Assembly (NCBI GenBank): GCA_963969365.1
Contig: OZ017751.1
Span: 2,542,001 to 2,606,000, forward strand
Length of the DNA stretch: 64,000 nucleotides
Origin: Asterochloris sp. CNOR1
Taxonomy: Eukaryota > Chlorophyta > Trebouxiophyceae > Trebouxiales > Trebouxiaceae
Reading direction: 5' to 3'
Part shown: positions 1 through 64,000 of the stretch, one piece after another
Numbering within the stretch: the stretch's first letter is position 1
Layout of the letters: every line of letters starts with the position of its first letter
Notes under the pieces: model-generated
Seen by the model: the letters and a program-made list of their open reading frames with translations, nothing else
What the model was told of the DNA's origin: nothing
Database searches by the model: none
Position numbers and translations under genes: made by a program

Positions 1-878
1 TGGCTCTGCACGGCAGACAGCAGGCTTTCTGGCATGCCAGCGCGTCTGTGCCTGGCGTGCACAGGTGCACAAAGCACAAAGCAGAGCTTGGTGCTGCTTG
101 CCAACACATTTGTGAGGTCCCATCGTTGGAAGCAGTAGTGCTGCATATCAGCGACAAGCAGTGGGTGTGCACGGTGGGATGCAGAGCCAGAGTCCTGCCG
201 GGCTGTGCAACAGCAGCCCGGAGCTGTGATGCTGAGATGCGACCCTGCTGGGCTTCTCACGGATTTACGCTACATACCTGCATTGGGCAGGCTGCTGCTG
301 TTCAGCAGCTCATTGAGCTCCGGGAAGAAGTTGACAATGTCATCTGGGCTGGTGAGGCCCCCCAGTTGCTCCATCAACATGGCTGGCACCGCCCTGATTG
401 CCTCCGAGCCTGCCAAACAGTCCTGAGCGCAAGAGACACGATGGTTTTGACCAGACCTTTCAGCCGTCTCAGCATTAATGCGCACACCATTGCTCTCAGC
501 AGCTGGGATTTGACGTATCTAGACTGCCCTGGCTGTGTGAGCCAGAGTTCAGGACCATAAGCTGGTGTTGGTTCAGTGGGGCCTTTCAGTGGCATGGCTC
601 AGCAGCACAGCTCACCTGCAGCTTGGTGATTAGCTGCATCAGGGTGGGCGCGCCTGTCGTGTCTGCCGCCTTGATTTCGCATAGCAGCAGGCTGCCTAGC
701 TTCTCAACATCTGTGGGAGTGGCGCACACCACCTGCAAGCAGGAGTATGCATGACTGATAAAAATGTCAGCAGGTTGCATCTGGTCACTGGCAGTAGGGT
801 CACCTGCAGGTCTGCAGGATTGAGGTATGCCCTCAGCAGGATGCAAAGGGACAGCTGGTGGGCCTGCAAGCTCTCCAT
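1..878 (-). CDS. APC5-like anaphase-promoting complex subunit, N-terminal part (runs off left edge)
   Basis: Three exons can be chained in frame on the minus strand: 878-804 (25 codons), 732-616 (39 codons) and 422-278 (48 codons plus one base). The start is ATG at 878. The first exon reads MESLQAHQLSLCILLRAYL, the second contains EKLGSLLLCEIKAAD and LMQLITKLQ, and the third contains SPDDIVNFFPELNELL. This order resembles the N-terminus of APC5: a helix ending in a VLLNEM-like stretch, a short LLLPLL-like helix, then a DMEQFFDDL-like segment. APC5 is a scaffold of the cyclosome, the ubiquitin ligase driving mitotic exit. The match is by remembered pattern only and only about 112 residues are visible, so the identity is tentative. 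I could not find the next exon between 1 and 277. All three donors are GT. Confidence 0.5.
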
Positions 879-1030
879 GCTTCAGTCACAGGATCCCACT
901 CGATGCCAGATTAGACAGCCCCCTGTAGCCTCTCCCCCCCGGGATCGATATATGTTGACTATAAATGTGACGAAGACCGCAAGTTCAACAAAGCCGTCGT
1001 GCATTGCAGCTGCAGCCGCCCTTCATCAGG
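879..1030. promoter_or_regulatory. Short divergent intergenic region between APC5-like gene and MGST3
   Basis: The two start codons (878 on minus, 1031 on plus) point away from each other and are only 152 bp apart, so both promoters and 5' UTRs must share this stretch unless further upstream exons exist. It holds a C-run near 935-940 and a short A/T-rich stretch around 945-965. No defined promoter element was recognised. Confidence 0.4.
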
Positions 1031-2217
1031 ATGGCGTTCGGGAATAAGCTACTGGGCCAGACCACTGATACCATTGTTCCCGCTGACTATGGACTCGTGC
1101 TCCTCACATTGTCAGCAGCAGTCATCCTGTGAGTGTCTGGCTGTTGCCCTGGCAGCTTCCTGCCTTTCCAGGGGCTGCCTCCCTGCCTGATGACAAGCCT
1201 GCATGCACCAGGTGGTGCAAGCTGATGACGGCACTCATGACCTCCCTTGGCTTGCAGGGCCAATGTCTGGATGAATTTGGTGATGGGTGGAGCTCGCAGG
1301 CGGTGCGTGGGCAGTTTTGATCTGGAACCTTCCTTGCTCTGGCATGCATTTGTCTCACCTGCTGTACAATGTTGCAGCTACAAGGTGCCTTATCCTAATG
1401 CCTACGCAGACCCTGCCAAGAATGAGCATGCTGACGCCTTCAACCGTGTCCAGGTGAGTCACCTGCATTGGTGCCGGCTGCTGCTGCTGCTGCTCATCTG
1501 CTAATGCACCCTGGCTCCCTGATGCTTGCTCATCGTGCTGCGAGGCTGTCAGAGCAAAGAATGTGCCTCGCTGCCAAGCTACTGAATGGAACCTGGCTTG
1601 CTGATGCTTGCTCTCAGGCTGTGTCTCACCTGCCGTTACGGCTCTTCTGTGTGCAGAGGGCCCACCAGAACACTCTGGAGGCTATGCCGGCTTTTGTAGG
1701 GCTGTTGATTACATCTGGGCTCAGGGTGAGCCCCCGTCCTGGTGGTGTGCCTGAGTCAAGTACACATGGAGCCGCAAGTGATCTCAGGCTGCATTCGAGG
1801 TCTGACCCGTACCAAAGGCACTTCCTGCCATGCTGCAGTGGCCTCGCCTGGCAGCTGGCATTGGCTTTGTGTGGATTGTGTGCAGAGTGGTGTACTTCCA
1901 GGCAAGTGATGGAGTGGAGCATGCTTGAGCTCAAAGGGGTCCCGTGCAAGCCTGGCTGCCACTGGTGCTGTGTTCTGCATTCTGCATGATGTGCTGCAAA
2001 AGGCCCTGAACAATTGCCTGCTTCAGCTGAGAGCGGCCCAGAGTCTGCTGCAAGCCGGCCTCCACATCAAGTCTCTGCCATGTGCATGCAGGGCTACCGC
2101 AGCAGTGTTAAGGGGAGGATGCCTGGCATGGGTCACTTCTTCTGCCTGTTGGCCCTCACCTTGTTGGACATTGTGTGGGGCGTGCAGCTGCTGCAGAAGG
2201 GCTACTATCAAAGCTGA
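1031..2217 (+). CDS. MGST3: Microsomal glutathione S-transferase 3 (MAPEG family)
   Basis: Six exons chain without a frame break: 1031-1128, 1258-1302, 1378-1453, 1657-1725, 1839-1901, 2092-2217. The product is a small four-helix membrane protein of about 158 residues, the usual MGST3 length. It opens with DYGLVLLTLSAAVILANVW, as MGST3 proteins do, continues with YKVPYPNAYAD, and carries the family signature RAHQNTLE at the start of exon 4, then a hydrophobic C-terminal helix LLALTLLDIVWGVQLL. MAPEG enzymes sit in the ER or outer mitochondrial membrane and conjugate glutathione to lipid hydroperoxides or reactive lipids. Intron 5 begins GCAAGT at 1902, so it is a GC-AG intron; all others are GT-AG. 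It is transcribed away from the APC5-like gene. Identification is confident; the exact substrate is not visible. Confidence 0.93.
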
Positions 2218-2442
2218 GCTGCAAAGTCAGACGAGTATGGTCCACTGTCTGACAACATTGCAACATGGCGAGAGTGTGCCCATAATGCCAGCAACAAGAA
2301 GGCTCCATGTCAGTTGAAAACCCCTGAATCTGCTATGCTCACAGATGGTCAATGCATGCACATGAGCGCATCAGTCAAAGTAGCATCACGCCTTCGTGTC
2401 TGCCATCTGATATCCCTCTGGCCTGCCTTGCCAGCAGACGTC

Positions 2443-4438
2443 ATGACTTTCACAAAGGCTTGCTGCGCACCTGGTGAGGGGCTTTTACGATGGCCTGAAT
2501 CCCCCAAAATATCCCCCCTCTTGCATGGGATGCATATGTACCATCTGTGAACTCCATATGTCAACTGATTGTGTTCAGGTGTGGAATGGGAGGGCACACC
2601 TCAGGGCAGAGTCAGGAAGATCGCAGCTGTTGATGGCTGGCTAAGCGTGTATCTGCAGGAGCCTAAGGGCCACCCATCCTCTGCAGTGGTACTGATCTCT
2701 GGTGCGCAGGCGTGCGCAGGGCGCCTTGGCTGCCTGGCTTTGCCAATGCCCTGCCCTGCAGCTGTCTGCCCGACACAGCAAGTGTGCTCCTACAGACGTC
2801 TTTGGTTATGAGAGCAAAAACCTCAGGATGCTGGCAGACGCCTATGCCAAGGAAGGTGGGGGGCATGGAGAAAATGCTCCATTGTTCACAAGTATATGCA
2901 TGATGTGCTGCAGGCCCCTGACACATGGGATTTTTCACATTTCTGCAGGGTACTTGGCAGTTGTCCCTGATCTGCTGAACAATGATCCTTTTTCCAAGTC
3001 AGGTGTTTGCTGCAGCCAGTGCCTCCCACTCTGTTGTCCATAAAGGGAGGTGCCTCTTGAGATCATCTGCTCTGCTGCACACCTCTCTGCAGTCACCTCC
3101 TCCCAAGTCTTCAAAGAGGACTCTAGGTGCTGACTACTGGACTGGCAGCCTCTTTGGCACATGTGCAGCAGCACCCACCCCTCCTGATGCATGTGCTGCA
3201 GGCATGACAGCATCTGTTGCCTGCATGACAACCTTTCTGGATGTCTCCAAAGCATCCTCTGGCGTATGCTGTTCTTGCAGCCTCGTCCCATGGGGGTTCA
3301 CGTGTTGACCTTGTGACCTGCATTCTTCGCAGATTACGGACAGGACAAGGAGAAACAGGAGAAGCTCTTTGCCTGGCTGAAGAAGCACCCTGTGAAAGAT
3401 GAGGGCGTCCACAAGCAGCTGGACTCGCTGTTTGAGGCGCTGCACAACCAGTACAGCATCAGCAAGCTCTTTGTGGAGGGCTTCTGCTGGGGGGGCAACT
3501 ACGCCTTGGAACTGGCTGCCACAGACAAAGTGAGGTTGTGCAGCTCACGCATGTTGCTGTCTGCATCCCGACGGGCCACATGTTCACAGCTGCTGGGGGG
3601 GGCAACTACGCCTCGCAACTGGCTGCTACCGACAAGGCGAGGCTGTGCAGCACACTCGATCGCTGTCTGCGGCCCTCATTCTCTCATGGACCACCGTCAC
3701 TCAGCTGCATGTGGCTCGATTTGACGACCTGGTCCCCCTTGAGTAGCTGCTGGAGGCCCCTCTCGTGGAGGCCATCCAGCAGTTTCATGCTTTCCTGCTT
3801 GCCTGCAGATCAATGCAGCAGTGGTGGTGCATGGTTCCTGAGTCAGGCCAGATGACGCCAGCAGGCAGCCCAAATCTTCTTGTCCGTCTGCAGATCGATG
3901 CCGCAGTGATCACACATGGGTCTCGGATGGAGCCTAGCCAGGTTGAGGCCATCAGGCAGCCTACTGCCTTTTTGTGGGCTGAGAGCGATGATCCAGAGTT
4001 GCTGAAGAAGGTCAGAGAGGTGAGTTGCCACCACCATTCATGGGAAGGCCGGTAGCAGTGGCCACAGTAGTTCGCAGCAAAGTCAGGCTGCAGCACTTTG
4101 ACCCCTGGTGCTACCCTGGTGCTGGATGCTGCTTGTGGTGCCTGCAGATCACAGAAAACAAGTCTCATGTGCCCAGCCTGGTCAAGATGTACCCTGGCAC
4201 CAAGCATGGCTTTGGGATCAGGGGCAGCTGGGACAACACAAAGCCCACAGATGACCCTTCAAACTCTGCGACCACTGCGGCAGCGCAGGAGGCTTTCGCA
4301 GATGCCTCCGACTTCTTCTCCCAGTGCAACTCTGGCTCCCCAAGTTGGGTCCAGAAAGGTCGCACTGCCGCCCTGGTGGCCGGAGTTGCCGCACTGGCCA
4401 TCTTTGCTGTGAAGGCGTTGCAGAGCGACAGGAAGTGA
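2443..4438 (+). CDS. Dienelactone hydrolase family protein with C-terminal membrane tail
   Basis: Seven exons: 2443-2473, 2579-2701, 2796-2855, 2949-3002, 3333-3529, 3894-4019, 4148-4438, summing to 882 nt (293 residues). The start MTFTKACCAPG is joined across intron 1 to VEWEGTPQG, the usual N-terminus of plant and fungal DLH proteins. ISDVFGYE and EGYLAVVPDLL follow. The nucleophile elbow EGFCWGGNYALE puts the catalytic Cys near residue 141; AESDD and TKHGF supply the likely Asp and His of the triad. DLH enzymes are alpha/beta hydrolases acting on dienelactones and related esters; the substrate here is unknown. Odd is the last part: a linker followed by AALVAGVAALAIFAVKAL and a basic end, which looks like a C-terminal membrane anchor. 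Intron 5 carries decayed copies of the flanking exon edges. Confidence 0.92.
3597..3652 (+). repeat. Pseudo-exon: copy of DLH exon 5 end plus donor
   Basis: This stretch repeats 3490-3545 (the GGNYALELAATDK end of exon 5 plus the first bases of the intron) with scattered substitutions and about 107 bp spacing. The donor GTGAGG of the real exon reads GCGAGG in the copy. It lies inside the intron, directly downstream of the functional junction. Confidence 0.85.
3803..3836 (+). repeat. Pseudo-exon: copy of DLH exon 6 start plus acceptor
   Basis: CTGCAG followed by ATCAATGCAGCAGTGG-like sequence repeats the real acceptor and exon start at 3888-3921 (ATCGATGCCGCAGTGA), about 85 bp upstream of it. 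Using it as an exon start would soon meet the TGA at about 3838. Confidence 0.8.
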
Positions 4439-5178
4439 CCACCCCGCTGGACCCTTCATGCAGTACACTGCATTGATGCACCACTCAAGTAGCCCACTCA
4501 AGTAAATTGCCGTGACACTAATGTCAGTGAATGATGAAAGTAAGTGGCCGCTGAAGCGCTTTGAGACTTGCAAAGTTGCTGGAGCAGTTGATAGGTGCTT
4601 TTCCCACATATGCATAACTTATACCATGCAAGACCCGAGGTTGCAGAACTGCTCAGGCCATTTGATTGCCAGCAACACTCCACCCTGATAGCTGGCCACC
4701 TTTGTTGCGTCAGTCCTGCTGTGCCACCTATGGTGTACCCTCTGCTGCTCGCAGCAACCCTTCACTTCTGCCACACGCCCGTTCTTAGCTGATGTCTACA
4801 CTGTGCCTCCTTCACCATGCATAGCTGCAGAACTCTTGAGGTAGGCATCTGAAGCCTGAATTGCTGGATGCATGGCACCTACCCTGACATGGCATAACAG
4901 GCTGCTGGGAGGCATGCAGCGGCCCCTCGGAGGGCAGAGCTTCATGACAGACAACCCTCAACATCATCTACATCCACCCACAACTGTCCATTGTTGCGCT
5001 TCAAGCTCGGGGTGCAGGTCGTTCTTGTAGGCTTCAGCCAGAGAGTTCGGTGTGCCAGCTGTGTCTGCAGCCTGGGCCCGAAGGGTGAGGACATGCTGCA
5101 AGACGCCAGGGTGCAGTGGGCATGAAAGAGATGCTCGACATCCAAGCGTGCTATTGCAGCATTTTATGCATGTAGATC
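4439..5178. other. Intergenic region between DLH gene and glutamate 5-kinase gene
   Basis: I see only short, uncorroborated ORFs here. It should hold the 3' UTR of the upstream gene and the promoter and 5' UTR of the next one, both on the plus strand. No clear TGTAA polyadenylation signal or other element was recognised. Confidence 0.5.
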
Positions 5179-8100
5179 ATGCAGGCGGTGGCCACCGCAG
5201 CAGGCAAATCCCAATGTGACATCGAAGACATGGGCCTGACAGTTGTGATCAAAGTTGGCACATCCAGTCTGATTCGGGCTGAGCACAACAGTCTAAGCCT
5301 GGGGAACCTGGCCAAGCTCTGTGAAGCCATCAGGGACCTGGAAAGCAGAGGTGATTGCATTTCCTGCTGCTAACTGTTAGTGACTAGAAAGGGCTCTCTT
5401 CTCTGATTGAGCAGCTGTATGTCCCCATGCAGGGCACCATGTGGTGGTGGTCTCCAGTGGTGCTGTAGGGGTTGGCTGCCTCAAGCTGAAGCTGCAGAAA
5501 AGACCCAAGGAACTTGCTGCACGCCAGGCCCTGGCTGCAGTGGGGCAGCTGCAGCTGATGCGATACTATGAGGACTTCCTGACAGCTCTGGGGCTGGTGA
5601 GCTTGACCATGGCTGCGTGCACTGCTGCAGCTGTATGCCCGCACTTGACAAGCAGGGGGCGTACCATGCAGTGCACTGTGCGGGCTCTCAGATGCCAGGT
5701 AGCATTTGACTTGGTGCTGTGCGGCAAGCTGCTGGTGACAGCTCATGTGCGGCTGGGCAAGCCTTGCTGATGTGAGAGGAATGTTGTGTGGGAGACATCT
5801 CAGCATGCAGCTGTCCCATCCTGGATGATGTCCATGACCTCCCGTACGCTGCCCTCTTCTTGCAGACCTGCGCCCAGGTGCTGCTGACTCTGGACAGTCT
5901 GGCAAGATCAGGGCTAGTACGTCAAGCAAGCTGCAGCTCCTTAACACTTCGTCTGTCTGCCCTCAGCCTTGATCAGCTGTAGACTGACGCTTAGGTGGCG
6001 CCACCCCTCATAGAGCACAGCTCCCAGCATGCCTCGCTGGTCACGCCTGATCCATGCCTGCAGACCTGCGCTCAGGTGCTGCTGACCCTGGACAACCTGG
6101 CTAATCGGGGCCAGTATCTGAATGCGCGGTCCACCTTCCAGAGTCTGCTGGCCATGGGGGCAGTGCCCATTGTGAACGAGAACGACACCGTGGCTGTTGA
6201 GGAGCTGCGTTTTGGTGACAACGATACCCTGTCTGCGCAGGCAAGGCGCTGCATTCGGTCAATGCGTTGCATTCGGTCAATTGATGGTGCTATTGGGCAA
6301 CCTTGGGCATGTGCTTGGCTTGATCCCATCATGTTTCCATGGCTGACCCTGGGGCCGGAGGGCTCAAAGGGTCCCCTGTTGTGGTGTCTAGCTGCAAGCA
6401 AGGGGCATGAGGATGCCTGCAAACGTAACAGGCTGTCACATCCTGTTCAGGAGCTGTGCTTGGCACATCACTCCCACAACTCTCTCCTGCTGGTGGCAGG
6501 TGGCTATGCAGGCAGGCTTTGAATGCTGCTCTGTCGGTCAGCACAGTATCCAGCGTGCCATCAAAGATTTCTTTGCTGGTGACAGGTGGCCACGCTGGTG
6601 GAGGCTGACTGGTTGTTCCTTCTGACTGATGTGGACTTCTTGTACACGGCAAATCCTGCCACCAACCCGGCAGCCGTGCCGATTCAGGAGGTGCACAACA
6701 TTGCAGACCTTCAGGTTAGTTGACCAGCCTGAAGGCGCTGGAAGGCAGGCTGCAGACATGCAGGCCAAGCTTCAGAAATCCACTGTTCCTCAAGCAGGAG
6801 TGCTGCCAGCCTGAGCCCACCGCCAGGCACGCATGAGGTCTCCCTGGTTGACTCGATCCCCGGCACACACACCACACTCCTCAAGGAAACGTCACGCTGC
6901 AGCCAGAAGGACCTGCTTGCTGTGCATACGCCCCTACAGACATGTGGGTGCTGATGGAAGCCAAATTGAGACAAGGGCTGCTCGCCCTGCACGCATGCCT
7001 GGAGCCATTGAGCATCAACCCTACATGGGAAACAAGGATGCCACCTTGACAGGCAATAGTGCTTTCTTGATGGCCCGCTGCAGGCTCGCTGCCAGCAGAC
7101 ACCCACCATGGCTGCTGCTGCAGGCGGACACAACCACACAGGGCACCCAGTGGGGAACGGGGGGCATGGCCACCAAGCTCACGGCTGCCCGCATCGCGAC
7201 TGCAGCAGGGTGCCACACGGTCATATGCAGGGCGTCACTGCCAGAGAACATTGTCCGAGTGCTGGATGGCCACCGCTTGGGTACCATTTTCTATCCACAC
7301 CCACAGGCCCTCAGGTGGGACAGTCAGCCGCAGTGCAGCGCCGCCCCCCTTATGCATTGCTGTTAGCCCTGCCTGCACCTGCCAGCCCTCAGGCGGAATT
7401 GGAACTGCACCAGGGGCCAGACTGGCAAGCATGCATAGACTAACAGCAGGCTGTGATTTGGCGTGCAGCCTGCTCAAGGACACGCTGCCATCATGGGCAC
7501 CGCCGTCACCCTCACTGGTGTTTTGCCGCAAATCAGCCTAAGTCAGTGGCTGTTGCTGCACCTCACAAGCATCAACAACCCCTTGAGCAGCTGCCCATGT
7601 CGGGCCCGTGAGAACATCTGGACCTTTGCAATGACCGCAGACGCTGTAGATGCTGTCACTTCCTCTGAAGGGCACCCAGTTGCTGGACGCTCAGCTTTCT
7701 GCAGCAGGGCAGGCTGCAGCAAGAGTCTCGGCACATATGCTAAATGGTCCACTTCACACATCTTGCAGGGGCCTCAAGCGCTGGATACTCTCAGTGCCGG
7801 TGAAGGGTGCCCTGCTGCCAGAATGTCAGGGGAGCCAGCCAGGGCTGCACAACCCCTGTTCTTCTGACACAGCACATCCACCACACATGTCTGCAGAAGC
7901 CGCAAGCACTACCTTGTGCACTAGCAGCGATAGCAGGAGGTGCCCGGCTGCAGGACGCTCAGCAAGCCAAGCTACAGCTTCTGTCCTGGCACAGGTGCTC
8001 AGGTCTCCACCGCACACGCCTGCAGGGGCCGCATGCGCTGGATGCTGTCAAAGCCGGTGAAGGGCGCCCTGTGGCTGGATGCCGTAACAGAATGCCCCTG

Positions 8101-9829
8101 GTGCGACTTGCACAAGTACAACAATGCCAGTGCACACTCCTGCAGGGGCCGCAAGCGCTGGATACTCTCTGTGCCGGTGAAGGGTGCCCTGCTGCTGGAC
8201 GCCGGCGCTGTGCGGGCAATTCGCGACCGTGCGAAGTCACTGTTCTCGGCCGGCATCGTGAAGGTGGTCGGCGACTTTGCTGCCCAGGACGCAGTGTCCC
8301 TGTGCGATGAGGACGGCGCAGAGTTTGGGCGGGGGCTGTGCAATTACAGGCATGACGAGGTTGCTCGGGTGCAGGTGGGCGTTGCTGGTGGGTGCAGGCT
8401 GCTGTGCTTGGCTCAGCCAAGTTTCTGCCTGTGTCATGAGTCAGAGAGGCAGCCAGAGCCCAGGTGGGCTCAGTGTCATTGTGCTGAATGTTTGTCTGAG
8501 AGGGCATGCAGCTCTGAGCATGGCAAGGTGGCAGCAGGCCAAATGGGTACTGTTGACATGGGCAGGGTGGATTGCCCTGCAATAGGCAGCCACAGCATGC
8601 GCTAAATGGTATGGGTCGGGCTGGGGCTCTGCAACAGCCCGGCATGACAAGGGCCCCGCTCACTTCTTCTGTCAGGCAGAGAGACCTGCTTCCCCTCCCG
8701 CAGCCCCTGTGTGGCACCTTTGGGGCCTGCAGCCTGCAGGTCTCCTCCAGCGGCACCCGCCTGCAGAACGATATGGCCAATCAGAGAAGCAGTCACATGC
8801 AGACTAGAGGCCCAGTCTGGCAGCACCTGCCTTGGGAAACCCATCTCGCGTTTCCATGAGATGCAACTGCCTGCTGACACTGGCTGAAGCAGGCCCCCAC
8901 CCAGAACACCTGAGTGCAGTGCAGCTCCAGCGTTCTTATATACATCCTGGGGGTCACTGTCTGCAAGGATTCTTGCGGCAGCACCTGCCTGCAAAACATA
9001 AAAAGCTGATTGCTGAGCTGTAGATTCAGCAGCGCTTTTGTGGGCCTCCTGGGGCACCCTGCCTCAGGCGGTGCAATTGCCCAAGATGCAGCAGCCTGCT
9101 GAGATCAAGACACAGAGGCAGGCGCTCCACTCACAGACGCTCTGCCTGCCAGATGGATCCAGCTGCGCCTTTGAGGACCTCTTGGGGCTCTTCCAGCAGC
9201 ACCCTCCCTATTAGGCGTTATGTTAGAGCTAGCTGTGTGCCAGTCCTGTCCAGCAGCGTCCCTGTGGACCTCTTAGGAGTCTACCTGCAGCACCCAACCT
9301 AAACCTTTGGCTGGCTTTACAGGGTCGCTCCAGCAGTGCCTTTATGGACCTCCTGGGCAGTTGGGGCTCGGAGGAAATCATGCACCGCAACAACATCAGC
9401 CTGACTGTGGTTAGGGAGCGCTCCTTTGACAACCTGCTGGCAGGGGACGACATTGTGCGGGACAGTCTTGAATCAGGCACCATGCTCAGCCCACGGCAGC
9501 TCAATAGCGCTGGCAACGGTCAGCAGCACCAGCTGCAAGTGGGGAGGATTGCAGTGGCTGGCGATGCTGCGGCTGCAGCTGCAGGGTGGCGCGCGCAGAC
9601 GCCTGAGAACCAGCCTCAGGTGGACATGCTGCCCAAAAAGCACTTCTTGGAGTGGTGTTGTGCAACATCTGGGTGCCCAAGGCTTTGGGGCGCTCTTGGG
9701 CTGCATGCGTGTGACAACCTTGCAGTGGCCTGGTGCCGAACCATCAAATACAGCTGGCCAGCTCTGCTCAAGCAGGCTCTCCATGGCAGTGGCAATAGAC
9801 GTCGCGCTTGGCCTCAAGCTTTTGCATGA
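5179..9829 (+). CDS. proB: Glutamate 5-kinase with PUA domain (stand-alone ProB type)
   Basis: Seven exons: 5179-5350, 5433-5596, 6064-6240, 6586-6714, 7124-7314, 8146-8374, 9323-9829. The amino acid kinase domain shows [37 protein letters not shown] with [23 protein letters not shown] and [15 protein letters not shown]. After that come [12 protein letters not shown] and a PUA-like part ending near EEIMHRNNI. The enzyme phosphorylates glutamate at the gamma position, the first step of proline synthesis. There is no glutamyl-phosphate reductase domain downstream, unlike land-plant P5CS, so ProA should be encoded elsewhere. The open frame continues about 140 codons past the usual end; that tail is low in recognisable features and may be wrong if a last intron was missed. 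Intron 3 starts GCAAGG (6241), a GC-AG intron. Introns 2, 5 and 6 contain decayed exon copies. Confidence 0.92.
5862..5916 (+). repeat. Pseudo-exon: copy of glutamate 5-kinase exon 3 start
   Basis: Acceptor plus the first about 48 nt of exon 3 ([10 protein letters not shown]...) are repeated here, some 196 bp upstream of the functional exon at 6064. The copy keeps an AG acceptor and the frame for about 16 codons, then diverges and lacks the rest of the exon. Confidence 0.88.
7635..8095 (+). repeat. Tandem array of decayed copies of glutamate 5-kinase exon 6 start
   Basis: Four degenerate copies of the acceptor and first about 65 nt of exon 6 begin near 7641, 7769, 7897 and 8026; the functional exon begins at 8146. 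Spacings are about 128, 128, 129 and 120 bp. The 7769 and 8026 copies are very similar to the functional one (GGGGCC..CAAGCGCTGGATACTC type), the other two are more eroded. All keep a CAG before the exon-like part. Confidence 0.9.
9020..9282 (+). repeat. Array of decayed copies of glutamate 5-kinase exon 7 start
   Basis: Three degenerate copies of the segment encoding [11 protein letters not shown] lie near 9025-9060, 9150-9190 and 9249-9281, upstream of the real exon start at 9323. Each retains a core close to TGGACCTCCTGGG. Spacings are roughly 133, 90 and 81 bp. Confidence 0.75.
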
Positions 9830-10853
9830 CACTGGTATAATGATTTGGCCATGGCTGTCTGAAACCCACCAAACAACACCTGCCTTAGGTGCCAAACAGG
9901 TGCAGGCAGGCCCGGGGATGCCGCTTTTGATGGAGCAGAGGGAGGCTGCAACAGACCAGGCGGCCCGCAGGATGCCGGTGCCACCGCCAGCTGCAGCTGC
10001 TGGGGAGCGCAGAATGTCTTCAGCCCGCCAGCACCCGTCAGCACCCCAGGTGTGCGCTGCCGTGCAGGCTGACTGTCACCAGGAAAATCTCTAGCGCAGG
10101 GTGTCTGCAGCACAGCAGCATCCAGGTCAGTCCTGCAGGAGGCATCCTGGTGGCAGACTCCGCAAATGCCAGAACCCCCTTTTGGCTCCAGGTAGCAGCC
10201 TCAAGAGGATGCCAATATAATAGCCTGCTGTTTTTATGCTGTCTGATGACTGCCAAGGTTGCCTGAAGCTGGGTGGACTGCTGTGCAGGGCCAAACCCAA
10301 CAGGTGTGGGCCCCACCTGCCCAAGAACAGCAGGACCAGAATCAGGATCCTTGTCACGCTCAACAGGCAAGTATTGATGAGGTACAGCGTCAAATGTTGG
10401 GCCTGATGGAAGGATGGCAGCAGCCAGCACCAGGCAGGCAGCCACCATGATGCTCTGGGCTTCCCCACGGCAACCTTAGACGCTAATCTGGGCCACCTGA
10501 TGTGGGCGCTAGAAAGGTGCCCTGCGTGAAGGAGTATGAGAGCTGCTCTGTATCTGAGCGGCGAGTGGATACATGGAGAGAGGAAACAATGGAAGGAGGT
10601 CAGGTGCTCTGCAACCAGAGAAGCAGCATACCCCAACTGATACCAATTGCGCAAGATGCCATGCATCCAACACTCTCATCTCAACAAGATTGGCAATGAT
10701 TGTCTGTACCAGGGCAACGAATGCAAGTAGTCTTGTGAAAAAGTGCCAGTCCAAAGCATTGAGCCCGAGAGATATTTTACAAGATACACATCAGCATACA
10801 AGCAGGAGGGGAGCACAGGTGTGGGGGAGTGAGAGGGAGGGGAAGAGAGGATC
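9830..10853. other. Convergent intergenic region
   Basis: This lies between the ends of the glutamate 5-kinase gene (plus) and the coiled-coil membrane gene (minus). Open frames on both strands are short and lack family signatures or consistent splice junctions. It probably consists of the two 3' UTRs and spacer. Confidence 0.5.
10777..10781 (-). terminator. Putative polyadenylation signal TGTAA
   Basis: TTACA on the plus strand reads TGTAA on the minus strand, 73 nt past the stop codon of the minus-strand gene ending at 10854. TGTAA is the usual poly(A) signal of chlorophyte nuclear genes. A five-base match can arise by chance. Confidence 0.45.
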
Positions 10854-13079
10854 CTATCTGAGGCTGCGGCGCGTGCTGCTGAGAGAGGCACGGCCAGGGG
10901 ACAGCACCAGCCAGGCCAGGCCAGCACCTGCCACCAGAGAGCCGGCCACAAGCGCCATCCTCACGAGCCTCTGCTGCACGGTGGTCTCCTGTTCCCTCAG
11001 ATCGCGGACCACCTGAGTGCTCTTGTTTGCTATGTCCTGTGCATTCAAGCGCGCTGCATCCAGCTGCTGACAGCGGGCTTCCAGCTCCCCCACAACTTCA
11101 TCATGCTGTTCGCGAAGGTTGCTCAGCTGTTCCCTGTGCTGCTCAGCCTGCAGAGGAACTTAGGGTGTGAACAGCAGTCCTGCAAATTATGCAATGGAGG
11201 CTGTCAGCTGCTGCTCATGCTGCTCAGCACGCAGAGGTTTTGGGCAGCAGCAAGAACACGGACTCTGTGCAGGGCAGCCATGAAGCCACACCCAAGCTGT
11301 GAGTGGCCAGGGAGTAGGAGCAGCGTCAGGTTGAGCACCACAGTCTGCACGAGAGCAGGATCTGGGCAGAGAAGCCTGCACATACTGCTGCAGAGCAGCC
11401 CTGCTTGACCAGGGGAGCAGCACAGGTCTGTCCTGTTGTACCGGCAGCCGCCCAAGCTAGACCTTGCCAGCGGTCAAGTGTATACCTGTGCAGAATGGGC
11501 TGCCTTACCTGCTGCTGCGCCTGCCTCTTGCTCTCCTGCACGTCCCGTTGCAGGCTTTCAGTGTCATCCTGCAGTGACGCCACCTTCTCCTGCAGCTCTT
11601 CCTGAGACTTCTGCAGCGCAGCATTCTGCACACCAACAACATCTGTGTCAGTCCCTTCTGGCCCAATGCCTACCGGTGGCGAGGCAAACCTCACTAAGAG
11701 CCACCGGCACCAGGACATGCTCCGCGCCAAGCCAAGGCTCTCAGAGGTGCAGCAGCCCAGGCTTTGGGCACACCTGCTGCTGCACTGTGGCCAGCTCTGA
11801 GCGGGCCTCCATCAACTCTGTCCTCCTGAGCTGATACTGTGCCCACATCAGGTCTGCGCTATCAAAGTGCGCTCGCCTGCAGCAGGCTGTCTCCTTTAGT
11901 TGTGTGCAGGTTGCCTTGCTCTGCTTGCACCACGTACTTGCCTGCCCACATTACTGGCAGATGCTGCTTATGCAGTGCATTGGCTACGAGTCTGACTCTG
12001 CAGGTGCAGCCTCCAGTCCAGGCAATGGTGGATCGCAAGGGTAATGAAATGGCCTGTGTTCTGGAAGCATACATGCTGAGGACATGAGCAAGGCAGGATG
12101 GCTCACCATTCCGGGAGAGCAGCTGGCTCCCTGCCGCCCAGTCTCGTAGACGACCCCACAGAGTCGCGCCGGCCTGCAGCAGGCGCATGACGCTGACAAA
12201 CTTCTCAGGATGCAAGGGCAGCTCAGCAAAATTGTGCAGCAGCAAGCAGCAGCAAACAGTGGCGGCCATACTCACTGGGTGGCGATCTGGCCATGTCAAG
12301 GTCCATGGACATGGAGCTGGACTCTGCAGAAGGGCCCACTGGACTTGGCTGTGTTGCAGCACAACATGAGCATAGCACTCTGAGGGCAAAGTGTACAGAA
12401 GAGCTTGCAGGCTGCTGCTCATGCTAAATGTTAGCACAGCCTGCAAGTGCGCTGGCCAAGCAGACTGTGCAAACTTACGCGAAGTGCTCATGGCATCAAA
12501 GAAATGGTCACTCTCAGGGCTTGCTCCAAATACACGTTGTTCTGCATCTGGCTGACTCCACTGCCTCTGTGGCACAGCGATCTGTACAGCGGAAGCAACT
12601 GTTTGACAAGGAGGGATAGCTGGCCATGCCCAGTTGTTGCTGCTAATGGCTTGATGTGTACCTGCTGGGAGGTGGCCTCATCATCTGGGCGCCCTCGCAC
12701 CTGTGCAAATGCACTGGTGAGGGACATCTGGCCAGGCCCCGGCATGTGGATGAAACTTCTAATGTCACTCAGGGCAGCTGTCATGCTGCCTGGGGCAACT
12801 GCACAGTAAAGGTCGCTCTGCAGGTTGCAACCTGTTCAACAGGACGACACGGCTGCTCAGCTCACAACAGTCACGATGCCTGTCGATTGCCCTATGAAGT
12901 GCAAGAAAGCCGAGAGCCGACACAGTGATACACGCCAGCACGAACTTGAGCGTTGAACGAGAGTAGAGCCGAGGCTCAGCCCGCCGCTGTCCACACTGAC
13001 TTGTCCACCGGGTGAACAAGTCACGGAACAGCTTCAAGGAGTCCTTCTTTTTACTTGCGTTCTGAAACCTCCTGCTCAT
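10854..13079 (-). CDS. Unknown membrane-anchored coiled-coil protein
   Basis: Eight exons chain in frame: 13079-12832, 12785-12701, 12581-12479, 12338-12276, 12203-12107, 11876-11774, 11625-11509, 11147-10854, giving 1110 nt (369 residues). I do not recognise the family. The protein starts MSRRFQNASKKKDSLKLF, has a hydrophobic segment around residues 43-62 (FVLACITVSALGFLAL), a Ser-rich middle (AESSSMSMDLDMARSPPS), then a heptad-rich coiled coil over about 130 residues. It ends with a second hydrophobic segment near residues 335-354 (ALVAGSLVAGAGLAWLVL) and a short Arg/Ser tail. Two membrane segments separated by a coiled coil could suit an organelle tether, but that is a guess. Its ATG overlaps the stop of the upstream SFT2 gene by one base (TGATG), so the true 5' end may differ. 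Intron 7 holds a copy of the exon 8 start. Confidence 0.7.
11195..11237 (-). repeat. Pseudo-exon: copy of exon 8 start of the coiled-coil membrane gene
   Basis: The motif CTGCTCAGC..GCAGAG at about 11217-11236 repeats the acceptor and first codons of exon 8 (11138-11156, minus strand AEQHREQL). It lies about 80 bp upstream in the direction of transcription. Similarity is partial. Confidence 0.6.
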
Positions 13080-14641
13080 CAGGACCCACATATACCTTTC
13101 TGACAACCTGCTAGACACTGAAACACAGCCCCCTTCATGAGATTGAGCACCAGCTGCACGCCGTATGTGCCTCCCGGGAAATAGGACGCCATGTAGTACA
13201 ACAGAGCAAAGAACTGCATTGCAGAGAAGGCGTGGATGTGTGAAGCCGCTCTGCACCCATGGAGGCAGGCCGCACTGCAGCACGAGCAAAGCTCTGCTTT
13301 GGGCAAGGCTGAGGGCCAAGCTGCAGCCCACTGCCTCACCTGAGCAGCGCAACAGACAAGAGACATGACGTAGCTATGCTGCACCAGGGATGCGTACACT
13401 GTCCCTGCCATGCTGCCAAGGTAGCCTGCAGAGCATCATGTCCCTGTCAGCACAAAGGGCTGTCTGCAAGGAAGCTGCAAGTAATCGCAAATGACCCTGG
13501 GCAGGCAGGCTTAGATGGGCTGGGTAGGCACAGCAGGCAAGGCCCTCCGAACACAACTGCCCTGCATGCTGGCCTGGCTACATCCAGGCATCTGAGCTCC
13601 GATGCGCCGAAAGGGTATCAGCCAAACCACATCAATGACACAGCCTGCGAGAAGGCGCCACCGCCTCCTGACGACCAGTTGTACAGCATGCAGCCAGGCC
13701 CCTGGGGCAGGCAGGGCCACAGCCACGCAAACAGGGCCCGACTCACATGCGCTGAAGGGAAGGCGCTCCCTGCTGATCATGTGCATGGCCTGCTGCTTGA
13801 AACCTCGCAGCGCTGCAAACCCCCCCATGACCAGCGCCGACCCCAGCGTGAAGGTGATGGCAAATTTCCCGGGAGCCACAATGATCAGGGGCAGGAACAC
13901 AATAAATGCAATGGCCATGAAAACCATTCCAGCTGCCAAGAAAGCCAGGAAGTAGGCCCACTGCTGAGTGGAAGGCATCTGATACCTGCATGCGGTGACA
14001 GGCACAGGTCAGGCATCTAGACGGGCAGGGCAGGCTCCCAGTAGACGTCTGCACGCTGCGCCAAGGATTCCATTTGGGCTTGTGAAAGCTGGCAACAAAC
14101 TGGGTCTTCCCCACATGCTGGACATGCCGATGCTTCAATTTGAGATGAAAGAACACAGCAGGTGTATGTCAGTCTGAGGCATGTTTCTGAGCGTCTCTCA
14201 CATGCTGGACCCTGCTGAGGTCCCCAGCCCCTTGACACCAGCTGTGGCTCTATTCAGGTAGCCCTGCACAACACAATGCAAGGCTCTGTGCCAGCCAACA
14301 CACAGAGGTGGGCTGAACACCAAATCTGTCAAGTCTGCAGGTCCCTTGTAGCAGCTCATGTGAGACTGCCATTGCTCCTGACAAGCTGCTGAGCAGGACA
14401 GTGCTGCACCTGGACGGAGCTGGTGCCCTCCTCCATCTGCTTGAGCAGGCCTGCCTGCTGGGCAGGTGGCGCGGACTCTGTCTCGTACTTGTGCCATTCT
14501 GCCAGGACAGAGGGTCCTGCACTGCAGGAAGCCAGTCAGGCTGGAACTGCCGGGCAAGCAGGGAGCAGGGAGCAGGTCACAGTGATGCAGACCTGGCTCA
14601 TTGTCCGGCGCCTTCTGACCAAACCAGCTTCTAATGTCCAT
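13079..14641 (-). CDS. SFT2-like Golgi vesicle transport protein
   Basis: Five exons: 14641-14593, 14516-14410, 13978-13747, 13425-13340, 13213-13079, totalling 609 nt (202 residues). N-terminus MDIRSWFGQKAPDNEPG is followed by a polar region (LAEWHKYETESAPPA). Four membrane segments follow: YFLAFLAAGMVFMAIAFIV, FAITFTLGSALVMGGFAAL with the cytosolic loop RGFKQQAMHMISRERL, a segment starting YLGSMAGTVYASLVQHSY, and FFALLYYMASYFPGGTYG. The YLGSMA and SYFPGG motifs and the order of helices are those of SFT2/SFT2D proteins, which act in retrograde fusion of endosome-derived vesicles with the Golgi. The stop at 13081-13079 falls soon after the last helix, as usual. The gene is head-to-head with the RS-domain gene (start 14896). 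Confidence 0.9.
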
Positions 14642-14895
14642 GCTGAGCTGACTGGGGCCCCTATCAATCAGTCAATGCCTCAAGCCTTGAATCATTCCTG
14701 CTTGGACTGGTCCAGACGAAGGCTGTGCATGATCTGCAGATCTTGCTGACAGTATATCTTCTCACGAAGCAGCAGCACCTCCAAGAGGCAGGGGCTGTGG
14801 ACCTTATTGCAGGCAACGTCAGCAGCTGGGGCTTCTTCTTCTTCTTCTTCTAAATCTTACCTTACCGCACGTGTTTGTCAGGAGGCCAGGACGGC
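14642..14895. promoter_or_regulatory. Divergent region between SFT2-like and RS-domain genes
   Basis: 254 bp separate the two start codons. The right part has a pyrimidine-rich stretch (repeated CTT at about 14832-14850) ending in TTTGTCAG just before the RS-gene start, which looks like a 3' splice site. The RS gene may therefore have an upstream 5' UTR exon here. Confidence 0.4.
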
Positions 14896-17800
14896 ATGGA
14901 AGAGGACAAGGCTGACCACCTGTATCGAGCCCTTAGAGTGGTGGACTCAGGAGCACGTAAAAAGCAGGTACAAGACTACTCCTTTTGGAGCTTGCAGCAT
15001 GGCTGCTATACAGCATGCTCTGCTCCTGTGCAGGGGCTGGGATTTGGCCTGGGCTCTGATGAGCCCTCAGTGGCTGCGCAGCCTGCGGCTGCTCATGAGC
15101 AGCAGTACACAGCGCCGTACAAACTTGGTGACAAGTTTGCACAGCCTGAAGACACCAGCAGGGAGAGGAGGCGCCAGCGCAGCAGGTGACTGCTGCACAT
15201 GCAGGCCTGCTTGTCATCGTGCTGTGCTCAACATGCTGTGACATTGCCTGTCGGCCATGCGCTGAACAGCAGCGAGCAGCCCTCTTCACGGTGCTGCAGA
15301 TCTCCCCCAAGGCACGTCATTTCAGAGGGCAGGCCGCGGCGAGAAGACTCAGGTAGCAGGCGGCTGAAGCACAAGTTCAGCAGCCGCAGCCGGTCCTGTG
15401 GCAAATACAGATCCAGCCGCAGCTCGTCCCCAGCTCGCAGGCAAGCAGGCGCAGGCCTATGCATTGCTGCAGGTGTACTGCTGGCAGCTTCCATGTGGTC
15501 ACATGGCGGGCGGGCGGGGAGGGGGGGGGTGTGGGGGGTTTTTGGGGGGAGGGGATTTCAGTGTCTGTGCCTGAATGCAGTGTCTGTGCATCTGCCCAGC
15601 CTGTGAGCAAGCTGCTTCTATGCCGTGCACCAACCATGTTGCTGCAAGCTTGACATTTGTGCAGTCACACGGCCAGCAGCAGCGGCTGGTGGTCAAGCGG
15701 CAGTGAGCATGCCAGGCTGGGATATGAGTAGCACCACAGCAGCGCTCCAATGAAACTGCTGATCAGCGTCTGCCTCAGAAGGCGAGGAGCTGCGCTGATA
15801 TCATGCATCTGGCAGTCACACCAGTTGCATATGCTGCTCCAGGAGGGTGCACACAAATCGGCGACACTGCAGGGTCCTACCTCACACAGCAATCTGTCAT
15901 GCTCACTACGGGCATTCACACCCAAGCAGAATCCACATTGCCTCAAACTGCAAGCCCTTGCCCCATACGTACAGTTGATGGGACTCCTTGCCCCAAAGCT
16001 GCCCTGCATTGGTGCTCGCCTGCCGCAGGCAGCTGCAATGGCAGAGGAGCCACCCTCGCTCTCATACCTGCAGGTCCCCGCCCCACAGGCACAGCCGGCG
16101 GCGGCGCAGCAGGTCCCCTGGTCCCAGAAGCAGCCGCCGCCGCCACTCTCGCAGCCTGTCGTGGGACGGCCGGCGCAGCAAACGCAGCCGCCACAGCCGC
16201 TCCCCAGGCCACACGGGCAGCCGCCGCCGCCACTCACACAGCAGGTCCGCAGAGGACCGGCGCAGGCGCAGGGAAAGCTCGCGGAACTACAAGGTGTGCA
16301 TCAGTACCCGTCACGTCACAAAGTGGATGCAGACAGCTCGGATATGGGGCAGTATGCTATGCCGTAACACATGTACCAACCGACGCTGTGGCATACCAAT
16401 CCAATCTTTGCTGTGAGGCTGCTGGCGCTGCCCTGCTGCCCTGCACATCCTGAGCGACTGCTGTCTGCCTTGACACTCTGCAGCATGATGACCAGCCCCA
16501 CACGAGGGCATCGAGCTGTGTTGCTGCACATGCCTGGAGGACTGCAGCTTGTGGATGGCATGGTCTGCTCGCTCAGATGCTCGCGGGCATATGTTCTTTG
16601 AGACCGTTTCCCTTCCTGTTCTGCAGCCGGAGCAGCAGAGCTTTGATGCAAGACAGAGCCTAACGGAGTGCCAGTTTGCAGCGCTGTCCCACTTCCTGCA
16701 GCATGGGGGGCGGCCCCACACCTTGGAGGCAGCATGGCATGCACTCACCTGCCCACGTCTGCAGTGCTCTGCGGCTCTCGCACACACAGGCTCTGAGCCC
16801 TGCTGCCCACACTGCAGCATGAGGAGCAGAGCACCAAGCGCAGGCGCCATGGCGACAGTCGGGAGCGGACGGCGGTGCCCACGCCAGCAGTGCCGGAGTG
16901 GAAGGTCCTCATAGAGGCGTATGAGGACATGACCCCTGCACAGAGGCTGCAGGCGCAGACCAAGTACACGCTCACCTCGCACATGGCCAAGGTCAGCCCC
17001 TGCAGCTGTGGCCAAGCGCTGGTGTGCATGTTCATGGCTCTGGCAGGCATCTGCAGGAGCCAGGTGGCTGATCGCTGTATGCTGCAGAAAGCAGGGTGGT
17101 TTTGCCCTAGGCTGCTGCTGCTGCATGTACTCAGTCTGTATGCTGCCCATGGCGTGGTCCGGCCGTCGTTTGCAGCACGGCACCTCTGCTACGCCATGTC
17201 TCTCAACCTGAAAAACTGCCCTGCTGCCTAGTTGCCTCAGTGCAGTTCATTTTTGATGAGGCCTGGGCACAGGCAGCCTCCCCATGCAAAGGCCTGCCAT
17301 GAAGGGCCTTCCAACTCCCCAAGCCGTCCAAGATGGCTCTGTTCTGCTGCCTTGCTGCAGGCCACTGCGGAGGAGCCCTGGACTCGATACAGCGCTGCCG
17401 GGCAGCCTGCCATGGGGGAGGCCTTTGAGTCGGACGATGAAGACAAGAGCGATGGGGAGAGGGCACTGGCCCGGGAGATGAGGGCTGCGCACGCACAGCG
17501 CCTGGCAGAACGAGGGGCCGGCGCGCAGGGGCCTGTGCAGCAGGCGCAGGAGGAGGCTCATGAGGTGAGGCTGTGGGTATGTATGCCTGCCTGGGTGCTG
17601 CTGAAGTCACCTGGCAAAGAGGGGGTGCTGGTGCACACAGGGCCCGCTCAGCAGGCACATCACCTCGCCCACAAGGCAGGGTACCAGCACTTGCCTTACC
17701 CCATGTTAACCTGGATGCACAGGGGACCGTGCAGCAGGCGCAAGAGGCTGCTGAGGGGTGACCTGGCCTGGGGGTAGGGGGTGGGGCACAGGGAGCTGCG

Positions 17801-18723
17801 CAGCAGATGCAAGAGGAGGGTCATGAGGCGAGGTGACACACTGACTGCCCCAGGTGGTGTGTGTTGCCATTGCCTGCAGCTGAATGTGCACCGGGCACAG
17901 CAGGCTCCTGAGGTTGACACAGCTTGGCTGTATTACCTGATGCACCTAGAAAGGCCTTGTAGGGCATCATGAGGCTGACCTTGGCTTGCCTGGCAGAGTG
18001 AGGTGCCAGCGCACAGGAGATGGTATACCTTATGCAGCAGGGTTGGGAGGTTTTGAGATATGTTCCAGAGGAGGTGACGAGGCCATTCAGGGCCTGGCCT
18101 TCTTTGAGGAAAGCCTCTGCCTGGAGGTCATCAAATTCCGCAGCAGGCAGAGCAGGCTGCCCTGGAAATGACGGCATGGGCTGCCTTGAGTTGCTTTGAC
18201 TGGGGGCGGGTGAGCTGCAGGTGGATGAGGTATGCATGGGCCGCATGCATCTGTTGTCCTTCTGCTGCTTGTACACAGAAGCGCATGGCCTGCTCATGGA
18301 CTGTCATAGCAGCACATAGCAAATCAATAACCAGCTTGACTTGGGCAGCAGTGCTTCGTGCTGCAGCCTCCAAGAAACCCAGTGAGCTTGTCCCTGCACA
18401 GTGTACCAATGACGGCATGTTCTTCTGGAGTGCAGGCAGCCATCTTCGGGGGCGAGGCGGCCACTGCACAGGTGCAGTCAGACCCCTCACCGGCCCCGCC
18501 GGCACCGGCTGCCAGGCTGTCAGTTGCACTGGGGGACCTGGAGGAAGCACTCGATGGAGCCACTGTGGTGGACTTGCCAGAGGAGGATGGTGCGCCCCCG
18601 CCGGCCTCAGCAGCTGAGCCTTCAGCCGAGGCAACTGGCGCTGCAGCATCATCCATCAGCTGGCGCGAGCGCGCTGCCCAGATTCAGGCCAAACGCATGC
18701 AGGCTGCAACTGTTGGGGCCTGA
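14896..18723 (+). CDS. Arginine/serine-rich (RS domain) protein, probable splicing factor
   Basis: Eight exons: 14896-14967, 15034-15185, 15333-15440, 16074-16293, 16818-16991, 17246-17272, 17361-17564, 18436-18723; sum 1245 nt (414 residues). N-terminus MEEDKADHLYRALRVVDSG, then GLGFGLGSDEPS and YTAPYKLGDKF. Exons 3 and 4 encode a long RS domain (SRRRRSRSPGPRSSRR and similar). After it come VPEWKVLIEAYEDMTPAQRL, a nine-codon exon FIFDEAWAQ, EEPWTRYSAAG with an acidic ESDDEDKSDGE patch, AAIFGGEAATAQ and a Pro/Ala-rich tail. RS domains bind other SR proteins in spliceosomal speckles, so a role in pre-mRNA splicing is likely; the exact family is not recognised. Introns 3 (GCAAGC at 15441) and 6 (GCAGCC at 17273) use GC donors. 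The nine-codon exon and the start are the least certain parts. Confidence 0.78.
15507..15554 (+). other. G-rich tract in RS-gene intron 3 (possible G-quadruplex)
   Basis: About 48 bases consist almost only of G with single C, A or T interruptions, containing more than four runs of three or more G. It lies 66 bp downstream of a GC splice donor (15441) on the coding strand, so the nascent RNA could fold into a G-quadruplex. Confidence 0.7.
16618..16660 (+). repeat. Pseudo-exon: copy of RS-gene exon 5 start
   Basis: TTCTGCAG followed by CCGGAGCAGCAGAGC resembles the functional acceptor and start CAGCATGAGGAGCAGAGC at 16815-16832, about 190 bp downstream. The copy stays open for 28 codons but has no good donor, so it was not modelled as an exon. 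Confidence 0.65.
17634..17838 (+). repeat. Array of decayed copies of RS-gene exon 7 end plus donor
   Basis: The end of exon 7 (QGPVQQAQEEAHE plus GTGAGG, 17522-17570) recurs in degenerate form near 17636-17680, 17717-17766 and 17786-17837 within the following intron. The cores are forms of CAGGGGCCTGTGCAGCAGG. The last copy keeps GTCATGAGG next to a GCGAGG in place of the donor. Confidence 0.8.
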
Positions 18724-19219
18724 TCAGAGGTCATTCAGAGCAGATTTCCTTGTTTCGACTTATGTAGCAGCAATAATGCTCATGCAAGTGCACCATGTTG
18801 GGGGGCGAGCTCCGCTTTCTGTCCCCGATGATTCACCTGCGAGACTGTTAGCTGTGTAGTTCAGAGCCTGAGACTTTACACAAGACTCTTCAGAAGCTGC
18901 AATAAGTTGTTTGAAACTTAATTAGGCTGGGATGGTGGGCTTACTGGGGCTCTGCTGACGAACACATCTGCCAAGGGTCTTGCAAATGATGCATGCAGTG
19001 CAGGGAGTGGAAAACTGCTGGTCCAGACGGACCCTGAGGGCGGTATGATATGCAACAATGCAGCATGCTGCTGTCTCAATCGGCAGCATGCGCCACTACT
19101 CTCAGTTCTCACATGCACACACCTGAGACTGGCTTAACAAACGAAAAGGGTAGATCAGGGGTGGAGTGACAAGATACTAAAACTCCCCAAGGCAGGGCCC
19201 AGCGCATTCATTGCATTGC
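18724..19219. other. Convergent intergenic region with possible TGTAA for the GH9 gene
   Basis: This lies between the stops of the RS gene (plus) and the GH9 gene (minus). A TTACA near 18872-18880 could be a TGTAA poly(A) signal for the GH9 transcript, about 345 nt past its stop. No gene-like ORF seen. Confidence 0.45.
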
Positions 19220-22200
19220 TTATTTGCCAGCTGCAGCGGCCCCGCTGCAGGCTTGCAGGTTATTCACGCCTCCAGGGATGGCTGATGCATTGGGGTTGCT
19301 CCACCCCAGGTCCAGGCCACAGTCGTTCACAGCAGTCTGGCCACTGAAGTATGAAACGAGCCCAGCCAGGGCCCCAGTCAAGCCACCCTGCCCCTCAGTG
19401 GTGGGCTCAGCGTAGCTGTAGTCCTTCCTGCCAAAGACCAGGCTGTCATCCTGCAGGGGGGCGCCTGCAGGCACAGCAGCCATGCATGAGCCAGGCAGCT
19501 GGTCATATATATGTTATATCAAACACTTGTGCTGCAGGCAGACTGCGCTTGCAGCCCTGTCCAGGCCCAGCAGTGAGACCCACCACAGGGCATGCTTGCC
19601 ACAATGTGCAAAGCACCCTGGTGAAGACCTAATCAAAGAGCTCACTGCAGTGTATGGGTTCTCTAAGGCAGGACAATGGCAACCATGCCTGCACCAGGGC
19701 TGGGCAATGCACAGCAGGATTTGAGACAAGTGGGGCAGAGGCTTCCAGACCAAGGTGTGCTGATTCAGACAGTGCACCCAGTGACAGTGCGTCTTGGCTG
19801 CAGACAGAGCCATGAGGACGCTGCTTTGCTGCGACCTGTTTGCGCTCTGGAAACAGGCAGTGAGACCCATCACCAAGCGTGCAGGCTGCAGGCAGCATGC
19901 ACAGAAATGGCCCTGGCCCGATGTAGTTGAAGCACTGAGAAGACACATCATTATACCATGCCACAGGACACCTGGCACTCACCAAACAGAGCGCCGTAGC
20001 AGATGAAGCGCTGGGGCTCGTAGGAACCCTGCAGGCATCAACCAAACATAAGCCCAATGCAGCACAGACACATCAGCTTGGCCGCTGTAACAAGGACAGA
20101 CCCTGTCAGTGCATCGCAGTTTCCTCAGATCTGGTGCCAGGCTCACAACAGCTCTCGTTGAGCTGAGAGGAGCACAGGCACTACCATGGACACAGCAGGC
20201 GAAAGAGCCAGCCACTGGGTCTCGTTGACTCACCTCCATCTGAAACTTGGCAGCCATGACGACTACAGGCCTGGCGGTCTTGTTGACAGTCCAGGGGCCA
20301 GTGGCAGGACCCAGAACCTGCAGGCCCAAGCTCAGCTGAGCGGAACCAAGCAGCGCAGATGCATGGGGGCCAATCAACATTGGCCCCTTGAAGTGAGTGC
20401 GATGCAGCGGCAAAGAGGACGAGGGCCTGCCACATGCAATGCATCCCTTCAGCTGGCAGGGCAGAAGCCATGCTTGCATAGACTAGCGATACCAGCAGCA
20501 GCTCAGGTGGGTCATAAGCATGCATCAGGAAGGTCAACCTTGCACCCCTTGCCCTCCACCAGTTGCCGCCGGCACCCAAGAGCAGTTCATGGGTGCGATT
20601 TGCATGGCAGGTGCAGCATGCTGCGCTTAGGTAGATGGTGTGCGCCTCATGCAAACACTGATCTAGCACACTTGCACGGCATGGCAGGAGCAATGTGCAC
20701 ACCTGATACTGATCGCGCAGGGGAAAGTCAATGACAGAATTATAGCTCCACCTGCACAAAGACAGGCTCACTCATGCAGGCTGCACGCTTGAGTGGCTGT
20801 GACAGGCAGCTGCAGATGCCACAAGCTTCCAGAGGCCAGGCATGCTTGAGGCGCAGTCCTCACTTGTGCCACAAGTACGTTGGGTAATTTTGCCCAACGC
20901 CTGCATCCAGGCAGAGGACGCAGGTAAGTGACCATGTGCTCCTGCTGAAGCAAAATGATGCCATGCGTCAGGTAACAGACAGGTCGCTCACCAACGACCC
21001 AGCTGCGTCCAGAATCTCCCAGGGCATAATTGACCTGCATACCAACAGGCTCACTGTCAGCCTGGGAGCACACAAGACATCACTCTGCCAGCAACGTCCT
21101 TCATGCAGCTGGCACTATGTAGGTGGCGGCTGCAGCACCTCCGCCCACCATGCTGCGAGCAGGTCTGGGAGTGTCATACGTGGAGGTGGTGTGCTGACTC
21201 AGATGGCATCCACAATGCTGATTTCTGGCAGGCCAGGCACAGTACTGCAGCAGGGGCGTGCTTTGGCAACGGTCATCCAGGATGTTGTGGTCGAGGTTGC
21301 ACAGGCTCACCTGGTAGGCTGCATAGTTGAACAGCCTGCCGCTGTAGGCAGCGTCCGTCGTCTGGTTGGCGAACACTATGCCCAGGAAGGCAGTGGCCAT
21401 GGCTGGCCGCAATGCACCATAGTGGAAGGGGTAAGCCAGGCCTCCTGGGGTGTGGGGGACACTGGAGCCGCCGCCAGCAGCACCCTGCAGACAGTGGCAA
21501 GCTCTGCAGCTGAGCAGTGTGTAGTGCAGCGCTCCACAATGGCAAATGCCCCATGGGATGGGGACATTGGAAGCGCCGTCAGCAGCACCCTGCAGGCCAT
21601 GGCGTGCTACTCAGAGGTTTGGGTGGGCCCTGTAGTGGAAGGCGCGCCAGGCCCCTACAGATGCCAAGGAGGTGGTGGGGCTGCCAGCAGCAACCTGCAG
21701 GCAATGGCATTACAGCATGGTCTGGAGTACTGTCATAGAGTTCCAGCACAGGGGGATGGGCACTGGCTGATGGTTTCAGCCGCCAGGGGGCAGGCCATGA
21801 TCAGCGACGCAAATGCCAGATGTGGCTGCTGGCTTCTTTGCAGCTGTCATCAGACGCAAGCCAGCAGGCAAACCCCATCCAGACCGCCAGGCAAGGAAAC
21901 ACAGGCAGCTGCAGTGCGTGCTGGCACCCAGCACAGTACGTCTTCAGACTTTACCCCACATCTAGGCCAGACTCCTGTGGGAGTGCCTGTCCATGCGGCA
22001 AAAGCTGCTGTGTCACATCATGCCAATTGACTTGTAGGCCTCTGCTAGACGGAGGTGGCTAACCCCATCATGTCACCCAAAGGCTGGCCCAGGCTCATTA
22101 CAAGGCACTGGTCAGATTGTGAAGCACTGTACTATACTAATTAGAGGGAGCAGCACATTATGGTGTAGCAGTCAAGCTTGCCCTGTCCTCACTGTAATAC

Positions 22201-25200
22201 ATTGGCCAGCAAACGGCAGCAGAGGCAGCCCGCAAATCAGTCCAGGTCTCACTTTGAGGTACTGACTCAAGGATGGCAGCTAACCACAAGCCTGTGCCAG
22301 GCCAGCCATGGACAATGTTGAAAGCCCGACTCACTGTGAGGTACTGGTCAAAAAAGGCGCGGGCGTTGGTGTTGTACACCGGGTTGGTGGGATCCAGCTG
22401 AGCCAGCAGCACGTGCAGGGCAGGCCCCTTCTCGCCATAGGTCAGGGCGATGCCAGGGTAGTTCACAGTCTGCACAGCAGACAGGCATGGCTCATTGAGA
22501 GCAAGACTGCACGGCAGAATGGCAGGGCCACGATGAGAGCACCGGCTGCATGCTGGATTCGAAACGGCTCGATCAGCACAGCAGGAGACCTGCAGTGCAA
22601 GCAGAGGCTACACTTAGATGTGTCAGGCAACACATGCCTGCTGCAGCTGGAATTGCTACCTGCCCCGCAATTGCCAGGCAGCTTGAATTTGAGGCAAGGC
22701 AAGGTCAAAAGGGCGCTCAGCCGTGGCCAGGCTCCTCACCTGGTACCATTGGGCATAATACTTGCCAGCATCTGACAGATAGCTGGCCTGGTTGGTCGCC
22801 ACGTACAGCCAGGCTGCGGCCCAGGCCAGCTCGTCCAGGAATCTGCATGCAACGCCACACAGTTCTGGAGAGCAGAGCACCAAAATGCGAACCTTGTGTG
22901 CAAAATCAAGACCAACACTTGCATAAGGGAAGGGGAGTCAAAGCACTTCCAGACATGGACGCCACCCAGACATGTGCCTTTGAGGTAGAAGTCCGCCAAG
23001 GAATAGCTTGATGTCATGTTTGGACACTCTGGGTGTTGCATTCTGGGGACACTGCTAAGAAGTCAACAACAAGGATAATTACAGGATTGTGAAGAAGAAA
23101 GAGACAATAAACTCACCCAGTGCTGGGGTACAGACGGTCATGGATCGCGAGTACGGGGTTAGTGGTGCCTTTGTAGCTGGCATCCATGCTGAGAGCCAGC
23201 TGGTACAGCTCCTCAGCTGTGGAGATCAGGGAGGCCACCTCTCCCGCGTACTGGGCGCCCCCACTGGCTCTGAAAACGGCAGCTGTGGCGGCTAGGGCGG
23301 CAGCAGCCTCACCTGCAATCTCTGAGCCTGCATGGCCATGCAACTGCCTGTCAGTGGCAGCGTGTGCCAGGGCAAATGCTGTGAACCTCGCCATGTCTGT
23401 GCAACGCCATTCAACCAGTAACCCGCCTCTTGGGCCAGCTCGGGATCACAGGCCTGATGTGACCTGTCTGCTCGCATGAAAATGTGCACGCAGCAAGGGG
23501 AGGCTTGACTTGATGCGACCCTGAGCTTGGAGCGCAATGGCAGCCGTCAGCCACGCACATGACAATGGGGCACTTGCCTGGGTTAGCCTGGTTGATGTAA
23601 ACGGATGGGCGCGGCCCAGGGTTGACCTCTGTGTCTACAGGAGCAGGCACACGGGTGTCAGAAAGCATCTGCGTGGGCAGGGCGTGGTGTTGGCAGGTGC
23701 AGCAGGCCAGTGCAGCTCTGCTGTGCGGCTTCACCATAATGCACCATGGCAGCAAGCAGCCTTGCAGAGGCCACAATGACGGGTGCTTGCACCATGCCCC
23801 TCTAGCTGTAAGATTCTGCCGCATGCAAGCACTGTGCTCCCCTGGCTGACCAGGCATGCATGTGCATGCAGGCAGACGGCACACTCTTTGACGCCACTGT
23901 CTGCCACTCAGCTCAGGCATGAAAGCCAAATATGAGCAAACCAAGGCACACCAACTAGGGTGCAGGCCCAGTTCAGGTTCCGCTATTTTGCACTGCTGTG
24001 CACACTTACACAGCTCTGGCGGGGCATAGGTATCAAAGTCTTGTGTATCGTTCCCAACAACTGCTACAAAGTTCTGGGCATTGGGGGTCGCGGCCACCAA
24101 AAGGTCGGACCCCCACTTGAGGGCTTCTAGGGCGGTGGCCAGTTCATCGACCTTGCTGTAGCCGTCCGGGAAGGTGTAGATGCTATAGGCCAGCACAGTC
24201 ACCTGCAAGCACACAGCAGTCTAGGTCGACGGCTTGTGCGCATTCTGGAGCAGGGGCAGATGTTGCAGGCCAACAGAGCCACCTGCAGGCAACACTTTGC
24301 ACCATTGCAGGGATGTGAATGCCATGGCTTAGACTGTCGACTGCAGGCAGTAACAAGCCGTCTGTCTTGTCGGAAATTGCCCCTTGCACACAGCAAAGTC
24401 AGCAGCGCGGCTGTTGCATCAGCTCAGAACCGCTCTAGCAGTTTCCTGGTACAGAATTCAGTTGTCCTCTTGCAAAGGTTCTGGGGGCCTTGGCTGCCTG
24501 GTCTCAGGTGCAGAAGCATTGCCAGAGGACTCCTTTGCAAGCCCCGGGGCACAAGGGCACCTTCATAGCTCGTAGCACCACAGCCCTGTCAAGCTGGTGG
24601 CTCTCACTCACACAAGTCATGCAGTGCAGGCAGGGGGCAGGGAGGGCACCCTGCTGATTTTCAGCACGCTGCCAAGCAGACGGCCTCACAGACAAGGCTC
24701 ACTGTGTAGGCGGAGGGTAGGCCCAGCTTGAGGTATGAGCCACCAGCCTCGTAGTAGCCTCCAGACATGTCCTCCCCACCGGGACCCTTGCAGTCCAGGC
24801 AGGAGTCGCCACGCCTGCACAGTACCTGCCCCAGTCAGACAAGCCATACCCGGGGTGGTGAGACCATGACAGGCTGGAAGCTTTGTCACATCTGCCAAGC
24901 AGGTGCCCTGCTCAGCCACAGCATTGCACTGCAGCAGTGACAAAGTGCCACAAATGAGCCTGGACGTCTCAGGCCCTCTACACCAAATTCTTATTGCCCT
25001 GAAAGTGCGTTAGCTGCTTAGAGGACTTGTTCCAGGCCATTCTCTGCACACTCTTGGGCGGTGCCTGCATGGCCTGCTCTGCGCATGCTGGTGGCTGCCG
25101 TATCCTCAAGCAACAAGGGGCTGAACGTCACACAGCGTGTCATTCACTGCTGTTCTGAGGGTTGTTGCGTGTTTGGCTGCCTCCCCACCTGCCTTAGCGG

Positions 25201-27141
25201 CAGCCTCAGCAGCAGGGAGCACATCAAGGACTACAAAGTCAGCCAGCAAAAGCACACACTGCGGAGGGTTTGCAAGGCTTTGGCTTTGCTGCACTCACCA
25301 TGCAAGCCGCCGTGAGGCTGGCAGTGCACCAGAGCGCTGGATTTCGTAGAACAGAAGTGCCTTGTGCAGAGCGTCTGCGTAGTTCCTGCTTGCACTACCA
25401 GGGCTGGGCTTTACTGGATTGTTTGCTGCTGCAGCAACGCCTGCGGCACCAAGGCATCGGTCATGCAAAGGTATCGTTGGCAATGCAAAGCAAGCCGGGG
25501 GGTGGCTAGATCGCAGTGCAAGCATGATAGCTTGGCATCTGCAACTGATGAGGAGAGCCAGCAAGCAGGCACCTGTTCTGTTCATTTCAGTGGGTACAAC
25601 CCACCTCCAGCAGCATTGGTGCCACCAGTGGTGGGGGTGAATGTGGCCATGGCAGCGTTGTACTGGCACACGCCCGGGGAGTAGCATGGACGCCCAGTGC
25701 ACAGGGCATCGCAGGGGCTTGCCCAGGTGATGCCGTCCGCACACACAGGGTTGTAGCCAGCAGTGGCACACTGGCAGGCTGCAGGCACATGGGCAGTGCC
25801 TGAGCCCTTGCGTTTCCCGCAGGAACCTCAGCAGCGTGTCAGCCCTGGCTGGCAGCAGGCACGTCACAGCAGCACATGAGCCCTCACGTGGCATCAGCAG
25901 CACATCAGCAGCATGTGAGCCCTTGTGTTGCAGGTCGTACAGCCAGCAGCCTGGGAGCCTCGTGTGGCAGCAGGTGTAGCCAGCAAAGGCAAGCTGTGCT
26001 GCGAGGCTGGTCAGGCCGCCAGCGCCTGGGGCATGTGAGTACCCAATGTGGCAGACAGAGATCAGCAAGATCAGCAGCAAGGGCTTGTCACAAAGCATTG
26101 GGAGGCCTTCTTTGGTGATGTTGGGAGCCACCGAGCTCACAACCGGGCCGTGGGAGGGCAAGCCACCGTGCATTCTGCATTTAGCATGCACTCAAGGACC
26201 GCAGGTACCACACAAGCAGCACTCACAGCCAGCTGTGCCAGTGGCAGGGTCTGAGCAGGTGTTGCAGGGGCCGCTGTGCAGCACCAGCACGTTGGCGCAC
26301 TTGGCAATGCAGGGGTTGCCATAGGTCTGAGCATCAGCGCCACAGACTGTGCTGTTGACACTGTTGTCCGTGCAGTTGCAGAAGGGAGCTGCAGGCATAC
26401 AGGCAGCAGGCGTCAGACAGAGGGTCAAGGCAATGCTCGAGCAGCCCACAGGCGAGATCTGCCTGCACCTTGGTCTCACGCTACAGCCAGCAGCTCTTGG
26501 TAGGCGTTGCAATGCAGAGCAGCTCACATACAATCTGATTCAGCCTCTGCCGCAGTGCTGCCGCTCTGCAAATATCACCTGAGGGTGCTGGCCCTGAGGG
26601 TGGGAGACCGACCAGGCTGTTGGCAGATCCTGCGGGAAAGTTGTAGGTGCCTGCAGGTGTAAAGTATGCTTTGCTGGGCCTTGCTTCACATCGCAAACAA
26701 ACAGCAGCCCAAGTGTTGTGCCTGCTGCACATGCGGGGATTACCTGCAGCTCCTGTGCCCACCCCTACTCCCTGCAGCATTGACACCAGATCAGCAATGT
26801 TCACAGACCTACTGGCTGCCGAAGCTGCACATGCTTTTTGATACAGCTTGGCTCAGCTCTGGCAGTTGCACATGTGCATGGCTCCCCTGTCCCGTCAGGA
26901 AGAGGCTGACAGGGGAACATCAAGGAGGGAAACATCAGGTGGAGACTGCCACTTGATAGCAGGCCAAGGCATGCTATACAACACAAGCAACAATAGGCAG
27001 GAGGCCCAGGCGTCAGGCTGAGTCTGGATCTCCACTTGACTTGAAGAACAGCCGTCAGACATCTACCTGCAGGAGCTGTCTGCTCGAGGCAGAGGCCAGA
27101 GTGAGGCATGCCAGGCCCGAGAGCACTCGGTCTAAGATCAT
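19220..27141 (-). CDS. Secreted GH9 glycosidase with two Kazal-type modules and altered active site
   Basis: Exons on minus: 27141-27067, about 26806-26744, 26650-26579, 26388-26227, 25778-25605, 25440-25299, 24814-24703, 24202-24010, 23634-23578, 23327-23117, about 23050-22985, 22842-22740, 22469-22335, 21484-21311, 21034-20992, 20900-20864, 20751-20703, 20317-20234, 20028-19983, 19464-19220; about 745 residues. The first exon is signal-peptide-like (RVLSGLACLTLASASS). Two Cys-rich Kazal modules follow: CNCTDNSVNSTVCGADAQTY and CQCATAGYNPVCADGITW. The GH9 barrel begins YADALHKALLFYEIQRSGAL and shows PGSEIAGEAAAALAA, FLDELAWAAAWLYVAT, TPGGLAYPFHYG, VNYALGDSGRSWVVG and GGLTGALAGLVSYF. GH9 enzymes cut cellulose-like beta-glucans, but the paired Asp of DAGD reads EAGG and HHR reads WHK. 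Joins of exons 1-2 and 10-12 are not resolved. Intron 9 uses GCAAGT (23577). Confidence 0.85.
21589..21700 (-). repeat. Two decayed copies of GH9 exon 14 start plus acceptor
   Basis: The functional exon begins at 21484 (minus) with GGTGCTGCTGGCGGC after CTGCAG. Degenerate copies with CTGCAG begin at 21589 and 21694, exactly 105 bp apart each. The first copy also repeats TCCAATGTCCCCATCCCA, close to TCCAGTGTCCCCCACACC of the exon. Confidence 0.88.
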
Positions 27142-27787
27142 TGTGGCTTTCCGCAGCCTTGAAAGATCTGTCTTGAAAGACTATAAGTGAGGAGTCCTTG
27201 AGGTTGGTTTGCAAAGAAACTACTTTTCAATACTCTGCGCAGCCATGAAGCAGCCTTGAGCTCTGTCTGACTTGGTCAAAGACCTAAATAAAGAAAGTTT
27301 TGGATATTCATTTTGAAAGTATGGTTTTGATCAACCTTTGAAGCTCACGACAGACCTTCTGTAGTTCTGATTCATGTGCCTGACTAGGATATAAAGGCAC
27401 GTTCCCCCATGAGGTTGCCTGCAAGCCGATGTTTAGGGTGCCGCGCCTGGTGAGGCTGTTCCTGGCAGCTTGCGCAGCCCTGCTGGTGAGCTGCAACAGT
27501 GTGGACACTGATTGCTGATGCTTGAGATCAGCAACAAGACGCCTCTCTGCAGGGGTTTTCCTGCCTGTCACAGGGCCCATCCAGGCCGTCAGCACCCAAA
27601 TCAGCCAGTGCTGTTGGCTTTCAGCTCCTGGGGCAACAGAAACCTGATGCACAGCACAGCTGTGTCAGGTGATTGACAGTGCTCAGAGCAGAGCCTGCTC
27701 TGCTGGCAGGCGTCCCATGAACTGTGCAAACAATGCAGACCTAAGATGCCCGCCTGGTGTGGGCCAGCCTTTGCAGCCTGCAGCAGG
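27142..27787. promoter_or_regulatory. Divergent intergenic region, GH9 gene and sialyltransferase-like gene
   Basis: About 650 bp separate the two start codons. The part nearest the GH9 start (27180-27320) is clearly more A/T-rich than its surroundings and could hold the core promoter. No family-specific coding sequence seen. An upstream exon with a membrane anchor for the plus-strand gene could lie in the right half but was not identified. Confidence 0.4.
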
Positions 27788-29274
27788 ATGCAGCAGGTTG
27801 CTGTGGTTGGAAATGGCCCCCTGACAGAGGAGCAGCGTGCAGAGATCAGTTCGGGCAGCTATCGAAGGGTGATACGTTTCAACCGCCTCAACAACATGTG
27901 AGGGCAGAGGCAGCTGCCTGGGGCTGAGTTTGGGATGCTACAGGACAACTGCCTTGTCCAGCTTGAGCCAGCGACCAAGGCATTTGACTCGATCGCCCTG
28001 GCGTCATGCAAGTTTGTCACCCAGTGCTACCCACGTGCGTGTTGTATACTGAAGCATAAGTATTGTGGCGGACTGCAGGGCAGCTGTCTTAGGTTGCACC
28101 TGGGCTCTGCTGCAGCAGATGCAAGTGCCCACACAAGCTCCCTGATGCAGGGCATGGAGTGCAACATCAGCAGCCTTGTGCTTCTGCAGGCGGGCTGACG
28201 AACAGATTGACGTGTGGGTCATGCGCAACGCAGCCAGTGCCAAATGGCACTTCTGGGGGCCAGCCCAAGTGCCCAGGCAGCAGGTATGCAATCTGCACAC
28301 TCCCAAGGCCACAGCCTCTGGACGCTGGCGGCTGCCTTGTGGCACTGGGCTCAGCAGTCCAGTGGCTCCGAATCTGTTGCTGCTGCTTGCTTCTGGCTGC
28401 CTGGCACTTGAGCGTGGGTCTTCACAGCTTAACACTGCCGTTGTCCCTCACAGCAGCTGACTTTCCATATCATGCAGGCAGAGCACTTGCTGGGCAGCCA
28501 TGCCGAGGGCACCTCTTTATGGTTTGTTGGTCTCCCAGACTTCCATGAGGACCCTTATTACACAATGCAGCCTCTCTGGAATGCATTTCCCAGCCTGGTG
28601 GAGAAGCCCCATGCGCTCCTTGACTACAGCCAGGTGAGTCAGCACCTTGTGTGTAGAAGCGAGTAAGTGACACAAGCGATCAACACAGTGTGAAGCTGGA
28701 CAGCTGCCTGAAGCTGCAAGGAACATTGACCCTAGTCAGCCATGGCCCCTTGCAGGTTCATGATGACAGCCTGCCCCAGCATCCTGACATAAAGAAAGCC
28801 TCCACAGGCTGGATTGGTGAGGGAGGGCAAGCTTTCTCATGCACGCAAATCCCCTTGCTTAGAAGGTGGCTATGCGCCCAGGTGTCGTGTTTGCTCACAC
28901 CTGCTCGGCTCCGTTCAATGCCACTCTGCACCTCTTTGGCTTCAATTGGCATCAGGTGAGGAAGCAGGGCCTGCTGCCCATCCCAGGTTAAGCGTTGTCT
29001 TCTGTCGTAACAAATTTCCTTCAAGCAGGACCACATCCTCACCCATGACCTCATATCAGGGGAGGAAGCCCTCATGCAACAGATGGCCAGCTCAGGCCAG
29101 ATCATCATTCACCCTACTGGTGGGCATCTGCATGCACATGCCTTGCTCTGCTCCCTTCAGGCAATTGCTGACAGTCTTTGCTGTCCGCTGCAGCCTGCAA
29201 CAGCAAGCGTGCTTGCGCACCATCCAAATTACGCGCCCTGCTGCTGTGAAGCAGACTTTGCCACTGACACATGA
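27788..29274 (+). CDS. Sialyltransferase-like (GT29-like) glycosyltransferase
   Basis: Six exons: 27788-27897, 28190-28283, 28457-28633, 28756-28816, 28882-28955, 29029-29274; sum 762 nt (253 residues). The N-terminal exon reads VAVVGNGPLTEEQR then YRRVIRFNRLNN, the usual sialylmotif-L pattern (VVGNGG ... VIRFN). IDVWVMRNAASAK follows. A short-motif-like part comes later: STGWIG joined to VVFAHTCSAPFNATLHLFGF. The last exon supplies a His-rich end with ALMQQMASSGQIIIHP. GT29 enzymes move sialic acid or related sugars onto glycans in the Golgi; green algae are not known for abundant sialic acid, so the donor sugar may differ. The model lacks an N-terminal membrane anchor, so an upstream exon is probably missing. 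The last 25 or so codons may be intron or UTR. It precedes the phosphodiesterase gene by about 120 bp. Confidence 0.72.
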
Positions 29275-29396
29275 GGCCGCCCAACACCAGGAGCCGCAGG
29301 CGTATTGCAGCGATGCACCCTTGTGGTACAGCTGCTGCAGCTTGAAGCTCCTGTTCAGACTAGCTCTGCTTGCCCCTTGTTGGGACGGTGGATGGC

Positions 29397-32300
29397 ATGT
29401 TAGTCAAATTGGCCGAAAATCCTCTCCCAGCTTACATTGGAGGAGCGAGCTTGCTGGGAATCCTGCTTCTTTATGGTTTCGTACGGTTTGGTTTTGCTGG
29501 CATACCAGCAACAGTTTCCTCTTTTTTTAAAGATGATTCAGTGTGTCAGACAGGTCTTCCGGCAGCCATCGCCAATTTGTGGTTATTTGTGGTCATCGCT
29601 TTACAAGTCTTGCGCTTGTGAGTTTACAGCAAGATGATGGCATGGCTGTGATTCAATGAACGCCAGAGTTAAACGCCAGAACAAGTCAAGCAGCCAAGAG
29701 TGGGATGACATTTGACTGAGTCAGCAGGCGGCCAGCCAGAAGAGCATCAAGTCAACACAGGGAGCCAGCTACATTGCAGCCCTGCAGCAGGCTGAGGTCT
29801 TTGCCGCATGTGCAGCTGGCCCTGGCATGTTCACAGTGCCAGCGCAGTCCCTCATTTCATACAATATCAGCCAGTTCCAGCTCCTTGAAGAAGTATCCAA
29901 GCCGCTGTGGATTTACAGGTGTGTACTGCCAAGTATTTGCTTGCTTGCATGCCTGCGTGGTCCCTTGTGGCATAACAACACTTTACACAGTCGTAAGCGC
30001 ACTGCCAATGCCACCACCCTTCGCTGGCGTACCAGATTGGAATCCCTGCGCCATGTGTGAGGCCCTGCTGCAGCTGCACATCCCAGAAGATAGTGTGGGC
30101 CAATGTGGCGGCCCTCTATTTTTTCAGCACCACTGCGGAGCTCATCCAACAACTTGACTTCTCCAAGCAGCCCAGCGGAAAACATGTCACAGCACAAGAG
30201 TATCAAAGCTTCCACACACTCAATGAGCTCCTCAAGGAGGAAGTGGAAGTGAGCAGAAGTCCTGCTGCCTATTCTGATTGCCTTGTTTTGGGGTGAGCGG
30301 AAGCCCTGCTGCTTGATCTGGGGAAAACAGCCTAGAGGGCCCAGCAGGCAAGCACAGCTTGCATGGCCGGCACAGGAGTCTGGCGCAGGTGGGCGGGCCC
30401 GCACCAGCTGCTGCAGCATGCTGGCAAAGCCAAGCCACTGGATGAGCTGCAGCAGCATTTGCTTGAGCTGCACTGCCTGGCAGCTGGCGTGCATATCACA
30501 TTGCAAGCCAACATGCTCAAAGGGATGCTGAAGTAAAGCTGCCTCCTGCATGATGCTGCCCATGGCCGCCATTGATGGTGACCTGCTGCAGCACTTCTTC
30601 GACAAATACCTGTTGCATGTGCAGCACAGCGGGAGGGAGCAGGTGCTGCAAGGCTTTGGTTGGAAGATGCTTCCTGGTGTGTTCCCCACTGGCAAGCCGC
30701 TCAATATGGATGTCAGCTACAAGGTGAGTGACGTCAGCCCTGCCTGCCTAGCATCATGGCTGAATGCTCATGTGGGCAAGCATGACTTGACTGCACAGAC
30801 AGGGACTGCAGCACTGCTGCACGGCCCTGCCATGCAGAAGAGCAGTGCTGCACTCTGATGCGATAGGGAATCTGCGTCAAGCAGCCAGCTGGCAGCCGCC
30901 TGCCTGACATGTGTGAGCCCTGTGCTCCTGTCTTGAGTGGCTTTTAGGCAGCTGTCTGCCTCACCTGTGCAACCCAGAGATGTTGCCTCTCTTCAGCCCC
31001 TGCCATGCGGCTGCCAGGTCTGTTGTCTTGCATGTGCTAGCAGGCGGCCCTGCGAAGCGCGTGTTGCATGCAGTGCTGCATCAGTGACTTGAGCCCGGCA
31101 CTGCATGCTGGGGACACTCTCATGAGCAGACTCGAGGTGGCTGTTGCCTGCACACGTGCACATTCTGTGAGTGGTTGCCCCCTGGGAGCTGTCATCCCAT
31201 CCGCCCCGCTGGAACATACCCAGCATGCTGTGCAGCCAATTCATGTGACCGGGGAGGATGGCGCAGTCAGCACACACTGCCTCCTGCAAGTCATCCGCGG
31301 ACAGGAGGTCCATGTGGTGCGGGGGGACACCTCCAAGGCTGCACGACTGTACCGCGGGAAGAGCAACAGCCTGCGCACAGAGGGCGTCGCAGACGGTGAG
31401 ACCATGCCTGCTCCATGTTGGCAGGTGGGTCGCCTTGTGCGGGGCTGATGGCTGGACACAGGGTTCCATATAGTGCTGGTGACAACCTCCCTGGTGCGGG
31501 ACACTGTAAGACGGCGGGCATGAGTTGTGCTGCAACCTGGCATGCGTGCACTGTGGCCATTCATGAACGTCTCATGCATGGGTCCTGGCTGGCCGCCCCT
31601 TCCGGCAGCCATCCCTCCTTGCATCCCAGCTGGGCTGGTGGCACCTGTACAGTCAGCCAGCTCTTTGTGAGAATGTTTGCTGATTGGTGTCAGCAGGACA
31701 GGCCCCACCTGCCCGGGTGACACTGCCTGCACCCGCCGTCACCCTGCAGTGGCTTTCTGCTGACAGAGACAGCTGCACAAGAGGTAGATGATGCTCTGCA
31801 ACCCAGACGGTGGGGGTTTCTCCTGGAGAGACATATGCTAATTCACTGTCCTTACCAGCGAACAGCACAGTGCCCTGCAGCTTTAACATCTGCATATTGC
31901 TGGACATGCAGTGCCATGCACCCACCTTGCAGCTGCAGAGAGTGTATCACTTGGTGTCCTGCAGCCCAGACACCCGTGGGAGTGATGCTGGAGATATTGG
32001 AGGACATTCTCAACGGGCAGGATATTGATGTGGCCTCTGTGCAGCAGCTGCACAAGCTCATCGTGACGGGCGACTTCATGAGCCTCGTGAGTGTGCCCAG
32101 CCCAGCCTGGATTGTGGGCTGCTTTGCAGAGAGGTTGCTGCCTGGCATTGCACGACAAGCTGCTTGACTGCCATGACGTCACACGCTGGGGTGTGGCAAG
32201 CATGTGCTGTGATCTGGCTGGGCAAAGCTCAGGAGGATGTCTGCGCTCTGGAGGCTGCAGCAAGGGCACACCCATTGTGGAAGCTCTCACATGCAACCTG

Positions 32301-35300
32301 AGCTGCTGCCTTGTGGGGGGCAAGGCGGGCTCCTCCGGGAGATGGTGAAGCGCTGCAAACGTGCAGCAAGCAGGAGTCTGCCAGCTCAAGGGGCTGCCTC
32401 CCCGCAGCAAACAGCTATGTGCATGCCTGCAGCACTTCAATGTGCTCACAACTTCGATAGACTGAGGGCTGCCTGCCTACAGCTACAACTACCATACTCT
32501 TATGCAGCACACCAGGGCCTGCAGGGTTGCACTGGCCAGTGCTTCCCTGCCTGCAGCAAACCAAGGCGGCAGAGCGGCTCATCGCCCAGGAGAGTGGCCT
32601 GGAGCGTGATGTGGGGCAGAACCTGATGCAGATGCTGGGAGGGCAGAGCGACGTTCTGGGCAAGCGGCGGCGCAGCAGCGCTGGCTCTGTGGACAGCGAC
32701 GAAAGCGCCCTCAGCAGCAGGTGGGCCCTGTCTGCTTGTGCGTCTGCTTGTGGCTCAGCGGGAGGGGCCCAGGTTATAGCTGCAGGTGCTCTGCAGCTGG
32801 CACCTTGCCTGGCAACAGGTGTCCTGCAGGGGTGCACGAGCGGCGCCTTCAGCGTCAGGTGAGTGCTGCTGCATTGGCCGAACAAGGCAGACTTCTCCAG
32901 TACGGTTCAGGGGTTTTCCTAAGTGTTCAAGGGGTGCGCCACCTGACCCTGTGCAGGTAGAGCTCTGTCATGCGCCCTGGCAGCCTCTGGCCAGGATTGC
33001 GTGCCCCCAGAAGGTGCCAGTTCCCCCGCCAGGAGCTCCTTACGCCTGCAGGCCGGCAGAGACAAGGCCAAGCCTCTGTCCACATCCATACTGGGCTTGC
33101 AGGCTGTTCCAAGCAGGGGCAACATTGGCTGCAATTCGAACCTTCCTCATGCTTGACCGGCTCCTACCTGCAGGCTGGTGGAGACTGTCACTTCAAAGGA
33201 AGACGCTGCTAAGACCTAGGGAACACAGCTGCGGGAACACCAGCACTGCCCATCCCAGAGGTTGGGAAGACCTAAACCTCCCCATGCCTAGGGATCATGT
33301 TGCCTGGCGGCAGGCCGGTGGACACTGTCCTTCCAGAGGATGATGATGCTGGCAGTTTGAACACTGTTGACCAGCACTGCAGCAGGACCCAGGTCCAGGA
33401 GGTGCTGCGCCAAACCATTTTCATGCCACATTAACTTGTGTCCTGCCCGCAGGCTGGTGGAGACTGTCAATCTGGAGGATGACGCCGCTGGCGACCTGGG
33501 GGAGCACCAGCTGGTGGCCAGCCCCACAGGCATGCCCATCCTGGAAGTGGAGGAGGTGCTGCGCTCCGCTGATGGGTGGCACTTTGATGCGTTCCGCCTG
33601 GCAGAGGTCACGCAGGGGCGGCCCCTGAGCACCATCACCTTCTGGCTCATGCAGCAGAATGGGGTGGTGAGGGACGCAGGTGGGGCCTGTGGGCTGGCTA
33701 ATGGCATGGCAGGCTCGCGTGAACAAGTGTTTCTGCTGAGGCTGCAGACTTGTGAGGGACGCAGGGGGAGTCTGTGGGCTGGCTCATGAATGCTGGCATG
33801 GCTGTGCTTGAGTACAAACAAGCTGCTGCAGAACCTGCACGACAGGGTCGTGCAGAATGCAGGTGGGGCGTGCTGGCTGCTGATGCATGGCAGTGCATGT
33901 GTGCGCGATTCGCTCCAGGCTGGGGATGGCCCAGGGGTGCCTCATGAGCGCCTTCTGGCTAGTCAGCTGTATACGTCGGACAGGGACGCTGGCGGAACCT
34001 GTAGGCTAGCTGTTGCATGGCAGCGTCTGCATGCACAAGTATTTCTGGCTGAGGCTGGCACAGTAGTTCCACCTCAACACTTTCTGGCTTGATCAGCTGG
34101 AGGCGGTCGTCCCAGCAAGAGGGGACCCATGCGGTTCGCTGAATTCCTGAGGCATCTCTCTGCAGCATCGCTTCTTGCGGCGCCTAAACTGGTATCCCTT
34201 TCCCTCTCCTGCCCTCTCTTGAGCGCTCAACCTCCAGTACTTCTGTGCTTTGCTGCAGAGCTTGACCCCTTACGTCTGGCACGCTTCCTGCGGCGCGTGG
34301 AGGAGGGGTACAATGACAACCCCTACCACAACAGGGTGCACGCGGCCGATGTGGTACAGAGCATGCACATGCTCATGACCGTTGGCGGGCTTGCCACACT
34401 ACTGGGCACAGAGATGGTGCTGCTGGCAGGTGAGGGGTGCGCTGGAGCCTTGTAGCTTGCCCTGCTGCTGGCGGCCACAGCGATGGAGCTGCTGGCAGGT
34501 GAGGTGGGCCATAGTGTCTGCCGCTGCCCCTGGCATGCTATCAGTGTCTGCTGTTTTTGAGCGCCTGCGACGCCATTCCAGGCGACAGCATGGCAGTCAG
34601 GCCAGTGGCGGGGTGAAGCCAGCCTCGCATTTCCTTCGGGCAAAGCGCACCCAGTGTGTTTGTGATGTCAGCGGCATGAGGCCCAATGTCATGCTTATAC
34701 AGAAGCTGTTTGCGCTGCTCTTGAGATGAGGCATTGGCCCTGGCATCCCTGTCTGACATGCACCTCACATGCCTGACTGCATGTTGGCTCAAATCCTGTG
34801 CAGGTCCTGTTCAGAAGGAAAACAGTGCTGCATAGACATTGTCTGCCACTGCATGTTCTGTGGTTCAGGTGCACTCAATGATGCAACTCCCAATAAACAA
34901 CGCCGTCCAGGCTGGAATAATTCACAGCATCCAGTGCTGCTGCAGGCTGCAAAGCATTGATTTGCCACTGTATGTCACTTTCATGTCGATGCACAATTCA
35001 TCCTGTGGAACAGCCAAGGTCTGCTGCTGCTGCAGGCTACATGGCAGCAGCCTGCCACGACTTTGACCACCCAGGCCTGAATAATGACTTCCTGATCCGC
35101 ACAGGGTGAGTGACCTAAGTCTGCCTGCCCGCTGACGCCACCTCAACACAACTCCCCTTATGCGTATGGAGTCTGCCTGGAAGCTCAGCACCAGGCTACC
35201 AACGGGCTCTGTGCACAATGCATGCCACTGTCACTGCACCTTGTCCAAGAGAGCTCAGGCAGGCAGCACATTGTATGCTGCCTCTTGGGCTCACTGCCAT

Positions 35301-37687
35301 TTATTGTGTCTTGCTGCCAGCATCTGGCGCTGCAGTGGCCGGTACCCTGCTCATGTGATAGGCAATCCTGGTTCAGTGTTACCTGCTCCGGCGGCGTGCC
35401 TGTGACTGTGCGCTGGCCTGCCAGCTCAAGCAGGACACAGGCACAGAACTCTGAGAGGTGTCTCTATTGACTTCCTCATAGCCCAGTGCCCATACGTGTG
35501 CCCTGCCTCATCACTAGGACAGGCCCTGACAGCAAGGCAGGGCCACCCGTGCACCTCTGTGACTCACCTTCTGTCCTTGTGCCCTGCAGCAACGAGCTGG
35601 CCCTGCTGTACAACGACCTGTCCCCCTTAGAGAATCACCACCTGGCCACCAGCTTCAAGGTGCTGCAGAGGAAGGACTGCAACTTCTTGAAGCGCATGCC
35701 CAAGGACAAGCAGGTGGGCTGCTGTCTCCGCTGCTGAGGCGCAGCTGGCAAGGTCTACCATAAGTAGAACGCATCTTGACAAGCTACAGGGGAGCCCATT
35801 CCCTCCACCTCCGACTCCACTTCCACTGCCACTTACTATACTGACCTTGTGGGCGAGCTGTTTCGTTTCTGGCAAGCTGCCGGGTTGCCATGAAGAATTC
35901 ACTGTTCTTACAGGACAGCACTGTGACAATTTACTGAACATCTGTGAGCAGACTTGTTCTGCCACAGCTGAGCCACAGCACCTGCAGCGGTCATAATGGG
36001 CTCCTGGACACTTGGGGCCGTTGCAGAAGATGAGGCTCAGAAATACTGCACCTCGGTGGCACTGCACAAGGCTTGCATCAGATGGGGTTCCTGGCTTGTG
36101 CAGGGACGGCTGCGCAAGATGGTGATCGAAATGGTCCTGGCAACGGACATGAAGCAGCATTGCCTCATCCTCAGCCGCTTCCAGAGCAAGCTGCAGGTGG
36201 GGCCTGTCATGCAGCAGGACCTGAGCAGCCTGTCATTGGTTGCACATGTTCAAGAGTGCCTCTACAAGGGCTTTCGAGGGGCAGCTGCCCCCTGTGGAAG
36301 CATGGGTCTCTGCACTTTGGCGCTCTGTAGCCTGTGCAGAGACACAGCTGCTCCCCCGATGCATGTTGTTTTGAAAGCACCTGCGTTTCATGTAGAGGCT
36401 GTGCTTGGTGGTGCAGATCAAAATCCATACGGTCAATATGACTGCTGGGATGCCTGCTGGCACAGAGGACCCTGCGCCAGTCACATTTGATGATGAGGGG
36501 GACAGAATGCTGCTGCTCCAGGTGGGGCACGGTGTGTGAGGTCTGCTGTGCCATCTGACACAGTGAGTGTTGCCTCAAAACTGAGCTGATGTGGCTCAGC
36601 TGTGCCACCTGATAGGAGTTGAAGTCTTAGGCAAGCTTGCAGCAGGTATGCAGGGGAGGCTGCCCCTGCCTGTCTCTCTTGCAGCAGTGCAGCTGCACTG
36701 CAGCTGTGTGCTCCTGGCATACAGCCATAGCCACAGGGGAGCTGCAGGCTACGCTTCAGCACTCTCACCCCTCTGTGTCTGCAGCCACAACTCAGCATCA
36801 AGCTTGCTATGCTGCAGGTGGCGCTGAAATGTGCAGATGTTGGGCATCTGGCTGCGCCCTGGGCAGTGCATAACAGGTCTGTTCCCTGCCGTGGTCCAGC
36901 TCTCGAATCTGAAGGTCTTTCCTAAATCTTTTTGGTTGCCTCCATGGGGCTGCCACGGAATCTCCCTAAATCCGCAGCCCCTGTTGTGCTGCTGCTGCAT
37001 GACACACCCGGCCTTCTGCTGCCTCTGTGAGCTGGCATGATGCCATGCGCAACCGCTGCCTGCTGCTCTAAGCCTCCATCTCCTTGGTTGGGGTATTTCC
37101 TCCTGTCTCTGAGCTTGTTTGTTGTCATGCTCTGTTGCTGCCTGCTGCACTGAGGAAGCCTTCGTCTGCTTGAATCACGATACGCATGCAGGTGGGTGCT
37201 GGGCCTAGAGGAGGAGATGTTCCGACAGGGCGACCAAGAGAGAGCCCTGCGCCTGCCAGTTTCCCCGCTGATGGACCGCAGCAAGTCAGGCATCACCAAG
37301 TCCCAAGGTAAGGGCAGCCTCCTTTGCATAAGCGCCTGGGCAAGCTGCCCATTGCTGCTGATGCGCCCCGGCAAGTTGGCGCCAGTCATAGAGTGAGCGT
37401 AGCGGCTTGCACAGCACCATGTCAAGCTCTGCCTGCAGCCCTGCAAAGTGCAGCCCATCTCCAGTTGCTTTAAGCAAACCAAACCTCTACAACTGACTAA
37501 CCTTCCTCTACAGGATGAAGCTCATGCCCTCTCTTCATGTTCTGCAGTTGGCTTCTTTGATCTAGTGGCGCAGCCACTGTTCCGCAGCTGCACAGCAGTT
37601 TTTGAGGGAGCCTTTCCCATGCTGAGAGCTGTCGAGGATAACCTTCGCAAGTGGAAGGCGCTAGAGATGACAAAGGCAAAGACCTGA
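29397..37687 (+). CDS. Membrane-anchored 3',5'-cyclic nucleotide phosphodiesterase
   Basis: Seventeen exons: 29397-29617, 29721-29918, 30036-30054, 30087-30248, 30592-30723, 31305-31395, 31965-32086, 32557-32720, 33453-33679, 34259-34429, 35036-35105, 35590-35713, 36104-36196, 36417-36521, 36818-36876, 37192-37307, 37548-37687; sum 2214 nt (737 residues). The first exon has two hydrophobic stretches (IGGASLLGILLLYGFVRFG and LWLFVVIALQVL). The class I PDE domain fills the C-terminal 40 percent: DNPYHNRVHAADVVQ, CHDFDHPGLNNDF (the HD-x2-H-x-G-x2-N signature), EMVLATDMKQH, LKCADVGHLA and VGFFDLVAQPLF. All metal-binding His/Asp residues are visible. The enzyme hydrolyses cAMP or cGMP. Exons 7-17 are firm; exons 1-6 fit in frame but have no family match and could belong to a separate gene. 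Several introns hold exon-edge copies. Confidence 0.85.
32840..32872 (+). repeat. Pseudo-exon: copy of PDE exon 8 end plus donor
   Basis: CGCCTTCAGCGTCAGGTGAG resembles the exon 8 end and donor CGCCCTCAGCAGCAGGTGGG at 32706-32725, about 140 bp upstream. A GT donor is kept. Confidence 0.65.
33046..33360 (+). repeat. Array of decayed copies of PDE exon 9 start plus acceptor
   Basis: Copies of the acceptor and exon start (CAGGCTGGTGGAGACTGTCA) begin near 33052, 33103, 33174 and 33314; the functional exon starts at 33453. The 33174 and 33314 copies are very close matches (CTGGTGGAGACTGTCAC and CCGGTGGACACTGTCC) and also keep GAAGACGCTGCT- or GATGATGATGCTGG-like continuations of EDDAAG. The last two steps are about 140 bp. 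Confidence 0.88.
33735..34060 (+). repeat. Array of decayed copies of PDE exon 9 end plus donor
   Basis: The region 33640-33705 (FWLMQQNGVVRDA plus GTGGGGCCTGTGGGCTGGCT) recurs in the following intron: near 33747-33805 (GTGAGGGACGCAGGGGGAGT), 33829-33893 (GCAGAATGCAGGTGGGGCGT) and 33945-34022 (TTCTGGCTAGTCAG ... GGACAGGGACGCTGG). Each copy ends with a form of TGGCATGGCAG. Confidence 0.82.
34155..34195 (+). repeat. Pseudo-exon: copy of PDE exon 10 start
   Basis: TCGCTTCTTGCGGCGCCTAA lies about 115 bp upstream of the functional ACGCTTCCTGCGGCGCGTGG (34280). It follows a CTCTGCAG acceptor. Splicing from it would not keep frame with exon 10. Confidence 0.7.
34474..34508 (+). repeat. Pseudo-exon: copy of PDE exon 10 end plus donor
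   Basis: GATGGAGCTGCTGGCAGGTG at 34482 repeats GATGGTGCTGCTGGCAGGTG at 34413, 69 bp downstream of it, with the GTGAGG donor intact. Both donors look equally usable, but using the second would add 69 nt that include an in-frame TAG near 34453. Confidence 0.85.
34932..34985 (+). repeat. Pseudo-exon: copy of PDE exon 11 start
   Basis: GCTGCTGCAGGCTGCAAAGC with following ATTTGCCACTG mirrors the functional GCTGCTGCAGGCTACATGGC and CCTGCCACG at 35028, 90 bp downstream. The part encoding the metal-binding HD is not preserved. Confidence 0.65.
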
Positions 37688-38184
37688 TGCTGGAAGACAG
37701 CAATGCCCAGTGTGTATGTGCCACTCTTAGACTGACTGCACTCTTAGACTGACTTGCATTTCCTCTATGGCTGTCAGCATGCAGCCCTTGTGGTCTAGTT
37801 GTGGTCTAGTTTGGCACCCAAGTTTCTCATGTGATGTGCTTCTTTCAGTTTGTATTTGACTCATTCAGTAGTTGACATGGCAGTTCAAGTCTGCATCCTA
37901 TAATTAGTCTGCTGCCAGCAGGCTGCAGACTGAGTGAAGGCACTACAATCATGTGTTCCAAAACAATGTGCTCTCAGAGAGACTAAATGGGGGTCAGGTG
38001 GGCTTCTTGCAGTTTTGCTGTAGGCCCTTCAACCAAGGGTAACCTCTCAACATCACGTCCCTGTCAAGATCAAACTTGAACATCTCCTACACAGCACCAA
38101 TGGCTCAGCGTCAGGCCTCTGCGAAGGTGGCTTCCTGAGTTGAGTATGCACACAACACAGCCCAGACCAATCTTTGTCTGCGGT
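37688..38184. other. Convergent intergenic region
   Basis: This lies between the stops of the phosphodiesterase (plus) and GT90 (minus) genes. It contains direct repeats such as CTCTTAGACTGACT (37725 and 37741) and TTGTGGTCTAGTT (37786 and 37800). No coding signal seen. Confidence 0.5.
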
Positions 38185-41100
38185 TCACACAAGACAACTC
38201 ACCAGCACATCATTGCCGGAGAGGCAATGGGCTGCAGGGTGTGGCTTGTGCTTGAAGCGCTGCAGGGAGCCTGCTTTCTGCAGCACGTCAAAGGCATATC
38301 GCCGAACGTCATTCATCTGGATGTGCTCATCCACCAGCTTCCTCAGGTTGGCTGCAATCTCCCAGGGCTTGTAACTTGTCCAGGGTATAGCTGGCTCTGG
38401 TCTACCCTCAAAGTGGGCTCGTATGACACCCTCCATGTCGCGAATCTGAATTTGCAGAAAATTTGGTGAGTGCCTCACCTCCAACGAGCTGCTGGTTCAG
38501 ATCTGCTGACTCTGTTTGCCCTAGAAGTGAGCACAGATGACAGCCCTGAATGAAAAGTTGGATCTAATGGCAACCATTGTACACACCCGATCAGCAAATC
38601 CAAGACAGAGGGGCTCCGGAACTTCAACGTAATTCTCGCCATCAATCAGTGCATCAGCAAACCACTCCCTGAAGCGAGCTGCAGGCAGCAGCAAGCATTG
38701 GTGGGGAGACTAGATACAACAGGCAGTATCTGGCCACAGGAGCGAGCCACTGCAGGCGGCAGCTGGAAAGGGTCGGCACTCGAAGCACAGACAGCACAGC
38801 CCCCAACTAGCAGCAGGAGCGAGAACAGAGCAGACGTCTGAGTCAAAGCAATCTGGAGCCAACATCAAGCAGTGGCAAGGGTCAGGTTGAGCTGGAAGCA
38901 TACATTGCAGCGGGCAGCCAAAGCAGGCGCAGCACGGGTCGCTCACGTCTGGGCATGATCAGCACGCTGCCGCATGCCATCTTGAACTTGAGAGAGCTGC
39001 AGCAGCAGGAGCAAGATGCAGGATGACGTAAGCCAAGCAGGAGTATAGCACACTCAGAGAGAGCCCTACCTTGACCAGGCTTCTGACTCTAAACTGGTCA
39101 CGTATCTGCAGCACAATGGCAGGCAGACATATTACTCCATGTCACGTTGGCCCTGCCAAGCAGGCAGCACCCTCAAAGAACCACCACCTGATTATGAAGG
39201 CCAACCAGCAACACTGACCAAACAGAGCTGACCGGACAGCGCTGCCTAAGTAGAGGTGCACACCCTTCAGCCCATTATTTGAGATAAAGCTGGCAGCATG
39301 CTGGCTGCAGCAGGCATTTCTGACAAGATGCCTCTATTCTCATGAGGCACAGTGTACTCACCTCCACTGGCACCGCTCATATGTGTCGATGCGGCTTGGG
39401 TCCCAGAGGTTGAAGACTGGCCACCCTTCATCAGGCCGCCCCGCCTCCTCCAGCCTCCAGGGACAAGAAAAGAACTCATTCCTGCACGCACGGAATGCTG
39501 TTGGGCCAGACTTTGGGAGGTCGTCGGAAGGTGTACCCACTGAGTACAGCTGCCAAGGGCGCGCCTGGCCAGCTCCTCAGCCTCCTGCAGAGTGAAGGGT
39601 TCGGTAAGCCCGTCAGGCGCAGGAGTGGCGGCGACTTTGCTGCTGGTGCACAGACTGCCACCTGCTTGAGCAGGTTGTCTCTGGTTGCAGAGGCATGCAA
39701 CACCATGGCAGAGGTGTGCCTGATGCCTATGGAGAGGTTTAGGCAGTGCCACACAACCCAAAGAGCAGCCACGCGCAAACCAAGGGGCAGACCCTGCAGC
39801 CCTTGACAGCCGGGGTGGCCCCACCAGGTCCCCATTGTGACAGGCCTTGGTGGGCTTTGTGACACGCCCACCAGCCACAGGCACATGCAGCAACCCCAAG
39901 CAAGCAGTGTCCATTGATATGTTGATGCAGCCAAGCTGCTGGCCGAGCGATGACCAGCAAGCGCCTCATGGCCTTCTTGCTCACAGGCAGGCAAGTCCTC
40001 AACTAACTCCAGGCAGGACCTGCACCTGTCCCCAATGCCGGTCAGTACAGGCAAAGTGAGCCAGTACAGCCAAAGCAATGGCAGGCCCAGACCTCCTGAT
40101 GGCTCCCCCTCCAGATGGCTGGCAGAACATAGGCAGCGTGCAGCTTGTGCAGGCTGTGCAGCGCTGCCTGCCCACATGATGATGCAGTTTCAGTCAAGCT
40201 GCACCAAGAAGCTGCCTGACAAGGCCCACGACGCCTCCCCCTGATTGCTCCACCTCCACCTGGCTGGCTGATCAGAGCCAGCATGCAGCCTTGGTCACTT
40301 TCTCTGCCTCTGTTTGCGCAGTGCAGTGCAGTTCACAACGGCCCACAGTTCACCTGACATGGTCCCGCCAGCTGTTCTCCTCATGGCGTCCCCGCCAGAT
40401 GACCTGCCCCTTCTTGTCCCAGAAAGAAATGTTATTGGCTGCCTCCCGTAGGGCAGGGTACTCCTGTGCCCAGCTACAAAGGTCAATAGGGCCATTTTTG
40501 CCTGCAGTGCAGAGGGTTGTTTCATCTGCATGGTCTCTCACCAACGTGTGCACAGCATCAGCACACAGCATCTAACTGCTTCACAAGGGCAAACAGGGTG
40601 CACGCCACAGTGGCACTGTGAGCAAACAGCATTGAGTGCTGCTTGTGCATCTCTGGCTGATCAGCAGACACAGGTGCAGCACATCGGGCAACCTCATCTG
40701 CATTGCACAGCGTGGCTCAACATCCAGTGCATGGGGTGGTGCCAGCACAAGTGCTTGCTGTTTTGCATCAGTGCGGCCCAGGTCCTATGTCACACTGTGC
40801 ATGAAGTAGCTGGAGTCACCTCGGTGCAGGTCTGGGAGGCGCCCATCCTCGCTGCCAATGTAAGCAAAGTCTGGCCAGGTGATGTCAGCATGCCCCTCGG
40901 TGGGGCTGGAGTGCAGCAGGGGCAGGGGCGGGCCTGCAGCACACATGCTGGGCGCATCCCCTCGCTGCAGCCATGGCACTGTGTGGCGCTGACACGCATG
41001 CACAAGCTGTGCTGGCTGCCTGCTCTGCGTGGTGTGCATCGGACGCGCAGTGCAGCCCTGACGAGCAGCAAGCCTTCACCCGCCGCTTGCCTCGTCTACA

Positions 41101-44100
41101 ACTGGGACAGCGCAGACGCATTGCTGCCACTGCCTGGACTTGCAGCACACACACATCTGCACAGCAAGGGAACCCTTCCAACAGGCCAGTCAGCCGCAAG
41201 CAGTGTGGCTCTACCTGCGCCTGGTGGGGGAATGCCTATGCAGGGTGGGTCAGCATACTGCATGGCCAGCATGACGTCTGGGACCTGCAGTTGGCACATG
41301 TTGAGCTCATTGGCAGGCTGCACCAGCTGGCATATGCCTGAGCCAAGAGTTGAGACACTCCAGGTGACACAGGCCGCCAAGTCAACAGACCAAGGCAAGC
41401 CACCAGGACAAGTAAGGCCCGTGTGCTGTCCAGAGGACATTGGCTCTTGTTCAACCAGCGGCGCACTGCAGAAGACAAGCACCTCACGGCAGACCTGACA
41501 AGACGGCAGCAACTTCAGCTGCACACAGATCCCCCTCTGAGCTCAAGGAGCCTGTCAGCGAGCAGGGCAGCCTGACATGCCAACAGGGAGAGGCAGACAG
41601 CTCACCTTCCCAGGGAAGTGGTGCATGACGTCCAGAATCTGCACAAGAGTCAGCGGCACCCTTGCATTCTGCATCATCCCCCCTGCAGATGGCGGCCAAG
41701 CTCTGCAGCGTGCTGCCTGCCTCAGAGAGCCTCAAGCGCTGCATGCGTGCACGTGCAGCCCGTGCTTGTCAGGCTGGCAACCAGGGCTGGCCAAGTGCAG
41801 GCCAGGCATGCAGGGAGGCACTCAGCTTGTCCGACATGGGAGCCGGCATGCTCCATCGACGGCATGCTTGACCTCACAACATGAGTGGGCTGTGAGGGAG
41901 GTCTGGCTCAACGCAAGCCAGGCATGCATCAGGACGGATCTGCCCCTTTCCTGACCCAGGCATCCCAAACATCTCAAGCTCTGGCCATGACTGCACCGCA
42001 AAGGCTTCTGTGGGGGGCAGGCTAGCCTCGGTGCAGTGGTCTGTGGGCATGCATGTATGCAGGGCCGCATGCAGCAGGCTACTGGCAGTGCATGCAGTGT
42101 TCTGTGCCTGTGTCAATGCAGGGACCGCATGCAGCAGGCTCGTGGCTCTGCACCTTCCAGACAGCTGACCTGAACATGCTGCACACACCCATGCTGCAGC
42201 AGGGGGATGCCAGGGCGTGAGGCACGGCAGCGCTCAACACAGGCCAGGCATGTGGGCGACCATCTTTTCTTTGCGTCCCCTGCAGATTGCTGACCTGGAG
42301 AGCCCGCCGAAGGCCACCAGCCCTCTGGGCCGGGGACGTTGGTGGGCTTGAAATAGAGCACACCATCAATGATCTGGAAGAAGAAGTGGTCGCCATGGCA
42401 GTCCACCTCAGCCGCCGCCAAAACCATCTCCTGCAGTAATCAGCTGCTGAGAACATTCAGCAGAGCAGGCTGTCAACAGCTTGACTGCGTTGTGGGAGCA
42501 TGGCCGTCGAAGATGCACACCATGGCATCAGGTGCCAACCAGAAGCCTGTGGCTCCAGGCATCATAGCATGAAGCAGAGAACAGAAGCTGACATGGTGGC
42601 AGGTGCTGAGAGGCGTACAACCTTCATACACCTGCTAACATCTAGCTCAATCATATTTGCAGGCTGTCTGACCTCTGTCATGCCACTCTCCTCCCAATGC
42701 CTGAAGTCCTGCAGCACAGTAAACAAGGCAAGATCACCCATCCGCTTGCTGTCTCCCTCTGCATGCTGCCTGTACTGCGTAACAACATCACAGGAGAGTG
42801 TCTGCTGAGCAGGAGATGGCAGAGACCGCCAGACGCAGTAGCAGCTGGATGCCAGAAACCAGTCTGTCCCGCCTGGCAACTGCAAGCCCCTGCAAGCATC
42901 GCAGCAGCTGCAGCCACAGGACGGCCCTCCTCAAAATGCTGAGCTCCAGGGGATGTGCCCTCTTGACATGTCCAATGTCACATGAGCCACCTTCTCAACA
43001 CGCGAGCCCCAGAAGGGGTGCAGGTCCAGCTTGCCATCTTGACGCGGCTTGACGATGAGGCTGTGGTTGGAGGGGGGCAGGGAGCGCGTGTCAGGGCCAT
43101 TGGCCCCCTTCTCGTCGTTGCTGTCCACGTCACCAGAATCGACAATGATATGCCCGCTGCGACCCTTCTGCTTGATGCTAGCCTTGGGCTCAGCCTTGCT
43201 GGGCTTGGCATTAGAGCTGTTGCTGCTGCTGGCCTTGGCAGGCAACCCCTGCTCAGGCAAGCCTGACTTGCTGCTTTTGCTGGAGGTTTGCTGCTTGCTG
43301 GCTGGGGCGGAGGGTTTGAGGGATGCTCCAGGTTTGCTGGGTGTGAGGTGCTGCTTGGAGGTGGACCCCGCCTGGCTCTGGCTGGAGGTGTTGTGGGCCG
43401 CTATGGAGCTGCTGCCCGGGGGGCTGGGCAGCAGAGCCTTGCCGGAGGGCTGATTTCTCAAGGCAGGGGGCCCTGAGGTTTCAGGGCTGGAGGATGGGCT
43501 CTGGCTGGAGGCATTGCGACTGCCTGCCTGGCCGGGGAGCTTTCGCGCACTCGAGGACAGCACCGCACTGCGCATGGCGCGCCATCCGTCCATGATCTGG
43601 CTGGCGCCGGCCTTCACGGCGCTGTGCACCCTGGAGGGGGTGCTGCTCAGCGCCTCGGCGCGGGCACTGCTGCCCCCGTCCTCTGCTGCCTCCAGCCTCC
43701 GCGCAGCGGCCCTGCCTGGCACGCTGTGACTGCTGGCAACAATCTGCAGAGCGTGCACGCCCCTCAGACTTGGTGAGGCACAGGCTGGCAAGCAGGCAGT
43801 CAGACAGCATTGTAGAAGGCTGCACAGCTTCGTCATGTAGCCACCATGCCCCAGCACACCCATTTGCTTTCCAGGCGCATGATGCAGTAGCCAGCGTGGC
43901 TCTTGGCGCAGCAGGCACGATGTGCTCACTCACCCTGCTCACTGGCCAGCATGCAAGGTGCATCCGATGAGAAAACTGGGGCACAGCACATTGGCAGGGC
44001 TGCCCAGGACCCTCAGGCAGCTTCAGGGCTGCTTGCCTCATAGGGCTCCTCGCCAGGGGCGACAGCATGAGCTGACTTGAGCCCTGTGAGAAAGTAGCGG

Positions 44101-44270
44101 CCGAGATGCTTCCCAGAAGTGGTGGCCTCCACAGGGGGCAGCCGCGCTGAGGGCCAGTCCCTCCTCTGCAGTCTGATGCGAGTGAGGTACACCCCAGCAA
44201 TGAGGCTGACCAGCAGCAGGGCAGCCATCGCCACAGGACGCCATCGCAGATCACGGAACCTCTGCACCAT
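38185..44270 (-). CDS. Type II membrane glycosyltransferase of the CAP10/GT90 (POGLUT-like) family
   Basis: Thirteen exons: 44270-44037, 43743-42982, 42774-42622, 42430-42295, 41682-41606, 41284-41215, 40933-40796, 40501-40354, 39481-39362, 39105-39070, 38996-38947, 38678-38587, 38445-38185; sum 2277 nt (758 residues). A short cytosolic start is followed by one membrane helix (VAMAALLLVSLIAGVYL), then a Ser/Lys-rich stem of about 220 residues. The GT90 domain shows VPLTLVQILDVMHHFPGK, VPDVMLAMQYAD, ITWPDFAYIGSEDG, SFWDKKGQVIWRG, RIDTYERCQW, SLKFKMACGSVLIMP and FREWFADAL, ending KPWEIAANLRKLVDEH and VRRYAFDVLQKA. GT90 enzymes transfer xylose or glucose to protein or polysaccharide in the ER or Golgi; the algal substrate is unknown, possibly wall or mucilage glycans. 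Intron 1 uses GCAAGC (44036). Confidence 0.92.
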
Positions 44271-44749
44271 CTGCCTGCAGCAGAGGGAGCCAGCCAGCTG
44301 TATTGACAGCAGCAGGCCTGGCACAGAGATGCACTGCTCTCTCTCCCTCAAGCTGCAGGTGCTATTGTGGGTGGATGTTCAGGAGGCGCTCACCCAAGCA
44401 TCTGCTCAAGCAGCTTAGCAACGTTGTAGCAGCTTCATGCAGCATGATGCAGCAGCACCTCACTGTACCAAGCTGGTGTAGGAACCACAATGGGCTTGCT
44501 CTGACCTGCTGGAAGGGGCTTTGTGGAGTTGCTCCTTGATTGTCGAGCTGATTAAATGCAACGGCTGTGCCTCACTTTACTGAGCAAATGCTGGGGTGAG
44601 AGGCCAGTCAGGCACATGTTCTCTAATAGAATTGATACCGCTGCCTGCATTCTCGACACCCCTCGAGGAAATTGTAGCAACCCAGGGCGCCAGGTGGATA
44701 GCAGGGTTTGCTCCAAACCCATCAAGGTCAACGCCAAGTGGTGTCGCGC
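44271..44749. promoter_or_regulatory. Divergent intergenic region, GT90 and VFL1-like genes
   Basis: About 480 bp separate the two start codons. No coding signature seen. It should contain both promoters and 5' UTRs; an upstream non-coding exon for the plus-strand gene cannot be excluded. Confidence 0.4.
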
Positions 44750-47700
44750 ATGCCCCCTGAGAGGGTCTCTCGGATTGCAGCTGGCTTCACAAGCTTGCTG
44801 CAAGTCCAGGAACTGCAGGGCCCAAATTGCGGTCAGATCACAGCACTGTGTCTGCATGGCAACAGCATTGTCAGCCTGGATGGCTGCTCGCGTCTGCAAT
44901 GCCTCACAGAGCTGAATCTGTCCTCCAACAACCTGGTCAGCTTGCAGGGGCTGCAGTCTCTCTCCAGGCTGCAGGTCCTCAACGTTGCTAGCAACAGGCT
45001 TCAAGGGCTTGATGGAGTGCAGGTGAGAACATGTCTTGTTGATGGCATGCAACCGCAAGACAGTCAAAAGCGTATGACGCTCTCCCTCTGTTCCTGCAGG
45101 CCTGCACGCGGCTGCAGAGGCTGTGCCTTGCGCACAATTTTGTGACCAGCCTGGCAGCTCTGCAGGGTTGCCAGGCACTGGTGCACCTGGATGTGCGCCA
45201 CAATTTTCTGCAGCGCCTGCAGGACCTTGCTCCGCTGCAGGCCTGCAGCACCCTGCGCGAGCTGCTGTTTGCCAGCAGAAGCGCAGGGCAGGCCTTCTGT
45301 CAGGCTGCGGGGTACAGGACGGATGTCGCCAGCATGCTGCCGCAGCTGCAGTTTCTGGACGGGCAGCTCCTGGCGCAAGATCGCCTGCAGCAGGCTGTTG
45401 TTGCGCACCAGCATTCAGGCAGTCAGCCCCAGCAGCAGCTCATTGTGGCTCCGACAGCGCAGCCCGCCGTGCTGCAGCTGGCCCCACCAGTCACCCCACT
45501 TATTGACGTGGCTCTCGATGAGTACCGGCGACGCCTAGCTGGGGCCGCTGCACCGGGACCAGCTGCCGGACCCTTCAGCTACCCCTACCCAGCGCAGCTG
45601 CTGCAGCAGCAGCAGCAGGACAGTCAGCATCTGCAGGGCGTGCACCCTGCAGGTGCTGCTGCTGCTGCCACCAGCGAGCAGGGTCCCCTACAGGATGACA
45701 GTGCCTCCTCTGGGGCAGCAGCCAGCCAGGAGCAGCGCATTGCAGCACTGGAGGCCCAACTGCAGAGACGGGGTTCACATGCCACTGCTCGCGCGCCGCT
45801 CGCAGTGATGCAGAACCCATCGCGAGACTTGGGAGCCAGCAGCAGCGTCGACAGGGCAGCAGCAGCGGCCTCTGCTGCCGCCCTGCGCAAGCTGCGCCAG
45901 CGGGCTGTGAGCCATGAGGCTGCCACACAGACCAGCACTGACATGCTGCAGCTGGACAGGCTGCATAGGCAAGCACATGCCTGTCCCCACAGCATCGCCC
46001 ACAAGCTCTAGATCCTCGCAGCTGCGCACTGCCTCTCCGCCTCAGCTTCTTATCTGGCTGCCCCTTTTCACAACTGCTTTCATCTTGTTGATGTGCATGT
46101 GGCTGCTGCCAGAGCTGCCAGCGTGGCCTTTGCACCACACTGCAGGGGCTTCCGGCAGTCATTCTGATCAGCCCCACACCCACATGCAGCTGCACCCTGC
46201 ACTCAACAATGTTGACCGGTCGTGTTAGCTCTTCTGCCTGTAGAGGTGCCCCCACCACCATCCATCTGAATGATGCAAAAGGTGGCTCCTGGTGCTCTTG
46301 AAAAGCATCAATACAAAAGTGCACCTGGCCTGCAGCCATGCCGAGCGCCTACGTGAGGAGTTGGAGTCCCTGGCGCAGGAGCTGCAGCTCAGAACACAGG
46401 AGGTGGCTGAGATGCAGCGCAAGGCTGATGAGGCTGCAGCTGCTGTTCAGGACGCTGCAGATGCACAGGCAAGGGGCTGCCATGCCACTGACAGCTAGGC
46501 AGCTTTGTGCAGGCCACCATATGCCTGTCTGCTGGGTGCCCCAAGCAATTAGGGATGCGCTTTTATAGAGCATCCACCAGCTGCAGATGCGCGGGCAAGC
46601 CTGGCTCCACTGAGTTGCTGGGCATATCACCCACATCTTGGCAGAACTATCCAAACCTGCCCAGCTGCTGTGGATCCCCGAGGTGCTGAGGTTGCTGGCC
46701 CCAGCAATTGCAAGAGGATGTGGCTTGGAAGCTCTGAAACATGTCGCGCATTGTCAACCCACCAGGCACTCTCCAACTTGGGCCAGAACATGCTGCTTTG
46801 CTCCCTGATGCAGGTTGCGGAGATCAGCAGTCAGGCCAGGTATGCCCTGGAGCAGGCCAGGAAGGAGCTGCAGGCAGCTGAGTGCCAGGCTGAGGAGGCC
46901 CGCAGCCAGGTGGGGGGACGCCAGCACTTGCCCTCTCAAGCGGTGCTGCAGCAATGTGGAGTGCACTGTCATGCTAGCGGGGCGGATGCAGTGCCTCACC
47001 GCTGCAACTGGGCTGTGCAAGCATCAAGCTGCCAGTCCTTGGCATCATATGCAAGCTGTGATCCCCCTCGCTTGGAGCTGGCGCTGCTGTGGAGCATGCA
47101 CGGCACAGCCATGCAGCTACAACAGGCAATGTTCCCATTCCTACACATTGTGGTCACTTGGCCCTGCAGGCTGAGGCCGCACATAAGCAGCAAGAGGCTG
47201 CAGTGGAGCACGCACAAGATCTGGAGAGGGAGCTGCGTGATGCATGGCAGGAGGTGCAGACGGCAGAGGCGCTGCGGCAGCGCGATGTGCATCAGGCAGG
47301 CACAGAGGCTGCCCGCGCGGCGCAGGCTGGAGCGGAAGATCTGCGGCGCACCCGAAAGGAGCTGACAGGCCTTGCACGGGAGCTGACAGAGTGCCGGGTC
47401 CGAGGCTGCCCTTCTTGAAGGCTGCCGAAACGCTGCTTGAACTCTTGTCTGTGCTCTCCTGGAGTACTGGCTAAGTTTCAGCGCGCTCCACGCACGCACC
47501 TCCACAAAGTTCTTGAAACTGGTTGCCTGCTCTGTGAGGCTTGCCTGTGCCAGTAACATCTCGTGTGGTGCCCATATGACAAGTTACTGTGACAAGATGG
47601 CTGCTTTTTGAGGCTTGCCTGTGCCTGTGCCAGCGCCATGTCCTGTGACGTCAATTGTGATACCCACACCTCCTGCAGGCATCCCTGGCTGCCTCCCAGC

Positions 47701-50700
47701 AGGCTAATGCCACCCTCCAGCAAGCCCTGCAGCGGCAGGATGAGGCAGCCAGGGCCTGGCGTACTGAGGCTGCACAGGCAGGGCAGCAGCAGCACACCAG
47801 GCTGGAAGCCCTACATGAGCAGCTGACTGCAGCCAACAGGGATCTACAGGCAGCTCATCAGTCTGAGCAAATGGCCAGGGGCGAGGTCAAGCAGCTGGCG
47901 GCTGCACTGGCTGCCACCCATGAGGAGCACCAGGTATGCATGAGCAGCTGGCAGCTGCACTAGCTGCTGCCAGGAGGAGCACCAGATATGCATGTTGTTA
48001 TGGGTACGGCTCATGGAGAGCAATCTGTATGCCTCCTGCCTTGGATGCTTCGGCTGAGGCTGCCAGGGGCAAGGAGGCCATCAACATATCTTACTTAACC
48101 TAGAGCTTGCCTCTGCTCACCCTAGACATGTTACTGTTAGTTGGCCCTGCTTGTCAGAACTGTCAGTTGGCCCTGCTTGTCACAACACCGTGGTGGAGGC
48201 GCCTGCTGCGCCTACTAATACAGCTTTGATGTCAAGCAGTGCAAGATCAGACCTGTACATGACTTAGTGCAGAAGGTCAAGAAGTGCAGGGCACTTTGTA
48301 GGGAAGCATGCACCTGTCAAGTTCAATCCTGTAGCTGTGCTGCAGAAGACCATGGAGTGCAAGCTAAAGTGGTATGAAGGGCACCTCAGGCGGGAGGAGG
48401 CTGCCAGGGAGGCTGCTGCAGACCAGCACCAGCAGCAGCTGCAGCAGGCTCAGGCTGCCAGGGATGAGCTGCAGAAGCAGCTGGCCCAGACTGAGGCGGA
48501 GTTCAGGCTGGCGTTGCAGGTAACAACAAATGGCAGCTAACAAAGCTTGGTGAGGTCTTCGGCTGAAGAGGATGACCCATGACATCCTCCCGGCAGGGAG
48601 AGTGCCGCATGCATGTGCTTGTTGGGGATGGTAGCACAGTTGATGTGCTGCCAGGGGGGTGCTGCAGGAGCGGCTAGCCCAGCCTGAGACCTACACTGGG
48701 CTGGGGCTGCACCGCGGCAAGCTGGGTGTGGAGATCTGTTGGCTGGAGGACTCACAGGCTGCAGATGGTGCATATCTGCTGAGCAGCAGCTGTCACTCTG
48801 CGCTTGCACCCCAACAGTGCTGCAGAGGGTGTCATATGTCAGGCCTATGTGGACCATGCACAGCCTGGGCTGCATGGTTCTAGACACGTCTGAGGAGCTG
48901 TGTCACCACAGGAGCTGATAGTGGACCAAGCGAGACCAAGCTGTCTGGTGTCTGCCCAGTCCTTCCCATGCCATGCAGGAGAGCAAGCGGCAAACGCACA
49001 ACCACCAGCATGAGGTGCAGCACCTGCAGGGCAACACTGCGGAGCTGCGGCAGACGCTCAAGGCTGCTGCCAGCAAGCACCAGGCAGGTGGATCACAGGC
49101 CTGCATATGAACAAGAGGAGGAGCTGCTGTCTGCCACAAAAACCAGCTGGGTGGAATACTGAGCGCATGGGTTGCATGTGGTGGGACATGCCCTTTCAAT
49201 GCATCTGCGGCGCACAGCAGGCCCCCGACACATGAACGAGCTGTCACATGTGTCAGTGCATGGCCAGCACGCCTGCAGCGGCTCACACAACCACTCAGAA
49301 GACCTGTAGGCAGCAACTTGGCCATCAGGCAGCCAAAGCATGCTTTAGACATCACATCTGAGCCGCAGAAGCAGGAAAGCCTGGCCTAGGAGCTGGCAGA
49401 AGCGTGCAGCCATGCTAGCCACAAGGATCAACTGAATGAAAACAATTACAACATACTGTGGCCTGCAGGAGCAGGAGATGATCTTCAGATTGAAGTACAA
49501 AGTGCAGCAGACTTCACACATCAACACAAACAGCAACCACAAGTGCTGAGGCCCTGCAGGGGGAGCAAAATGATCTGGAGTGCAGTGTGCAGCTGCAGTG
49601 CAATGGCAGCCAAGCAACCAGAGGTCTCATCCTGACAGCAGACTGGGGCCTGCAGGAACAGGAGAACTTGATTCGTGAGCTGACAGACGTGGTGCAGCGC
49701 CAGAAGGGCAGAGTTGCAGCCCTGCAGGCAGAGCGACTAGAGCTGCATTCCCAGCTGGCAGCCTACTGCCCAGCGGAGCAGGACAAGCTGCGGGGGGAGG
49801 TGGGCACACTACGTGAGCGAGTGGGGGAGATGGCCGCTCTCAAGGTGGGGTCACCCTTGACTCTGGAGGCTTTCTGTGGGTTTAGGCATCAAGGCACTTT
49901 GGCAGGCTGGGGCAGGTCCAGGGATGTCTGGCTGCATGGCGTGTTGCTGGTTGATTGGCAGTAGGGTCTGCCAGACTGTACACCCCACAAACCCTGCAGG
50001 AGTGCATTGGCTCAGTCTGTTTTAGCTGCTAGTCTTGGGCATTGTCAAAACATGCATATGCTGTGGCTGGTTGCCACCAGCAGGAGCTCACTGACGGCTG
50101 AGCAGCAGCAGACTGCCCTCCTGCAGCAGCAGCAGTCAGATGCATTGAGGGTCCTTGGGCAGGCAGGGACTAAGGTAACCGTTCACTGCCTGTACTGTGT
50201 TTGCACGATAACTGCACCTCAGCTGACACGGCAGCTGGACCACAGCTCAAGACCTGCGACCGGCATATGCTCATGCTTGCAGGAGCATCTCATGGCTGAG
50301 CAGCAGCGTAACGCCCAGCTGCAACAAGAGGTGCATGATCAGCAGGCCCGCCACCAGCAGGAGCTGCGGCAGGCGGCTGAGCAGGCGGAAGCAGCACAGA
50401 AGGCCATGCTGCAGCTGGAGCACGACTGCGAGGGGCGCTGCGCTGCGGCGGAGACTGCTGCCGGGAACTTGGAGGCCCAGGCTGACGAGCTGGAGCAGCA
50501 GCTGGAGGATGCAAGGGATGCTCTCAAGGTTGACATTACGCCACAGTCACCAACTCTGGGGGTTGCATGGATATCGTATGGGCACGGCCCTGCAGTTGCT
50601 TGAGGAAGGGCTGCTGCCTGTCGCCAGCAAGTTGTTGCTGTGCTTGTGGTTCCCGAAAGTTCGGATAACCCAGGCAATGCAAGCTTGACTCCATCTAGGT

Positions 50701-52866
50701 TACACTGTCATCAGTTGCTGCACAGGTCAAGGAGGTCATGGTGGATGATGCCCAGAGCACCATTGCCACTCTCAAGTCCCAGTTGGCAGCTTCCCAGGCA
50801 GAGGCAGCCAGCTGTGCCAAGAGCCTCGCGCAGGCTGAGGCCGACTGGCAGCAGCAGGAGCAGGACCTGATGCGCCAGCTGCAGAGCCTCAGGTCAGTGG
50901 CTGCCAGCAATGGTCTTCACATTGGCCATATGCGTGTGTGATGAGGCCCTTGTGGAGGTACCAGTGTTCCACAGCTCCATGACTGGTTCTCCAGTACTGT
51001 CATGCCCGTGCCCAGCCACTGAGGCGCTGCAACTTGGTCCAGCGACCTGCACTATGCTTCTGGTTTCCCTGCAGGCTGGAGGTGGAATCCCAAGAGGCCG
51101 CCCTGGAACAGCTTGAGCAATCAGCGCAGGAGGCTGCGCACAGGGGGCGGGAAGCTGAGCAGAGAGCCAAGGCCCTGCAAGACAGCCTGCAGGTGGGTCA
51201 CACTGCAGCAGTGTGCACGTCAGCGGTGCTGATGTGATGCACAAATGGTGCAGCCATCTTGAAAGGTCGCCAGCAGATGGGTCACCCCTCAAGAGCCATT
51301 CCTGGTTCATGACATGAGCATCAAACACGCCAGGATAGTGAACCTGCATGCAATGCATTGACGCACTGCCACTGCTGCTTGGTTACCCATGATGTGGAGG
51401 GTGCCACATTTGTGGCCCCGCACTACACACATTCAAGACGCACCTCCAAGTTACTGCAGTAGGAGGCTGGATGGAACGGACAAGATGTTCACTCTGAGAG
51501 AGGAAGAGTGGAAGCTCAACATTGCATCCCTTGCCCTCTGGAGGCCACCTGCCCAAGTCTGTGAGCAGCTGGCCCACGTCATGCTGCACACAGGCCTCAG
51601 CTCAGGAGCTGACACATGCAGTATGGCCCTGCTGCAGGAGTGAGACAACAGGCTCAGGGTTATTGCTATAGAATGCTGCCTGGTCAGAGCTCACTTGATG
51701 TTGGCACCTGCTCCTGCTGCAGGAAAGGTCCAGATGCTGGTGTATGGCATTGCGTTTCACAATACTGAGACTGAGATGAAGTGCAGCTCGAGTGCCTGGC
51801 CAGAGTCCAGCTTGAATGCAGCGCCTGCTCCTGTTGTAGGAAGGGACCACATTCTGGGGTACGCGAATGAGCTATTGATGTGAGCTGCAGATGCAGTGCT
51901 GCCTGCCATTGCTGCAGGAGAAGAAGAGGATGCTCGAGCAAATGAGCTACGGACTGAGTTCCGTGCACAGGCTGATATCGTCCATGTTGCACTTGTCGCA
52001 GGAAAAGGACAAGTTGCTCAAGTATGTGAGTGAGGAGGTCGATCGCGTGAAGGGGCTGTTTGAGCAGAAGGAGGTGCGCCTGACGGGGGAGCGGGACGCA
52101 GCCAAGCAGGCCGCCCAGCAGCTGGCCACAGAGCGGGGGCAGCTGGAGGGGAGGCTGAGGGAGCTGGAGCCGCAGCTGGTGGACCTGCCAGCACAGCTTG
52201 AGGTGCTGACAGCCCTGCTGCTTGGGCTGATCTGCACAGGGGCTGCATAAATGCCGCCCTACACAGCTTGACAGGCACATTTGTTGGCGTGGAGGAGGCC
52301 TGCTGGCCCAGCTGGGCCGGAGAACAGCTGCCTGAGCGATGCGCAGCTGTTGGCTGCCGAGGAGTCACAGGGGGAAGCAGTGCTGTGGACGCTGACTCAG
52401 GTCTTCCGACCTGTTGCATGCAGGCTGAGCGTGCCAGGGCTGGTGCTGCCGAGCGAAGCGAAGCTCATGCCAGGGCCAAGGCTGAAAAGGCCAGCGCTAG
52501 GGTGAAGCAGGTCAGCAATGCAGCAGGCAGGATCAAGGCATTGTCAGCCTGATCAAAGAGCTGCAGCCATAAGAGGTTCAAGCATGGCTGTCTGCACCTC
52601 AGACTGCTTTGCTGCAGAGGGTTGAATGGATGTGTTGGTCTGATGAGCAAGGGGGAGCTATGATCAGAATTGCCAGGTGTTGATGGACATTGCAGCCTGC
52701 CAGCAAGCTTGCCACTGGGCAATGCCCAGAACTCAAAGACCACTGCATCCTGCCGCAGGTGGAGGATGAGATGCGGGAGCTGCTGCACACCCTGGAGCGC
52801 CAGAAGGCAGCCTCTGCAGCAAAGATGAAGCAACTTGCAACGGTGCTGCAGGACATGCACTCCTGA
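44750..52866 (+). CDS. VFL1: VFL1/LRRCC1-like centriolar leucine-rich repeat coiled-coil protein
   Basis: Fifteen exons: 44750-45022, 45100-45968, 46336-46468, 46814-46909, 47170-47397, 47679-47933, 48346-48519, 48979-49083, 49656-49844, 50283-50528, 50726-50892, 51075-51192, 52002-52202, 52424-52510, 52759-52866; sum 3249 nt (1082 residues). The first about 200 residues are SDS22-type leucine-rich repeats (LTELNLSSNNLVSLQGLQSL, LVHLDVRHNFLQRLQDL) closed by a FLDG-type cap. A Gln/Ala-rich linker follows, then about 700 residues of coiled coil, ending VEDEMRELLHTLERQKAAS. This order and length match human LRRCC1 and Chlamydomonas VFL1, which mark one side of the centriole or basal body lumen and set flagellar number and orientation. 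Introns 2, 3 and 8 start GCAAGC, GCAAGG and GCAGGT. The donor at 47398 (GTCCGA) is weak. Other LRR coiled-coil proteins are possible. Confidence 0.8.
46567..46603 (+). repeat. Pseudo-exon: copy of VFL1-like exon 3 end plus GC donor
   Basis: GCTGCAGATGCGCGGGCAAG at 46580 repeats GCTGCAGATGCACAGGCAAG at 46455, about 125 bp upstream, including the GC-type donor GCAAG. Confidence 0.75.
47942..47995 (+). repeat. Direct duplicate of VFL1-like exon 6 end with mutated donor
   Basis: GCAGCTGGCAGCTGCACTAG...GAGGAGCACCAGATATGCATG immediately follows the functional GCAGCTGGCGGCTGCACTGG...GAGCACCAGGTATGCATG (47892-47942). In the copy the donor GT has become AT and the frame contains a stop (TAG at about 47962). 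Confidence 0.9.
49360..49610 (+). repeat. Array of three decayed copies of VFL1-like exon 9 start plus acceptor
   Basis: Copies begin at about 49369, 49469 and 49560, before the functional exon at 49656; steps are 100, 91 and 96 bp. The middle copy (CCTGCAGGAGCAGGAGATGA) is closest to the functional CCTGCAGGAACAGGAGAACT. Confidence 0.85.
50083..50172 (+). repeat. Pseudo-exon: copy of VFL1-like exon 10 start
   Basis: CAGGAGCTCACTGACGGCTGAGCAGCAGCA resembles the functional start CAGGAGCATCTCATGGCTGAGCAGCAGCG (50280), about 195 bp downstream. The copy has a TGA in the frame used by exon 10. Confidence 0.75.
51630..51962 (+). repeat. Array of four decayed copies of VFL1-like exon 13 start plus acceptor
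   Basis: Copies start near 51638, 51723, 51840 and 51918; the functional exon is taken as 52002. Steps are 85, 117, 78 and 84 bp. The 51918 copy (GAGAAGAAGAGGATGCTCGA) stays open and in frame into the functional GAAAAGGACAAGTTGCTCAA, so it could also serve as the exon start, adding 28 codons. Confidence 0.82.
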
Positions 52867-52978
52867 CTGCTCTCCTGGCTTTGACACCCGCCAGGCCTGC
52901 CCAACAAACACGTGGCTGCCCCTGATGCCAGTCTGTTGCTTCGCTTATGCCAATCATTGAGGTTGCCACTCCTACTGA

Positions 52979-53918
52979 TTGATGGGTTCATTGACAGGTT
53001 TCGGTCTGGAGTGTTTAACATGCACAACTAGATTTAGTCATCAGGCGTGTGACAGGGATCCTCCTTATACACGCACAGTCGAGCCGTTCACAACTATGCA
53101 CGGTCCTCCTTTGTTCCATGTTCAGGCAGACCGCCATGATGGCCCCGAGCAGGAAGCAGCGTACAATCACATTATAGCTGCCACCTCATATGCTGCAATA
53201 GGCTTCATGCCGTCCCTGGAGAGCATGAACAGTGCCCCTGCGGCTCTGTCCAGCAGTTATCTGTGCAGGGAGTTCAGCATGGGATTGAGGGGGGAGATTG
53301 GCTCGAATGATACTGACGTGATGCTGCAGCTCCAGGGGTCAGTTGTCGATTCTGTCATGCAGGCTCTGCGCTGCTCTGCGTGCATGTCACAGCCAACTGC
53401 CCCGCCACCATTCACTTTGTCATTCAGGCAGTTTAGGCGGCAGGGGTTGTTGGTAAGCAATAAGCTTGAAGTTCTTGCCTGCAGGAGTATGCCAGTGAAA
53501 TTAGCTGGCATGTCTGCCACCCGCATGGACTTGGATGGGCTCCTGATGGATGCTGTGGGCCAGCGGGATTCTTCTTACCCCCACAGCCAGCCAGGCCCCC
53601 GTGGCAAAGCAGAGAGGCGTTGCTCCAGGTGTGGCGCATCCTCAGCTGAGACGCCAAGGTCAGGTGTTGCAACGTGGCATGACTCCTGCTGTGTGAGGGT
53701 ATATGGTCTGCAAGGGAGTGCTCAATGCAATCATCGTGTTGCACTTTGCTGCAGGTTCCGCAGCGGACCGGACGGGTAACCCCTCTGCAATGGGGGTGAC
53801 GCAAGTATGGACAGACACAGTGGCTGTCTGTGGCCATCTCTTGATGAACGTCACCATCCTGTTGCAGGTTTGTGGGTTGCAGTGGCGCTCAAAGCAGAAG
53901 CTCAAAAAAAAGCACTAG
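52979..53918 (+). CDS. Unknown ORF, possible gene fragment
   Basis: An open frame of about 266 codons (52979-53779) begins 113 bp after the VFL1-like stop. It contains SYAAIGFMPSLESMNSAPAA, KLAGMSATRMDLDGLLMDAV and a CSRCGASS motif that could be half of a zinc site. A split version fits too: donor at about 53658, a short exon at about 53757-53776 and a Lys-rich end before 53918. The C-terminal CxxC followed by CGLQW in another frame recalls the end of Mediator subunit 16, but the phases do not join and no upstream part exists here. It may be a short unknown gene, a relic or a chance ORF. I do not assign a function. Confidence 0.3.
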
Positions 53919-54544
53919 CAGGAGGGTGAGCATATCATTTGGCATGTCTAAACTAACAGGACATAGTCAAGACTCAGGAGCCATCACATGCTGCCTGCTT
54001 GCAGAAAGGAACAGATGTGCCTGTATCACTGACAATCAAGGGTATGCCTAGCGCTGTTGCCTGCTGTCAGCATGGCGTTCTGTCATTGACATCCCCATCT
54101 TGTACAGTGCCGCTGACACATGCAGTGGACTTAGTGACAATTCTTGAGACATGGGCAACAGCAGACTCTCGTAAGCAGGTACCCTGCTCATTGACTTGTT
54201 GTTGTCAAAAATAAGCACACCCGTGACCGTTGTAATCCCATTGCTTCAGGGATGATGTCAACAAGCCAGACAGCAGCATGTAGACTGGCCCTTGTTTCCT
54301 CTGGCGGGCAAAGCCCAGTTTTGCTTTTGTCAGCACCTTCAGTGGCATAGCAGCCCAACAAGCAGCCCACTTGCACACATGGTAGTGCTCAGCATGCATT
54401 GAATCAAATAAACAAAATATCGAACAGAGTGCATTCATGCAATAGACGAGGCTTCATGCATCATGCATGCAAATATTCATACTTACAAGACAAGCTTGCA
54501 TGTCTGATAGACTGTCTACCTGGGACTGAATGTGTGTTTTATAC
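53919..54544. other. Convergent intergenic region, A/T-richer than average
   Basis: This precedes the 3' end of the minus-strand PIN gene. No coding signature is seen. The stretch 54400-54545 is noticeably A/T-rich, as expected of 3' UTR. Confidence 0.45.
54483..54487 (-). terminator. Putative polyadenylation signal TGTAA
   Basis: TTACA on the plus strand is TGTAA on the minus strand, 58 nt past the stop of the PIN-domain gene ending at 54545, in A/T-rich sequence. This is the usual chlorophyte signal and position. Confidence 0.5.
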
Positions 54545-57500
54545 TCAAGGCAACTTTTTAGCCCACTGCAGAACGCGCCCTGATGTGCTGTGCCTCGCCA
54601 ATCCCCAATTGGCAAGCTGGGACTGTGCTGCCGTTATAACAGATTCAGAGGGCAGGACTGTTTCAGACAGGACAGCCTGCAGTCGGTCCACCAAAACATG
54701 TGCACTCTCTGCTTGCTGGGCTGAGGTCAACTCCTTCCCCACCAGCTGTAGGGCATGCTGTGATTTGGCCAGCTCTTCTGTGAGTGCCGTGGCTAGCTGA
54801 ACAGCGCCATCAAGTTGGTTTTGCAAGCTGCGGCCAGCTCTGGTGCCCAGCCCTGCAGCACACCAGTGCCCACTCAGCACAGCACAGCAAAATTCTGCCC
54901 CTTATACAAACTTTGCTGAGAATTGCCAGAGACAGGGCTTCTAGGGTTGGCAGAGGAAAGCATTGACAGGCACTTGATCCCTCAACAGAGCACCTCTTCT
55001 GGCTACAGCTGAGCTGCCCGGCGGCATCCATTGCCAGGCCCTGTGCCTGTCTGCTCCAGGCAGTGATCAAAACCCTGTGCTGGCGCATCAGCTGAGGAGG
55101 ACTAAGAAGTGAGCGGCATTGGCCAGGCTTGCCTGTCAGTGCTGCGCTCAGCAGCACGCCGCGCAGCACACTTGCTGTCAGCGGCACCTTGCTCCGCTCC
55201 ATTGTGCTAAGAGCACTATCAAACCTGTCCAGGTCTGCCATCCTGATGCTGGGCAGCCTGCAGGTGCATGGGAATCCAGTGCTCAGCTGGAGGTGGGAGC
55301 CTGCCTTTGCACATCAAGGGTGGTCAGCCGTGATGCTGGGGAGCCTCCCAAAATCTCCCCAAAACACTGAGTCATCAGGAGCCTGCAGGTAGACTAGCCC
55401 TGGCTCACCCGTGACTCTTGGCCAGCTGCAGCTGGGCATTGTCATTGGACAGCAGCAGGACCGGCCACTGCTTCTCATCTGCCCCCTGTGCTGCCTGCTT
55501 CCCATGCGCTGGTGCAGGGGCGCCCTCTGCAGGCACTCCTTCGACTGCCACATTTGGCGCTGCTGCAGATGCATCCCCATGCTGGGCAGGCAGTGGGAGC
55601 CGCTTGGCAGCCGCTGCCTGATGAGCCACTGGCCTGCTGGCCTGCTGGGCTGAGCCTGCCTGGGGCAGCGGGGCCGCTGCCTGCTGCCCTGTCCGGCTTG
55701 CAGCCCGCAGGGGTGGGGCTGACTGCGAGGCGGAGTCTGAGCCCAGGCCTGACTGCCCCTCGCTCTCTTGCTGCTGCTGCTGCTGCTGCAGGCCACCAGC
55801 TTGCTGGGGGCTGCTGCCTAGCGCCACCTGTGAGAAGTTATTCAGGCTCAGACCCTGCTGCTGCTGCAGGCTGGAGGCGCTTTGCAGCGCCTCCTGTGCA
55901 GCATGGGAGTCGGCTTCTGATGCAGCAGCAGATTCTGGCCCGAGGCAATTCTGCTGGATCTGGTTGGGCCCCCGCTCTGTAGAGACCTTGGCTGCACTGT
56001 TCACCTCTGCTCCTGCTTCTGCGTCTGTAGCCAGAGCTTTCTGCCGCCCTGCCGCGCTGGTGGCCATTGGTGTTTCGTCAGGCCGCTGAGATATCTGGCC
56101 ATGCGAAGCGCCGTGCTGTGTAGTGGAGGCCACAGATAGGTGGAGGTTGGCTGTGTTGCCCTCTGAGCCCTCATCGCCGATGATTCTGTCGCCACTGCCA
56201 CACGGACGTTGCTCAGCGCTTGCTGCAGCAGCAGCAGAGCCTGCCAGTGCAGGTGCCAGGCTGCCAGCCACCGCTGCAGCAGGCTGCTTGGGTGCATCGC
56301 CCGATTCTGCAACCTCTGGCCCTGTTTCTTGATGACCACACTCAAGGTGCCCCTGTCGGGTCTGTGCAGTTGGCTGGTCAGGCAGAGTTGCCTGCCCTGC
56401 ACCCAGCTCCTGCCCAGGCAAGGCAGCCTGCTGCAGGGACTCTGCTGGCAGGGTAGTTGGAGTACTCCTCCCTGCCCCCCGACCCTGCCCGCGCACTGCA
56501 GCATCCGGTGGGGACAGGGCAGTTGGCGCCTGCCCTACACCTGGCATGCCAGAGAGGCCAGCCTGCTGCTGCACGGCAGGTGGCGCCAGCACAGCGGCTT
56601 GCTGCATGGGCAAAGCAGGCGCAGCCTGGGGCTCCTGCCCTGCCGGCATATCCTTCTGGCCAGGGTCACAGGAGCGTTCCTGCACCTGTCCCAGCACCTG
56701 CTCGAGCGGCGCAGCCTGCTGGCCAGGTGCAGCAGGGGACTCCTGCCCTGCTCCCAACATCTCCTGCTGGAAGAAAAGCGCCACCTCCACAATCTTGGCG
56801 TCCACTCGCTGCCCCTTGTCCCGCAGGAGTGAGCTGCCACTGCCCGCCACTGCCGCATCGTGCTCCACAACAAGGCCCTCGCCCTCATGCGCCCCGAGAA
56901 CGGTCAGGATGTCCAACCCTGCAGGCAGTTGTGCAGGCTCAGCCATGCGTCGATGACAGTTGGGGTGTGGCATCCCCAGGCTGCGACTAGGCAGAGTCAG
57001 CCCTTGCCTCTCAACTGTGTAGCTGAACAGGTGCGGCATGGGTTCTGGACTGCAGATGGATGGCGAGCGGTGGCCTTGCTGCTGCTGAATGCCTGTCCAG
57101 TGACTCAGCCATACAGATGTCACGCAATCACTTCTGGGGCCACACAGGCAGCCACAAAATGTATTTCCTTCTGCCCTGAAATCAGTGAGCAGCAACATCC
57201 CAAACAACGGGATGCAGGCAAAGCCCTTGCGTGTGCAGCCCATCTGGTGGCCAGGCCCTAACCAGAAATCTGCAGCTCCACACCATCACATGACAGCAGG
57301 TGCATGACAAGCTGTAGGCACAGTCTGCCCTTCTGACGGCCAGGGTTTGCAATAGGACCAGCTGCCTTCATCTGGCCCCATGCAAGCAGGTGCGGGCAGC
57401 CCACCTGGCGGCCCCAAGGCGTCCAGGCCCCGCCCCAGGAACTTGCGGATGGCAGGCCCGGAGGCTGGCTCGTTCTTGAGCCCGTCCAGCTGCTTTGCCA

Positions 57501-60500
57501 CTGAATCAGTGATGATGATGAAGCACTGCTCCGTGGGGGGCAGGCAGCGCCCAAACAGGCCCAGCTGGGCCAGCCTCTGTATGCAGGTGAGAACATGTCA
57601 GCCTCTGCAGGCAAGGGGTACCAGTCTCTGCGTGCACTTCAAGTTACGTTTTTGTTTGAGCCTCTGCATGCAGACCGTATGAGGTCCAACCTGAGGCAGG
57701 CAACCTGTTGCAGCTTTGCCATGGCAGCAGTCTGCAACGGCCAGCTGAAGGGCTGAAGGCTGTGCTGTCAAGCTGTCAAAGTGGGTTGCACCTGGCACCA
57801 AAAGTGGGGGCCAGCGGAGGGCCTAATTCACTGCCTGGTGCTCGCTACAGCAGCAGACCAACTAATGCAATGAGAAGCACATCTGCTGCTTCAACATGGC
57901 ACAAAGGCATGCAAGACAATCACTCTGGCAGGAACTGTCACTGTCACAAGAAACTTTTGCTTCCCCCCACTGACCCGAGAGCATCACCTCCCACCTCAAG
58001 CCTCTCCAGCGTGAAGCTGGTCGGCAGAGCCATCCCATGCCTGGGCGCCAGCATGGCCATCAGTGCGCTGGTGTCTGGAAATAGCAGCAGGGGCCCCTGG
58101 CCCTCTGAAGGCGTGCTGGGCATCCCCGACACCGCTGCAGCCCCAGCGGTGGCACCCGGGGCTACGCCACCTGCTGTTAGCTGCTGCGGCCTGGCCGCAT
58201 GCGAGGCGGGCTGGCTGCCAGGTGTGGCTGGTGTGCTTGGCCTGGCAGGCTGCCTGGGGGGCGCCTGCCTGCCGGCTGGCAGTACCTGGTGCTGACTGCG
58301 CTGCCAGGTGCTGCGCACCTCCTTCAGGATGGGGGCCTCGGCTGGAGGCAACATCTGGCACTGCAGCCAGGGCAGCCGCACGTGGCACCTGCCCTTGGTG
58401 AACCTGCATGGCACAATACCAAGATGCATGTTCTATCCAGGGCCATAGCTTATGAGCGTGTCTGGGGCAGCAGTCTGTCATTTAGGGTCCACAAAGACAT
58501 CTCTGGGCACTATGGAAAATTGTCTGTGTGGCTGATGCAGGGCAGGTGGCTGGCACAGGTGGGCGGCAGCTCACAACAGCAACTTGGGCTCCCGCTGACC
58601 ATCAAGCATGGCACCCACATTGACTCACTTGATGTTTGCCTCGTGACCCCGTTGTCCAGCGGCAGCGCTTCTGGACTCTGGCACATCCACCGTCAAACCC
58701 CTCAGCGCACCCTCTCTCTCCAGCGCCTCGTGTAAAGGGCCCTGCAGGACATCGGCACACCTGGAGGTCTGAGATGGCATCGCTCCAGTGGGCAGTGCGC
58801 CAGGGGTGGCACAAATATGCCGTTGCAGCTAGTTCAAGCTTTGGCCCTTGAGCCCTGATGCATCACAGCAGTCTGTCATGCCAAAAAGCAAAATCTTACT
58901 ACATGGTGTGTGGTCTGCACAGGGACTGTGCAGCTGACAGTGCACTCCAGCTCACAAGTGGAATCAGGTTCCATTCCAGTCTGAGCCACAGGGGCCGCTG
59001 CCGGGTTGCTCCCTGGCTGGAGTCACTCTCTACTGAGCTTCCACCACCTCCAGCACCCTGTGGGCTGGCACTTGCTGGTGCTGCGCTTTGCGGCCTCCTG
59101 ACATCAAGAGGGCCTGCAGGTATGGCCTTGACGAGCGCTTGAGCACCTGCCAAGCCAATGCGGTTGTGTGACAGGTGCACCTGCAGGGGGCAGGGAGCCT
59201 TGTCAGCAAGCGTCTACCAGCCAGGTCTGCGTCTGCTTACTGGCCGCCAGCTGCTGCCCCAGCAGGCCTGCAGTTGGAGAGAAAGCCAGCAAACCTGTAT
59301 GGGCCACTTGTTCACATCTAATTGTGTAATGCCCTGCAGCCTGCCAGCGTTCAGGCAGCGTTCAGCACACTGCACGCACGGCTTTGGCTGGCATCTGCGT
59401 CCCTGCCAGGTCGATGCGATGGCTGGAACCCTGGGGCAGGGCAGAGTAGCTTGCAGCAAGCCTCTCACTGAGCCCGACCCAGTCTCTGCCTGTTGTCTGG
59501 CTGACAGCTTGTGCCTCATCAGTCACAAGAGCTGGGCCGCCCATTGCTGGTGCACTGCAGCCTCCCACACACACATAGGGCAGTAGCGTTTTGATATGTG
59601 GTGTGGCCAGCTGGCAACATGCTGAGGGCGGGGCTGGTATGGCTCACAAGAAGCAATGCAGAGGAACCTCAAGCAGCCAATGTGCATACGTCACAATGGG
59701 TGAGGCCCTGAAGACCACTGTGGGTTGCAGAGAATTCCTGCATATTGCCCAGTTGCAAGGACGCCCTTGAGCCCCCCATACGACATTTACCTGGGGTGCA
59801 GCATGAGGGATAGCGCCAATAACAATACAACATCATGCCAAAATGAGCTGTGCACAAAAGGGGTCAGTGGGCCCACCTCCACTTTGCCAGTATGCAACTC
59901 GGTGCCATGCTATGTCGGCAGTCATAAGTGTCCAACTACTGTACAGCACTTCACCCAAGCAATGCAGGGAAGTTCACCTGCACACAGGTGACCTGGCCGG
60001 TGATGCGCCGCTCCCTGTCTGTGACAGTGAGCCACCATGCTGCTGCAGCCACGGTGCCCTCACCTTGGCCAGTGTTGCCCTGGACTGCATCACCATGTGT
60101 GGCCCACCTCAGCAGGCTGGAGCAGCGTCAGCACCACCTACTGCAGAGCAAACATAATCACCCGGTCCCCAATGTTGCCCATACTGCCCCTCGTATGGCT
60201 CACCGCTGACATAATCTGGTGGTGCACTTTGTCATGCTCCAGGGTGGCCTTGCGCAGCATTGCAGTGCAGCACTCCTGCTTCCTGTGTGGGCCATAGCAG
60301 CATCATGTGTGTGAAGTGTGGCCCACCTCCAGCATGCCCGGGTGCAGCATCAGCGCAATGCACTGTGCTCCATCGTCTCCCAGCTGGTTCTCGAAGAGCC
60401 ACAGCTTGCGCACCCTCACGGTCTGCTGGGACCCTTGTGCCCACGCGGCCAACATGCGCAGGTCCTGGTCGATCAGCTGCATGCGTTCCAGGCGCAGGGA

Positions 60501-61719
60501 CACCTGCATGGATGAATGGGAACTTATTGGAGATGTACATCAGGCCAGCTTAAGCAGGAACTGCTCAGCTGCATGCTCTCCTTGCACATGGGCATCCTGC
60601 AGGCAGGGTAGGGGGATGCCAGAGTCAGGCATGGCTGCTGTGCTTTGGTCCGTCCACCGAGCTTCATGCTGCAAATTGAGCACTGCACCTTTTGTCAAGC
60701 AGACCTGGTGATCATATTGGGCTCGACAAAAATGGTGCAATGCGCTGTGCAGTGCTCCTGTGCGCCTGCTGAACTGGCCTTGCTGCCAAGCAGGCTGGCA
60801 CAGGAGCCTGAGTGGCACAAGCAAGCACCTCAGAGCCACATGAAATACATGCAGACACCACCAGCGAGCAGGTGAAATCTGCTCATCACCCACCTGAATT
60901 GGCTGCGCTGCAGGCTGCTGCACACCAGTCCCAGACGGCGGCAAGTCGGGAGTCTCGAAAGCCCTCTGCTGCTCACGCTGCTGCCGTGAGGCCCAGTCCA
61001 GCACAGCCATCAGAAAATCGGCACTGAAGGGCTTCCCCCGTGCAGGGCCGACCTGCAGGGATGCCAAGTAGCATGACACAGTGCCCAACACCTGTCTGGC
61101 AGGGTGCACGATTGCAAGCACTGGTGCATACATACAGCTAAGCACCGCTGGCACAACACAGGGCTGAAGGAGGTGCTGCCAATTCATGCCAGACCCCTGG
61201 CGTGAACAGATTTCCCTGTCCTGTTCAAGGTGGCGCTGGCTGCTGCATGCACGTCATCCAGACACCAGGTTCATTGAAAAGTGGCCATCTGTGCACATCA
61301 AGTGTCCTTATGGTCTGCAGCATGCAGCAAGTCAGCACATGGCAGCAACCTTGTAAATGCCTGGCTCCTTGTCGTGCTCCATAGCAATGGCCTGCTTCAG
61401 GTCTTCAGGCAGCTGCATGGTGCCCTGTAGCTCCTTGTAGGCAGATGGCAGCACTTGTACAGATGCAAGCGGAGGCTCGCGGCCAGGGGCCCTTCCCCTT
61501 GGCATGCCTCTTGCGGGACCTCTTCCCCTGGGTGCTCCTGCAGGAATGCACAGGTGTTGAAGGGTCAAAGGGCCTTGATCCGACATCCTGCTCGGTGACC
61601 TGAGCTGTACCTCTGGCATCAGGCAGTCCTCTGCCCTGACCTGCAGATGAGTGTTCATCTTGTCCTCTGCCAAGAACTCTGCCGCGGCCCCTGACTGGCC
61701 CTCTTCCTCTAGCCCTCAT
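54545..61719 (-). CDS. Multidomain RGG / leucine-rich repeat / PIN nuclease-like / coiled-coil protein
   Basis: Firm exons: 61719-61641, 61537-61350, 61052-60894, 60503-60327, 59180 to about 58955, 58403-57995, 57576-57405, 56918-55409, 55257-55133, 54852-54545; further LRR exons between 60327 and 58403 are not resolved. The start is rich in RG and RGR (MRARGRGPVRGRGRVLGRG). RNI-type repeats follow (VRKLWLFENQLGDDGAQCIA, LSHNRIGLAGAQALVKAI). The PIN_4-like domain has LLLFPDTSALMAML, FIIITDSVAKQLDGLKN, ILTVLGAHEGEGLVVEHD and RVDAKIVEVALFFQ, with Asp residues at the expected metal-binding places. About 380 Gln/Ala/Ser-rich residues follow, then a coiled coil (ALTEELAKSQHALQLVGKEL). RGG and PIN together suggest an RNA-binding endoribonuclease; this is inference. 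The donor at 55132 is GCAAGC. I know no family with this exact architecture. Confidence 0.75.
55312..55345 (-). repeat. Pseudo-exon: copy of PIN-gene penultimate exon start
   Basis: On the minus strand GGCTCCCCAGCATCACGGCT near 55345-55326 resembles GGCTGCCCAGCATCAGGATG at the functional exon start (55257). It lies about 80 bp upstream in the direction of transcription. Confidence 0.7.
60090..60125 (-). repeat. Pseudo-exon: copy of PIN-gene exon 4 end plus donor
   Basis: Minus-strand CTGCTGAGGTGGGCCACACA resembles the functional exon 4 end and donor ATGCTGGAGGTGGGCCACAC at about 60333-60314. It lies about 220 bp further into the intron region. Confidence 0.65.
60551..60605 (-). repeat. Pseudo-exon: copy of PIN-gene exon 4 start plus acceptor
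   Basis: After CTGCAG, the minus strand reads GATGCCCATGTGCAAGGAGA then GCATGCAGCTGAGCAG. This parallels the functional exon start GTGTCCCTGCGCCTGGAAC then GCATGCAGCTGATCGACCAG at 60503, about 100 bp further on. Confidence 0.75.
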
Positions 61720-62011
61720 GGAGGCATGCAGCAGAGCAGACTGAGATACTATGACTCAACAATGCATGGCCTGGTTTCAGAGCAAGCTGTGAGTCGCGGC
61801 CAACTGCATCGTTGGGAGACAGGAGTTCAAGCCACAGGCCTGGATGGCTTGAATGACGAGGCTTGCATACGCTGGTATGTCACCATTGCCAGAGACTGTG
61901 GTGACCTGCTCGGATGGCATAGGCAGCAGCTGGCCAAAAGGCAGCGACCCTTCATGATCTCAGCGTATTGGACAAATTCACCCTTGAGCAAGTCCTCTCC
62001 CCCTCGCGCTC
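61720..62011. promoter_or_regulatory. Divergent intergenic region, PIN gene and right-edge coiled-coil gene
   Basis: 292 bp separate the two start codons. No coding signature or defined element was recognised. It presumably acts as a shared promoter region. Confidence 0.4.
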
Positions 62012-64000
62012 ATGTCAACTGCCAATGGCAGCGCCAGTCCTGGCAAGCCAGAGCCAGCTCCAGCCTCTCCGGCAACTGTAGCGGCCCCAGCCACACAAGC
62101 TGACACACAAGGAGACTCAGAATCACCCAGATCTGGGCGCAAGGTTAGTCTGGGCAACCTGTGCTGTCCTGGCAATATGCTGGGTGAGCAGGGCCTTTAC
62201 CAAACGTGCTCTGCTGCATCTAGAAAGGCGCATGCTTGGAGCCGGGCCCCCACCATCCTTCTCAGACAAATGGCCTCCCGGATGCATCTGATCCCCAACA
62301 AACAGGCCCCCAAGCCAAGGTGATAAGGCATTGCCTTGCCAGGAAAGCTGCGTCTATGCTCTTGTTGTTTTGGCCAGGGCAGCTGCCCCTTGTTACCCAC
62401 TGCCTATTGACAGCAGCAACAGCCAGCACCAAGGACAGACCTGACACACCGGTGGCTGTGCAGATGTCCAGGACCTACAGCAGCTCGATGGCCCAGGAGA
62501 ATGACGCCCTGCCACGCCCCAGCTTGGTGTTGCAGCTGCAGCGCCAGGTGCAACACCTGGAGGAAGAGAAACAAAGTGCACTGGAGCAATGCATGGCGTT
62601 GGAAGGGGAACAGTCCACCCTGCTGTGCGAGGTATGCTTCAGGGAAGCACAGGCCCAAGCCCTTGCAGTCAGCCTGCATCCTGCTGCGTGAGGAGTGCTG
62701 CAGGGAAGTGCGAGGCTCTCAGCGACTTGCAGTTGGCCTGTGCAAGGTCCGCTCTGATGAATACAGGCTCTCTATGCCCTGCAATCAGCATGCAACCCCC
62801 TGTCTGAGGGGAGGCGCTCAAGTCTTGCAAGGAGCGTGCAGTGACGTACTCTGGCAGTGCACAGGGTGGCAACAGGCCTGCACCAGTCACTTGCATGCTG
62901 CTGTCATGAGCTCTGCTATGGGTTAGGGCCGTCCAGCCCTCTCACGTGCTGCGTGAAGACACCAGCAATGTGCCTAGCCCATCTCGTCTTGGTCGCTGTC
63001 AAGAGCTCCGCTCTGCATTCAGATCTGCTGCCTGCAGATGTTGGACCTGCAGCAGAGGCTGTACCAGGCTGAGCAGGCCTCTGCGTCCCACGTGGCAAAC
63101 GCGGAGCAGCTGCAGCAGGTGAGTCCTCACCGCCCACCTGAAGTAGCTGCAATGGGGCATGTATTGCATCTTCCAAAGCAGGTTTGATGGTACTTTGTGT
63201 CCTGTGAACACATGCTGGGGCCTCGGCAGCAGCATAGTTTGAGGAACTCAGTCGCATGTGTCATGGATCCTGAGCCTCAGTCTGTGGCCTCATCAAGGGG
63301 TGACCCAAATCTGGGAGCATGACTGCAAATGCCTCCACTCAGACCGCCTCAGCACATCTTGCCTGCTGAACGTGCTCAGTTTGAGCTGCTGACTGGTTAA
63401 GCCTCTCCTGCAGGAAGTGCTAGACATGCAGCCTACTAAGTGAGGACACCTGCATGCGCAGGAGGTGCTCAGGCTCAGCCTGTTGACTGGAGAGGAGGAG
63501 GTGGCCCAGTCGGTGCAGCGAGACATCCATCGATCCCACTCCTCTGCAGCCACCCTCCCCAGTGGGCACATAAGTCATCAGGCTCTGGAGGCAGCTGGCC
63601 GGCTGGCCAGGGCAGCCTCTTCCCGTGAGCTTGCCATCCCCTGTCTGGTCCTACAAGCAATATGTTTTCCTACTGGGGGATCAAGCGCTGGTGCGTATCA
63701 AAGCAGCGTGGTTGTGGCGAGACATGGCAACAATGCAAAGGCAGCAACTTTCCCCACTTCTGGTTGAGCAGCATTGGCCAGCTGATGCATTCCAGATGAC
63801 GTCTGACATCTTCTTGTTGAAGTGGCAGGTTCCTACTTCGAGCCTGTCAGTCAGGCACACAACAGAAGTGCTTCGTTCTCTCAGCAGCGCCCCCTGTGGC
63901 CCCAGTCCGTCCTCCACGAGTTAGCTGGTGGCATTGAGGGGCCGACCAGCATGGACAGTGCTGAGGATATGCTTGTGGCACACCCCAAGTCTGTAACAGA
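62012..64000 (+). CDS. Unknown coiled-coil protein, 5' part (runs off right edge)
   Basis: Five exons chain in frame: 62012-62143, 62434-62631, 63038-63118, 63462-63624 and 63829 to beyond the window end. The start MSTANGSASPGKPEPAPASP opens a low-complexity Pro/Ala/Ser region. Then come RTYSSSMAQENDALPRPSLV and a coiled coil (LQLQRQVQHLEEEKQSALEQ, DLQQRLYQAEQASASHVANA). Ser/His-rich sequence with REL and EPVSQAHNRSASFSQQ follows. At least about 250 residues are visible. I do not recognise the family; a cytoskeletal or basal-body role would fit the pattern but nothing specific shows it. A decayed copy of the exon 4 start (CTGCAGGAAGTGCTAGACAT) lies near 63409-63430. It starts 292 bp from the divergent PIN gene. 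Confidence 0.65.

Follow-up and report, generated by a model that had tools for sequence, protein, structure and literature searches.

In the 64,000-nt window of Asterochloris sp. CNOR1, exon edges from 8 of the 11 gene models recur as degraded copies in the neighbouring intron at an alignment score of 30. A ninth gene (junction 11147) reaches a score of 29, so that the count of at least nine genes in the initial annotation is a fair one. The genes concerned include a glutamate 5-kinase-like gene (domains AA_kinase and PUA), in which exon 8146-8374 leads to the PUA domain, and a GH9 gene; the junction of exon 3333-3529 falls within a DLH Pfam domain. Rfam and tRNA scans of the 64,000 nt were empty, and six TRF arrays are present. 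The copies and related pairs in the window are as follows.

3484..3564, plus strand: donor edge, comprising the last 46 nt of exon 3333-3529, together with the donor and 35 intronic nt; 83% identity with 3590-3670 at d=106
3590..3670, plus strand: decayed copy, within the following intron, of the exon end with its donor and the start of the intron; alignment score 91, intron-side homology p=0.005
3803..3961, plus strand: acceptor edge (3888-3961) of exon 3894-4019 and upstream copy 3803-3870, d=85; 72% over 74 nt, score 32
5861..5919, plus strand: copy of acceptor and exon start upstream of the real acceptor 6063/6064 (real 6059-6116), d=198; 86% over 59 nt, score 76
7627..8204, plus strand: acceptor-edge ladder 7627-7690, 7749-7818, 8012-8084 ahead of exon 8146-8374
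16107..16265, plus strand: in-frame tandem duplication within a single exon, 87 bp = 29 codons; 75% over 72 nt
17500..18017, plus strand: donor edge of exon 17361-17564, copied at 17717-17761 and 17776-17833; 17500-17529 copied at 17988-18017; score 56
21455..21709, minus strand: acceptor edge of exon 21311-21484 in the GH9 gene, copied at 21560-21603 and again at 21680-21709 in steps of 105; 84%, 87% and 92% among the three
24172..24291, minus strand: acceptor edge 24172-24211, copied at 24252-24291 (d=80); 78% over 40 nt, score 32
33162..33513, plus strand: acceptor edge at 33453, copied at 33162-33231 and 33303-33353; 78% over 73 and 51 nt, score 52
33638..34057, plus strand: donor edge at 33679, its intron part copied at 33752-33788, with a further copy at 33951-34057; 75-89%, intron-side homology p=0.005
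34404..34504, plus strand: donor edge at 34429, copied at 34473-34504 (d=69); 91% over 32 nt, score 52
47890..47994, plus strand: head-to-tail duplicated donor edge of exon 47679-47933, period 52; TRF 86%, alignment score 69
51677..51861, no strand assigned: intron-only pair 51677-51744 / 51793-51861 with no junction, d=116; 75% over 69 nt
55777..56770, minus strand: in-frame tandem pairs in a single long exon, at 55777 (d=78), 56616 (d=108-111) and 56644 (d=63)
60327..60601, minus strand: acceptor edge of exon 60327-60503, with a decayed copy near 60565-60601 (d=93); score 32, 36 nt

The offsets within the ladder at 7627..8204 are 120, 378, 258 and 394, which is consistent with nested duplications. 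The copy at 47890..47994 carries AT in place of the donor GT, and the long exon with the three in-frame pairs also holds a weaker, out-of-frame pair at 56384 (d=289). The loci singled out in the initial annotation were recovered (3484-3564/3590-3670, 6059-6116/5861-5919, the ladder before 8146, 17564, 21484, 33453, 34429, 47933 and 60503).

The excess of such copies over chance was assessed with ab initio, self-trained gene models covering 304 kb of the genome, of which the edge test used 576 introns in 57 genes. A small number of the short exons predicted are probably pseudo-exon copies themselves, for which reason the models were restricted to exons no shorter than 45 nt and the query exons to at least 60 nt; 2 of the 61 models in one model set contain an internal stop or broken frame, and both were retained. 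With length-matched introns of other genes as the null and a score threshold of 30, 49 of 1,008 exon edges are copied in their own intron, where mismatched introns lead to an expectation of 0.85, which confirms the degenerate exon-edge copies first described. Donor edges contribute 26 of 501 (0.40 expected) and acceptor edges 23 of 507 (0.45 expected), and the copies lie in 47 of the 576 introns and 24 of the 57 genes. Donor copies do lie downstream of the real junction and acceptor copies upstream, as had been noted, but geometry allows nothing else, the search having been for copies within the intron.

Control queries gave low rates, yet some of these are not zero. At the 99.9% null level, exon interiors matched in none of 304 cases and in about 3 of 320 (two of the latter scoring at least 44), intron interiors in about 5 of 437, 8 of 437 and 9 of 360, and reverse-complement edges in about 3 of 507 and 0 of 501, with about 0.3 expected for each; at the 95% level the reverse-complement edges show no excess, so that inverted copies have little or none. 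Self-comparison of 264 kb including the window (offset up to 800 bp, at least 30 bits) found 119 near-tandem pairs, whereas three local dinucleotide shuffles gave 1, 2 and 4; with the threshold raised to 32 bits, 97 pairs remained and each of the three shuffles gave 0. A second, tile-based scan yielded 134 pairs at score 33, while two shuffled versions gave 5 and 4. Directly oriented copies a short distance apart, as short tandem duplication would leave them, are above chance, and the original reading of the copies as decayed tandem duplications is supported.

The duplication units are mostly 60-150 bp. Steps had been put at mostly 70-140 bp; 25 of the 47 introns fall within that range, although "mostly" is generous given an interquartile range of 85-153, and the larger offsets are partly multi-step ladders. 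The proposed lengthening of introns is borne out, with a median length of 420 nt for introns with a copy vs 233 nt for those without, or 285 nt once the nearest step is subtracted. Directly visible events amount to about 5% of intron DNA (72 clusters, each about 100 bp long, within about 140 kb, by hand arithmetic), and a uniform fit to age 0.34 suggests, again by hand arithmetic, that tandem duplication may account for about 13%.

Head-to-tail adjacency was tested by asking for alignment over at least 75% of the offset, which 27 of 146 pairs display; for the other 119 adjacency is presumed, because the alignment covers less than 75% of the offset. Many edge alignments end 4-8 nt inside the intron, and this sharp stop at the junction initially made it seem likely that only the exon edge and about 5 nt of splice site had been copied, as short templated insertions (e.g., in break repair) rather than as whole tandem units. 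In line with such insertions, intron-side homology reaches p<0.05 in only 4 of the 18 edges with exon identity of at least 0.85, where simulations at K 0.1-0.2 give 55-80%, a result that counts against tandem duplication. However, intron-side homology is significant when pooled (p<0.05 in 14 of 52 tests, pooled p=1.8e-7; about 21% in simulations at age 0.3), the 27 pairs align across most of the unit, and simulated old tandem duplications under asymmetric decay have a nearly identical truncated profile, the observed exon and intron identity profiles resembling simulations at K 0.25-0.3. Templated insertion is retained as a rival, albeit an improbable one.

Near-tandem pairs are also found away from junctions. 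Among exon-internal pairs the offset is divisible by three in 7 of 9 (p=0.008), and in 7 of 7 at offsets up to 111, as in-frame survival of units within coding exons would have it; the corresponding counts are 17 of 54 for intron-only pairs and 24 of 76 for edge and other pairs. Since 7 of the 9 exon-internal pairs are in frame, junctions are not the sole targets.

Clusters at edges outnumber intron-only clusters 53 to 19, a ratio of 2.8, and edge queries match 2-5 times as often as intron-interior queries. This excess is what preferential nucleation at exon-intron boundaries would produce, whether through R-loops, nucleosome edges or CTGCAG|G / CAG|GTGAGC motifs that promote slippage or breaks, and the initial annotation had proposed that duplications keep nucleating there. 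The comparison of edges with intron interiors that it called for does return the excess, but uniform placement predicts the same. In the uniform model, exon-breaking duplications are purged, the exon copy decays one-fold and intron copies two-fold; the predicted ratio of edge to intron-only clusters runs from 1.35 (all ages equal) to 2.5 (ages of at least 0.2 substitutions/site) and is higher when older. The fit takes one best pair per cluster with a smoothness penalty and leaves out exon-internal units and units with more than one junction. Fitted jointly to counts and scores, the junction factor is 0.46-0.85 across five settings and never exceeds 1. Within the model, then, uniform placement with asymmetric decay can reproduce the observed ratio, and preferential nucleation would not be needed; it was dropped as unnecessary and is hardly likely, the more so as in-frame exon duplications and intron-only duplications also occur. 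The near-absence of exon interiors from introns follows because a tandem exon copy enters an intron only across a junction. Two results count against uniform duplication: two intergenic clusters were seen where 3.9-5.5 are expected, and the fit over-predicts the highest score class (3.0-5.1 edge clusters expected, 1 seen).

Taken as a whole, the edge copies are very probably explained by short head-to-tail duplications without junction preference, combined with selection and asymmetric decay. The near-tandem direct copies, the edge and in-frame statistics and the fit to uniform placement with asymmetric decay are the observations behind this explanation. Duplications of mostly 60-150 bp would arise across genes with no preference for splice junctions; units internal to introns would be tolerated, those internal to exons would survive in frame only, and those crossing one junction would be tolerated where the outermost junction, joined to the remaining exon, preserves the reading frame. 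Afterwards the exon copy would be held by selection while the intron copy decays alone, whereas the intron parts would decay on both sides, so that old events would remain visible longest, and seem specific to exon edges, precisely if they span a junction. Recurrent and nested duplications would give rise to ladders and longer introns. We infer that selection acts as the filter and that splicing uses the outer junction. This is a known kind of mutation in a large, readable example, and no new splice-site mechanism.

The splice sites in the copies depart from neutral decay, and this counts against the tandem-duplication explanation. Donor copies keep GT in 8 of 26 cases and acceptor copies AG in 18 of 23 (Fisher p=0.0014), where simulated AG retention is 0.54-0.59 at K 0.2-0.3; a splice score of at least 5 is found in 61% of acceptor copies vs 22-32% in simulations. 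The strong acceptors would suit functional alternative or decoy exons under selection, but the loss of GT from most donor copies (numbers are small) and an identity close to that of one-sided decay make this reading very improbable. With respect to age, 11 pairs whose alignment spans at least 75% of an offset no shorter than 60 are at 71-83% identity, and only one such pair, exonic, is at 90% or more. Recent long-unit duplications are thus almost absent, and the fitted duplication rates climb steeply with age. An earlier wave of tandem duplications of 60-150 bp, now nearly stopped, after which selection removed decoy donors and left decoy acceptors intact, is a tentative and rather unlikely reading. 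If true, it would make the introns a dated archive of a mutation process and a natural test of the tolerance of 5′ vs 3′ splice sites to competitors.

Gao and Lynch reportedly found in 2009 that internal gene duplication is ubiquitous. That work resembles the present case in its frequent short duplications within genes, while decayed intronic remains and an age structure are features of the Asterochloris case. Introners are present in algae. They create introns in many eukaryotes (PMC9860276), and the edge copies might be introners or other dispersed repeats. No shared family was found: each of three tested units matched only itself in a search of 56 Mb (very common words skipped), and 21 of the 22 self-matches in the window at E 0.01 lie within 400 bp of each other. 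Judged by these three units and the window self-matches, the copies are almost certainly not introners or dispersed repeats.

The Rogers/Hellsten type of intron gain, as a review describes it (PMC3443670), likewise involves head-to-tail duplication with splice-site motifs, and intron L024:8412-8500 on the minus strand, with homologous donor and acceptor contexts in register at an offset equal to the intron length, is one clean candidate for it. Unlike in that process, the original intron stays in place at the 49 edge copies, and in-register contexts occur in only 1 of 576 introns at a score of at least 32 (null 0 of 2,789). As a class the edge copies do not belong to this type of gain, which was rejected as a general explanation. 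High in-register scores of introns below 60 nt were disregarded, because there the two contexts trivially overlap. A second candidate, junction 10049 (89-nt intron, d=89), is weak, with a score of 30 and a doubtful gene-model end.

In the potato RdRp gene, a recent, RNA-supported new intron arose by tandem duplication across an intron-exon boundary (PMC4974935). As here, the duplication spans an existing junction and carries the splice signals along; that event made a new intron, whereas the Asterochloris copies are old and lie within existing introns (47 of 576). Tandem duplication or intron sliding in Drosophila (PMC2891723) similarly involves duplicated coding sequence with proto-splice sites, but concerns new intron positions rather than to edge ladders in old introns.

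Junction-crossing duplications remain readable for longer than intron-internal ones because one copy is protected: as read off from simulation, half would still be detected at an age of about 0.3 substitutions/site vs about 0.22 for intron-only duplications. A scan that queries each intron with the edges of its own exons therefore picks up old tandem duplications that escape ordinary repeat finders, and provides a simple gauge of the share of intron length owed to tandem duplication. Enrichment of repeats at exon edges alone is not evidence of a process targeted to splice sites.

The window spans 2542001-2606000 of contig C6 in a genome of 21 contigs and 56.4 Mb, and its GC content is 54-63% in 2-kb steps. 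In size, GC and intron density the genome appears similar, judged from sequence, to Asterochloris glomerata, which has 56 Mb, 56-62% GC over 98% of the genome and 9 introns per gene (PMC6652019). The sample was extended by 200 kb upstream of the window on the same contig (C6) and by 20 kb from each of two others (C1 and C2), to 304 kb in all. A self-trained hidden Markov gene finder converged on 642 introns in 61 genes (median exon 117 nt, median intron 221 nt); the donor signal learned was CAG|GTGAGC, and the acceptor, CTGCAG|G, was very strong. Conservative models that required exons of 45 nt or longer yielded 578 introns in 62 genes, and the 576 introns of genes with at least three exons were tested. 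A Pfam scan matched four of five protein strings from the window models (DLH and MAPEG; AA_kinase and PUA; GH9; PDEase_I), and by domain coordinates DLH and GH9 cross the copy-bearing junctions at 3529 and 21484, respectively. One model, at 1031-4438, combines MAPEG and DLH domains and may be two neighbouring genes fused in prediction.

The initial annotation had described decayed copies of exon edges, splice site included, in the adjacent introns of at least nine genes. These repeats exist, and well above chance: 264 kb compared with itself by BLAST yields 119 near pairs scoring at least 30 bits, their offsets peaking at 75-125 bp, where shuffled sequence yields 1, 2 and 4. BLAST appears to omit pairs close to the main diagonal, and a tile scan was therefore added. 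At score 33, it finds 134 pairs on C6 (5 and 4 when shuffled), 4 more on C1 and 8 more on C2; offsets are mostly 60-140 and fall below 60 in 18 of 146. An intergenic repeat complex runs from about L003:8988 to L004:177 (labelled pieces of the sample), with offsets of 138, 283, 378 and 692 bp and 75-85% identity. At 48133-48186, a 26-bp tandem repeat with 92% matches shares its intron with the donor-edge duplication at 47890-47994.

Raw counts favour exon edges. Of 501 donor edges, 26 have a copy in their own intron, and of 507 acceptor edges, 23 do, where introns of other genes predict 0.40 and 0.45. At the 99.9% null level, exon-interior queries give 0/304 and about 3/320, and inverted edges about 3/507 and 0/501 (about 0.3 expected each). 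Clustering leaves 78 places, 53 with an exon edge, 19 intron-only, 4 exon-exon and 2 intergenic.

The same annotation had proposed that tandem duplications nucleate at exon-intron boundaries. When duplications of 60-160 bp are placed uniformly on the real sequence (6,000 placements), units crossing exactly one junction are about as frequent as intron-only units (1,929 vs 2,075; 868 fall in exons, 672 are intergenic and 456 cross several boundaries). Once decay has reached 0.25-0.3 substitutions per site, 47-73% of crossing units are detected and 8-29% of intron-only ones, giving ratios of 2.3 to 5.7, and the observed ratio is 2.8. Since the expected ratio is only 0.9-1.0 at ages up to 0.15, the decay argument needs old events, and the scores suggest that the duplications are indeed old. 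When counts and scores are fitted together and the age distribution is left free, five combinations of exon constraint and indel rate return junction factors of 0.61, 0.46, 0.85, 0.58 and 0.61 (penalised 2 delta lnL 1.90, 4.08, 0.27, 2.24 and 1.81). Enrichment at junctions is demanded by none of the five, and nucleation there is unnecessary. The copies are best read as ordinary short tandem duplications that can be seen because one of the two copies is under selection.

Many edge alignments end a few bases inside the intron. Ungapped identity 6-15 nt into the intron is 0.38 for all 56 matches and 0.42 for the 31 spanning ones (null 0.27; simulated 0.38-0.44 at 0.25-0.3 substitutions per site), and at 15-25 nt it is 0.27 and 0.30 (null 0.24; simulated 0.31-0.34). 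Simulated old tandem duplications thus show much the same truncated profile. Tested directly, intron-side homology reaches p<0.05 in 14 of 52 matches (p=1.8e-7 overall), 4 further matches being excluded as too short. Because just 4 of the 18 best-kept edges do so, below simulation for such identity, a minority may be edge-only copies or may have had the intron part deleted. Ladders also occur. Copies before the exon at 8146 lie at offsets of 120, 378, 258 and 394 from one another, which fits an initial 120-bp duplication and a later, larger one that took the first with it, and junction 21484 has two copies spaced by 105 each.

Offsets of pairs lying wholly within one exon are divisible by three in 7/9 (p=0.008), and in 7/7 at offsets up to 111, compared with 17/54 for intron-only pairs and 24/76 for edge and other pairs. 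Duplications therefore strike exons too, surviving if in frame, and the trace of selection appears where it would be expected. A perfect 69-bp tandem duplication (23 codons) lies in a coding exon at about 4031-4170 of the piece L018; it is the sole pair in 304 kb with an offset of at least 60 and at least 90% identity over most of the unit.

The archive departs from expectation in two respects. The first is age. Alignments cover 75% of the offset in 27 pairs; at offsets of at least 60, 11 are 71-83% identical and one, in an exon, reaches 90% or more, and at shorter offsets 9/15 do. Constant birth would make young long units at least as frequent as old ones, and none of the approximately 7 young duplications of at least 60 bp expected outside exons by arithmetic was seen in 304 kb. 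Recent tandem duplications with units under 55 bp do occur in this sequence. The dearth may reflect a wave now past, a change in unit size, or copies that were already diverged at birth.

The second departure is splice-site retention. GT is kept in 8 of 26 donor copies (simulated 0.51-0.63 at 0.2-0.3 substitutions per site) and AG in 18 of 23 acceptor copies (simulated 0.54-0.59), a difference with Fisher p=0.0014 on small numbers; the direction is the same at the stricter score of 36 (38% of 13 and 73% of 15). On general knowledge of splicing, and with the small numbers in mind, a possible cause of the difference is that a second donor would compete with the real one, while splicing would pass over an AG that lies upstream of the branch point.

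Duplication of this kind may also create introns. The 89-nt intron at L024:8412-8500 (minus strand) has donor and acceptor contexts whose homology runs in register for about 60 columns (score 54), and its read-through meets an in-frame stop. These sequence features are as expected of a Rogers-type gained intron, and this one may have arisen by tandem duplication. At score 32, the in-register signature appears in 1 of 576 introns (null 0/2,789).

Precedents are in print. A tandem duplication across an intron-exon boundary is described in a potato RdRp gene (PMC4974935), and 188 events are listed under tandem genomic duplication among the mechanisms of intron gain (PMC3443670). No title on systematic exon-edge copies in introns appears among the matches listed, a weak negative, most subscription papers lying outside the search. 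The interest of these copies lies in the archive of duplications that they form, in its age structure, and in the difference between donor and acceptor copies.
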